Shown here: in pieces, positions 1 to 64,000 of the stretch
Numbering within the stretch: the stretch's first letter is position 1
Layout of the letters: each line of letters begins with the position of its first letter
From: Pyrrhoderma lamaoense
Lineage: Eukaryota; Basidiomycota; Agaricomycetes; Hymenochaetales; Hymenochaetaceae
Direction of reading: 5' to 3'
Length of the DNA: 64,000 bases
Assembly: GCA_002794735.1 (NCBI GenBank)
Contig: NBAZ01000003.1
Location: 186,001 to 250,000, forward strand
Translations under genes and position numbers: made by a program
Notes under the pieces: generated by a model
Databases searched by the model: none
What the model was told of the DNA's origin: nothing
The model's input: only the letters and a program-made list of their open reading frames with translations

Positions 1-1
1 G

Positions 2-1290
2 TCCAACAATGGTCACGACGGTGACTCTGGCTCGCATTTGCGAACAATACAGAAGTATTGGCCGACTTCACAACACGTTCCATCCATCTTGAAACCGTCG
101 TCGGCAAAGAAATTGCGACGTCGTACTATGGATCTTCTCCTAACAAGACTTATTACCTGGGATGTTCATCTGGTGGACGCCAGGGATGTATGCAGCTCTT
201 CATTTTCCCGAAGATTTCGATGGTATTGTAGCTGGTTCGCCTGCTACAAACTTCCACGGTCTACTCGGTTGGTCTGGGATGCTTACTAAGTACATCGGGG
301 CCCCGGATTATGAAACAAGTCCAACTTTCATCTCTTCAGCTCTCTGGGATATAGTCTCAACGGAGTGATGAACCAATGTGATGGTAACGATGGGGTAGTA
401 GATCAAATTATCACTGAGCCTGATACTTGCGACTTCCGACCCGAGGCTCTTCTCTGTGAAGATGGCGACGAAGGAGGTGACGATTGCTTGACAACAGCTC
501 AAGTTGAGGCTCTTCGTAATATCTACTCTCCTATATATGGACTTGAAGGACAACTTTGGTACCCTCGTCTTGATCCTGGTGCAGAAGTGAATGCTTCATC
601 CGTTGTCTTTTCCGGGAACCTTTCAGTATCACTTGGGTGAGTATAGACATAGTTAACGGACATGAATGTTTTGGACTAATCTCCCTTTTTATTAAGGATT
701 GGATGAAATACGTAGTACTGAACGATCCCGACTATGACTTTAGAGACTATGGGCTCAAGTACATTCAGGAAGCTATGATTCAGGACCCTGGCAATGTATC
801 CACTTACAGTGGGGATCTCTCAACTTTCCGTGATGGTGGTGGAAAACTCATCTCCTACCATGGACGAGCTGACCCCGTTAGTTTCTTCTTTTATATACAT
901 ATAGTTGCATATGAAACTGACATAGCGACCCAATCTAATTTCCGTCAGATGATAGCCTCTGGCAACTCGAAGAACTTCTACAACCAAGTAGCACGCACAT
1001 TAAACTCCTCATCCTCCACTCTCGATGACTTCTACCGTCTATTCCTCATCCCTGGTATGGGTCACTGCGAGGGCAGTCCTGGCGGTGTCTTGTTTGGACA
1101 GAGTAACGGTGACATCGCACCGAGCAATTCTTCGGCTGACAACGTCCTCATGATGATAGTAGACTGGGTTGAAAATGGTAATGCGCCTGATAGCATCAGA
1201 GGGGCAACAAGCGATGGAAGTTCCACTCGACTGAACTGTCGTTATCCTCAGAAGAGTGAATGGAACGGAGAGGAATATGTTTGCTCTTGA
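2..1290 (+). CDS. Tannase/feruloyl esterase family, 3' part, frame-broken
   Basis: Secreted-type serine hydrolase of the fungal tannase/feruloyl esterase family, which cleaves ester bonds in tannins or plant phenolics. The 5' end lies outside the window. Seen: an N-N-G-H-D-G-D-S motif at 5-28, the nucleophile motif GCSSGG near 160-177, an Asp in GRADP before 877, and GMGHC near 1057. This gives the Ser-Asp-His triad and the two cysteines of the family's CS-D-HC arrangement. Introns are about 637-696 and 877-948; the stop is 1288-1290. Four single missing bases are needed for one frame: near 32-34 (TTT), 183-185 (GGG), 363-366 (GG) and 620-623 (TTT). All are in short homopolymers, so sequencing error is likelier than a true pseudogene. 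Family certain; exact substrate not readable. Confidence 0.85.
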
Positions 1291-2035
1291 GTTTTTTTAG
1301 TAATCTAGTGATCTATATATATCCTCACAACCAAATTCTGGACTTATTAGATAAATTGTATATATAAGAATAGAAATGGAAAGTCTTGTTTTCTGGTCAA
1401 CACTATTTTTTATTGTGTGAGAAAAAATGTATTTTGATACTGGTGACATAAGACTAGTTCCCATTTGATGATTTCCATCTTGAAACCTCACTCAAGAGCT
1501 CAGGTTGTCACCTTCTTCTCATACTCCTGATCCAGAAAGTCGTTGGGCTCAAGACCTGCTTTGATTCTTGTCACATCATGTGCACTCAGTGTCGTTCCTA
1601 CCGTGTTATCAAACTGAACAGCAGAGTGGACTCAAATACACACGTATAACGTAAGCTGCGAAGCCACAAACTCCGTTTATCTACACAACATATGCAATCC
1701 GATCGGCCGCCGTTTTATCCTCTAGCCAAGATTTAATGAAATTTTTACTCGAATGGAGATTTTCCATGACTTCATCGTGCCAAAATGTCTCGGTCCTTTC
1801 TAGTACAGGTTCTAAAAAATGTTGAATCAAAATTTTTATTATTTTCGAGATGATGATGATGCACATCTCTAATTCGCTTTAAGCCCTTCCATCTTCTCTT
1901 CCGCCATACACCCGCTGCATCCCTTTTCATATACGTCTGAGCTGGCCATAGGATTAGTTTTCTTCCACGTCCTAGTACATTCGTCATTCCTTTAGCTATC
2001 CCTGCTCTCTCTTGCTGCCCATAGAAGAAGAAAAT
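1291..2035. other. Intergenic
   Basis: No coding sequence or structured element was recognised. The interval holds the 3' flank of the esterase and the promoter of the cupredoxin-like gene. Confidence 0.5.
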
Positions 2036-2892
2036 ATGTTGCTTATCTTCACTACTGTCATTCTTTCAGTGAGTTGTCTTGCACAACTCTGACCGTGCTT
2101 TATGTTGAAAATACATCTTCCTAGCTTATCGCAAGCTTTGTCTCTGCAGAGAATATCTACATTCAAGTCGGTGATGCTACTGGAGCGACAACACAACCGT
2201 GTTCAACCCTCAAAGAGTCAGTGCAGTTGTAGGAGACATCGTTTTCTTTAACTGTATGTACCAACTCGTGCTACTACTATCACTTAGCGCTTTCTCACCA
2301 CCTGTCATATCGTCTTCCATCTAAATATAGTCACTTCTGGAAATCACTCCGCCACACAATCAACTTTTTCAGCTCCTTGTGCCCCAGCTCACGATACAAA
2401 CGAAACCATCAACGGCTTTGACTCAGGTTTCCGTCCGACAAATAATGGAACAGATATCACCATCCTTAGCGTCCCAATTCTTGACTCAAATGTTGACTCT
2501 CCCTTTTGGTTCTACGACGCTAGTAAAGGAGCATGCGGTTCGGGTGCGGTAGGTGTTATTAACAGCAACGAGTCAAGTTATGAAACTTTAGCTGGGTTTA
2601 TCGTAAGTGATATTTAATTTCCGAGTAACTAAGGGCTTATAGCTGATTCCATACCATAACCATTTTATTTTAATTTACTTTCTCCACATGTTCTTGGTAT
2701 AAACAGCGTAATGCCGAACGCCTGAACGGTACCAGTTCCACTAGTAGTTCTTCATCATCTACCAAGACTTCTACTAGTGTAACAACGTCGAGCACTGGTA
2801 CAAGTGCCGACGCCTCTTCAAGTGCCTTGTCTTCATACTCTCTTTCCTTCACTTCAATTGCCTTCCTCGCATTGGCACTAGTCTGCGTGTGA
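2036..2892 (+). CDS. Serine-rich cupredoxin-like surface protein, GPI type
   Basis: Extracellular cupredoxin-domain protein of a family common in agaricomycetes; its role is not established. Exons read 2036-2068, 2125-2253, 2331-2602 and 2707-2892. The chosen first intron (2069-2124) is the one that gives a continuous hydrophobic signal peptide ending at a VSA-E junction. The domain shows the family layout: an AVVGDIVFF strand, then NHSATQSTF with a candidate copper-ligand His, then APCAPA with a Cys. The C-terminus is a Ser/Thr-rich stretch followed by a hydrophobic tail, as in GPI-anchored proteins. One base is missing near 2196-2199, in a CC run; with it the product is 206 residues. Domain call is good; copper binding is inferred. 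Confidence 0.75.
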
Positions 2893-3276
2893 AGAGCGAT
2901 AGGCACTGTCACGTTATGAGCACTCGGCCTCGTACTAAAAGCGTACCACTCGTTTATACCTTTCCTATTCCTAAGTTCCGAACGTTTATGTGAATCCCGT
3001 ACTCTATATTTCCAATCGGTCTGTCATTTGTCATGTACTTTTACTTGAACATTGTCTATATTTCTTTTGGGCTCCTCTTTGCAGCTTTTTTTCTTGTTGT
3101 GGTTTTTATATTTGAGCTATCTTGTAACTTGTAAATGTAGCTTTCTAATGTTGAGGCTTCGTTCACCCGGTTTACAAGAACATACGACTGGAAGAAGGCA
3201 TAAAATATGTGTTCAGTAGAACAAAGAATGCGATACAAAAAATGCATAGTTACATACAAGTGGAATTACATGCTAT
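2893..3276. other. Intergenic between convergent genes
   Basis: A 3'-to-3' interval. No coding sequence or structured element was recognised. Confidence 0.4.
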
Positions 3277-4322
3277 TCAAGAGTCGGCAGCTAGTATATT
3301 CACTAAAATATCAGAGTTCGCCAACGTCACTTGTATATAAGCCTTAAGTAATTCCTTTATCTTCTTTTCATGAACCTCGTCCCCGAACTGTTTACGGAAA
3401 TCCGATGCATAAGACATTTCCTCATCTTCTCCAAAAATCCTATCTTCACTCAGACCGAGATTAGTGAAGTACTCTAAACGCTCCTCATCCCAAATACGTG
3501 CCCTGCGCAAGAAATCTTGAAGTGCGAGACCGGTTTCGTGGAAGCGTCTTCGCTCGTCATGTGAAATGCCGTTGTGTAACATAGTAGTAGCTTTTTTATT
3601 CGGGTTATCAGAATTATTCCAATAAACGTCGTCAAGTGGGTCTCCCGACTTGACATTGGTTGACGGAAAATATTTTCGGATGAATATCCCTATAGCATGA
3701 ACTTCTTGTGACGTCCATAGGTGTATAAGATACTATGTCGAACGTTAATTTATCGATATGTAGCATAAATCACTGAAAGTAGCAAATAAAACTGTAAACA
3801 CATACTAGATGACAGAGAGCAAAAACAATTTCCTCTCTGTATGTCAATCTTATATTTTCAAGTACTTGATTATTCAAAATAGCATTTATTCTTTGTTTCT
3901 CCGACTTCCTCAGTAGACCTGTTTTTCGTGGATCTCGACTACTAGATGATGCATCTTTTTGGGATGGTCATGAAGCATAAGAATCCTTTGTGCTTTCTCT
4001 ACTGTTCGTCTGCGAATGGCTTCTACGTTTGCGATCACTTCTAGTAAAGTTGGAATATGGTCATACGAGATATTAGGTTCAGAGAGTTGCTGGACAAGAT
4101 AAGTAAGAACGGAAAGTGGTGGGCATTTCGTGATATTTTCGTGTGGAATAATATTCTGCTCAATGTATGCTAAGCAAGCCCACACTGGTTAGCTCGAAGG
4201 ACTTTATTCAATTCAAGATTCTTAAAGGCGCCAAACTCACATTGAACACGCAAGATGGATTGTGGGTCCGCGCTTTTCTTTGAGTACTCTCGAAGTAATT
4301 CTTGAAGTTTCTCAGTATCCAT
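3277..4322 (-). CDS. Unrecognised protein, three exons
   Basis: I do not recognise this protein. Exons (minus strand) read 4322-4241, 4184-3806 and 3732-3277, all joined at good GT-AG sites. With one added base near 3911-3913 (TAC-TGA reads better as TAC-CTG) the product is 305 residues. It starts with a short helical segment, MDTEKLQELLREYSKK. The middle is leucine-rich and helical, and the C-terminal third is charged (WDEERLEYF, GEDEEMSY, EVHEKKIKELL). No signal peptide, membrane segment or catalytic motif is visible, so a soluble helical protein is likely. Convergent with the cupredoxin-like gene. Confidence 0.55.
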
Positions 4323-5118
4323 GATCTCTCAAAGTATTTTTCTTTGCTGGACGTTGTAAAAACCACGTTTCATGAACGCGTCTGATTAACCGAGACGCGT
4401 TCAGTTATCAAGCCCAGCGCGTAGAAATCAAAATCACGTGCCGATTAAACATGAGAAAACAAAATTATTTCTTACGGCCTTGGATTCTCATTTGGCGAAT
4501 GGAGTGCTCTTGAAATGAAGAAAGAAAGGAGACTCTCAGGGAAAAGGCTACATTATTCGGATAATTGTTTTGTCACCTAAATATGTGAGTCCGTTGCAAA
4601 GGCTTATATATAAACTCTAGTTCCTCCCGTGAACTTGCCTAATTCAGATACAGCATACCAGGCTTATACTGGTAAAACACGGTCCTTATTAATTCCTTTA
4701 TATAAATTAATAGAGGAAATCGCCGCTACAGGTCGACTAGAATACTAGTAGCCCGTGATGGTGACCAATACTTAAAAAAACAATCTTGGCATCAGCTGTA
4801 CTATCAAGGGCGCCTGTGTGAAACTCTGACAAGCATTACTGGATTGGTATACTATACCCTAGGAATCGAGTGTGCACCGATCCCGGTTGCGTTTTTTTCC
4901 TACCGTTCTCCGCAGCATACCGACTTATTGACTGAAACCTGTACCAACCTTCAATGCAAGACAAACTGTCAAGTGTAAGAACGTAAGAAGAATGATGATC
5001 GTATCCAAATCAAATTGGAGGGTCGTCGTAAGTCTATTTAAAGGGAGAACGAAGCATGTAGTCTACATTACCTCTCTTCAGCACGAACAAGCTTAGACAC
5101 AGAAACTAAAGCTCAGAG
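4323..5118. promoter_or_regulatory. Divergent intergenic region with TATA-like box
   Basis: Separates the 3.3 kb gene (minus) from the small secreted protein (plus), so it should hold both promoters. A TATTTAAAG element at 5034-5042 lies about 80 bases before the ATG at 5119, at TATA spacing. No coding sequence seen. Confidence 0.45.
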
Positions 5119-5385
5119 ATGACACGATTTTCAACTCTCTTCTTAATACCCATTGCTCTGTTCACTCTTTTCGCAACTGCTAGGCCCAAACCCCAGGACA
5201 GTTGTTATCCGCTTGGCACGATATGCATTGTTGATCCCACAGATGCTGGAGACATCGACTGTTCAGACTGTTGCGATGGGTTCACACCGGCCTTTGTCGC
5301 ACCCCAGGGTGTGAGTTCTACATATGTACATACCAGGTTATACGCCCGAGGCTCATAACTATAAATGCGACAGGTTTGCAATTAA
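5119..5385 (+). CDS. Small secreted cysteine-rich protein
   Basis: A 67-residue effector-like small secreted protein of unknown function. It has a clear hydrophobic signal peptide (about residues 5-21). The mature part contains six cysteines in the order C-x6-C, then C-x2-CC, then a last Cys two residues before the end. The intron is 5311-5373; splicing it adds the terminal V-C-N and makes the cysteine number even, whereas reading through the intron leaves five. A TATA-like box lies about 80 bases upstream. No homologue is recognised. The even Cys count supports the spliced model. Confidence 0.65.
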
Positions 5386-5730
5386 ACCGATGTTAACTTT
5401 CCGTTTCCATTCCGAGGATTGATTACAGCACATCTCTGGAGTATTGCTTAAATCCGTCATACTATTCTATATCCAATCAACTGTTTGTGACTGTGTATTG
5501 TATTAAAGGTCAACTTGTTTTCGAACTATATAAACTATTAGATGAACAAGACTCCCATAGGGTAGCAAATTGAATCACGAAACAAATTGTCAAAGCATGC
5601 AGTCTGAGATACACGTACATATTCATACCATCGAAGATAGATAAGAATAAACTGTAGTTATATCATCAGATGTTTACAAAATCGAGAAACGTCTCCTCAA
5701 CCGACATTTTTCGTACGACAAGAGCTTCAA
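5386..5730. other. Intergenic between convergent genes
   Basis: A 3'-to-3' interval. Nothing recognised. Confidence 0.4.
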
Positions 5731-7015
5731 CTATAAAGCGTTTCTCATTAGAATCTTCTGGCATAAGATCCCATACAGCATTGTATCAGTACTGTGGTTA
5801 TCAAGGCTCGGAGAGTTATATGAGCTGGGATCGGAAGACGACTCGATAGGGGAGACCGATGTTGGAGATTGTATATCTGTAAGGCTCAAAAAAGTAGCAG
5901 CATTTGCAAGATCATCCAAAGCTGTTGGGTGTGAGTGAGTGACTTCGGTTTCAACCACTACTGCAGATTCACAATCTCCATAATCGCTGTTTCGGTCACT
6001 GGACGAGGCATTTGGAATTTTGAGGTTCGCTTTAATTCTTTCCTTCGCCACTTCTCGGATTTACGCACGGACTTGGCCGGGACATCAACAGGGGCACTAT
6101 GGACGTGAAGCAAAGAAAGTTCAAGGTCAAAGTTTGAACTAACCTGATTCCCTTGAATAGGAGAATTCCTAGCCGGAGTTCGTCGACGATGAGGCCGCTG
6201 CTTATGTACAGATGTAATTTCCAAGTCACATATAAAAATGCCACTAGTGTCTGAGTCATATGGGTCGGGATCGGAATCACTAGTACCAAGCCTAGGGGAA
6301 GGAATGTTCAAGCGATTCATCTGTAGAGGAGCAGAGAAAGTGGGAGATCAGAACTAGCTTTGCCATCAATACATTGATTGCTCCCGTTGTTTTCCTTGTT
6401 AACATCTGCAATGATTCTATGTTCAACCTGAGATATCAACTCTGACTCAGTGTCTCCCATGCTCCCCGGTGACTCAACATAGTCTGCCACTCGGATTTTC
6501 CGCATTCGCATGGCACCATCGGCTATTTTCCCAAGAGGAGAAACCTGTCTGGAGGCCTCCAGTAATACAGCAGGAAGTTCAATCTCCTTGACCACAATCA
6601 CCGAAGCTCCAATTTCACCTGCCATCTCGTCAAGTGTCTGCAGCGACCGAGAAAGATGATCTCTTGTAAGTCCTACAAGTTGACCGGAATCTGCAACACC
6701 GAGCTCATAGTAGGCCTGACCACCTCCCTCGTGTAGCCTCCAGTTCAGCTGAGTGACAAGCCGTGTAAATCGTTCCTCAGAAGGGTCAAGAAGGCGTAAT
6801 TTGTACTCAACATTACCCTGCAGTAGACACGTGTCAGCCTTCTCTTCCCAAGCCCAGAACAATTAGACTCACCTCTTCAACTTCAGGAACTAGCTTTGGA
6901 ATTATTCTAGGACTTTTAGATGCCTCAATATCTGGAGAAATGGGGCCGACTTGGACAGAAACCCATCCCAGGGACTTCCGGTTCGTGGACTCTCGGATTC
7001 AGATTCGCCAAACAT
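5731..7015 (-). CDS. GTPBP1-like N-terminal module without GTPase domain
   Basis: Exon 1 (7015-6873) and the following exon (from 6817) encode the region that precedes the G domain in GTPBP1/GTPBP2-type translational GTPases: SPWDGFL, GNVEYKLRLLDPS, RFTRLVTQLNWRL, YELGVADSGQLVGL and a Met-Ala-(x)n-Gly-Ala-Ser stretch. Known relatives continue into GNVDxGKST. Here the sequence instead runs into acidic, Ser-rich, apparently disordered sequence, and no G1, DxxG or NKxD motif is visible on this strand. The intron is 6818-6872. The model needs frame corrections near 6940 (GGGG run), near 6317-6325 and near 6045-6055. The stop at 5731 follows a low-complexity tail. It could be a truncated paralogue that binds GTPBP1 partners, or a decayed copy. 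Confidence 0.6.
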
Positions 7016-8066
7016 GCAATAAAAAAGATGTACTGGATATGAATGAAAAAGAAGAAGAATAGGAAAGTATGAGCTTGTGTAGCCTATATTCGAGTTATCA
7101 TGTCTTCCTTGGTAATGTTGTGTTCTTGGTATGAAGGTTGTGGGGAAGTAGCAAAGTACTTTTTTAAGTCTTTAGAAGTGACTCCAGCTCCCGACAAATT
7201 AGTACTATAAAAGGAAAATAATGTACACTGCTTGGCCATAGGACATATTACTATATTACGACATATACATGTATATCCATCCTTGGAGAATATTGTATAA
7301 CGACCAACAATTGCCTTTTACATGCCCCTAAACCTCTGATACGATCAAGAACTCTGCAACCTCCAATCTCTTGATAATCGGGGGTTTATAATACAGTAAA
7401 CAAACTGATGGAGATGGCCATATAGTCTTACTACATAAATCTGTCAATTGCATTTTGTTATATCACTCATATACAAGTTTCTTACTAACACTTTTTATAC
7501 CTGATTTACATGTCAGAAATTATAGCCATTCCGACCATGTCAACAACCTCTACGTCCACTGGTAACATGTATACATGTAACACAAGCGCAGATGTATTAT
7601 CATCCAATTATCGTGACCTTATTTACATGGGCAACTTAATACATATACCTTATTCTAGCACCCGTCAGTCTCAAGAAGACTTTCTTTACATCGTTAACAT
7701 CTAAAGAAAGTATATTCTCACATGTACATGTACAACACAGAATGCTACTTCGCAGTTAGCGCTTAATCTTTCGCTTTAGTCATAATTTGTGGATGCACAC
7801 CGAGTCGGAGCTCTTTTTAGTGCATTCTTTCGATTATGGTGAGAATATTAATCATTGTATATAAAATCACTACTCCCCTGCTCCTTTCCTTGCTTACTTT
7901 GTGGATGCAAAATCTTCTGAGATACTATTAATAATACTGTCTTTGAAATCAGTGATATGCGCTTTTTTGAGGATTACCGTTCAGATTAAGGCTGCTTATT
8001 AATGAAATGTGGTAAATATCTATCTCAGTATTTGACTTGCAATCTTCAAACCACTATTCTTCAGAG
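7016..8066. other. Intergenic, divergent promoters
   Basis: About 1 kb of AT-rich sequence between a minus-strand and a plus-strand gene. A 64-codon open frame at 7510-7704 has no recognisable features and is not called. Confidence 0.45.
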
Positions 8067-8541
8067 ATGCCGACTGTCTACAAAGAAGAAGTACCACCTC
8101 CATTCCATCCTTGGCCAGATAACGCAGAAATCATCGAATATACTGGTGGTTGTCACTGCGGTAAATTTAGATTCGAGTTTGAGCACCCATCTCTAGAGGC
8201 TCGTCCTCCGGTGGATTGTAATTGCAGCTTGTGTACAAAGAGGGGCGAGCTACATCTGTGAGTCTAGTGTTTGATGTACGAGAATTTGGAGACTAATGAG
8301 AGACTTCCAACTTGAAAGATATGCCGATGACACTCGGTTCAATCTGACGACAGGATCATGGAGTGATTTCTCTGTATACGAGTGGAATAAGAGGGTTGTT
8401 AAAAAATACTTCTGCCCTGTTTGTGGATGCTCTATTTTGTGGAAAGGCATGGGAAAAGTTGGTATTAATGCTCGTGTATTGGATAACTTCAATAGCTGGG
8501 AGGTTGATACCATTTTGTTTGACGGGAAAGGACGCTTGTGA
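8067..8541 (+). CDS. GFA/CENP-V family zinc protein
   Basis: Small zinc-binding protein of the glutathione-dependent formaldehyde-activating (GFA)/CENP-V family. Exons 8067-8257 and 8301-8541 are joined over a 43-base intron and give 143 residues with no frame break. Zinc-binding motifs are seen in the family order: GGCHCGKFRFE near residues 29-39, CNCSLCTKRG, then FCPVCGCS in the second half. The ATG was chosen because MPTVYKEE leads directly into the domain; upstream in-frame codons lack an ATG in good context. In fungi such proteins are often described as GFA-like without proven substrate, so no reaction is assigned. Confidence 0.8.
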
Positions 8542-8722
8542 GCGGCCTTAATTATGCAACGTGTATAATATAAATAGCATAGTTATTTGAACGAATGAAA
8601 GGGATTCTTAGGGAAGGAATCAAGTTTGCAAATTATTAGTAATATTGATGACTAAACGTAATGTTATTGGAAATAGTTTTAATTAGGAAAGACCCAGATC
8701 ACGCTGAATCCTGTTCAGCTTT

Positions 8723-10023
8723 ATGCTGCCTTCACCTGTTTCCTCTCGTCGCAGACCATTTCGAAAGCCCAGTTACTCAAATGTCGGGCAAGACACATGG
8801 GCAAATAGCTTCCGTCAACTTTCGCAGCGCTCACGCGTGACAAATCTAGCTGTTCTCCTTCTAGCATCCGCTCTCCTCTTTTCCGTGTTCCTGAATATCA
8901 AGCACGGGCTGCAAAACATAACACCTTCCATAGGGTTACTGAGGTCAATAGAGGAAACTATCAATAGGCCAGATGAGCTCAAGGAGCTCGACCATCTAGT
9001 TGTCGTACCTGGGCATGGTATCTGGACAGGAAATGAGTTGGAGGAAGTACAGGAAGAAGAGACCTGGGAGCTTGAGCATTATCAAAGTGGCGGAGGTGCG
9101 AAAACACGAATAGACGCGTTTATTCATCATATTCGGGGCGGGTGAGCTTATAATGGCTCTTATTCTTTACTTAATGCTCAAGAAAGCACTCAATAGAGTT
9201 CATATCGCAGACTCCGACCCAAAAGTCTTTTGGTTTTCAGTGGGTAAGCTCTGACATTGTACTGAAATGCTGACCGGAAACTCACCGGAAACTCACATAA
9301 AAAATATAATCTTTCAGCGGAGCAACGCGAAAAGGTACTCCAACTTCTGAATCGGCATCCTATCTCTCTCTCGCACTTGCACTTCATCTATTCGATTCCT
9401 CGACTCCTCTTCGTCATAAGGGTCTTCCCACCTACGAGAGAACTACTATCGAAGACTATGCTTTAGACTCTTTCCAAAATCTACTATTCTCAGTTGCTCG
9501 TTTTCGTGCAGTTACTGGACATTATCCAGAACGAATAACTGTAGTAGGATATGGACTCAAAGAAGCCCGTTTCTCTGAGCTTCATCGCGCAGCATTACGT
9601 TGGCCCATGAAAGCGATAAATGGCATTATGTTGGAGTAGATATGGACGATACCATTGCACGAGAAGAGGCAATAAGAGGAGAGGTAAAGTTCTATCTCAA
9701 TGGAACTCATAATTATACTAATGCTGATATAACCTGGACTACATCAATATATATAGAAATTAAATGGGTACGAACCGTATGCCCTAGATCTCTATGGTTG
9801 TCATGGGATGTTGCTTGAGAAACGGCGTGCACGAAATGTACATAGACGAGCACATCCATATCACATCGCAGCACCAGAAATCGCGTCACTTCTTGAGTGG
9901 TGTCCCAGTGCTGATCCTGCGAGCTCTCGAGCTCGTATTCGCACCTCATCAGGAGCTACTAGTTCTAATACTGCTACTTTCACAAAAGTCTACGATGGAC
10001 TCCTTCCTTGGGACGAGGACTAA
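8723..10023 (+). CDS. Membrane-anchored DUF218 (ElyC/SanA/YdcF-like) protein
   Basis: Type II-looking membrane protein with one transmembrane helix (about residues 41-60) after a basic N-terminus, then a DUF218 domain. Domain hallmarks are LVVVPGHGIWTG, a VFSGG strand with GATRKG, SESASYLSL, RITVVGYGLKEARF and NGYEPYALDLYGCHG. Exons read 8723-9141, 9197-9243, 9318-9683 and 9757-10023. Two missing bases are inferred, near 9230 (TTTT) and 9603-9606 (CCC). With them the total length is a multiple of three, giving 366 residues. The function of fungal DUF218 proteins is unknown; a Golgi or vacuolar location is only a guess from the anchor. Tail-to-tail with the MAP kinase gene. Confidence 0.75.
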
Positions 10024-10556
10024 AAATTGACTACTGTAGTTCTTACTTTTATATAAAATTGGACATGATAATTAGAGTTTTATGCATGCGCACGTACTAC
10101 TGTATACTGTATTCAGTAATTTTATACCCACAATATACCTTCCATCTTATGAACTCTAGACTGTATGAAGCTATCGCAGACACTCAGCCGATAATCTGCT
10201 CTCGATATACATACTCTAAATTGGCATTACAATTTCGGATTACACACATCTCGCGGCAGACTGGGACAAGATATCACGGAAAAGTGGCATAAATATAAGT
10301 ATTACTGTAGAGTTCATACAACACTAAACAAGGACCTAGCGAAACAATTTCTGGTATGAAAATATAACAGATTCTGTCGTACATGACCTGATAACTTCAC
10401 AAACGTTCTATCAACAGACAGATCATCACACTTTTTACTAGTCTTTTTTTTAAAAGAAAATAGTCTTAAAATACGCGAATCTCTCAATGAGACTAGGTTT
10501 TTCGGATATAAAACCCCTGAAAACCATCAAGTAAGCAGACAACAGGTAAATGTGAT
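10024..10556. other. Intergenic between convergent genes
   Basis: A 3'-to-3' interval between the DUF218 gene and the MAP kinase gene. No feature recognised. Confidence 0.4.
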
Positions 10557-12298
<1,742 letters not shown>

Positions 12299-12865
12299 GT
12301 TGATAGAATAATGTTAGATTGCCGAGTCAGTTGAGACCCTTCACAAGAGACTACGTGATGGTCAGACGCAAGAGCTGGAAGACCCCTCGTATGCACTGAC
12401 GCGCGCAAGTAGTGATCCTGATCGATGAACAACCGTCACCCAGCGTGATGGGGTTAATTGGTATGGTATCTCCAAGCGTTTCATCTCGGCGATTCTGCCG
12501 AATTTGGATGATCGCCTCATAATATCACTATATATGACGATCGACGTACAAGTCATAACTTGACTAAATTTAAGCTCTGCATACGGTGTTTGCGCGGTGT
12601 TATTATAGGTACCGAGTCAAGTATTTAAATATTCTTTGAATCCCTTTCTCCATCTCTCATCACCCCTTCTCAATCATTTACTCTTTAGATTGGTCAAAAA
12701 GCTTCACACTAAACTGATTATCACTTACTTGCGAGAAAACGGGTCTTTTGACAGCAGAATCATAATTTTTGCTTGATATCTGCACGGTAACTCGGACATC
12801 GTTCACTCATATAATCAATTGAATATAAACCATCAAGTAATACTGTGTTAACTATCGCATCCAAC
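12299..12865. promoter_or_regulatory. Shared divergent promoter of SLT2 and TRP1
   Basis: A 567-base interval between the start codons of the MAP kinase (minus) and TRP1 (plus), which must carry both promoters. A TATTTAAATA element lies at 12618-12627 and a CT-rich tract (12636-12672) follows it, as is common before fungal plus-strand start sites. No coding sequence is seen. Confidence 0.55.
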
Positions 12866-15622
12866 ATGGCACTCCCAGAATCTCTACGAGGTCCAATTGA
12901 CTGCTTAATGATCGACAACTTCGACTCATTCACCTGGAACCTGTACCAGTCACTGAGTCTACTGGGTACGGAGGTCACTGTCATTCGTAATGATGCTATA
13001 GACGTATCTTTGCTACCTCATCTTGATATTAAGCGTCTTATCATTCCCCTGGTCCTGGACACCCTCAACATGATTCGGGAGTTTCCCGCGACGCAGTCCG
13101 ATTTTTCACCGGGAAAGTACCTATTCTTGGAGTATGCATGGGTTTAGAAGTAATCGTCGATGTTTTTGGTGGGGAATTGGGTGAGTTGCTCTCAATCAAT
13201 CGTTTTATTGTACAATGTAGTCGTAAGGTAAGCTTGATGCGCATATAGAAACTAGCACCGGAATGCAGTTGATTGTATGCTTGGAATAAACTCATGATCT
13301 TCACTTCTTCTACTATTTCCATCAATAGCCTTACTTATACTAATACCGAGTAGCTACGCAGGTGAAATCAAGCATGGAAAGCTCAGTCCCATTCGCCATG
13401 ATGGTCGCGGAATATTCAATGGACTGCCACAATCTTTCATGTCAACAGATACCATTCTCTTAGCGCATCAGTTAAGACTGTCCCGGACGTTCTTGCTATT
13501 ACAGCTGCAACTGAAGAAAGTGGTGTAATTATGGGTGTAAGGCACAGACAATTCACGATTGAAGCGGTCCAGTATCATCCAGAGAGCGTCTTGTCAGAAC
13601 AAGGAGACTCGCTCCTTAAAAACTTCCTGAACCTACGAGGAGGTACTTGGGATGAGAACCCGGCAGTTCGTGTTACTGACCTTGCTCTTCCGCCTTTCCC
13701 TATCGATGGACCTAACGGCTCTCTTCTGCTCAATCCTCCAAGGCTAGCAGTAGCAAGCTTCCGACTATCTTAGAGAAAATTCACGCTCAACGACTCAAGG
13801 ATATTGAAGTTGCCAAGAACACCCAGGGACTTCGCCAGAAGATCTCGAGACCATGCTCTCCCTGAACTTATCCCCCCTCTCATTGATCTTGTCGAACGAA
13901 TGCGTACTACCCCGAGACGACCCCTGCACTTATGGCTGAGATAAAGCGGGCTTCTCCATCGAAGGGTCCCATAGCAATGAAAGCAAATGCTGCGCAACAA
14001 GCATTGACTTACGCCCTTGCAGGAGCCTCAGTGGTCTCTGTCTTGACTGAACCGACATGGTTCAAGGGTTCCCTTCTAGATATGCGTCTTGTGCGGCAGG
14101 CCATTGACTCACTTCCGAATCGGCCAGCTATCCTTCGCAAGGACTTCATCGTCGACGAGTATCAAATCGCTGAAGCACGCTTACATGGTGCAGACACAGT
14201 GTTACTAATCGTTGCAATGCTACCAGTACCCAGACTACGTGCTCTCTACACTTACGCCAAGCGTTTAGGTATGGAACCATTGGTCGAAGTAAACAATGCT
14301 GCGGAAATGGAGTCTGCTATCTCTCTTGGTGCTCGTGTCATTGGGGTCAACAACCGCAACCTGCATAACTTCGAAGTAGATATGGGAACCACAACTAGGC
14401 TTGTAGATATGGTTCGTGGAAAGGATATCATACTGTGTGCTTTAAGTGGTATCTCAGGTCCAGCCGATGTACGGACGTATGCGGAACAAGGTGTTAGTGC
14501 TGTGCTTATAGGTGAAGCACTAATGAGAGCCAAAGATACCCGTGCCTTTATAAAGGAATTACTAGGCTGGAGCCTACCTGTGGAAGTTCCAAAAAAGAAG
14601 CACCTCTAGTCAAGATCTGTGGCATTCGAACTGTGGAAGAAGCGTTAGCAGTTGCGGCCGCTGGAGCAGATCTACTCGGGTTAATGTTTGCGCCCTCAAG
14701 TAAGAGGCGAGTATCTCTTGATGTAGCATGTCGCATCTCCTATGCTATCCGTGAAAGACGAGCACAAGCCGAGGCGGAAGTTGCTTACGCTTCCGTTGAA
14801 CAATTTGATAATAAAGGACAGATGCGTAATACGCCGTGGTTTGTCACTCACGCCACTCGATTATCCCGGACTCTTCAAGGAGGACATGCTCGTCCGCAGC
14901 TCGTCGGTGTCTTCCAAGACCAGCCTCTTGAATACATCTTAGAAGTTGTCGCAGTCGCTCAGTTAGATGCGGTACAGCTTCACGGTTCTGAGCCTCTCCA
15001 TTGGTCAAATCAAATACCTGTCCCTGTTATTAGGGTTTTCCACGTCGGATCCAATTCTAAAGAAATTGAAGGGATCACAAGGCCAGGGTTACACAAATTC
15101 GTACTATTAGATGCTATGCGATCTGACGGACTTAGTGGGGGATCCGGTAAAACTATTGACTGGGAACTTGCTCGGGTAGTAGTTAATGCTGGTGAAGTTC
15201 CTTCATCATCGCCAACAAAGAGTCTTTCTTCGAATGGTTCTCTGACAAGCGCCGAAACACAAGATACAGCTTCGGAGCCTCCGACTCCCATGGCATCCAC
15301 GTACAACATATCTAAGCAGTCGTCAAAATTGCCCATCATCCTCGCTGGAGGATTGACACCAGAGAATGTCACCGAGGCAGTCGCACGTGTACGACCTTGG
15401 GCAGTAGATGTTTCTGGAGGTGTTGAGACTTCTGACGGTGCAGGGAAAGATATGGAGAAAGTGGTGTCATTTATCCGTGCTGCGAAAGGTCAGGCTCTTG
15501 ACCAAGCTTTGTCAGACCTGCATGCACTTGCTCAAACGCAGACTCCGAGAGCATCCACAGATGGCTATACTACTGCGTCTGACGCTAGTGAAGATTTGTC
15601 GCCTGTGCCGAATAGCGATTAA
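12866..15622 (+). CDS. TRP1: Trifunctional tryptophan biosynthesis protein
   Basis: Fusion of three enzymes of tryptophan synthesis: glutamine amidotransferase of anthranilate synthase, indole-3-glycerol-phosphate synthase and phosphoribosylanthranilate isomerase. Seen in order: [12 protein letters not shown], the SPGPGHP-type loop, nucleophile Cys in [14 protein letters not shown]; then [37 protein letters not shown]; then [32 protein letters not shown] and VDVSGGVE. One intron, 13181-13361. Seven single missing bases are inferred near 13045, 13447, 13740, 13830, 13875 (C6), 13922 (C4) and 14594 (A6). Added together they give exactly 860 residues. The last domain carries a Ser/Thr-rich insert and a Ser-rich tail of about 40 residues. 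Housekeeping gene, so the breaks are probably technical. Confidence 0.92.
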
Positions 15623-16007
15623 TAAAATGCGAATATTGATTTATTCATAGGGTATATACAATGAAATTGGAATGTATACGTGTACTTTGTACGATAGAAT
15701 ATACTGTTATAAGATCTCAAACCCATCCAATCGATCGTTAAATTTAAATCATCTCACTGTAGTGCTGCTCGTACTTCAATTAGCTTGAAATGGATAGGGT
15801 TATATATTCGAATGTAAGCCTAGAATAAACAATGATACAAATGTATGTATTTCAAATTTCATTTACGACAGGCTTTTAACTTCGACAAAGTTGTTAGAAA
15901 TTATATACATGTACTTGGTCCTGACGGGACTATAAAAGTTGTTAGATAACAGGATAAAGTAGCACACAGTATCCAGAATTAGGTACAGAATTACTCTGAT
16001 TTATTCT
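15623..16007. other. Intergenic between convergent genes
   Basis: A 3'-to-3' interval. Nothing recognised. Confidence 0.4.
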
Positions 16008-16572
16008 TCACCTTCTTCTCTCAGATCTTCTGTTGTTACTCGAACCGCTTAAGCGTGAAATCGCTTCTGTAATAGCTTTTATAATACCTCCAACTGTTGC
16101 TGCAGCCATCTGTACTACTGCTTCTTCGATGGTAGCACCGGGAGACGAAACAAACGTTATAGTATCCGATATGTCGTGACCGCCAACTTTGAATGAGTAT
16201 GTAGCTAGAAATGAGGATGGTCGAAGAGAATTAGTACTTCGCATAAAACGAATACTTATGATCTGAGAGCTCACAATCGATTTGTATCTGATTTTTGGAA
16301 TTTCGACGATATGTTAATCTATGCTTGACTTCACGTCCTAAAATTTGTGTGTTATAGGCTAGGAAAATACGTAGTGATGTACAAATTAATTAGCACTAAG
16401 GCCCTTTACGTTTTTAAGTTAAAATGTATAGTAACTAACTTTTGGTTCCTGAATCAACTGTAGTGTTTATAGTTGGTCCGTTGTAAGCACTTGAGGAGCT
16501 TGCAGTAGGTGTCCTGGGATTGTCCTTTTTTGGTTTGTCTTTGGCTTTTGGGTCGCGGCGTGGGCCTGTCAT
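16008..16572 (-). CDS. Small unrecognised protein, two exons
   Basis: Not recognised. Exon 1 (16572-16440) starts MTGPRRDPKAKDKPKK, a basic, Lys/Pro-rich start followed by Ser-rich sequence. Intron 16338-16439. Exon 2 (16337-16008) encodes a compact region with YSFKVGGHDISDTITF and a helical VVQMAAATVGGIIKAI segment, ending in a basic RRSERRR tail. The summed exon length is one base too long, so one extra base is present near 16305; removing it gives about 153 residues. No signal peptide. The basic start could suit a nuclear or RNA-associated protein, but nothing proves that. Confidence 0.45.
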
Positions 16573-17870
16573 ATTGGTCTATGGATACATCTCACTCTCT
16601 CACTCTCCCCCTTTAAATATTATTTGGGTCCGGGAAATCCCAGTATATTCCAAAGTAGCTACATTGCATATTTCCCAGAGAATTGTCTACGGAGAGATGG
16701 TTCACGCCCTGAACTCACGGATTGGTCCGTATATGTCAGAGCAAAAAGGTATTCACGAGCATATTTGGGTTTAAAGTTTTGTATTTGATAATCAGATCTA
16801 GTCTCTAATTTGCTCTAAAAACCGTAAACAAGTGATCCCTAGTACTTTGCTTTCCAATATAAATCGTGATTGATTTATACCGATCGCCCGAGCATCAGAT
16901 TTTCTTTTGGATTATCTAATACTTACCTTTCATTAAAGTGTACAACAGTATGCCTTTACTTTTTTTCACCTGATAAACTGTTGAACAATTCTAGCGACGA
17001 TGTTCAGAAACTGAAAGGCTGTGGGACCTCAGATATATGCTATCATCTATTTCTCTAGTATTATCAGCGGATCGTCTGCTTATGCGAGATCCTGATAAGA
17101 GGTGCCGATGGCTATGAGCAAAGTGATTTTATGTTTTCAAGTGTTCTAGCAATGTTGAGTACTGCGGAAAAGTAGCCATAGTTGCATGCTTCCGATTTTG
17201 CGAGCTGCTTAAGCTACGATATGGCACTTCTAGAATAGTCCAGATGTTATAACCTTCCAGTAATGCAGGTATCTTTACAGAAGGAGAAGCAGATTGAGAA
17301 CTGATTATTAGACCTTTCTGTTGGGTGTGACGAATGTGACTACTCCTGCACGAAAGGATGCCAGATAAGTCTATTCTTACTTATAACGCTTAAGTTCATG
17401 TTGAAGTCTCCAACCGATAAAGTGATTCGTGACTGATGTGACATTTAAAATAATTCATCCCTCGATGACTAATTTTGCTTCATCCGGCCGATCGATATGC
17501 ATATCAAAACACTCTCACGACGCTGTGAAGTGAAAACTAGAAAATGCAGTAAACATATCAAGAACGTAAATATTTTATATTTCAGCGTCCGGGTCAATGT
17601 ACTCCGTGCAGGCTTTGGATTGAGAAAGGCTGTGTAAATTCTTGGTGCTCCCTCCATCTTCGAGCGTTAACACAGCTTGATGCGCAGCGCCCGAGGCTAT
17701 ATTATCCGAATTCATCGCCTCACCGATACGGCATGTTCCCCCAAGCGTATAATTATAAAATGCGTATGTTCATCCACTCAACTTTACCCCGTTCCCCTTT
17801 ACAACTTGTTTTTACAGTTGCACTTGAGCACTTCCTACAAAGCTTCTTTCAATAGTCTAAAAGGATCAAC
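16573..17870. other. Intergenic, divergent
   Basis: About 1.3 kb without a supportable gene. Short open frames are present but lack domains or splice partners. The last 100 bases are CT-rich and probably form the promoter of the membrane protein at 17871. Confidence 0.45.
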
Positions 17871-18707
17871 ATGGTTCGCTCTCAAAAGTTTTTGTGCTGC
17901 TTGCCCGTAAGGCTGGGTGTATTTCTTCTATCATTTGTAGAATGCGCCTGGTCTGGAATCATTGCTGCTTCAATGTACTACTTATTATTCAGCGGAAGTA
18001 AGTGCTTATTTCCCTGGCACCTTATACTTAACCCAATACCTAACCCTTTTCCCTTTCTATCTCAGGGTATTCACTACCAACAAACGTGCATACGGCGGTC
18101 ATCATTGTGGCTGTAGTTTCAACTCTATTTTCCTTGATTTCCCTCCTTGGGTGAGTACCTACATCCTTTTGCTCATTATCAGCCTTATTTTTCTAACAAG
18201 CCATTCTCAGTTTCATCGGGTCACTATTCCGTCGCAAAGGACTCGTGAAGATATTCTCCACAACGCTCAACTGGTTGTTCGCCATCACTGTCGTCGTTGA
18301 CATTGCATGCTTGGTTCTTCTCTTTATCACATCTAAAGACACGATCAACTCGTTGTGCGAAAAGTTAGCAAACGGAAACCAAGACACCCTTGATAACTGT
18401 GAAGATTTGCCATCAAGAAGATGGTACATTCTTGGTGGCGTACTAATCAACTGGGTTATCCAACTCTGTTCGTATTCTTCTTTTTTCGCTGACAATCATG
18501 CAACTGATGATGTTATGAACATTCTTAGACCTATGCATTATCGTGGCAAAATACGTTACCCAGCTCCAAGAAGAGAAGGAAGAGAAGTGGCGTCTTTCTT
18601 CAATGAAAACTTATACCCAAGTTGCTGGTCGTGACAGTACCGATGCTTTCCACCCTCCAACTTCTTACCCTTATACGGAAAAAGCCCATTCCTACGGAAA
18701 CGTCTAA
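17871..18707 (+). CDS. Four-helix membrane protein
   Basis: Integral membrane protein of 215 residues and unknown function. Exons 17871-17997, 18066-18150, 18211-18467 and 18529-18707 join in frame without correction. Four hydrophobic helices are visible: FLLSFVECAWSGIIAASMYY, VIIVAVVSTLFSLISLLG, LNWLFAITVVVDIACLVLLF, and WYILGGVLINWVIQLYLCII (in part across the last junction). A cysteine-containing loop lies between helices 3 and 4. The C-terminus is charged, then Tyr- and Pro-rich (HPPTSYPYT), as in many small basidiomycete tetraspan proteins. The last intron (18468-18528) has the weak donor GTTCGT but restores the fourth helix and a tail. No catalytic residues are evident. Confidence 0.65.
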
Positions 18708-18935
18708 TTCATGCTTATTTCTACAATACCCCTTTCTTTCGGACTTCACCATCTGTGTTAATGTTCTTAATATTGTTGCATATATTCACGACATCTCTAT
18801 CCTCTTCATGGACTTTTGTATTGTATTCTGCACATTGTCAATTCTTACGAAATGTATCTTACTTCATTGTAGGATCATACAATATAATATGATATACTAT
18901 CATGTGTGCATGCGTGTACACGAAGCATATATTTT

Positions 18936-19929
18936 TTATATATACCCTTTCAGAATATCATCGTCTATACTGATAAATTCAACTCCGGCAACACTAAATT
19001 CGCTTTCAACTTTTCTTGTAGCCTCATCACCTCCAACGGCTCGGACACCCTCACGTATGACATAAACCTCAAAGCCAGCACGTTTTCCATCAAGCGCAGT
19101 AGCACGAACACAATAATCAGTAGCGATACCTACAACGAAAAGCGTTGTAATCTTATTTTCTCGGAGTTCTGTTGCGAGAGGGGACAGGAAGGGACCGATT
19201 CCCGGAGCACTGCCAAACCCTGAGTATGCTTCTACATCTTTCCGAGTACCCTACCAGTATCAAGATTTTTTTATCAAACCGCAGCAAGTCTTGTGAGAGA
19301 ATAAAGCACCTTTTGAATTAGGATACCTTTTTTGGAATCTAGCCAAGGCTGCAAAGAGGAAGCAATACTTTCTTCTATCTCAGCGCCGCGTGTTCCTTGT
19401 ATCTAATTTAACATGGTAGGATTATGTACTTTATAATGCGTACTGCAGTTTTGATCGGTACGAGATTGGGTACATACGCAGTGATCAGGCCACAGGGTTT
19501 GCTTAATCATGGATCCGTCAGATGAGAAAGGATCTTGAACTTCAATTGTTGAGAACACCGATTCTGAATGAGTGCTGGCACTAATAAAAATGACGGATAT
19601 AAACCACTAGAATTACAGTTAATCCTGAAGTGCTTACAATGAGACATGACCCAAAGGATGATAGTCCTTCAAGATTTGCATAGTCAAGTTTTGATTACAT
19701 ATATCTTTCATCAAACATCTTACTTGACTAGCAGCCACGAATTGCCAATGTCCCTTTAGTAATTTGTTGATAACCGGAATTACCGCATCACCATCCGCGA
19801 CGGCAAGAGAGCCTCCAGGAAGGAAGTCACTACATGAAAAGATTATATGGTCATCATCATCAAAATTATCTCATCGAATTTTTCGCACTATTGCACGTCG
19901 ACGACTATAAGCGCAGAGGGAGAACTCAT
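18936..19929 (-). CDS. PNC1: Nicotinamidase (isochorismatase family)
   Basis: Converts nicotinamide to nicotinate in the NAD salvage pathway. Several exons on the minus strand, starting at 19929 (MSSPSALIVVDVQ). Seen: the catalytic Asp in VVDVQ, DFLPGGSLAV, the zinc-site motif DYHPLGHVSFASTH with Asp and two His, LWPDHC, the catalytic Lys region IQKG, SGFG, and the nucleophile Cys in VVGIATDYCVRATALD, followed by VYVIREGVRAV. All catalytic residues are present and no frame correction was needed. The first intron probably uses the donor GTGCGA, which makes the usual QND motif read QYD here. The gene ends at 18936. Family certain; nicotinamide as substrate is by homology. Confidence 0.85.
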
Positions 19930-21086
19930 CTCAGTATATGCAAGTAGTAAACTAGTGTACCTCTATAAATGATATTTCTAATGTACTTTGTGTCGAGACT
20001 TTGGGCATGATTATATAATCGTGAACGATGGCGTGCTCGACTCTCACGACGAAATGAGAACATACAAGTACTCAAAGATGTTTTCAATCTCTCTTGACCT
20101 CCTTCCACCATTGACCTCCTTGATGTCTCTCATAGTCTTTCCCCCCGTTCCTCAGCTTCTTCCAGTCGTGCTTGACATCCACAACAACCTGGTAGCGCAG
20201 AACCTTCCTAATTAGGTAATGCTAATTGCTATGTCAGCTTTTCCTACGATCTATAGTGCAATTTTGCGTATCGCCATTGGGGCGAACTGGACGTCGTCCC
20301 TGTATGCTTAAGGGGAAATAAAACGATGTAAGTTATCTTACTGTAGAAAGTACTCTCCCATTCCGCTCTGGTCTTGGTCTCTTTCATTATCTACGGAAGA
20401 CGTCCAACATCAATGAAGGGGGCTTTCTCAAGCTTCCTCTATCATGGAGAACGACTATTTTTTTCGTCTTACGTGTCCACAAGTTCACGTGGTGCTCTTC
20501 GTCGGCCGGATCTCACTCTTCTTGAAAATTTCTGGGGTCGATATATTCTTGCTTATCGTCAATTCGGGATGACACTCCGTTGTGTGATATCTTGTTTCTT
20601 GGCCAAATGACCTGCAATTCTCTACCAAGGTCTAAGAAATGTTTTTCGTACATGATTAGATACACTATGAAATCGTCATTCAAAAAAACGGTTAAATGCT
20701 CAAACTCTCTATTTGAACTAAAATCTGGACGGAACTACTGGGATGCTATCTCTTTTTTCAGAAGGTATTTATTATCTACTTGTACGCTTATTTTCTTGCC
20801 ACGCTCTATTTGATGCTTAGAAACACTAGTTTGTCCGATAAGATTAAATCTAGGGGAGACTTCTGGTGTTCGGATTCTCGGTTTTTGTACCCTGTGTGCA
20901 GCCATTCGGGTTGCCAAATTCTCCCTTCGTGAGATCTGGGCTAATAATTTACTAAACACAATCTAAAGCTTGTACATAATTTTTTGATTGAGAATAATAT
21001 AAAAGGGAGGCACGTTCACCCCTTTTCTATCAGCTTTTTGCATCATTTTCCTTAACTTCTCACAAGACCACCAAGACTTGACCCCA
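19930..21086. promoter_or_regulatory. Divergent intergenic region with TATA box
   Basis: Separates the nicotinamidase (minus) from the Egt1-like gene (plus). A clear TATAAAA lies at 20998-21004, 83 bases before the plus-strand ATG, with a pyrimidine-rich stretch between. Open frames at 19988-20215 and 20374-20813 show no domain and are not called. Confidence 0.5.
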
Positions 21087-23329
21087 ATGCAGTCGTCACC
21101 TTCATCGTCACCTTCCTCCCATTTTTCTGTCTTATCCAACTCTTCGCGTTCGAGTCTTGAGTGTATCGAGTCTTCGTCAAAGAAGCTACAGCATCTACTC
21201 GTTGTAGCTCCTTTGTGTAGCTCTGCTTCTGAGTTTCAGACATACGTTCATTCCTTATCTCTCAACAATGGGAATTCATACATCTTGTTGGTAGTGGGGC
21301 ACACTGAGGAAAGGGGCAACTGCACTATGAATGAAGCTCTAGAGTCGTCTGGTGCTGCCCTTGGCAACCCAAATATGTTCAAGAAGTGGACTGCGATTTG
21401 TAAGACAACTCAGTCCTTGATCCCTTCGTAGTATTGTCTTTTATGATAATTCATTAGCAATGATCTGTATGAGTCGACTTCTCTTGAAGAGAACGAGTTG
21501 AAACTTGAGGTTTCGCCGGTCAATGTAAGGTCCATAAACAACTTTTTCGGCTCATCTATATCTAATATTATTATTTTTCAGATTACACGCTACGACGTTC
21601 TCAATGTCTTCTCCGAAGCAGGACTGCACGTCGTGTACAGCGAACCTTTCTCTGACGGTTGTATCTATACCCTTGAATATGCACTTTTTTCTTTCCCACC
21701 ACTGGTACGTGCACCAGAAAATCCATTTGGTCCCCCGACTCGTGAAGAGTGGAAGACTCTCTGGAAGGCATGGGATCTTGTGACATTGGGAATGATACCC
21801 CCTGAGATGCTTCACCAAAAGCCGATTGACCTCCGTCACAAGTGCCTATTTTATATTGGTCATATCCCTACGTAAGTTCTGTCTACAGTGCTTACAACTT
21901 TTATTACGCGATGACTTATCGTACTCTAGTTTCGTGAACATGCTCTTATCTCACCTGTATAAGGAACCCTATACAGATCCGAAGAACTATACAATGATCT
22001 TTGAACGTGGAATTGACCCTCACGTCGATGATCACAATCACTGCCACGTTCGTATTGTTAAATTGATCATCAGGAAGATAGGTCAAGTTGACTTGTTATG
22101 ATAATTAGAAACACTCCGAAGTGCCAGAAAAAGACGAAGACTGGCCAATCCTTGAGGACATACTGGAATATCGCGATCGAATACGCTCGCGCCTGATGCA
22201 GGTATACGACGACCTCGATTCAGGCAAGAGGCAATGGAATAGGAGCATAGGACGAGTTCTTCAGATGACGCTTGAACATGAAGGTTTCCATATTGAAGTT
22301 AGTTATTTCATCCTGTTATATGCCTTGTACATTATTTAACTCTTTCATCTTCAGACACTTTTATACATGCTGATCCAGCGTGCGGGGACGGGGACACTCC
22401 CACCTCCAGGATTTACCACTCCTCCATGGAAAGCACTAGTAAAACAATGGGCTTCGATTCCACCACCCTCCTCTCAATCAGTAACTCTCGGTCCTACTAC
22501 CATGGTAATTGGTCATGATGATTCTGAAGCTGATGATTCAGAATCAGGCCTTATGAACAATGTAAAGGACCACGGCTTTGGCTGGGATAATGAATCTCCC
22601 CGCCGTGAAGTCAAGGTCAACAAATTCCGTATTGATTGGAGACCAATTACAAACGGCGAGTTCTTAGCATTCTGGAACAAGAGTGGCCGAGTTGGCGATA
22701 TGACCCCAAGCTGGGTTGAATCAGACGGAGAAATTCTTGTTAGAACTGTGCATGGACCTGTCCCAATGTCAATAGCTGAGAACTGGCCAGTGCTCGCATC
22801 ATATGATCAACTTTCAGAATATGCTAAGTCGAAAGGAGGGCGACTTCCTACTGAGCCCGAGCTTCGTTTATACCTTGATACATACGAATCAAGCTTCGAA
22901 GAAGGTGCAAACGTTGGATTCCGAAACTGGCATCCTGTTCCGTACGTCATGCTTACTAATCACTATCGATGTTCTCATTTATATTTCATATCTGTTATCT
23001 ACAGAGCTACAGCTGGTATCGGAGGGATGAAGGGTACAAATGGAGGCGTTTGGGAGTGGACGTCAACAGTGTTTGATTCCCATCCTGGATTGTCACCGAC
23101 TAAACACTTCCCTGGGTATTCAGCGGACTTCTTCGACGGGAAACATCAAGTCGTGGTTAGTATTATGTCTTTATTTTCTTTATGTTCTAAAACATGCTTA
23201 ACGCCGCATTTATAGCTTGGAGCTTCCTACGCCACCATCCCGCGCCTTTGCCGCAGGACTGTGAGGAACTTCTATCAACATAATTATCCTTACGCATGGG
23301 TCGGTGCCAGAGTTGCTTATGATTTTTGA
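21087..23329 (+). CDS. EGT1: Egt1-like ergothioneine biosynthesis protein, truncated N-terminus
   Basis: Resembles fungal Egt1, in which an EgtD-type histidine methyltransferase is fused to a DinB plus FGE-sulfatase (EgtB-type) iron-dependent sulfoxide synthase. The EgtB half is complete: MLHQKPIDLRHKCLFYIGH, FERGIDPHVDD, the iron-binding HEGFHIETLLYML, then NGEFLAFW, GGRLPTEPELRLY, GGVWEWTSTVF, and a final YQHNYPYAWVGARVAYDF. The methyltransferase half is not: the gene begins in a Ser-rich stretch near the middle of that domain, so the first roughly 200 residues with the SAM-binding glycine motif are absent. A TATA box 83 bases before the ATG argues that the gene really starts here. One frame uncertainty remains at the first junction, near 21399-21458. 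Sulfoxide synthase activity is plausible; methylation is not. Confidence 0.8.
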
Positions 23330-24053
23330 GACTTGCTTCTTCTTTCTCTAATATATTGGGGTTTAAGGGATCCGGATTCAATGATGCTAACATTTTAATT
23401 AGCATTAAAATACTTGTAATGTATGTTATAGTGTATAAGTGTATAAGTATGATAGTAATAACATCTGCATTAGCAGAACTTTGTCATCAGCCACCATGAT
23501 CGTACTAGTCCTAAGTTTAGTATACGACACGAAGTTTTAATCTCTAAAGGTCGTATTCATGACGTAATCTATCCATATTTATTCAATATCTAGCTACTCA
23601 ATATAGACGAATTCAGGTATTTACGAATGATCATCAGGAGAGGGCGCGTTTTTCAATCTCGATTGGTTGACAACAGTTTTTTCTGTGACCACCCCGAACG
23701 ATTCCAGAGACTGTATGGAAAATACTTGGCTCGTTTTCAGTTTATTTTAACCGATATTTGTGAAACCTGCTATCCCCGATGTAAGAAGAACCGATTCATT
23801 AGATCCGGCTAAGTATGCAAATTATCTCAAGAACTATGGTTTTCAATTGACGCTTTGTCAGAAATTTGGACCTTAGTATTTTTTTTACTGTATCTTGCAA
23901 TTTGATTAGGTCTTCAAGCTTACGATAGTACGATTTTCTTAGGGAAATTACCTTCTATCTCCCATAAAAAAAGAGGAAATAGCACCTAAGAAATCACAGA
24001 CAAAATAGAAAATTTCTGAGACAAAAAGGAGCAAGCTTGTGGTACAGCCCCTA
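23330..24053. other. Intergenic
   Basis: No supportable gene. A 61-codon open frame at 23627-23812 has no recognisable motif. Confidence 0.4.
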
Positions 24054-25646
24054 ATGAAGCTATTGCATGGAATCACACGTCGGAAAACTCGTGAACAGCT
24101 TAGCTCCTACTTTGTTTCCATGCTCCCACCAGAAATACTACTTTACATATTCGAGCTTTGTCTGCCTTTGGATAAGACGACTCGAGACTTGCTCTTCTAT
24201 TCAAAGAGGTCATGGAATGGGCGACAAAGGAGCTGGATAAACATACGAGAAGCACCCCTAAACGTTTCTCACGTTTGCAGCGTTTGGAGGAACCTTTCGT
24301 TGTCATCTCCACATCTATGGGCATCGATTTGCTTTCAAGGTAGCCTTCGCAGCAGCGGCGCTGATACGGAGTTTAAAGCGATCAGTACGTTCATTGAGCG
24401 GTCGTCACCTGTTCCTATCGATATTTTTATCCGCCTGAAAGCACCTCTCGACTTTGTGCTGCTGGAGAACGACTGTGCTGTAGACCCATTCCGATGTATC
24501 AACCTACTAATGGAGCAGAAATCCCGATGGCGAAGCGTCAACCTTAATTTCGACCGGTCAGTCCTCCTCGAGCCGTTTCTGATAGTACTTGAGAACGAGG
24601 TTCTTCCTATAGAGGAGCTATATATAGACTGTACTATTTTCCGGAAAGGGCCACAACAATTTGCACCAAAGCTCTATAATCTCAAGTCCCTTTACTTCAA
24701 ATCAAAAGATAACCACTCGTTCTTGACATGGACAACAAGTCATTGTCCTCCGTTGCGAGAGTTATATATATCATACTCTGTCCCACTCAATGATTTCTTC
24801 TCCTGGTTGGATAACTGCACCACTCTAGAACGCATCAACCTAAAAAACATCTTCCTCCCACAAACAATTGATATCAATCAAAACGACTTAGTCGTCCGAC
24901 ACTTGCCGCATCTCAGAGAACTCTCGATAGGGATAGGAATCGCCCTACTTGAAGCAGAGACTGCAAGGAGGGCAGTCGACTTGATATTACAATCCGTTCA
25001 ATCCCCCATGCTCGAAAGCCTTTCTGTTTCCTTTAACAGTCGTCCAGATACGTTCGGAGATCTTGAATCTATCGTCGCTTCCTTAAGGGCATCATTAATA
25101 TCGTCGCCGTCGTCCTCGCTTAACTCTCTCCGTCTTCGTGGCTTCGGGTGCAATAAGATACACTCCATTAATATTAACGGCCCACAAGTCCTTTTTCAGC
25201 TTATGCAACTCACTCCTGATCTGCAAATGCTATTGATCGACGAAGCGTCCGAAAGAAGCATGTTTTCTCTGCTCTTCGCTGATACCAGAACCAGTACTAC
25301 CTCTGGTGCACCCAGAGCTAGTAGAATTATCGGAAGTCCTGACGTTGAGCATGTCGTGACTTCACTACGAACATGCTGGCCAGCACTCAAGACGATCCAC
25401 TTCGCAACAAAAAGGCCAGAGACGCCTCCAATACACGATTGGTTAGCATTTGTGAAATTATATTTGTCATGTAAGCCGGCGGATAGGGTGCTTAATCGCG
25501 TAGAGATCTACGTACCCGAAAACTCGCGAACAAAGGTCCAAAACGTTCTTTTAGAAGAACCCTACAAAAGCTGGAAGACAACTTGGTTTAATAACCTTGA
25601 AATTAATGTTTCAGAATATTCTGAAGAAAAAATTGATAGTGTATAG
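24054..25646 (+). CDS. F-box protein with LRR-like repeats, intronless
   Basis: An uninterrupted 530-residue frame. The F-box is seen around residues 23-75 (SMLPPEILLYIFELCLP ... VCSVWRNLSLSSPHLWASI), the basidiomycete type in which a Trp-Arg-x-x-Ala/Ser motif follows. The rest shows irregular leucine-rich segments (LRELYISYSVPLNDFFSWL, LPHLRELSIGIG, SLNSLRLRGFG) that would form an LRR-like solenoid. Such proteins are expected to bring substrates to SCF ubiquitin ligases through Skp1; the target is unknown. The start is the first ATG in frame; the frame is open further upstream only through non-ATG codons. It is paralogous to the F-box gene at 29602-31275 (shared F-I-(E/Q)-R-S and P-R-W-R-S-V type segments). 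Confidence 0.8.
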   Translation: MKLLHGITRRKTREQLSSYFVSMLPPEILLYIFELCLPLDKTTRDLLFYSKRSWNGRQRSWINIREAPLNVSHVCSVWRNLSLSSPHLWASICFQGSLRSSGADTEFKAISTFIERSSPVPIDIFIRLKAPLDFVLLENDCAVDPFRCINLLMEQKSRWRSVNLNFDRSVLLEPFLIVLENEVLPIEELYIDCTIFRKGPQQFAPKLYNLKSLYFKSKDNHSFLTWTTSHCPPLRELYISYSVPLNDFFSWLDNCTTLERINLKNIFLPQTIDINQNDLVVRHLPHLRELSIGIGIALLEAETARRAVDLILQSVQSPMLESLSVSFNSRPDTFGDLESIVASLRASLISSPSSSLNSLRLRGFGCNKIHSININGPQVLFQLMQLTPDLQMLLIDEASERSMFSLLFADTRTSTTSGAPRASRIIGSPDVEHVVTSLRTCWPALKTIHFATKRPETPPIHDWLAFVKLYLSCKPADRVLNRVEIYVPENSRTKVQNVLLEEPYKSWKTTWFNNLEINVSEYSEEKIDSV

Positions 25647-26014
25647 ATAATTGATGGTGAGCTTTTTTTTTACCATTACATCGCTTCCACTGATACATGT
25701 AATGCTCATTCACAGTTACTACTCGGCATAGATCATATTCAAATCTTATTCGGACCTCTTCTCTACTGCAGGAGAGTCAAACTAGCTCGTACATTGTACA
25801 TTTTAACACACTTAGATAGATTCTCGTCATAAATTCGGATTAGTATTCTTGATATATTGATAGCTCTCTCCTTCCTCTACCTGATGCACACATCTGATTT
25901 TCTAAAATTTTCATACCATAGAGTCGTTCGATCCAAATCCAAACTATGTAAACGTATATACACATTCTTGAGCAGAAATAACAAAGTCGTATAATTATAT
26001 CATACTATTAAAGT
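25647..26014. other. Intergenic between convergent genes
   Basis: A 3'-to-3' interval with an AT-rich 3' flank. Nothing recognised. Confidence 0.4.
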
Positions 26015-28417
26015 TTACAATTTCGCCTGGCGTAATTCGGCACATTGCATGCTTTCATCTTTGTGAACTCATTAGTATCATAGAACAGAAGGAGGTCAGA
26101 GAGAAAACTTACAGTTGGCGTCATATAGTCTATCAGTTGGAACTGAAACTATATGCTGATGGATATTGGTAGTGTCAACCATATCGGGCTTAACATCAGC
26201 TATAGACGGGGCGCCCAAAAGGCGCATGTTCATCTCAAACTCATCCTAGAATAGACAGAAGCACAGAAGTCACCTTTCATATGAGCTGTGAAGATATAAC
26301 GGAGAGAAGTTCTTACCTTAAGAATTTGCAATGCTTTGTCGATCCCATCTTGTCCATATGAGGAATAAGCGTACAAGAAAGGTCTTCCAATCCCCACTTT
26401 CAGAACCCACAGTTAGTATTCGGTAAACTAAAAATACGTATAATTGTATCTATACTTACCGGCGGTGGCTCCTAATGCGACTGCCTTCAAGACGTCGGTT
26501 GCTCTTCTAACTCCACCATCCACGAACAACTGGAATTTCCCATTTGGAATCGGGAAGGTAATTCCTCTCTTCTCTTTAAAAGCACGAACGACGGATACTA
26601 GGACCTCTATTCCAGATGGAGCAGTATCTAGTTGTCTTCCACCATGATTAGAGAGGACAACACCTGCACAACCATCATCATATGCGCGTAATGCATCTTC
26701 CCAACGCTGAACACCCTTGAGAATTATCGGCACTATTAGAATCGGGTATATGAGAAATACTCAAAGTAGGATAAAATACGAAGTTATACTTTTTGTGATA
26801 CTTTTGAACCATGGTATATCCTTCCAACTGAGAGATGGATCGATAAATGACTAAATATGGAGTTTAGTCAATAAAAATAGCTGAATTTCATATTTGTTGG
26901 TAAAGGATAAATCCATACACTGATGGCCCTTGCAGCACCTTGACTTCGATCTATAGAGGAATTTCCTTGCTGAACATTTGCCCCGTCGTCATCAAACTTC
27001 ATTCGCATATCCTACAGCGAATATCGATTAAAATATTATATTATGTCATAAAATATAACGAACCTTTTCTCGCCTACCAAGTTGTGGTGCATCAACGGTT
27101 ATAAATAACCCCTTGATACCTCGCTCTTCGGCATGTCGTACAATGCGTTCCGTTACTGCCCGATCTTTATTGACATACAGCTGCATGAATTGAACTTGAC
27201 CAGGAGCAGCTCCATCGACAAGTTGGTCGAACGAGCATGAAGCTAGAGTTGGAATCTATAAAAAATCAAAGATTTGTAAGTATAGTTCTTATTACCGATT
27301 CTCTCGGTGATAATTGTGGTAATTACACGTACCATCTGGATAACGCCGTGTTTTGCCGCTCCTCGTGTAAGATTTAGCTCCCCGTCCGGATGGCCAAGTT
27401 TCCCAAGTGCAGTTGCAGTCTGTCATATGATTTGAGATTATACATGAAAAAAGGTTGCAGAGTAAGAAAAGGATAGACTAGTAGATTGAGGCTTACAATG
27501 TAGATTGGCATACTTGAGCGCTGCCCTAGAATAGTAGTTGAAAAGTCAACCTTCTCTACATCCACAAGAATTTGTGGCCGGAACCAGATACTAGATGATA
27601 TTAGATGAGCAACCTGAGTATATTGTAACAGCATTATACCAACATACCGAAGATAAGCTCCTCTGTTCTCACGCAGAGTGATTTCATCGTCAGCAGCACT
27701 ACTGTAGTACGCCCAAGCCTTCGGAGGCAAAACTCTGCGGGCAATAGACTCGAAGTCATGTAGGTTAAGAATAGAAGAGATAGGTGGAACAGATGCAAGC
27801 AGTTCCTTGTGCCGCTTCTCTTCTTCTGTTTCTTCGTGCTGCACGCTACTTGACGAAGATGGATCGATTACTCCAAGGCTAAGGCCAGATAGAAACTCAT
27901 AATATCATATTCGTGTATATAAGACACTACAGAAACTTACTGCTTTGATTTTGGAAGGTGTGTAGTGATTGCATCTGGGGGGTGTATCGGGTCGTACTCC
28001 TTTCTAATACAGGTAAAGATAAACGTCTAGCGATATGTCGTCGTGTTATCAAGCTCACGTTGCATCCTTTCCTCCGTATTTCAAGATTATCTTGCTTCCA
28101 CCTATAACAAGGGTTTAAGAAAGTGGACGGATTGAAGTTTAATGATCAGGACGTACCTGGATGGTCTGAGAACGCAGTCAGTCAAAGTATCATCTCAGCT
28201 AAAACAGATAAGCATACCATCAAGGAACTCAGTGACATCGTAGACCTTTCCTGGGTTATTTGAATGTAGATCAGACGAGACTTAAGCTTTGAGTACGAGA
28301 AGCGAGTTTCAGGAGTGAGTACAGACCATGAACAACTATCCAGCAACTGTCCCGGGTGTTGTGAGTGGAGATCTCGCTCGAAGACCAAATCTTCATATTT
28401 TCCGTAGGTTCGCTCAT
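26015..28417 (-). CDS. CYB2: Flavocytochrome b2-type L-lactate dehydrogenase
   Basis: Heme- and FMN-containing L-lactate (or related 2-hydroxyacid) dehydrogenase. A multi-exon minus-strand gene. The N-terminal cytochrome b5 domain starts within about 10 residues of the ATG at 28417 ([29 protein letters not shown], with the heme-ligand His in DHPGG, in two pieces split by introns). The FMN domain follows: LPPKAWAYYSSAADDE, RPQILVDVEKVDFST, TATALGKLGHPDGE, QLYVNKDR, LFITVDAP, PIILKGVQRWEDA, the active-site SNHGGRQLD, FVDGGVRRATDVLKA and VGIGRPFLYA. It ends in a short basic tail at 26015. No frame break was found. Yeast Cyb2 carries a long mitochondrial presequence; none is visible here, so a cytosolic form or an unrecognised upstream exon is possible. 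Confidence 0.85.
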
Positions 28418-29601
28418 TCTTTTCAATTGATCCCTTAGAGTTGGTCTGGTACTGAGTTAGATAGAATAGATTCCACTCTCTTTTCTTTCACGATAATATA
28501 GGATGGACTGAATAAATAGAAACAGTTCTTGTAATCGACTCTGTGGAAAAGGCGATGGGATAAAGCTGGTTAGGTCCGGCAAAGCACGTGAGTGCATTTT
28601 ACCCCAGAAATGTTTGTGGACGGTCCGAAAATGGCTTGTGGGGAAATAATTAGCCGCATCCTGATTGGCTGACCTCGTCGTCATTGTCCCGTCGGGATTC
28701 CGATGAATTCTCAAATAAAAATTACTGATTTCTTTCGCCAGGATCTTGTTCAGTATAGTTCATGTCTGATATATGAGCATAAGGGCCCACGGGACCTATT
28801 TCACGCTGTGTATATCTTGTGTTATGGAACAATCTTAACCAAATACGTACCTTGTGCACATCACATACTGTGAGTTTCAACAAATTTCAAATGTTCTGTC
28901 AAATAGCGCAACATTCTACGTTACGGCCCTCCGCTAGGAGCCCCGAGATAAAATGCCGAACGCTGTGTACAGGAAAAGCGTACGGCACTCAGCTATGAAT
29001 CTTTGGAAGTAGAAGCACTGACGACAAAAATAACATTATTCAGGAGGGTATCTGTGGAGCCTTATCGTCTAAAAGCAGTCATGTAGCTATGTTTTTATAC
29101 TGTTGAAAGGGATGCATATTCAAAAGGTAGGTAAGAAGGTAACTTGTATGCTGAAGATGGAGGCATCAGGGAGCGTCCCATCAATCTCCCCTCTGCTTTA
29201 ATATGTCTGCACACATTGCCTTGGCATTTTGTGTAATATTCCGTAGGCACACCGCTCTGAGCAATCGAAGCGATATACAGAGCATACATTGCTTAATTCC
29301 TCGGTATCGTTGGTAGCGTGAGAATTTTCACCGATTCTCTTACATGTAAAGGAAGCGTCAAGTTATTGAAGATCATTATTATCGTTACAAACAAGTATAA
29401 ACTAGTAAGTGCTCTGAAATACAAGATAAGGCTCGTCGCTGATATCATTACAAAGTAAAATAGAAAAAATGGATAAAAAAAAGGCCATGAGAATGTCCGA
29501 TGGTGGAACAGCAAATGATAAGGATGCGCACGATGAAGTGAAAAGTGATTTTAAACCCAAGTCAAACGCATTACAAGCAACAATTAAACAAATTACAAAA
29601 C
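28418..29601. other. Intergenic
   Basis: About 1.2 kb holding the CYB2 promoter side and the 3' flank of the next minus-strand gene. No gene supported; an 85-codon frame at 28457-28714 (minus) lacks recognisable motifs. Confidence 0.4.
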
Positions 29602-31275
29602 TTAACCTACTAAATTCGTGCTGGATGTTAGTTTTATCTCTGTTTCTCGGCACTTAGCTACCGCTGGGCTTTTAAGAAGAATCTGACGGACACCTCGTCG
29701 TTCACTAGACCCACGGCCGCATTCATGTATATCCAGCCGCTTTAACGAAGGCAACAAATCGTTTAAGAAAGACGAATCCTGAGTGAGCTGTGAAAGATTC
29801 TTCATAGTCGACTCCTTCGGGTTTGTAACGACCACTCTCTCGAGCTCCGGCCATATAGCACTATGATTATGGCAAACCACCTTGAGGTTCCCACTCTTAG
29901 CCAAGGGTTTACTATCCAAGATTGAATTGATAGTATCTCCATTGATGATCAATTGTTGGAGCCTTTCAGTAAGCTGACATAAGTCAGTTATCTCCTCCTG
30001 AGAATCTTTGCCCGTGGAGAATGCGAAGCTATGAATATCCAGCGAAGTGATCGGTGATCCCGATATCCTCAAAAGAGAGATGACGGGCTTGATATTCAGA
30101 CATTTTCCACTTGTAGTTTTGGAGTGGAGGGAGAGGACCAAGTCATTAAGATTGGGAAGGATAATGGAACCCAGAAAATTGTCTATCGCACGATCAGAGA
30201 CTCTGAACTCGATATCAGAGGTTACATCGAAGTATAGGCTCAGACTTCTGAGATTGGGCAAGGTCACCATAAACGATTCGTTCCTTCGGATAGACTCGTT
30301 CTCTAGACTGTTGTACATGTTAACGCGCCCACAAGCTATTGATTCTAGGCTCGGACATTGAATCAGCCACTGCCTCACTTCTTTCAGGCTCATCGGGCTT
30401 GTTAGGGATAACTGACGTAGTTGGGAACAACTCGAAAGATCAAATCGTGTCGCTCTTGAAAATATAGTAAGCTTGGTAAGACTAGGCAAGGATGGGTGGA
30501 AGAAAGTAGGAGTGATGTCCCTATCCTTCTCTACGGAGCACGAGTGCATGCAGAAATATAGCTCTGAAACCGTTGAGTTGCCTTCCCCTACTAAGTTTTG
30601 CAAGATGGGGGAAACGATACCGACTTGACAAAAACAGTATACAAGATGTACACTTCTCCACCTAGGCTTTTGGGCAACCAAGAGTTGGATACATTGTACC
30701 ATATACGAGTCAATCGATACAAGATCAGCCGGACATTGATGTCCACCAGAATATCAAGAGGCGCTTCCGCACTTCTCTGGATGAACGCATTTAAGATGGT
30801 GAATTCCCTCTTAGCCCAATAGCCACGCGCACTAGTCGTTCCTTGCACTGCAAGAACAGACCAAAGCTTGGCGGTAGATAGTGCAATAGATCTCCAGGTA
30901 CGGTCCACGTGCGAAACATTAATAGGTGCCCTTCTCGTCGAGATCCACAAAGGTCGTTGCCCTGTTATACTTCGCTTCGTAATGGAACTATTCATATCCG
31001 CACGTGTTTCTTCCACAGTTGGAAGACATAAGACGAAAATATACGATAGGATCTCTTCAGGTAGATTAGAAATAGTGCATCGATTGGTATTTCCTTCTCT
31101 TTCCCTTGCTGCTACCGATGGCAAAGTTTTGTAAGTACTACGAGAATGATGTTTGCCAAGCCCCCTGATATTGGGCTTCAGCCGTTCGAGGATGCTTGTA
31201 GACGCATCGAGATACGCTCAAGTTAGAACTTTTGAAAGAAAGGTTTCTAACTGGCGCCTTTTCAGTTGTGTCCAT
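29602..31275 (-). CDS. F-box protein with LRR-like repeats
   Basis: Paralogue of the F-box protein at 24054-25646, transcribed in the opposite direction. The F-box is visible as ISNLPEEILSYIFVLCLP followed by APINVSHVDRTWRSIALSTAKLWS. Then come FIQRSAEAPLDILVDI, PRWRSVHLV and a series of leucine-rich segments up to the stop at 29602. One base is missing near 30730 (CCGG), where the reading frame changes in the middle of a segment conserved with the paralogue. The 5' end is uncertain: the frame is open to about 31220 without an ATG, and an ATG at 31275 (MDTTEKAPVRN) connects only if another frame change near 31225 is accepted. Probable SCF substrate receptor with unknown target. Confidence 0.7.
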
Positions 31276-33687
31276 TTTCAATGCTTTAGACGGAGATACG
31301 ACCGCGGTGTTAGGTGGTGGGAAAGGAAAGAGTTACGCGCGGGTCTCCGTCGAGGGCGTCGGAGAAACGCTTACTCATAAGAGAGGGCCTGTGCGGTGAA
31401 GACTTTTATAATCCTATAAAATACGGAATCTGATTTGCCTGAAACAGTGGATGGTGTAGCGGAACCCCGTTGTAAGCAATCATCAAAGTCAGCTGGGGTT
31501 TATGTTTGATACTAAATCGTAACCAACAAATCAGTGCGTCAGTGCCAATCACGGCGCTTGTTCGTATATCGCTTGGCACCGCAGTATTATCCACGTATGA
31601 GCTCTAACTCCGAGCACATCATGGGCAGTAGGTAATTCCGTACATATTTACAGGTATAAATCCTATTGTCGAGTAGAGGGCACACTTGATGACCAAGGAT
31701 ACGTCACAGTAATGATCTCTGCTGATTATTATTTTCGCGATATCTCTGTGTTAAGAGGGATGCAGTTTTCTTGATTCAATGAAATATACAGAGATATGAT
31801 TCCAAGTTTCCCTGATTTGTCAGCTTTAGTACGTATACCCCAATAACCAACTTGTTAAGCTCGGTGTTCGACAAGGAGACGTTTATCACACATCTGACCT
31901 AAGGCTTCTAATTTAGGAAATTTGCCTAAGGACTCGAGATCAGGAGACAGTATTATGGTGGTTACGATCGATGATGTGATCTCAGCATACCGAGATACTC
32001 TATTTATTTCATATGCAGCATTTTTCCTAGGTTCTCTCGCTCTCGTATGATTTTTAAATCTTCAAGTCGTAGTGAGTACATTGTGCAACATATCGATCAT
32101 TCAGTACCGGCTGGCTATCTTTCTCATTCTTCTCTTTCATACTTGGTTCAAGTTTGGATAACTTTCAGTCTTGGTCATGATTGTGAAGTAGGATGTGGTG
32201 TATGTCATGACACTGGGGAAACGCTGCAAGTGTATTGCACACTCTCAGTACTTGCCTTACCCTCCGCCCCCATCACTCTCCATTACCAATATTCTCTCCT
32301 CCTCCCTTTCCTACCCCACCCTCCTTTTCAGACTTTCCTAATCTTCATAACTTGTTGTTATCAGCTCCGCTCCGGGGACTTTTAGCGAAAAATCCTGGGG
32401 CCTGTCCTGTGGTTTGAGATTACAATTTGTTTGTTGCACGCTCGGATTACCCTTTTTTGGACCAGTTCCAGTTTTCATGAACATAAAAAGCTGAAAGTAG
32501 AGTGCCATTCGAAGCATTCCAATTACGAGCAGTAACATTGGGTGTTTCGAAGTCAATCTTCCTTTGTTTCTTTTTTTGTACCTTGGGGTTACACACAATC
32601 TATTGTTTCAAATAATATATGTTAGTGCAAAAGTTTTTTTAAGAGACTCGTGTTGACCTCTTGGGAAGTTCAGCTATTTCCCTAACTTTTCGACAAGAAT
32701 ACATACAATAGTAGTCGCTACATAGGATGATTGTAATGAGAAACTCAATGAAATAGTCACTATGACAGTGTTTTAATAACAAATGAAACAGAAAAATGAC
32801 GCAGAGCCTGTTGTAATGATCGATATACGTGAGAATTTTCTTAGCACCTGAGTCTCTAACCAGTTGTAAAAATCTGGTATTTCCGTCATCATCGAGATCC
32901 TCCTTATCTTGAACGGAATCTGTGAAAATACTACTCAAACTACATCTAGCCAATGAAACTGTTTTTGACATACCACTCTATCAGAGCAAGAATCCCTTGA
33001 AACCGTTAAAGTGTCTTTGCCATCCGACATGGTCATACATAATCTCACAGTCAAAAGAGACATGCACCTCGCCTACTTCACGACAGTCTTAAGCTTTGAA
33101 GTTTGGGACGTTAATTGCTTATATATCCCCGCAAGTTTGGTAGACTTTGATGAGGGGACAACAAAGTGGTATGCCCTTCGTGCGAAAGGGTATGCAGGTT
33201 AGTTATCTGAAAGCGACTAATTTTCGCAAATTCTGACCAGGCCCTTACACTATAGAGAAAATTATTTGTTACGGGTTGCATCTCCTCATCTCTGCTTCGT
33301 TGTCTTTCTTGATCGAAGAAAACGCCTTTTGGCACGGAAAAATAGGTCCATATCCTGTTACTACATCCTTGTAATACGTGTCTGTCGCGTTTTGCTCCTC
33401 GTAAGTCAGCATTGCTGGTCCTTCTTGCTCGTTCGAATTATTTGATGATCTATAAATAACAAAGCAGAAGTATACAGATTGTACTAAACGAGATATAGGC
33501 AATCCAGTTTGGATTTATTGTGATTTTTCTCCACGAGATATTAAGGTACATGTTGATACAAATATGGTACATCGATTTAAAAAGAAAAGCTCCTGTGACG
33601 TGTTGGTATAGATATGATACATTGCCCTCGGATGAAAAGAGATGAGAAGGAAAGAGAAAAAAGGAGGTAGGAAATCAAAGAACAGGT
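31276..33687. other. Mostly unannotated interval with possible gene fragments
   Basis: About 2.4 kb. Two minus-strand pieces look weakly coding. Positions 32639-32971 begin MSKTVSLARCSLSSIF and contain a FLQLVRDSGAKKIL segment. Positions 33269-33502 end in a Tyr/Pro-containing tail after a VYFCFVIYR helix that recalls the last helix of the membrane protein at 17871. Neither has clear partners, so I do not call a gene. It forms the outer border of the metacaspase array. Confidence 0.35.
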
Positions 33688-34359
33688 CTACAGGATTTCC
33701 TTTTTGGGTTGAGGCTCTTTGTCGTCGACAGTGGTTTGTATAATGTTTTCCCTGGGCTCCGTCTGAACATTATCCTCGTCGGCTTCGTCGTACTCATCCT
33801 CGCTCTCATCGTCACCATCGTAATAAGTCTCATCACCTTTATCGTCGTATCCATCATCACTGTCGTTGTCATCCTCATCGCCGTCATCATCATCGGCCTC
33901 ATCCTTATATCTTTTCTCTTCCCGGAATTTGTTTTCTTCCCCTTCTCTTCCTCGTAATCACTGTCTTCATCTTCGCTATCGCTGACTACCAGGTCGTAGA
34001 CTTCATACCACCCTTGTTCCCCTCCTAAATATCGCTCTGTGTTTTTGTAAACTTCGTTCTACTTGCTGTCTCAGCATCAGAACAGGATACAATATTACAG
34101 AAGTACTTACCCAGTCTCTAATCTGGATAGCCTCGATGACCCGAGTCCGGGCTGACTTGTATCCCCGATAGCCTTCCCTAAGAAGGGTGGGCATCGTCCT
34201 TAACGATCTTATAAGCAGGCTAAGTAGCACATCATACGGAGAAACGAACTTTATAATGGCGACGACGGCCATTCGAGCTTCTTTAATTGGCATACCCTTT
34301 ACCCGAGCGTATAGTCTCGGGTATCGAGCAAAGGGTGACGTCTGTGCCGCGCGTGTCAT
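33688..34359 (-). CDS. Acidic-tail protein, array copy A
   Basis: Unrecognised protein paired with metacaspase A, which lies 460 bases upstream on the same strand. Exon 1 (34359-34111, 83 codons) encodes a basic, hydrophobic domain: TSPFARYPRLYARVKGM, a FVSPYDVLLSLLIRSLRTMP helix and a Lys/Arg-rich GYRGYKSARTR end. Intron 34035-34110. Exon 2 (34034-33688) begins RYLGGEQGWYEVYDL and turns into a tail made mostly of Asp and Glu, ending KKEIL. One base is missing in the purine run about 50 bases upstream of 33905; with it the product is 198 residues. The strong charge contrast between the halves is shared by all copies. No known family recognised. Confidence 0.65.
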
Positions 34360-34819
34360 GTTATGGGTTAAGTAGTGCAGGCATACAATGGAAGTGGTTG
34401 CGTATTGGCGCAACTTATATAGCCGTGTGAGGGTTCAACATCCAACAACAACAACAACAGCACTTACGTCACAAATAATCTCAGGGATCTCAAAGTCACA
34501 CGGTCGACGCTGTCCTTCTGGCGATAAGCATCCTTCGCTATACATAGCGAACTTCTCGATGTTATATCGCGAGCAATGGTGAGACTTACTTGATATAATA
34601 TTTTATACACTAACTACTCTCCATATCTCTTTGAAGAGATATAATTTCTACTTATTGTTGTTGAAATCTCAATCAATCGAATGAAAACTGCAGTTCTTGT
34701 GCAAACAATCGATCAACTACCAAAATCTAAAAGTACAGAATTGTATATCATGACAATTTATATATGTACAAACTCGACAATTCTTGTCGACTATTCTGAA
34801 TGAAAAGCGTAGTGAAATC
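34360..34819. other. Spacer between metacaspase A and acidic gene A
   Basis: Holds the promoter of acidic gene A, with a TATATAG element near 34418-34424 and an (AAC)5 microsatellite at 34445-34459, at the same relative place in all copies. Nothing coding. Confidence 0.5.
34445..34459. repeat. (AAC)5 microsatellite, unit A
   Basis: Trinucleotide tract in the spacer between metacaspase and acidic gene; the repeat number differs between units. Confidence 0.8.
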
Positions 34820-37360
34820 TCACTGAGCTGGATTTCTGTCTGTTTATCCATATTCTTCAATACTACCATGATTTTTTCGCACCTCCCACGAAACAGGTTT
34901 TGGAGGCTTCTCACTGAAGCTATCTTCTCGATCTTTCACAAAAGGACTCTCTTGTTCCAAACTTTCTACTGAATTGTTAGGACGGTTAGTGACAATTACC
35001 AGAAGGTATACAATCTTGTCCTGATCTTCTATCTCAGGTGTCCAAGGTGCCACGTCCTCTTCTCCATATCCAATTGACAGAGAACGTCTAGGTAAAAGGG
35101 GTCCATCAAGATTGTTGCTAGTAGGGGAGCTATACCATAGACCTAATCACTCATCAGTTTGTGTGCACTCGCTGGGGATATAAAGCTCACGTATTTGCAA
35201 GTCTCGAGTGTCAAATCGTAGAACGTAGACATAAACACCATACGGCGACCCATTGGTTATCTTCATCCCATAACTAGGTGAGCGTTTCTTTTGACTGCTT
35301 CTTGGAGTATATATCCATCACCTCCGGCAAATTTTTCTACAGGTGTTTTAGAAGGTTGAAGGTGGTGGATAAAGTATCATCGTAAAACATATGTTGAATC
35401 AGAACGAGTGAGAAGTTGCAATTCGATTACGATCTGATCCAAGTAATTCTCGCTTGGGGTAGTACAAACATACGAAATATCAAGATAGCGACAGAATTTG
35501 GAAGCTGCCTCGATGACGCGTAGAATGTCCTCGATGTCTGTTACTAGAATCGGTTGGCCGATAGTCAAATCCTGAACCTCGCTTTCAATTGTTCAGCATT
35601 CCAAGTAAAAACTGCACATTCAGATTTCTGGTTATTCTTGTTCGCCACGGAGTCAAGTGACATGACGAGTTTCGCTTCTTTTTCTCCCTTTCCGATATGA
35701 CTGCAAGTCGCGAAAGCTTTAAATTTTGTAGAACTTTTGATACGTTCAATTTCTTGACTCGCCCCCTTACGAGAATCGGCAGTTTGTATTCATCACCGAG
35801 CCCCGTTAGACGAGCATAGAACTTTGATGGAATAGTATCAGACTTTTCCAATTGGGAGAATGATTGGTGTGTATTCACACTATGAATTTCGATTCTGCAT
35901 ATACAAGGCGTATCATCTTTCTGGGGTATCTTTTCAAAGATTTCGAATACAGCTCCCACAGAGATTCCCGAGGTACCACCGGCATGAAGTACAGCAAGTT
36001 TTATTGGGCCATTTCCCTCGCCTTCGTGGTCTCGCACGAAGCCGCTTATGTAGCTTGCATTCGCCACATCCTCGCGGAATAAGTATCGATGAGTGAAGTT
36101 GCTTTCGCATTGAGGGTGTTGCTTGTTATCATCATTGCTTCAATAATTCTCTTGTTAGCTCATATTGTATTCCTGAAAAGGTGAAAGGAGCTTACACAAC
36201 CGACATCTTGAAATACTGAATCAACTCCCCGTATGTGAAATTTGGCCAAAACGGGTCATGTAGGAGTCTCAGTAATGCCTGTGTGAAAAATCCACCATCA
36301 GATTTTTCCCTTGCTTTCTCATCTCTGGCACAAGCGGAAAGAAGGATAGAGATGTCGAGGATATTGACAGCAGATTTGACGGGTATTCTGTGTTATTGAA
36401 TGCCAGATCGGCATCGGTGATAGGAGAAGATGTGTCACTATCTATTCCACGGACTCGAATTTCAGCGTCCGAATCTCCTCCAAGTCTAAGTCCATGTCCG
36501 GAATGACAACAATCCAAACAAACAATCTGTCATGAGTTGATATCATTATATAGTTTAGAAAAGATGCAGTTACACTGAGATGCTCACAATGTTGTCGGTC
36601 TTTACGACTTCGGAAATTTTCTGAACCATTGATTTTAGCAATATGTCTGGATTCCTTTGATCATATTTCCTTCTTCATCTATAGTATTGATGTCCACGGA
36701 CATATTGCTTCAATCTTTCCATCCTCAGTTTGAGGGTCGTGTGCCCTGCACTCCTTTGAAACGAGGGTACGTGTACCATGTCCGGAAAAATAGATCAGAA
36801 TTGTACTTCCATCCTTGACAGTAGTCGGAGAAGGGGTCCAGAAAGACTCTAAAGCAGTAAGAATACCCTTTCTGGTTGCCTTTTCATTCCTGAGTACCCT
36901 TATATTCTCGCTTGGAACATGAAGTGTAGTTCTCAGAAAGCGTTCCACGTCGTTAGCATCCTTTCAGAAGACGTTAGTTTCATCAATCCCTGATAATCGT
37001 TGATCCCTATGACAAGTGCATGTAACTCTTTCTCGAGATGACTCAACACACTTCAGTATTGAGATGCACGCATAATATAGTATCACGATACTTACAGTAG
37101 AGGATATGCCACCTCTGGGCTAAATTCCGATATATTTTCCAGGCTCTTTACCGAGATCCGTTTCGAGATCCCATCCGAACTCTCCTTCGAGCTCCCCTCT
37201 AATCCTTCCTCCCGGTTCTCCTCCATGGGCGTGGCGCTCTCTTCATCCTGTGAGTCCTTACTTGAGTGATGAGCGAAGGTAACCTGTGATTCATTTTCCT
37301 CACAGATTTAAATAGCCACCTCAGTAACAAACAGAACCATTCTTTCAGCTGGCCCCACAT
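34820..37360 (-). CDS. C14 metacaspase, array copy A, frame-broken
   Basis: Caspase-domain cysteine protease of the basidiomycete type. Exons read about 37360-37096, 37041-36588, 36526-36196, then a long exon to 35191, and a last exon 35142-34820. The catalytic His is in IYFSGHGTRT near 36780 and the catalytic Cys in DCCHSGHG near 36505. The N-terminus MWGQLKEW starts a short acidic prodomain. The region after the protease domain (GFVRD, VFEKIPQ, FCRYLDIS, VYVYVLRFDTR) is shared with copies B and C. Frame breaks relative to intact copy B lie near 37255, 36960, 36705, 36665 and in the 35190-35900 exon, and the last codons are shifted by one C. Either a decaying paralogue or an unpolished repeat copy. 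Confidence 0.75.
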
Positions 37361-39109
37361 AGCTTCACACTGGTAAGACTAGCAAAAGTGAACTCAAGTT
37401 AAAAGAAGTATAGCTGGCTAGTAGGTTGCTACGCTCATCTCTCATCCTTATACATCATATAGATTTGAACTTCTTACCCGCGCTTAGAGCCCTATTAGAT
37501 GCTAACGTCTATTGTAAATTAACGGCACTAAAGGGGGTTTGATTCGGTTCGAATACGGATTCCTCCAGCCAATGAAAGCTGATCATCGGGTTGCAGTAAT
37601 CTCCTTCAGACGTGATAAGTGTATAAATATATGTCCATACGATTGACATTTACTAGGTTTCCTCCACTTCCTGACCTCAAATACGCTGAAGCCGGGGATT
37701 GAGTCACCATAATCTTTATTGCACTCCACATTTATGATTAGTTCAAGTTATAATGCCCACTCTTGTGACAATCATGCGAAAGAATATCTTGTGACAAAAT
37801 GTTACATGAATCTTATAGAAAGTAGTAATAAGAACCAACTAGGAAGTTACAATTCCTCTGAACATCTGTCCAAACCAAAGCCCTAAGTACTCTTGCATCC
37901 TTTTCGAATCCAATAGGAGAAACTCATCATGGTCCAAAAGAGGATTTAGCTCTCCGATCTGTAAAAGGTACCACAAGCCTAACAATTACATATCTTGATG
38001 TCAGTATTGCTGATATTCCACTGCGCGTTAAACATGCGTATGTAGACCGCAGCCGATTCCCAAATGATATGATTGTAGTCACCTAGCGTAAAACCAATTG
38101 ATAAGGTCTTATGACTAGTTGTTGAATTCCGCTTTTTTATAACACGGTCTAGAATCATGGCCTGTAATCACAGTCTAGGACAGGATCAACCTCATTTTCA
38201 TGATATCAGTGTCGCGAACAGACTAAATTCTATGCTTTTGATGCACGTGCGTAGGTTATATAGTTTTCTCTTGATGTAGAAGTTTCAGATTTGTTTTTCG
38301 TCGAATTCTATGAGGCGGGTATAGAATCTTAGCGGAAATTACCGACAGCGCTCCTAATTATATTTGTTGTTGGATCTACACACCTAGTAGTAGTCTTCCA
38401 AGTACTACTTGAAGTAGTATTAATCGGGGCTGAAGATACATATCTAGATTATAGACATCATAATTAGCTCCTTTAGACGCAGTAATGCGGAAGTTCCGTA
38501 ATAGAAAGTTTCCAATACCAATTACATCTCTGTCTGAGAAACACGGTGGTATATATTAATCAGATCATTGGCTCGTGTGATGATATCAATCAATGAGGTC
38601 GGGAAAGTACATCTAGTATATCATATTTGTTAATCGATATGCATGAGATGAGTCCGATTCTCACAGTTTATGATAGGTTACCAGTGCATTTTCCTTTGTC
38701 GTAGTTTCAGCTTCAAGCTAGAATAATAGAGAACCATTTTTGTAGTATGCGGAAGCCCACGTTGCTAGAATTGAAATTATCAGGACGCATAAGATCAAGT
38801 ACTCATAAATAGCATTTCTTTGGCTAACCCAAGAACCAATGAGCATTTTGCACATTATAGGTATTGTAAATCGGATACAATTAGTGCAAATCAGGAATAC
38901 GATGAATCATTAGATTCACAAATGTGAAATATAGCTAATGTGCCTATCAAGATAGTTAAGTCGTGGGAAATCAAGGATCTAGAGAATCATTTCCTTTTCT
39001 CTTTCTTATTCTGATAAGTGATAATAAATAGGCGTCTGAAGACAAGAAAGGTCGATGTGGACCAGGATACTTGATAAACGCCATTACGCTATCTGAATAT
39101 AATCAATAT
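37361..39109. promoter_or_regulatory. Long conserved upstream region of metacaspase A
   Basis: No gene is seen, but the sequence aligns over most of its length with the regions upstream of metacaspases B (44226-46300) and C (52099-53800). Shared islands include CACGTG at 38244-38249 and GTACATCTAGTATATCAT at 38607-38624. The homology stops near 39090, where the next unit begins. Confidence 0.55.
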
Positions 39110-40326
39110 ATTGTATTTCAGCTATCTGCCAAATGATGTGTATCAAATACGTCTGATCCTTTCAGTCTGTAATTCGTCACCGAGGCATGATTCTTTTGAA
39201 GTGTTTACTTCTACGCTCGAGCCCTTAACGAATATAATAAGTATTTCACGAGTGGTTTGTGCATGCCTTGTTGAGCTTGACGCGATTTCATGAGGGGAAG
39301 TAGTGTAATGCGCACATGGATAGTTTAATCTCAAGAATCAATATGTACTTTGTACCACAGTATTACATACTTTCTACAGAACAAAGACAATGATGATTTT
39401 CTACGCGCAAACAATGCTGAGTCTCCTTCTTCGGTAGTGTGATTTAGAAATTCAGAAAACTGCATCCGTCTAGGCAATAACATGCTCAGAGATAGTATTC
39501 GCATTGAGTAAAGTGCGTGAGAATTTTTCCTTGCATTAACATTTTTAAAATTTTATCATTTAAATCTGATCAGTCGCAAAATTTTGTACCCCCACTATCG
39601 TCCAGAGTGCCATGTCCTAAGCAGACTCAAGTTGTTGAAACTGCTCGAGCCCAAATCTGAATCGTAAACCTGCTTTTGCACTTTCATATCCACTCAAGCC
39701 AACTTTTTCTCTGCCCTTCGTCAAAAGATATCTATGTAATCTTCGGTGCATATTTTACACGCACACACACAAGATCTTGCAGATAGAGACCAAACTTTGA
39801 TGCACGAAGAGATTATGTATAAACAGACTAATACTAATATATCTCCTAGCAATCTGCTATGAGGAGCATATCAAGATGGACAAGTGGTTGAGAAGAAATA
39901 GCTTGACGTACGCTCTCCAATAATTGGATGTCATCAATTTTTCTCTCTTTCCTGTCGACGGGAGCTATCTTGTCTCGGGACAGCATTTCATCGACTGCTC
40001 CTCTGACTCAATACCAGTCAGATAGACCGCGCGCTGGTACTGTGATGGGGCCATATGTATCTCACTGAACGCATACTCATATGCACGTGTATATTATCTC
40101 TTGTTTCGTGGTGTGTACTGCTTTGACTATGCTTCAGTACTAATGGGTTATTACTTGTGCTTGTTACGGAAGTATGCAGATGTTGATTTATTCATACGAC
40201 TCAAGTCAGATTCACTGAGCTGGCAACGCGCTTTTGGGGTGTAATGATACAGGTATAATACTTCGAATTTGAATAAAGATAAATACGAAGGAAGGGGAAG
40301 GAGGAAGAGAAAACAGAATAGTACGT
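39110..40326. other. 3' flank of acidic gene B, duplicated at 47067
   Basis: Non-coding flank. It matches 47067-48260 moderately up to about 39294 and almost perfectly from there on. Includes a short CA repeat near 39760. Confidence 0.5.
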
Positions 40327-41130
40327 CTACCATAGATGTTCTTTTTTGAGTTGAGGCTCTACGATGTTGACGATGGTTTGGACGGTCTCGCCGTCATCGT
40401 CACCACCGTCATAATAGTAGCAGTGGATATAATCTTCGTACCCATTCTCGTCATTATATTCACTTTCATACTCATACTCATACTCATACTCCTCCTCGCT
40501 CTCAGCCTCATCGTCGGCCTCTTCCTCGGATCCAGACTCCTCCTTGAATTTGTTCTCTTCCTCGCTCTCTTCTTCGAAGTCACTGTCTTCGTCTTCGCTA
40601 TCGCTGATAGCCAAGTCGTAGGCATCATACCACCCCCTTTCTCCGCCTAAATATCGCTCTGTAACTTTGTATGCTTTGTTCTACTTGCTGTCTCAGCATC
40701 AGAACAGGATACAATACTACAGAATTACTCACCCAGTCATTACACTGGATGGCCTCGTCGGCCCGTGTCCCGGCCGACCTATACCCCTTATACCCATCCT
40801 TGAGAACGGCGGGCATCGTCCTTAACGATCTTATCAGCAGGTTAAGTAGCACTGCATATGGAGAAACGAACCTTACGATGGCTTTGACGACCATCCAAGC
40901 TTCCTCTTCAGTCATGCCCTCTACCCATGTATACAGTCTCGGGTATCGCGCGAAGGGCGATGTTGGTACCGCGCGCGACATTTTGTGATGGTAGTGTGAA
41001 AGAAGGAGATGTAGTAGGAATAATCTTGTGTTGGCGCATCTTATATGTGTTCAACATCAGGTATTTACGTAACAGGAAGTTCAACAAAACCATCGATTCG
41101 TATCACGAACTCTAAATTATCCGAATTACA
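39295..41130. repeat. Direct repeat, left copy (pairs with 47241-49040)
   Basis: A near-identical 1.8 kb block containing the whole of acidic gene B and its 3' flank. The offset to the partner is about 7.93-7.95 kb. Both ends are sharp: outside the block the copies drop to clearly lower similarity. Confidence 0.85.
40327..40981 (-). CDS. Acidic-tail protein, array copy B (intact)
   Basis: Intact 192-residue protein of unrecognised family. Exon 1 is 40981-40733 and exon 2 is 40656-40327, with a 76-base GT-AG intron. The N-terminal 83 residues have a net basic end and an amphipathic core (SPFARYPRLYTWVEGMTEEE, then VRFVSPYAVLLNLLIRSL). After the junction (RYLGGERGWYDAYDL) comes SDSEDEDSDFEEESEEE and a long Glu/Asp/Tyr tail containing the short repeat EYEYEYEYES, ending KKEHLW. 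No signal peptide. It follows intact metacaspase B on the same strand. Because this pairing recurs in each array unit, a functional link such as substrate or regulator is plausible but unproven. Confidence 0.75.
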
Positions 41131-41139
41131 GACAAAGAG

Positions 41140-41219
41140 ATGCTAAGAAGCATACCCTCCACCTGTGCGCATGGTCTTGGGGATCGCGCGAAGAGTGATG
41201 TCGGTTCTGCGTGTGTCAT
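41140..41219 (-). pseudogene. 5' fragment of a second acidic-gene copy (unit B)
   Basis: Read on the minus strand from an ATG at 41219, about 25 codons match the start of the acidic gene (MTHAEPTS, FAR, then VEGM). The match then stops. The fragment sits directly after the upstream spacer with its TATA element and (AAC)n, exactly where copy A has its complete gene. It looks like the leftover 5' end of an older acidic gene next to the newer intact copy. Confidence 0.6.
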
Positions 41220-41303
41220 TATATAGGTAAAGTAGTGCAGACATATAATGAGAGTGATTTCGTGTTGGCGCAGCTTATATAGCGATGTGAGAGTTCAACA
41301 TCC

Positions 41304-41315
41304 AACAACAACAAC
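41304..41315. repeat. (AAC)4 microsatellite, unit B
   Basis: Same position as in unit A, with one repeat fewer. Confidence 0.75.
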
Positions 41316-41651
41316 ACCTACGTCACAACAAACTCAAGAAGACCGCAGAAAGTTACATGGCCGACGCTATAGTTCTGGCCGCGAGCATGTTTCGCTTTAC
41401 ATAGCGAACTTCTCGGTACTCTAGCGCGAGTATTGGCGAGAGTTACTTGTTATTATATTCAATACATAAACCACTTTCCCTATAAAGAAGAATAATTCCT
41501 ACTAATTTTTGTTGAGCAAATTGTTCTTTATCTCAATCAGTCGAATGAAAACTACATTTCTTGTTACAAACAGTTGACCAACTACTAAAACCATAAAGAA
41601 CAAACTCGACAATCTTTTTTGACTGTACTAAATGAAAAGTGTAGTGGTCTT

Positions 41652-44225
41652 TTACTGAGCAAAGATCTCTGTTTGTTTATCCATTTTTTTGTGTACTACC
41701 ATAACTTTTTTCGCTCCCCACCACGGAAATTGAGTTAGATCTTTCTCGGAAAGAGGTTCATCTAAACTTCTCTTAATCATACTCACAAAAGGATTACCTT
41801 GTTCCAAACTTTTTATCGCGTAACTGGGACGGTTGGTGGCGATAACCAGAAAGTATACAACTTTGTCACGATCTTCCGTTCGGGGTGTCCAAGGATCCAC
41901 AGCTTCTTCTCCATATCCAATTGTGAGAGAATGCTTAGGTTTAAGGGGCCCTCCATTTTTGTTACTGGTATAGGGATTATACCACAAATCTAATCACTCT
42001 TTAGTTTTTGTAATCATGGAGTCATGGAAAACAACAAGCTCACGTATCTGCAAGCCTCGAGTGTCAAATCGTAGAACGTAAACATATAGCTTATGTCCGG
42101 ACCCGTTGGCGATCTTCATAACATACCCAGGCGTGTTTCGTTGGTTGTCCTCCGAAAGTATATACCTTTTGACACCGTCAAAATTATCAAAAGGAATTTC
42201 AGAAGATTGAGATTCGCTGGGTGTAGTTTCATCATAGAACCTGTCACATTCGAGACGTTGCAATTCGATCTCGATTTGGTCCAAAGGATCCTTGTTTGGC
42301 TCATGAAAAGCAGTAGGAACAGTATAAATATCAAGATATCGACAAAAGTTGGCAGCTGCCCTAATGATTCGTAGAATGTCTTCATTATTAACTATTGGAA
42401 TCGAGTTGCCAATAGTTGAATCCTGGATTTCGCGAGCAACACCACCAGTGCCCCACTTAAAGACCACGCAGTCAGATTTCTGATTCTCAGTGTCTCGATT
42501 CAATATTAGTTTCGCCTCCTCTTCATCCCCTTCGTTATGACTGCAAGTTGCAAAGGCACTAAACTCTGGGGAACTCGTGATGCTTTGCTCAATTGCTGTA
42601 AGACCCTTCCCAAAGAATACCCGTATCTTATGCTTATCACCGAACGTTACTAGACGAGCAAAGAACCTCGATGGAATGTCATCTCCTTCTTGCAACTCAT
42701 AGAACGATCGATGCCCAGACGCTTCTTGAATCGTGATACGTTTGCCACTCGTAGGAGGCGTATCATCCTGGGGTATCTTTTCAAATACTTCGAGTACAGC
42801 TCCTTTAGAGATTCCCGAGGTTTCGCCGGCATAGAGTACAGCTTCTTTCCACGTCTGATTGGGTCGCACGAAGCCCCTTATATACCCTGCATTCGCTACA
42901 TCCTCCCGGAATAAATATCGATGAGTGAGGTTGCCTTCGCATTGAGGGTGTTGCTTTTGTGAGTTGATATCATCCCTGGTTTTGCATTTTAATTGTAAGT
43001 TCATAATGTACCCCTGAAAAGGTGAAAGGCGCTTACACATTAGGCATCTCAAAATACTGTATCAGTTCCTCGTATGTATAATCTGGCCAGGACGGTTCAC
43101 GTAGGTGTCTTAGTAACGCCTGTGTAAAGAATCCACCATCAGAGCTTTCCATTGCACTCTGATCTCTGCCACAAGCAGAAAGGAGGATAGAGACATCGAG
43201 AATATTGACAGTAGATTCGACGGGGTGCATAGTGTTATTAAAGACCAGATCATCATCAGTGATGAAAGATCCATCGCTGCTATCTACCCCACGAACTCGG
43301 ATCCCATTCTCCGAGACCCCGTCTCTGAGTCCATGCCCAGAATGGCAATAATCAAAGATAACAATCTAGTATGAGTTGTTCAACATTTTATAGTTAGAAA
43401 ATGGGGTCACCCTAGAATGCTCACAATATTGTTAGTCTTTACTACTTCAGAGATTTTCTGAACCATCGATTTTAGCATAATGTCTGGAATCCCTTTGATT
43501 ATCTTTCCTTCTTCATCAATAGTATCGATATCAACAGGACAGAGTGCTTCAATCATTCTGTCATCAGTTTGAGGGTCGTATGCCTTACACTCCTTCGAAA
43601 CAAGAGTACGTGTACCATGTCCGGAGAAATAGATCAAAATTGTACTTCCATCCTTGATAGTGGTCGGAGCAGGGATCCAGAAAGACTCTAAAGCAGTAAG
43701 AATACCCTTTCTGGTTGCCTTTTCATTGCTGAGTACCCTTATACGCTCGCTTGGAACAAGAAGTGTATTTTTCAGAAAATGTTCCACATCATCAGCATCC
43801 TTCACAGCAGACCCTAGTTTCTTCAAACTCTGATAATCGTTGATCCCTATGACAAGTGCGTGCAACTCTTTCTCGAGATGACTGAATACACTTCAATACT
43901 AAGATGTACGCATGATGGAGTATCACAATACTTACAGTGGAGGATATGCCATCTCTGGGCTATCTTTGGGATCCCCCTCCAAATTCTTGGCCGAGCTCTC
44001 CTCTAGACTCTCCTTCAAGATCGGCCCCTCCACGTTCTCGATCGAGATCTCCTGTAGACTCTCCATCAAGATCTGTACTGGGATCTCACTTAGGGGGATG
44101 GAACTGTCTTCAATCTGTGGATCCTTTCCTGAGGATGGGGAGAAGGTGGCCTGTGGTTTACCCGTATCATAGATTCTGAATAGTTGCCCCTTTAAATTAC
44201 GGAGCCATTTCTTCAGTTTCTCCAT
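41652..44225 (-). CDS. C14 metacaspase, array copy B (intact)
   Basis: Full-length caspase-domain cysteine protease; fungal metacaspases act in stress responses and regulated cell death. Five exons (44225-43936, 43881-43425, 43365-43037, 42975-42044, 41989-41652) sum to 2346 bases, 781 residues, with no frame correction. An N-terminal acidic region of about 97 residues precedes HALVIGINDY at residue 104. The catalytic His185 is in YFSGHG and Cys256 in DYCHSG. Here the residue before the catalytic Cys is Tyr, while copies A and C have Cys. The C-terminal 420 residues carry VFEKIPQDD, FCRYLDI and YVYVLRFDTR segments of unknown fold. The start was chosen by matching the first residues of copies A and C; an upstream in-frame ATG at 44258 also exists. 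Confidence 0.85.
43017..43590. repeat. Near-identical metacaspase block, left copy (pairs with 51014-51587)
   Basis: Covers the catalytic-Cys exon, the preceding intron and the 3' part of the catalytic-His exon. It matches copy C with only a few differences, whereas the adjoining parts of the two genes are clearly diverged. Confidence 0.8.
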
Positions 44226-46518
44226 TCTGTTACGCACTGTACAACACTGGAGAGTCATAGCAATAGTGAGCCCAGATAGTGAAGATATATCTCGCCAGGG
44301 CTACTACGATAATCTCTCATTCTTATACATCGTATAGATTTGAAATTCTTATCCTGGGTTAGAGCCCCATTTAATGTTATGAATGTCAGTGTCTATTGTT
44401 AGTTAACAGAACCAAAAGGGGTTTGATTCGGTTTGAATGTGGCTGTTTGGTACATTAATGGAAGCTGATCTTCGGATTGTGGTAGTCTCCTTCAGACGTA
44501 GTAAGTGTAGAAACAGTTATGATCAAACGACGTTGATGATTACGACAATAGACTGGACCTCCTCCACTTCCTGACCTCAAAAACACTGAATCCGGGTTTC
44601 AAGTTACCATAATCTTTGTAGCACTCCATATGGATGGCTCAGATTATAATTCCCATCCTTGAGACAATCATAGTTAAAAAAAGATCATCTTATATAAAAG
44701 ATGAGTCTTATAGAAAGTAATAAAGAGGATTTTACAAATTCACTTAATCACCTGGCCAAAGTAAAACCCCAAGTACTATTGCTTCCCTTTCCGAGTCCAA
44801 CAGGAGAAACTCCATCATGGTTCAAAAGAGGCTCTAACTCTCCAATCTGTAAAAGGTACCACAAACCTAACAATCACATAGCTTGATCAGTGACTTATGA
44901 TATTCTTTGACGCCTTGCTGATATTCCACTAGGCGTAAAACATGCATGTATAGGATGCAGCCGTTTCACCAAATGAGCTCGTAAAACCAATTGATAAGGT
45001 CTTATGACTGGTTGTTGAAAGCCAGTTTTTATATCATGGCCTGAATCGTGGCCCGGAATCACGGTCTAAGACAGGGTCCACCTTACCTTGATGGAACCAG
45101 TGTCGCGATCGGGGTAAAAGTTTTATGCCCTTGATGCACGTGCGTAATTTTTAAGGTTTTTTCTTGGTGGTGAAGTTTCAGATCTGTTTTTCGTCGAGTT
45201 CTATAAGGCGAGTATAGAGTCTTAGCGGAAAGTACTGACATCGCCCCGAGATATATTTGTTGTTGGATCTACACGCGTAGCAGTACTGATCTGGGTGAAG
45301 ATACCTATCTAGGTTGTAGACATCACAATCAGCCCCTTAAGATGCAGTAATGAGGAAGTTCCGTAACAGAAAGATTACAATACCGGTTACATCGCTGTCT
45401 GAGAAACACAAAGGTATGTATTATTTGTAGTCATTGGCTCATATGATGATAGCGAACATCGGGGTCGGGAAAGTACATCTAGTATATCATCTTTGTCATC
45501 TGATGTATATAAGATAAGTCCAGATCTCACAGTTTATAATAAGATACTAGTGTGTTATTCTTTGACTTGGTTACATCAAGCCGGAGTATCAGAGAGTCAA
45601 TGTTGTTGTATGATAAAGTCCTCGTTGTTGTAATCAAATTAATCAGGACACATTAAGATCAAATACTCGTGAATAATATTTCTTTGGCGAACTCAAGATG
45701 AGCGTTTTGTACAATATCATATTGAGTGTGGGGAGTTGAAAATCGGCTACAATTAGTACAAATCAGGAAAACAATGAATCACTTGATTCACAAATGTGAA
45801 ACAAAGGTAATGTTCCTAACAAGGTAGTAAAGCTCGTGGGAAATCAAGGATCTAGAGAATCATTTCCTTTTTTCTTTCTTATCCTGATAAATGATAGTAA
45901 ATATTAGCGTCTGAAGCTAGGAAGACTGATATGAACCAGGATATGTGAGAAACATCACTACACTATCACCTGAATGTAATCAATTGCGAAGTTTAGCACT
46001 TCTGCTATCGCCCAGAGCAACCGCATCCCTCATCCTGGATAGACTAGCTAATAATCTTTCTAGCTTTGATCTTGTTTACGCCCCTACGATTTCACTATAT
46101 TCTCTAAGAAAACTAACTTGCCTATATGCAGGATATCTATGAAAGCGGCTGTGTATGTACATACACAAGACCCCAGTAATGTACAAGGTTTTGAAGTCCC
46201 ATAACTCACTAAACTTAGTATTCTACTTAACGCATCTTTCTCTATATAAGCATGATTGTCGCCTCTTCTTTGTGGTATATCACACTTTAAGCATGCTACA
46301 AAGTTCAATTACTAATAATTGAATGTATGATTGATCGCACGCAGTTTATAATTTGAAGTAAACAATTAGTGATTATAACTCGACCAACTCAGGCCATTAC
46401 TGTCGTAATATGGCTCTGCTGCAATGCGCCGGTACGAATGTGATATACTACCTACCTATATAGCTGAGGGAATAGAGAATAAGGAGAAAAAAAGCGGATG
46501 AACTAGAAACTAGGTTTA
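44226..46518. promoter_or_regulatory. Long conserved upstream region of metacaspase B
   Basis: No gene supported. Aligns with the upstream regions of copies A and C, with CACGTG at 45137-45142 and GTACATCTAGTATATCAT at 45473-45490. The stretch 45945-46320 is also present upstream of copy C but missing from A. Confidence 0.55.
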
Positions 46519-47060
46519 CTATGCAGGATCCTGTTCAATTTAAGATTCTTTATCATCGACGGTGGTGAGTGTTGTCTTTCTCTCGGGCTCCGTTCTAACA
46601 CTGAGCATGCAGGTCTCGATCATCATCGCTAGTGTCTTAGAAATAGCCATCTCGAACCCGTCTTCGTATCTATACGTGTATTTGTCCTCCTAGCCCTCCT
46701 AATTTTTATCGGCATAATCATCGTCGTCAGCGAATTCTTCTTCGAGCTTATCATCTCCTTCAGTATCTTTCTCGAGCTCTTAGTCACTGCTCTCGCTAAC
46801 GACCAGTTAGCAGTCATCTTTCTTCCCATTTCTCCCGCTCAAAAACTGCTCTGTTGTTGTGACATGAAGAATAAGATCCAATATAACAGAAGTACCCACT
46901 CGATTTCTATCTTATTTTGAAAGGTATCGATGGCCTGCGTGTAGACAGATATATATCCATTATACCTGTCCCTGGGGATGGGGGGGGGCATTGTACTTGA
47001 CGAATAAAGTTTATCGCCGACTGCGAAACTTGAAGGTGTGAAGTAATCGTAGTTATGACT
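46519..47060 (-). pseudogene. Acidic-tail gene remnant E, orphan
   Basis: A degraded copy of the acidic gene without a neighbouring metacaspase of its own. On the minus strand the end of exon 1 is recognisable by a TMP motif, a YNGY segment and a terminal E-W before the intron. The tail region still has a purine-rich, acid-coding composition, but stop codons and frame changes interrupt it. The first 25-30 codons are missing; the sequence changes at about 47060 into the flank of unit C. Contains a G8 run at 46980-46988. Confidence 0.6.
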
Positions 47061-47066
47061 CCTATG

Positions 47067-48260
47067 ATGAGGGTAGCAAATGATGTGTATCAAATATGTC
47101 AGATTCTTACAGTTTATAGTATGTCACCGATGCGTTTCCCTTCTGAATTGTTTGTCCTTAAGCTCGAGCCCTTAACGAATGTGATAAGTACTTCGGAGGG
47201 GTTTGTGCATCCCTTGTTGAGGTTGACGAAATTTCGCGAGGGGAAGTAGTGTAATGCGCACATGGATAGTTTAATCTCAAGAATCAATATGTACTTTGTA
47301 CCATAGTATTACATACTTTCTACAGAACAAAGGCAATGATGATTTTCTACGCGCAAACAATGCTGAGTTTCGGTAGTGTGATTTTGAAATTCAGAAAACT
47401 GCATCCGTCTAGGCAATAACATGCTCAGAGATAGTATTCGCATTGAGTAAAGTGCGTGAGAATTTTTCCTTGCATTAACATTTTTAAGATTTTATCATTC
47501 AAATCTGATCAGTCGCAAAATTTTGTACTCCCACTATCGTCCAGAGTGCCATGTCCTAAGCAGACTCAAGTTGTTAAAACTTCTCGAGCCCAGATCTGAA
47601 TCGTAAACCTGCTTTTGCACCTTCAACACTTAGGCCAGACTTTCTTTGCCATCGTCAAAGGACATCTATGTAATCTTCGGTGCATATTTTACACGCACAC
47701 ACACAAGATCTTGCAGATAGAGACCAAACTTTGATGCACGAAGAGATTATGTATAAACAGACTAATACTAATATATCTCCTAGCAATCTGCTATGAGGAG
47801 CATATCAAGATGGACAAGTGGTTGAGAAGAAATAGCTTGACGTACGCTCTCCAATAATTGGATGTCATCAATTTTTCTCTCTTTCCTGTCGACGGGAGCT
47901 ATCTTGTCTCGGGACAGCATTTCATCGACTGCTCCTCTGACTCAATACCAGTCAGATAGACCGCGCGCTGGTACTGTGATGGGGCCATATGTATCTCACT
48001 GAACGCATACTCATATGCACGTGTATATTATCTCTTGTTTCGTGGTGTGTACTGCTTTGACTATGCTTCAGTACTAATGGGTTATTACTTGTGCTTGTTA
48101 CGGAAGTATGCAGATGTTGATTTATTCATACGACTCAAGTCAGATTCACTGAGCTGGCAACGCGCTTTTGGGGTGTAATGATACAGGTATAATACTTCGA
48201 ATTTGAATAAAGATAAATACGAAGGAAGGGGAAGGAGGAAGAGAAAACAGAATAGTACGT
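47067..48260. other. 3' flank of acidic gene C
   Basis: Non-coding. Duplicate of 39110-40326; similarity jumps to near identity at about 47241. Confidence 0.5.
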
Positions 48261-49040
48261 CTACCATAGATGTTCTTTTTTGAGTTGAGGCTCTACGATG
48301 TTGACGATGGTTTGGACGGTCTCGCCGTCATCGTCACCACCGTCATAATAGTAGCAGTGGGTATAATCTTCGTACCCATTCTCGTCATTATATTCACTTT
48401 CATACTCATACTCATACTCATACTCCTCCTCGCTCTCAGCCTCATCGTCGGCCTCTTCCTCGGATCCAGACTCCTCCTTGAATTTGTTCTCTTCCTCGCT
48501 CTCTTCTTCGAAGTCACTGTCTTCATCTTCGCTATCGTAGGCATCATACCACCCCCGTTCTCCGCCTAAATATCGCTCTGTATATTTGTATACATTGTTC
48601 TACTGGCTGTCTCAGCATCAGAACAGGATACAATACTACAGAAATACTTACCCAGTCATTACACTGGATGGCCTCGTCGGACCGTGTCCCGGCCGACCTA
48701 TACCCCTTATACCCATCCTTGAGAACGGCGGGCATCGTCCTTAACGATCTTATCAGCAGGTTAAGTAGCACTGCATACGGAGAAACGAACCTTACGATGG
48801 CTTTGACGACCATCCGAGCTTCCTCTTCAGTCATGCCCTCTACCCATGTGTACAGTCTCGGGTATCGCGCGAAGGGCGATGTTGGTACCACGCGCGACAT
48901 TTTGTGATGATAGTATGAAAGAAGGAGATGTAGTAGGAATAATCTTGTGTTGGCGCATCTTATATGTGTTCAACATCAGGTATTTACGTAACAGGAAGTT
49001 CTACGAAACCATCGATTCGAACTCTAAATTATCCGAGTTA
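47241..49040. repeat. Direct repeat, right copy (pairs with 39295-41130)
   Basis: Contains all of acidic gene C and its 3' flank. Most differences from the left copy are single substitutions and small indels, one of which removes five codons from the acidic gene in frame. Confidence 0.85.
48261..48900 (-). CDS. Acidic-tail protein, array copy C (intact)
   Basis: Intact 187-residue paralogue of copy B. Exon 1 is 48900-48652 and exon 2 is 48575-48261. The N-terminal domain differs from B at only a few residues. The tail lacks five residues around the AYDL/SDSED junction through an in-frame deletion, so it reads AYDSEDEDSDFEEE. The EYEYEYEYES repeat and the KKEHLW end are conserved. It lies downstream of metacaspase C on the same strand, as in units A and B. 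Unknown function; purifying selection is suggested by the clean frame and the in-frame indel, in contrast to metacaspase C. Confidence 0.72.
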
Positions 49041-49164
49041 CTCAGATTTATTCTTTTTTATTGAGAAGGCAGATGACATCTAGAAGTAATTCCCTTTTTG
49101 AGTGTTGCTTTTTATTATCAGATTCGCGCCCATAATATCAGCATTCGAGAATTGCAGACCAACA

Positions 49165-49245
49165 GATACTAAGAAGCATACCCTCCACCCGTGCGCGTAC
49201 TCTTGGGGATCACGCGAAGAGAGGCATCGGTGCCTCGCGTGCCAT
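49165..49245 (-). pseudogene. 5' fragment of a second acidic-gene copy (unit C)
   Basis: Counterpart of the fragment at 41140-41219. An ATG at 49245 starts a short match to the acidic gene (M-A-R-E-A-P, F/L-F-A type start, then G-G-Y), followed by loss of homology. It lies between acidic gene C and the (AAC)8 tract. Confidence 0.55.
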
Positions 49246-49320
49246 TTTATAGTTAAAGTAGTGCAGACATACAATGGAAGTAAGTGTTATCGCAACTAAT
49301 ATAGCTATGCGAGAGCATCC

Positions 49321-49344
49321 AACAACAACAACAACAACAACAAC
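49321..49344. repeat. (AAC)8 microsatellite, unit C
   Basis: Longest version on this strand; equal in length to the inverted tract of unit D. Confidence 0.8.
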
Positions 49345-49649
49345 ACTTACGACTCTATCCATCCTGGCGATGGGCATTCTTCTCTATGCATGGCGAGTTT
49401 CTCGTTATTCTATCGAACACTAGTTAGATTTATTCGATAACAAGTTTTATTGTTATGATAATCCATCAAAAATAATTTCTACTTAATGTTGTTAAGCAAT
49501 TTCTCCCTATCACAGTTCCTGTTACTCACAATCGGTTTACTTGTAAAACCTGATAATAAAGACATGTATATCATGACAAATGACAAAATGTATTTGTAAA
49601 AACTCGACAACTCATATCGACTATACTATATGAAAAGCACAGTGAAATC

Positions 49650-52098
49650 TCACTGGGCTGGGATCTCTGTCTGTTTATCCATATTCTTCAATACTACCAT
49701 GATTCTTTTCGCACCTCCCCACGAAACAGGTTTTGGAGGCTTCTCACTGGAGCTATCTTCTCGATCTTTCACAAAAGGACTCTCCTGTTCCATACTTTTT
49801 ATTGCATTGTTAGGGCGGTTAGTGACAATTACCAGAAGGTATACAATCTTGTCATGATCTTGCATCTCGGTGTCCAAGGTGCCACACTCTCTTCTCCATA
49901 TCCAATTGTGAGAGAATGTTCAGATAAAAGAGCGCCTTCAAGTCTGCTACTAATGTGGGAGCCATACCATAAACCTAATCACTCATCAGTTTATGTGCAC
50001 TCGCTGGGGATATAAAGCTCACGAATTTGCAAGTCTCGAGTGTCAAATCGTAGAACGTAGACATAAACACCATACGGCGACCCATTAGTTATCTTCATCC
50101 CATAACTAGGTGAGCGTTTCTTTCGGCGGCTCCTTGAGAGTATATATCCATCGCCTCGGGCAATTTTTTCTACAGGAGTTTTAGAAGGTTGAAAGGTGGG
50201 GGGTAAAGTATCATCATAAAACATGTCTGAATCAGTACGAGTGAGAAGTTGCAATTCGATTACAATTTGATCCAAATACCTCCCGATTGGGGTAGTGGAA
50301 ACATGCGAAATATCAAGATAACGACAGAATTTGGAAGCTGCCTCAATGACGCGTAGAATGTCCTCGATGTCTGTTACTGGAATCGGTTGGCCGATAGTCA
50401 AATCCTGAACTTCGCCTTTCAATTGTCCAGCATTCCAAGTAAAAACTGCACATTCAGATTTCTGATTATTCTTGTTCGCCACGGAGTCAAGTGACATGAC
50501 GAGTTTCGCTTCTTTTTCTCCCTTTCCGATATGACTGCAAGTCGCGAAAGCTTTAAATTTTGTAGAACTTTTGATACGTTCAATTTCTCGACTCGCCCCC
50601 TTACGAGAATCGGCAGTTTGTATTCATCACCGAGCCCGTTAGACGAGCATAGAACTTTGATGGGATAGTGTCAGATTTTTTCAACTTGGAGTATGATTCA
50701 TGTGCAATCACACGATAAGTTTCGATCCTGCATATACAAGGCGTATCATCATCCTGGGGTATCTTTTCAAATACTTCGAGTACAGCCCCACAGAGATTCC
50801 CGAGGTTTCGCCGGCATAGAGTACAGCTTCTTTCCATGGCCCGTTTCCCGTTTCCTTGTCGTTGTAGTCTCGCACGAAGCCGTTTATATACCCCGCATTC
50901 GCTACATCCTCTCGGAACAAATATCGATGAGTGAAGTTGCCTTCGCATTGAGGGTGTTGCTTGATATCAATCTTGCTTTCATATTTTATTTGTTAGTCAA
51001 TATCGTATCCCTGAAAAGGTGAAAGGCGCTTACACATTAGGCATCTCAAAATACTGTATCAGTTCCTCGTATGTATAATCTGGCCAGGACGGTTCACGTA
51101 GGTGTCTTAGTAACGCCTGTGTAAAGAATCCACCATCAGAGCTTTCCATTGCACTCTGATCTCTGCCACAAGCAGAAAGGAGGATAGAGACATCGAGAAT
51201 ATTGACAGTAGATTCGACGGGGTGCATAGTGTTATTAAAGACCAGATCATCATCAGTGATGAAAGATCCATCGCTGCTATCTACCCCACGAACTCGGATC
51301 CCATTCTCCGAGACCCCGTCTCTGAGTCCATGCCCAGAATGGCAACAATCAAAGATAACAATCTAGTATGAGTTGTTCAACATTTTATAGTTAGAAAATG
51401 GGGTCACCCTAGAATGCTCACAATATTGTTAGTCTTTACTACTTCAGAGATTTTCTGAACCATCGATTTTAGCATAATGTCTGGAATCCCTTTGATTATC
51501 TTTCCTTCTTCATCAATAGTATCGATATCAACAGGACAGAGTGCTTCAATCATTCTGTCATCAGTTTGAGGGTCGTATGCTTACACTCCTTCGAAACAAG
51601 AGTACGTGTACCATGTCCGGAGAAATAGATCAGAATTGTACTTCCTTGCTTGATGGTGTTTGGAGCAGGAGCACAGAAGGACTCTAAAGCAGTAAGAATA
51701 CCCTTTCTAGTTGCCTCTCCACTCCTGAGTACCCTTATATTCTCGCTTGGAACAAGAAGTGTAGTTCTCAGAAAGCGTTCCACGTCGTTAGCATCCTTTT
51801 CAGAAGACCTTAGTTTCATCAATCCCTGATAATCGTTGATCCCTATGACAAGTGCGTGTAACTCTTTCTCGAGATGACTGAAGACGCTTCAGTATCAAGA
51901 AGTATGCGTGATGAAGTATCACAGTACTTACAATTGAAGGTTCGTTCCCTCCATAATCTTCTCAGGTCTCTCTTCCAGGGTCTCCTCCAGTCTCTGCTCC
52001 GGAGCCCCTCCTGGCTTCCCCTCCAGATAGTTTTTATCTCGGATTCTAGTTAGCCATCTCTCTGATAAACAGTGCCATTTTTTCAGCTTGCTCCACAT
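49650..52098 (-). CDS. C14 metacaspase, array copy C, frame-broken mosaic
   Basis: Same five-exon architecture as copy B: 52098-51932, 51877-51422, 51362-51034, a long exon to about 50025, and a last exon to 49650. Start MWSKLKKW; the prodomain is shorter than in B. Catalytic His in YFSGHGTRT near 51620 and Cys in DCCHSGHG near 51340 are present. The catalytic-Cys exon has the same length (329) as B and is nearly identical to it, whereas the 3' half follows copy A. Frame breaks: near 51581 (one C fewer than B), 50790, 50635 (CCC against CCCC in A) and 49872 (CC against CCC in D). Pseudogene or unpolished repeat. Confidence 0.75.
51014..51587. repeat. Near-identical metacaspase block, right copy (pairs with 43017-43590)
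   Basis: Matches copy B through the catalytic-Cys exon. One substitution changes the residue before the catalytic Cys (Cys here, Tyr in B). Confidence 0.8.
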
Positions 52099-53879
52099 TG
52101 CTCGAAATTGGCAAGGCTAGCAATAGTGGGCACAAATAGAGAAGGTATAGCTCGCTAGCAGGCTGCCACAATTATCTCACTCGTCGCTGTGCATCATATA
52201 GGTTTGAACTTCTTATCCGTGCTTGGAGCCCCATTGCAGGCTGTGACCAATATTAATTAACAACGTTATAAAGAAGGCTGATTCGGTTCATGTATGGCTG
52301 CTTTTTTTAAGTTATAGAAGGTAATTGTTTCCTTCAGACGAGATAAGACTGATCACATGGCCTTCAAAATCACGACAACGGGCTAGACTACCACTTTCCC
52401 GCCTTTAAGATAATTGAAATGGATAGTGTATTGCGCTGAGCTTGTCAATTTCTCAGCTTGATGTCATCAAATTCTTGTATTAGCATTACAAATTTTATAT
52501 GTTGACAGGTTCTTAGCACCCCATGATACAGAAACTATTTTTATCACAACCTAGAATCACGGCCTAGAGTGGGATCGGGTTAATTTGATGATGATATGTT
52601 AGGTCGCGAATAGACTAGGCGGGTTATGCTCTTTGATGCACGTGCTTGCACATAAGGTTTTACTTGAAGTAAACACAAAATATGTATTCTACGAAGTTCC
52701 ATATGGTAGACATCGGATATTATCTGTATGATGTATGGAAGTACGGCGAACTCCTGATATCGATATAAATACCCAGTGGCGTCCCCAAGAGGTAGTATAC
52801 TGAGCTGTGAAGTTTTTATAGGTTTAAATTATCGCATCCAGCTCTCTTAAACGCACCAATGCGGAAGTTCCGGAATAGAAAGTTTCCAAAATCATTCACA
52901 TCGCCGAATGCAAACTCCGTAGTTCTAGTACTCATAAGCATTGGTTAGCATGATATTATCAATCATCAAATAATGATATCGAAAAGGTACATCTAGTATA
53001 TCATGCTTGTTAACTGACTAGCATGCGACAAGTCCGATCCTCACAGTTTATGATCAATTATCGTGTGATCTCCTTTGAGATAGTTTAATCTCAAGCTAGA
53101 TATCAGAGTCATTTTTTAGTGTGTAATAGCCTGCATTTTTGTAAATAAAATTATCGGGATGTTCTAAACTTGGTACTATGAATAATAGATCTTTGACCAA
53201 CTCAAGAACAATTGGACAATACGGGGTATTGAGAATCAGCTATAAATCAGGAAATCGATGAATCAATTGATTTTCACATGTAAAATAAAGCTGCTATGCA
53301 CGTTAAGGTAGTCTCAAAATTGATTACCACTTCTTTTCTCTTTCTTATTGGTGATATGAAGTAGCAGCGTCTGGAATCAGACAGATTGATATGAATCAGG
53401 ATACGTGAGAAACCCCATTACACTATCATCTGAATGTAATCAATTGAGAAAATAGAGCGCTTCCACTATCATCCAGAACGCCCTCACCTTTGAAAGACTA
53501 ACTAATGATCCGTTCCAGCCTTGATTCTGTTTATGATCTTACTTACGCACTATATTCTCTGCAAAAACCGACGTCTCTCTTTACGGGTTATCTATGCAAG
53601 CTGGTGTGTATGCTAGTGTAACGTATAGGGTTTTATGGACAGGAGGAAGCTGGATAGCTCACAAAACTTAGCAATCTACTAAACGCACCTTCTCGATACT
53701 CTAAATATGCATACTTGTCATTTTCGTGGTACTTTAGGTTTTAAGTATTTGCAACTTATATCACTACTAATCGTTCGTATGATCAATTGCTCACAGTTTA
53801 CGATATGATGTATACAGGGTGTGTTTGTAAACTCGGATAACTCAGGACATTAAAACTGTACTCTGGCTCCGTTCGATCA
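52099..53879. promoter_or_regulatory. Upstream region of metacaspase C
   Basis: The most diverged of the three upstream regions, but it retains CACGTG at 52639-52644 and GTACATCTAGTATATCAT at 52987-53004. No coding sequence seen. It ends at the breakpoint of the inverted arm. Confidence 0.5.
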
Positions 53880-54270
53880 CTCGAGACTTGCAAATACGTG
53901 AGCTAGATATTTTTAGTTACTGCACACAAACTGATGAGTGATTAGGTTTATGGTATGGCCCCACATTAGTAGCAGACTTGAAGGCCCTCTTTTATCTGAA
54001 CATTCTCTCACAATCTGATATGGAGAAGAGAGTGTGGCACCTTGGACACCCGAGATGCAAGATCATGACAAGATTGTATACCTTCTGGTAATTGTCACTA
54101 ACCGCCCTAACAATGCAATAAAAAGTTTGGAACAAGAGAGTCCTTTTGTGAAAGATCGAGAAGATAGCTCCAGTGAGAAGCCTCCAAAACCTGTTTCGTG
54201 GGGAGGTGCGAAAAGAATCATGGTAGTATTGAAGAATATGGATAAACAGACAGAGATCCCAGCCCAGTGA
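53880..54270 (+). pseudogene. Metacaspase 3' fragment, array copy D (inverted)
   Basis: Plus-strand copy of the end of the metacaspase: a few codons of the penultimate exon (RDLQI), the intron, and the last exon through to the stop (PWTPEMQDHDKIVYLLVIVTN ... DKQTEI). The protease domain is absent; homology begins abruptly near 53880. From 54034 the frame is open to the stop at 54270 and here agrees with the frame expected from B, where copy C has lost a base. Confidence 0.75.
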
Positions 54271-54567
54271 GATTTCACTGTGCTTTTCATATAGTATAGT
54301 CGATATGAGTTTTCGTTATTTTACAAATACACTTTGTCATGATATACATGTCTTTAATATCAGGTTTTACAAGTAAACCAATCGTTTGTAACAGGAACTG
54401 TGATAGGGAGAAATTGCTTAACAACATTAAGTGAAAATATTTTTGATGGATTAATATAACAATAAAGCTTGTTATCGAATAAATCTAACTAGTGTTCGAT
54501 AGAATAACGAGAAACTCGCCATGCATAGAGAAGAATGCCCATCGCCAGGATGGATAGAGTCGTAAGT

Positions 54568-54591
54568 GTTGTTGTTGTTGTTGTTGTTGTT
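54568..54591. repeat. (GTT)8 microsatellite, unit D
   Basis: Reverse complement of the unit C tract within the inverted arm. Confidence 0.8.
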
Positions 54592-54674
54592 GGATGCTCT
54601 CGCATAGCTATATTAGTTGCGATAACACAAAGTCAAATACTTCCAGTGTATGTCTGCACTACTTTAACTATAAA

Positions 54675-54755
54675 ATGGCACGCGAGGCACCGATGCTCTC
54701 TCTTCGCGTGATCCCCAAGAGTACGCGCACGGATGGAGGGTATGCTTCTTAGTAT
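54675..54755 (+). pseudogene. 5' fragment of a second acidic-gene copy (unit D)
   Basis: Inverted counterpart of the fragment at 49165-49245, starting at an ATG at 54675 and losing homology after about 25 codons. Confidence 0.55.
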
Positions 54756-55020
54756 CTGTTGGTCTGCAATTCTCGAATGCTGATATTATGGGCGCGAATC
54801 TGATAATAAAAAGCAACACTCAAAAAGGGAATTACTTCTAGATGTCATCTGCCTTCTCAATAAAAAAGAATAAATCTGAGTAACTCGGATAATTTAGAGT
54901 TCGAATCGATGGTTTCGTAGAACTTCCTGTTACGTAAATACCTGATGTTGAACACATATAAGATGCGCCAACACAAGATTATTCCTACTACATCTCCTTC
55001 TTTCATACTATCATCACAAA

Positions 55021-55630
55021 ATGTCGCGCGTGGTACCAACATCGCCCTCGAACAGTACCCGAGATTATATGCACGGGTAGAGGGCATGACCAAGAAGAAG
55101 CACGAATGGTTGTCATCACCATCATAAAGTTCGTTTCTCCGTATGCTGTGCTACTTGACCTGCTGATAATATCATTCAGGACGATGCCACCCTCCTGAGG
55201 AAGGCTATCGGGGATACAAGTCAGCCGGACTCGGGTCATTGAGGCTATCCAGATTAGAGACTGGGTGAGTACTTCTGTAATATTGCATCCTGTTCTGATG
55301 CTGAGACAGCAAGTAGAACAAATTTACAAAGTTACAGAGCGATATTTAGGAGGGAACAAGGGTGGTGTGAAGTCTACGACTAGTAGTCAGCGATAGCGAA
55401 GATGAAGACAGTGATTTCGAAGAAGAGGCGGACGATGAGGATGAGAGCGAGGAAGAGGCCGACGATGAGGCTGAGAGCGAGGATGAGTATGAGTATGATT
55501 ATGAATACGAGAATGGGTACGGGATTATACCCACGGCTACTATTATGACGGCGGTGACGATGACGGCGAGACCGTCCAAACCATCGCCGGCGTCGAAGAG
55601 CCTCAACTCAAAAAGGAGCATCTATGGTAG
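55021..55630 (+). pseudogene. Acidic-tail gene, array copy D (inverted, broken)
   Basis: Begins with the same MSRVVPTSP start as copy C. Frame changes follow in the first 60 bases and again near 55185-55245, and an in-frame TAG-type interruption occurs just after the intron near 55380. The intron (about 55265-55336) and the acidic tail (D-E-D-S-D, E-Y-E-Y) are recognisable up to the TAG at 55628. Parts of exon 1 resemble copy A more than C (FVSPYAV, then SRTRV, IQIRDW), so it too looks mosaic. Not expected to give a full product. Confidence 0.7.
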
Positions 55631-56465
55631 ACTTACTACTTTGTTTTTTCTTCCCCCTCCTCTTTCCTTCTTATTTCCTTTATTAGAATCCGATGTATCA
55701 TACCTGTATTATTACATCCCAAAAGCGCGATGCAGCGAGGTCAGCCTACAATAAATCTGACTCGAGTCTTCTAAATAAATAAATAGGTCTGCATGCTTCC
55801 GTTAACAAACACAAGTAATAGCACATTAGTACTGAAGCATCGTCAAAGCAACACATACCACGATATGAGAGACCATATACACGTATGTGTGTGGATGCGT
55901 TCAGTAAATTACATATGGCCCCATCTTAGTACCAGTGTGCGGTCTATCTGACTGGTATCGAGTCAGAGGAGCAATCGTGAGTTGCAGTCCCGAGACAAGA
56001 TAGCTCCCTTCGACAAGAAGGAAAAATTGATGACATCCAGTTATTAGAGAGCGTACGTCAAGCCATATCTTCTCAACTATTTGTCCATCTTGATAGGCTC
56101 CTCATAGCAGATTGCTAGACGATATAGCAGCATTGGTCTTTCTACATATCATCCCTTCATGCATTAAACTTTTTTCTTTATCTGCAAGATCTTGTGTGTG
56201 CGCGTGTAAAATATGCATCGAAAATTACATTGATGTCCTTTGACGATGGGCAAAAGGAGGTCTGGCTTGAGTGGATATGAGAGTGCAAAAGCAGGTTTAC
56301 GATCTAGATTTGTGCTCGAGAAGCTTAAGCAACTTGTGTCTGTTCAGGACGAGGGCATTATGGACGACAGTGGAGGTACAAAATTTTGCAACTGATCAGA
56401 TTTAAATGATAAAATGATAATGCAAGGAAAAATTCTCACGTACTCTGCTCAATGCGAGTAGTACT

Positions 56466-59400
56466 GAGTACTCTCTAGGTTTATTATTGCTTAGTTGATC
56501 TGATTACGTAGTTCGACAATGAGCCATTTTATCGAAAGACCCACGAGACATCGTCAACGTAATCTATGTATTTGAGAACCGTATGAAGATAAGCATTTAG
56601 ATAGGAACTCAGAATCAACACACTCGTGGTAACAATAGACTATTAGGACATACTTTCAAGGTATGCAAGTTATTGCCTTTGAAATGAATCTTAGGTCAGC
56701 ACTATCTTCCCACTATACCAGTTACCAGGTACCAAAAAAACAGACACTATATAACTTTTGTGAAGCCTAACAATAGTAAGAATATCGAAATATTTGTAAG
56801 CCGTAGGGGCTTAATCTCTCAGGTATGGTGAAAAGGCGAATAAGGCTTGAGCTTGACCGTTCCTTTGTCTTAACCTTCAACACTTTCTGAGACATATAAC
56901 GCTATCGAGAAGTGTCCTAATATTGAGTTCTTGATATTTTTGTTCCATTGTATCTAAAAAGAAGAGATGCTCTCAGAACAGCTATCAATGCGAATTGTTT
57001 CTAACTTACACACATAAGGTTCGGATATCTGGTTTTTGCATGACGTAATGTTTTCTCACGTAGGCACACATCAAAGCCACTTTGCGATCCCTTTACACCC
57101 TCACCAACTTGATTAAGAGGAAACTACGTAAACAAAGACTTGAAACGCCAGCAAGTAGTGCTTGATACTTACTACTCTATCTTTGACATCCGGGGCTCTG
57201 GCATTCTTGTTGTACAGACTTCACGAATACTGTATGTGAGGTTTCTAGAGTTTGAAAGGGATTCACCGCGAATGAACTAAAGCAAAATGATGGATTCCCT
57301 TGGGGATAGTAGGAGCCAACACATGCTGTAGCCGCATATAGCTTCTAGAAGCTAAGACAAAGAGATATACAATGTTGCGAAGTGAGAGGACAACCGCATC
57401 ACATGAATGTTCGAAAACAGATGGCTTGATGACTTGGATTGTAGTTCGTTATGTGGTTATATTCAAATCTAAAAATTCATTAATTGAGATGATACTGCTA
57501 TGTCTCCCTCATGGAGCAGATGTCTCTGTGAAGGACACCTAGATGTTGCAATGACGGGAACGTTATAAAGTCTTCACTCCCAGTCAAAGTCAATGATAAC
57601 TATAGCATAGTTGTACTAAAGACACTCTAAAATGTACAACCTCTTGAAAAAGTTTCCTGATTCGCGAATATGAATGAGGAGACTCACTACCCACCTACAT
57701 CTGTCGAAGGCGCTAATCTTACCAGCAGTATTCGATAACTGAAGCTTGGCTCCAGTTGTTAAGCTAGATGATTTAGAACTTCTGAGTTACAGTCAGATAG
57801 ATAATCAACAAAGTTAGCATGGGTCGACACCGGGAGCAATCGTCTCACAGTAATAAAGGACAAATTTTACAGCCTTCAGTGGGACTTCTCTGCAATAGTA
57901 TCTGGTTATGAGGAGATCTCATTCCCATCATAATGACAGCCTGAATTGTATGTATATCTCAACGATCACCAACTGGAAAAAATAGTCTAGTATATTGTCA
58001 TTCATGAGCAATTAGTTTATGAGTACATTATCCACCAAACCAGCATCAAACACACTGCCGCGGGTATGTATTATACCGAAATAGAATATGTGTAGATTAC
58101 TATACCCTATCATTTGTGCCGCATGTTTTGATAAAATGAGTAACAACAACCTTCTAGATTAGCACCAAGATAAAGCTAAAGAGTAACTCCGGTGCATGTA
58201 AGTTATATGTATGCTTACGATTATTATCCAATCCCTCAATGCCGCAGTACTATTGCTTCTCTGAGAAGAAACATGACTTCTAGTAGACAAGCATAAGCTT
58301 TCGTTATTTTGTAATTTACGAAATTCCAAAGACCGTGTAGCTTCATGGGAAAAGTACCTTAGTTCATCGTCCTAACAACGCTTCACTCATCTCTCCAAGA
58401 ACTTCTTCGAAAATTACTGTAAACACGATGCTCAAAAAACATCATTTGATGTGGTTATAGCAAGGTGAGAAGCCGACAATCGACATAGCCTCACATATCA
58501 AAAGTTTGATTCTCAAACCAAGGAAACGGTACCGTTACTGCGGATCCGATTTTACCCAGGTTGAAGGTGTTTGCGAAGCGTACAGACTCGGGTGAGGCAT
58601 CACGTTCCCTAATTTGGTTGTACGAGTTCCCGATGTGTCGCGTTTTGTAGACAATTGCTCGTCGAAAGAGATTTGAAATTTGTGTATACATGTAAAGATA
58701 TGAAAATACCTTTTGATCTGTAGACTTAGATGTCTGAATAAGCTTGGCGATTCACAATATGCAACTATAATTGTTCATCTAGCCGATAAAGTTCCTAGGA
58801 CGACCGAGCAACATTCAGGAGTAACATTTTAAAAGAGTTTCGGGCGGGGTTAAATAGAGTCCGAGAAACTCTTTCCGAACTGAAGGGAAGAGCAAATGAT
58901 GTACGTGTACAAAGTATGTTGGAGTACTATCAGGGACATGCATGTCAAAACGTAGTGACTCGCTACAATTGTGTCTGATTAATTTGGTCGGCATTCAGTA
59001 CACATTATTAGGCAGTTTCCTCATTGAAGGCAGTAGTTATATACAAATGACGAGTAAATGCGGTAGTTACCAGATGAGAAGTGCTATAATGACAAGGCGT
59101 TTAGTGATTGGAGATATTTGATATGGGCGGCGTCTCTGTATACAAATCTCATACCAAAAGAAACCAATACTTGCATGTAAAATTGAGCAAAAACATCAAC
59201 TAATTGTCAACTATGAATAGCAAACACATACCAGTCTGAATTGCGATCCGAAACTGATGAGAGTATCCAAGGAACAAGTAATCTGTTTGCTCAGAGTGTA
59301 AATCTACCTCACATCTAATTAAATCGTGATATTATGAACGGTACCGAGCTGCACGCAAGGTATTCTAGAGCTGTTACTGCGGCGTTAGATTACTCTTGTA

Positions 59401-60528
59401 GCTGTGCATGCTAGGGACATAGATGTGCATGCGAACTCCGCGTAGTAGCTTCAGTTGAAATTTTTTGCTGAAAATACGCATCATGATGAGCCATGGGGTG
59501 AGAATTGTGTCTCCACCATTGATGTGCATAGCTTACCAGTATTTGAAATGATCCACAGCACTTATGTTGAGGACTAGAAACTTCATCGAGAGTTGTGCAA
59601 GGTAGACAAAAAGGACGTCTTTTGATACTGATACGTATCTAATCGAAACACGAATCAAGCGTTCACAAATGAAAAAGTGTTGCCTTTTAATGTAACGAAG
59701 GATGACAGCTAGAGCACTGATAGTGTAACCGGTAGGTGATATTATTCCGGGATCACTGACACATTGTCGCTGTCATGCATACCCGTGAGACTTATTACAC
59801 CAGAGTTGTATGAAGATAATTGGAGTACGATACTCGAGAATAAAAACGAGTTATGTGTCTTGTCCTTGGAAAAGGATCTAGAACGCAAAAGACATTAGAT
59901 GTTGTGTGTATAAGATCCGGAGGAGACAAGACTGGGATTGAAGACAATGATGAATAATAGGTGAAAGTGGTTTGACGCGTCTCACGCCACCGTTCTAGAG
60001 GACCTCGCCTGGCACCGGATACCACGGCAACGGTTGATTGTAACAATCTGACGGCGGACTGTCTGCTCTCTGTGGAACATAATAAGTAGGGGGCCCTTGA
60101 GAGTGGATCGGTGGTTAAGTCTCTGTGAGCCCGCTCTGTTTCCCCCTTCGCCTTCTCTTCCGCTCTTTTTGTTTGATTTCCGTTTTGACTTTGCATTTCT
60201 TCGACTCATTTCGAGCCAGGTGCTTGCTTCATTTTAAACCCCTTTGTTTTACTTGTGTTTTTTCTTAATTGCTCAGTCGCGGTACCCCCTCAAAAGAATT
60301 AAAACAAACCGAACACTCCACTGAACGGAACTCATAACGGGAATAACAGGCTGTCTCTCTCATTTATTCTGTTCCGACTCACCTGCGTCCGGCACGCCTC
60401 GTTTTCCAAAACCACTTAGTACCTTCTTCGATTTTCCCTTCTGAATTACTGTATAATTACTCTGCTCAGCCGACCTAACCTTTAATCTCTAACACTACAC
60501 TCTTTACATCCGTCGCTACTCGGTTACG
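56466..60528. other. 4 kb without recognisable genes
   Basis: Stops are dense in all frames. Two modest minus-strand frames (58491-58691 and 59795-60196) show no domain or splice context. No transposon domain, terminal repeat or RNA gene was recognised. The last 300 bases are CT-rich and should contain the NoxR promoter and 5' leader. Confidence 0.5.
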
Positions 60529-62497
60529 ATGTCTCTGAAGGCTGAACTCGAAACATGGGCTGCAGCTCTCAAAGCCTACGATGAAGAGGACTTTGAAAAG
60601 GCTTTAGACCTATTTAGCCGCATTGCGGATTCCTCAAAAATTTTGACAAACATGGGTCTTATTTATGCTACATTAGGCGAGCATGAAGCTGCGGTTGAAC
60701 AATTTAATGCTGCAACCTCTCTCGATCAGTATCTGGCTGTAGCGTGAGTTTGCTTCCTCTGTATATCCTGAACGCAGAGGCTTGGCACGCTGTACCACTG
60801 GGCTACTCTGTAGCTGGGTGGGGGTATCGATGGCTGCCGGGCTGTTAGCGACTGCTGCGCATAGTGACGCTCGTTGTTTACGTCATCATCGATCACTCCT
60901 AACTAACTACTTTGTTGTTTTCACAGTTACTTCCAGTGTGGTGTATCAAACTTTCTTCTTGGTCGATACGACCTTTCCCTTCGTGATTTCGAAGAGGCAC
61001 TCCTTTACCTACGTGGTAATCAAGCTATCAATTATGAACAACTTGGACTCAAATTCAAACTATATTCGGCGGAAGTCCTCTTTAATAAGGGGTTATCGCA
61101 AATATACCTGGGAAATGTAGACCAGGGTCTCAGAGATATGCAAGAGGCTCGAGTTGAAAAGGCAACGGATGAACACAATGTCATCGATGACGCGATTGCT
61201 GATCGTGGGGATGGTTATACGGTTTTCAGCATCGTGAGTTTGTCGGTCATTCTAACTTTGTTTGTTGCTAAGGAATGTGTTGTAGCCTGTTGGCGTTCTC
61301 TATCGCCCATCTGAAAACAAAATAAAGAATGCAAGGACCAAGGACTATATGGGAAAGGCCGTATGTCAATCTTTACCTTTGACACTAGTGCATACATACT
61401 TAATTCTTGTTTGTAGGTTCTCATCGCCACTGAAAGCCCTGAGGAAGCCTATACTGAATTCACTGGTGTTGCCCGTAAGGCTCGAGGCTTCACTGGTACA
61501 GGTGCCCCTATACCGGAAACAGGTCTGAGCCGGAGCCAGACGGTTCCTCCTCCGCGTATTGATGACACCCGTCCAGCCAACCTCATGCGGTCACGCACAG
61601 TCCTTCCTGTGGCCGACCGTAGCCAGAACTCGGGAGCAGGAAAGAATAATGGTGGTAGGGAAAGTGTAGCTGGTGGTCCAGCTGGCCCTGGTTTACAGCG
61701 CAGTGCAACAAGTATCAGACCCGGGATGGGAGCAGGTCTTGGTAGTCCCATGTCGCCTCCAGGCCCTGTTCGCGGTCTAAGCGTCCGTAAACCCAATCCA
61801 AACTCACCCGGACAGATGGATAGTCCTCCGGCTCCTCCAGCGAAGAGTGAAGGTCCACGTCTTACGGAAATATATGATGACTACATTGGTGGATATAATG
61901 AAGAGGCCCCTCCGCCAGTACCGCCTGCCGCCGGTCAAAGTCGTGTTGCAGCATGGGCACGTACAAATGCGAACCCCGCAAATACACCATCCAGGGCACC
62001 CTCAACTCGTGCTCCATCTGCATTTGGTTCCTACACATCGACTAGCGTTCGTCGCAAGCCGACTCGGAGACCGACTGTTGGAGGTAGTGGGGGTAGCTCA
62101 CGTGGACGTGTTATGAGTGCTTATGAAGAAGAGGAGGAAGGGTATGTCAGTGGAGAATACGAGGAGACGTATGAACTTGCAAAGATCCGAGTGAAGGTTA
62201 GCTATACTTTGTTGTTTAAGAAAACTAATAACTCACGTTTTATGTTAGTTACATTATCAGGATGATGTCCGTGGTATGACTATGACTCCCGAGATGCAAT
62301 GGACTGAGTTTCTTGATCGAGTATCCCAGAAGTTTGGACGTCCGGCTACATCCTTAAATATGAAGTTCCAGGATGAAGATGGAGGGAAAATCTCTCTGCG
62401 TGATGATTCTGACTTCGAGCTTGCGATCGAAACTGTACGCGAAGTTTCGAGGGGTCGTGCTGAGGGAAAGCTCCAAATATGGATTTCCGACCTTTAA
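60529..62497 (+). CDS. NOXR: NADPH oxidase regulatory subunit NoxR (p67phox-like)
   Basis: Cytosolic activator of fungal NADPH oxidases, which produce reactive oxygen for differentiation; works with a Rac GTPase. Exons 60529-60743, 60927-61233, 61286-61360, 61417-62196 and 62249-62497 sum to 1626 bases, 541 residues, with no correction. The N-terminal roughly 200 residues are TPR-like (AALKAYDEEDFEKALDLFS, NMGLIYATLGEHEAAVEQF, YFQCGVSNFLLGRYDLSLRDF, NKGLSQIYLGNVDQGLRDM). A long Pro/Ser/Gly-rich disordered middle includes PPPVPPAAGQ, possible SH3 ligands. The C-terminus is a PB1 domain (residues about 455-541) with the acidic MKFQDEDGGKISLRDDSDFE cluster. No SH3 domain, as expected for fungal NoxR. 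The first intron (183 bases) is unusually long for this window. Confidence 0.9.

Positions 62498-64000
<1,503 letters not shown>

Follow-up and report, generated by a model that had tools for sequence, protein, structure and literature searches.

The window, i.e., the whole 64 kb stretch of DNA analysed here, stems from a fungus that probably belongs to the Hymenochaetales and contains an array in which a large gene for a C14 metacaspase-like protein is paired on the same strand with a small gene for a protein with a highly acidic C-terminal tail, and both genes show coding constraint between units. We tentatively suggest that the pair may represent a lineage-restricted two-gene caspase module, in which the protease is accompanied by a membrane-prone small partner that would be masked by its acidic tail and armed upon loss of this tail. 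To our knowledge, little is known about the partners and substrates of such fungal caspase-like proteases, and a protease gene accompanied by one small gene that is kept by selection and matches no recognised family offers a directly testable candidate partner. If this partner is armed by loss of the acidic tail, it would constitute a protease- or splicing-gated effector that resembles neither gasdermins nor HeLo-type domains in the profile searches.

Organization and coding constraint of the array

The array is amplified and mostly decaying. It consists of the same-strand units A, B and C together with fragment D, which is inverted, and copy E, a decayed acidic gene (Table 1); these carry the metacaspase-like gene and/or the acidic-tail gene. 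In each of the units A, B and C, the genes are on the minus strand and the 83-codon exon 1 of the acidic gene follows the metacaspase on its 3' side. The spacer measures 670 nt in B and, as judged from aligned ends, ~460 nt for A and ~750 nt for C. Self-comparison of the window hence confirms the same-strand pairing proposed in the sequence-only reading, and likewise its view that the pair was duplicated repeatedly with both members intact in B. This is the only unit in which both are intact: the metacaspases of A and C each have several frameshifts, and the acidic gene, while open in B and C, has a single frameshift in its tail in A and is broken in D. The C metacaspase is a mosaic with B-like exons 2-3 and an A-like 3' part. 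Whether the frameshifts of the A and C metacaspases reflect sequencing error only is not settled, with evidence both ways: 7/10 one-base losses in the body of the A metacaspase lie outside homopolymers and the alignments put one loss at a position shared by A and C, but the tryptophan gene at 13.4-15.6 kb likewise differs from an intact relative by a one-base frame change, and assembly indels are therefore possible.

Table 1. Positions of the array features in the window, with the limits of units A to D taken from its self-comparison, and of C14 places elsewhere in the genome
Feature	Position	Strand	Remarks
Unit A	to ~39.1 kb	-	minus-strand genes
Acidic gene, A	33700..34359	-	exon 1 (34359-34111) open; one frameshift in tail
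Unspliced acidic-gene reading, A	34003-34359	-	118 aa
Metacaspase, A	34820..37355	-	frameshifted
Unit B	~39.13-46.4 kb	-	minus-strand genes
Acidic gene exon 2, B	40330..40680	-	117 aa, 44 Asp/Glu, net charge -36
Acidic gene intron, B	40681..40732	-	52 nt
Acidic gene exon 1, B	40733..40981	-	83 aa, hydrophobic segment, net charge +3
Unspliced acidic-gene reading, B	40625..40981	-	118 aa, net charge +8, without acidic tail
5' relic of second acidic gene, B	41150..41219	-
Metacaspase-like gene, B	41652..44225	-	intact, 773 aa; spliced model, PF00656 match
Copy E, acidic gene relic	46450..47150	-	decayed; aligned region, limits approximate
Unit C	~47.08-53.87 kb	-	minus-strand genes
Acidic gene, C	48264..48900	-	open; exon 1 48900-48652, exon 2 48599-48264
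Unspliced acidic-gene reading, C	48544-48900	-	118 aa
5' relic of second acidic gene, C	near 49176-49246		similar to unit B relic
Metacaspase, C	49650..52089	-	frameshifted, mosaic
Unit D	~53.88-56.46 kb		inverted
Metacaspase 3' fragment, D	53941..54267	+	~115 C-terminal residues
5' relic of second acidic gene, D	near 54675-54745	+	similar to unit B relic
Acidic gene copy, D	55021..55627	+	broken
C14 places outside the window	C3:375.6k, C5:1424k, C6:1054k, C9:340k, C23:147k		yeast Mca1 piece search

A comparison of A with B revealed fewer amino-acid-changing than silent changes in every exon of both genes, the acidic tail included. The dN/dS values are 0.36 (p 9e-4) for acidic exon 1, 0.28 (p 1.5e-5) for acidic exon 2 and 0.26-0.41 for metacaspase exons 2-5, with dS of 0.32-1.24 by exon, and both acidic exons display a third-position excess (p 0.011 and 0.008). 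Such coding constraint between old paralogues shows that both were real genes. The small gene can also persist alone, given that it is open in C beside a broken protease.

The two genes and their relatives

The intact metacaspase-like gene of B comprises exons at 44225-43936, 43881-43425, 43365-43039, 42953-42044 and 41989-41652, separated in the spliced model by introns of 54, 59, 85 and 54 nt, all GT..AG, of which the fourth (42043-41990) takes out an in-frame TGA. We take 44225 as the start, instead of the upstream ATG at 44258 from which the spliced model was drawn, because by eye it is common to A, B and C (B numbering). The PF00656 profile matches the protein with 72.2 bits against a cut-off of 21.4, which identifies a C14 domain, and the PADLOC caspase model matches it as well. 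Its SGHG and DYCHSG motifs, the latter conforming to DxCHSG, align with yeast Mca1; we take the SGHG His and the DxCHSG Cys to be the catalytic dyad residues. Metacaspases are characterised by calcium dependence and by cutting after Lys/Arg, and some substrate-pocket positions also align. The dyad motifs and the p20 region of yeast Mca1/Yca1, a type I metacaspase, align with the B protein with an E-value of 1.2e-6 to 4f6o, but the match is limited to residues 74-272 of the 784-aa B reading and the long C-terminal half is unmatched. Large caspase-domain proteins of Agaricomycetes (e.g., of Rickenella, Armillaria and Dendrothele; P0002-P0013) combine, like the B protein, Peptidase_C14 with a long C-terminal half; for example, P0003 shares 30% identity with the B metacaspase across 84% of the B protein. 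Unlike these relatives, the B metacaspase has a ~96 aa N-terminal extension ahead of the C14 core. The predicted structure of the relative P0002 (pLDDT 73) obtained 64 Foldseek matches at E<=0.001, and the best 50 of these 64 are caspase/metacaspase-type chains, which yield no identification of the C-terminal half. Genome-wide, all matches of the PF00656 profile search (4/4) lie inside the window, but a piece of yeast Mca1 used as query matched 13 times, and 12 of these matches fall at five places beyond the window; these rule out the array genes as the genome's sole C14 genes. Six-frame searches miss genes split into short exons, which limits any claim of exclusive occurrence that is based on them.

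For the small gene, the sequence-only reading had described a basic and hydrophobic 83-residue exon 1 followed by an Asp/Glu-rich exon 2, and this is borne out by the net charges of the two exons (Table 1) and by the hydropathy peak of the N-part (KD19 of 1.67 in B and C and 2.01 in A, from residue 32). Exon 1 of C and of A is 96% and 67% identical to that of B at the amino-acid level, respectively, and exon 2 of C has a 5-codon deletion. When the 64 kb window is read in six frames, only four stop-to-stop frames contain a run of 40 residues with at least 45% Asp/Glu, and all four are the acidic-gene tail (A, B, C and D). As the frame is constrained too, this rules out that the tail is a product of chance or of a wrong frame. 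Such runs are absent from the 9 kb stretches around 5/5 other metacaspase places. Structure prediction of the N-part from a three-sequence alignment was poor (pLDDT 54) and yielded four helices.

Searches of limited sensitivity, including viral and prokaryote contigs, found no relative of the acidic gene outside the array. In these searches no copy lay away from a caspase, but none lay outside the array either, and any conservation or company with caspases beyond the array would thus be conjectural. The N-part lacks a Pfam match above cut-off and any PHROGs match, and nothing in the PDB matches it below E 0.1, while the small protein has no NCBIfam match at E<=0.1 and no PADLOC match; neither the 200-aa protein nor the 118-aa readings have a Pfam match to a HeLo/HELL/SesA-type cell-death domain. 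In literature searches, none of the titles and abstract beginnings examined describes a fungal acidic-tail gene adjoining a C14 gene.

The acidic-gene intron has two candidate acceptors 7 nt apart, viz., CAG (45 nt) and TAG (52 nt). Splicing of 52 nt leads to the acidic tail, whereas splicing of 45 nt (103 aa) or no splicing (118 aa) gives a basic tail-less protein, and in all three copies examined (A, B and C) both tail-less readings are open. The acidic tail as a second exon thus holds with the TAG acceptor, and does not with the CAG acceptor or without splicing. These open readings imply that RNA processing could suffice to dispose of the tail, with no need for cleavage, an option that the sequence-only reading did not raise.

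Comparison with known protease-partner pairs

The HET-Q1/HET-Q2 and CHAT-gasdermin pairs have clustered genes for a protease and its small target, and a short C-terminal loss accompanies activation; the fungal gasdermins RCD-1 measure 244-257 aa, and the cut in HET-Q1 falls near residue 238 (PMC12881547). The array pair resembles them in the adjacent protease gene (here C14, 670 nt upstream in B). It differs from the fungal gasdermin pairs in its C14 metacaspase-like protease, highly acidic tail and absence of a gasdermin match, and its N-part, which is helical in the low-confidence model, does not amount to a gasdermin pore-forming domain (~240 residues). The parallel with HET-Q1 drawn in the sequence-only reading is weak, given an N-part of 83-118 aa and no family match above cut-off, and membership of the small protein in the gasdermins is not supported.

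The closest design precedent of the array pair is the bacterial EACC1-caspase conflict system, in which a caspase-superfamily gene is accompanied by one that encodes a small protein with a single TM helix (PMC7159879). The two-gene layout of caspase plus small protein is similar. The one KD19 peak of the array's small protein (1.67-2.01) may or may not correspond to the conserved TM helix of the EACC1 domain. In NCBIfam, the B caspase matches one model alone, that for EACC1-associated caspases, and its 43.7 bits, where the cut-off is 140, do not assign it to this subfamily; the same model is matched by 12/12 other fungal relatives. However, the gene order is reversed in the array, the small protein has no EACC1 match in NCBIfam, which may or may not include such a model, and it carries an acidic tail that does not feature in the published account of EACC1 (PMC7159879).

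Possible roles of the pair

Linked genes duplicate together whatever their function, and co-duplication is therefore no proof of partnership. An orphan gene and an adjacent caspase-family gene with no functional link could have been co-amplified by unequal recombination into an array that is now decaying, as is consistent with its mosaic units, inverted D, relics and frameshifted copies, and with a co-duplication forced by linkage alone. We consider this somewhat unlikely, as both genes were constrained over the long A-B divergence, although this argues that each worked and not that the two worked jointly. It is distinctly unlikely that the acidic-tail protein would be an inhibitor or antidote that binds and restrains the protease, e.g., at a basic N-terminal helix or a Lys/Arg-preferring pocket, instead of being its substrate. 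An open acidic gene beside the broken protease of C is what a harmless restrainer would leave, and the N-terminus of the B metacaspase is basic (net +5 across the first 35 residues), but a simple acidic inhibitor accounts neither for the hydrophobicity of the N-part nor for tail-less readings that are open.

These readings might instead point to an RNA-level switch, in which alternative acceptors or intron retention would produce tailed and tail-less forms and make proteolysis of the tail unnecessary. Besides the closely spaced acceptors and the open basic forms, the A-B similarity of the intron is unusually high (49/52 identical sites; exon 1 reaches 190/249, p 6e-4, and the four metacaspase introns together reach 179/236, p 0.002), and it is the segment most similar to relic E (25-27/33 aligned sites, 19 gap columns). 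However, the pattern was noticed post hoc, local gene conversion is an alternative source of the A-B similarity, and a 35-codon open frame is not rare by chance (estimate ~0.15). Further, the intron differs more between B and C (3/52) than exon 1 (5/249) or the tail (2/274), though the head of exon 2 has a still higher proportion of differences (5/62), and we hold such a switch to be improbable. More improbable still is a combined scheme, in which the small partner would occur in a tailed, safe form and a tail-less, armed form via tandem acceptors or intron retention, with splicing and the metacaspase as alternative means of unmasking, and the pair would be a eukaryotic counterpart of bacterial EACC1-caspase in design and not in descent.

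Under the tentatively favoured reading as a module of protease and masked partner, the large gene would encode a metacaspase-like cysteine protease of the type found in mushroom-forming fungi, and the small gene its membrane-prone partner. The N-part of this partner, which is short, hydrophobic and basic and may be helical, would be kept safe by the strongly acidic C-terminal tail, and loss of the tail, through a protease cut at Lys/Arg or a tail-less splice form, would arm it. The naked N-part might then bind the membrane, or anchor or activate the protease, and could thereby bring about a regulated response of damage or cell death. The protease-substrate module proposed in the sequence-only reading is thus partly supported: the pair and its constraint hold, while cleavage of the small protein by the protease, masking by the tail and a role in cell death or allorecognition would be hypothetical. 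Against the favoured reading stand the small gene kept open beside a broken protease in C, the poor structure prediction of the N-part, and a small gene with no relative outside the array in the searches made.

The spacer ORFs of A and B, moreover, resemble each other in seven short stretches (15-41 residues), and the unit may thus include a further element, which also counts against the favoured reading.

The array and its copies

Self-comparison of the window bears out the amplified array of gene pairs proposed in the sequence-only reading, with units A, B and C lying in the same direction and the fragment D inverted. An additional decayed acidic gene (copy E) sits between B and C; the array comparison showed no metacaspase match belonging to it. 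Unit C is a mosaic of B-like and A-like parts: in its metacaspase, exon 2 is 92.8% and exon 3 is 99.7% identical to B, and its 3′ part is nearer A (85% over 49513-51983, with blocks up to 99%). The acidic promoters of A, B and C and the B relic of a second acidic gene have in common a TATA-like core with TGCGCCAA after it; this element is altered in the C and D relics. The B metacaspase gene has five exons, and an in-frame TGA near its end sits inside a 54-nt intron; its protein matches PF00656 and the dyad motifs align with yeast Mca1.

Coordinates of features in the window
Feature	Position	Remark
Copy E	46450-47150	fifth acidic-gene copy, decayed
Exon-1 relics of second acidic gene	41150-41219, 49176-49246, 54675-54745	between acidic gene and metacaspase; similar promoter
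Acidic-gene intron	40681-40732	
Tryptophan gene (GATase-IGPS-PRAI)	13400-15622	one-base frame change between IGPS and PRAI parts relative to intact relative (P0023)
T run	62980-63109	about 130 T
Neighbouring ORFs	22340-23215, 24009-25646, 30591-31217, 60907-61314	FGE-sulfatase domain, two F-box-like (below Pfam cut-off), TPR match

Coding constraint and alternative acceptors

Between the old paralogues A and B, dN/dS is 0.36 and 0.28 in acidic exons 1 and 2; for metacaspase exons 1-5 the values are 0.53, 0.26, 0.26, 0.41 and 0.32. Fisher p values across both genes range from 5e-9 to 0.027, and substitutions in both acidic exons favour third positions. Little is gained from comparing B with C, a recent or mosaic pair (p 0.33 for acidic exon 2 and 0.08 for metacaspase exon 2). 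The metacaspases of A and C broke later, with assembly indels perhaps accounting for part of the damage.

The small-gene intron has two acceptors, CAG and TAG, 7 nt apart. The TAG acceptor (52-nt intron) yields, in B, a 200-aa protein with the acidic tail, the CAG acceptor (45 nt) gives 103 aa and the unspliced form 118 aa; the latter two are tail-less, carry a net positive charge, have open frames in all three of units A, B and C, and are the only forms that terminate ahead of the frameshift in the tail of unit A. The acidic second exon, taken earlier as the sequel to exon 1, is therefore one of three readings, but selection acts in the acidic frame and this reading is thus used.

In this intron, likewise in A and D, the old paralogues are more alike than in the exons. 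A and B are identical at 49/52 intron sites, whereas exon 1 agrees at 190/249 and the four metacaspase introns at 71-81%, in a post hoc test run after the pattern was seen; likewise, no segment resembles E more closely than the intron, whose alignment includes 19 gap columns. However, B and C differ at 3/52 intron sites, exceeding exon 1 and the tail, which counts against intron conservation, and the A-B similarity possibly stems from gene conversion.

Relatives and the nature of the pair

Scoring 7989 database candidates against the B metacaspase gave 22 matches at E<=0.001: the top 16 are named proteins of Agaricomycetes, and the remaining six comprise one named bacterial protein and five without a name. 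Its core and two relatives, used as queries, found nothing outside the window in its own genome (13/13, 10/10 and 3/3 inside). Five other metacaspase places are present there, and 0/5 of the surrounding 9 kb stretches hold an acidic run or small-protein match. Elsewhere in this genome (C9:336500-345500), pieces resembling yeast metacaspase occur in three places within about 5.5 kb and are perhaps a separate tandem metacaspase cluster.

Of 5.77 billion proteins searched, 10 had words in common with the small protein and none matched it at E<=0.001, though distant relatives could be missed because the search requires shared 5-residue words. Viral and GTDB contigs gave 23 and 424 pattern stretches, respectively, of which 0 were confirmed as the small gene. 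With the B or the A domain as query, every match in the host genome (5/5 and 4/4) lay inside the window.

The suggested likeness to fungal protease/pore-former pairs holds for the layout, which is familiar since PMC12881547 reports that over 80% of fungal gasdermin genes cluster with a protease gene, but by the tests made here the small protein is no gasdermin. The closest design to the fungal gene pair is the bacterial EACC1-caspase system, for which PMC7159879 proposes a small single-TM protein as the membrane sensor activating the caspase. The sole NCBIfam match of the B metacaspase is the EACC1-associated caspase subfamily, far below that model's cut-off, and 12/12 aligned fungal relatives match it too; thus, the likeness is one of design and not of membership.

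The analysis establishes the anatomy of the pair and the constraint on both genes, and no more; a partnership, masking and a death role are tentative inferences. A caspase module in which the small protein would be the masked, membrane-prone partner is the single likeliest reading, ahead of three rivals. Chance adjacency of the two genes ranks second and is somewhat doubtful, the small protein acting as an inhibitor comes third and is unlikely, and a switch at the RNA level alone, ranked fourth, is improbable.

Genome setting

The window corresponds to C3:186001-250000 in a genome that comprises 30.65 Mb in 72 contigs. Among the best 120 of 3157 matches to its tryptophan-synthesis gene, the top one is 86% identical, followed by Coniferiporia weirii (75%), Fomitiporia (71%) and Sanghuangporus (67%), with the rival Serpula also at 67%. 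The first three named genera belong to Hymenochaetales, and the host is, on these sequence matches, most likely a Hymenochaetales fungus. With no close named relative among the matches listed, failed searches for a fast-evolving gene carry limited meaning. The frame change in the tryptophan gene hints at small assembly indel errors or a real lesion.
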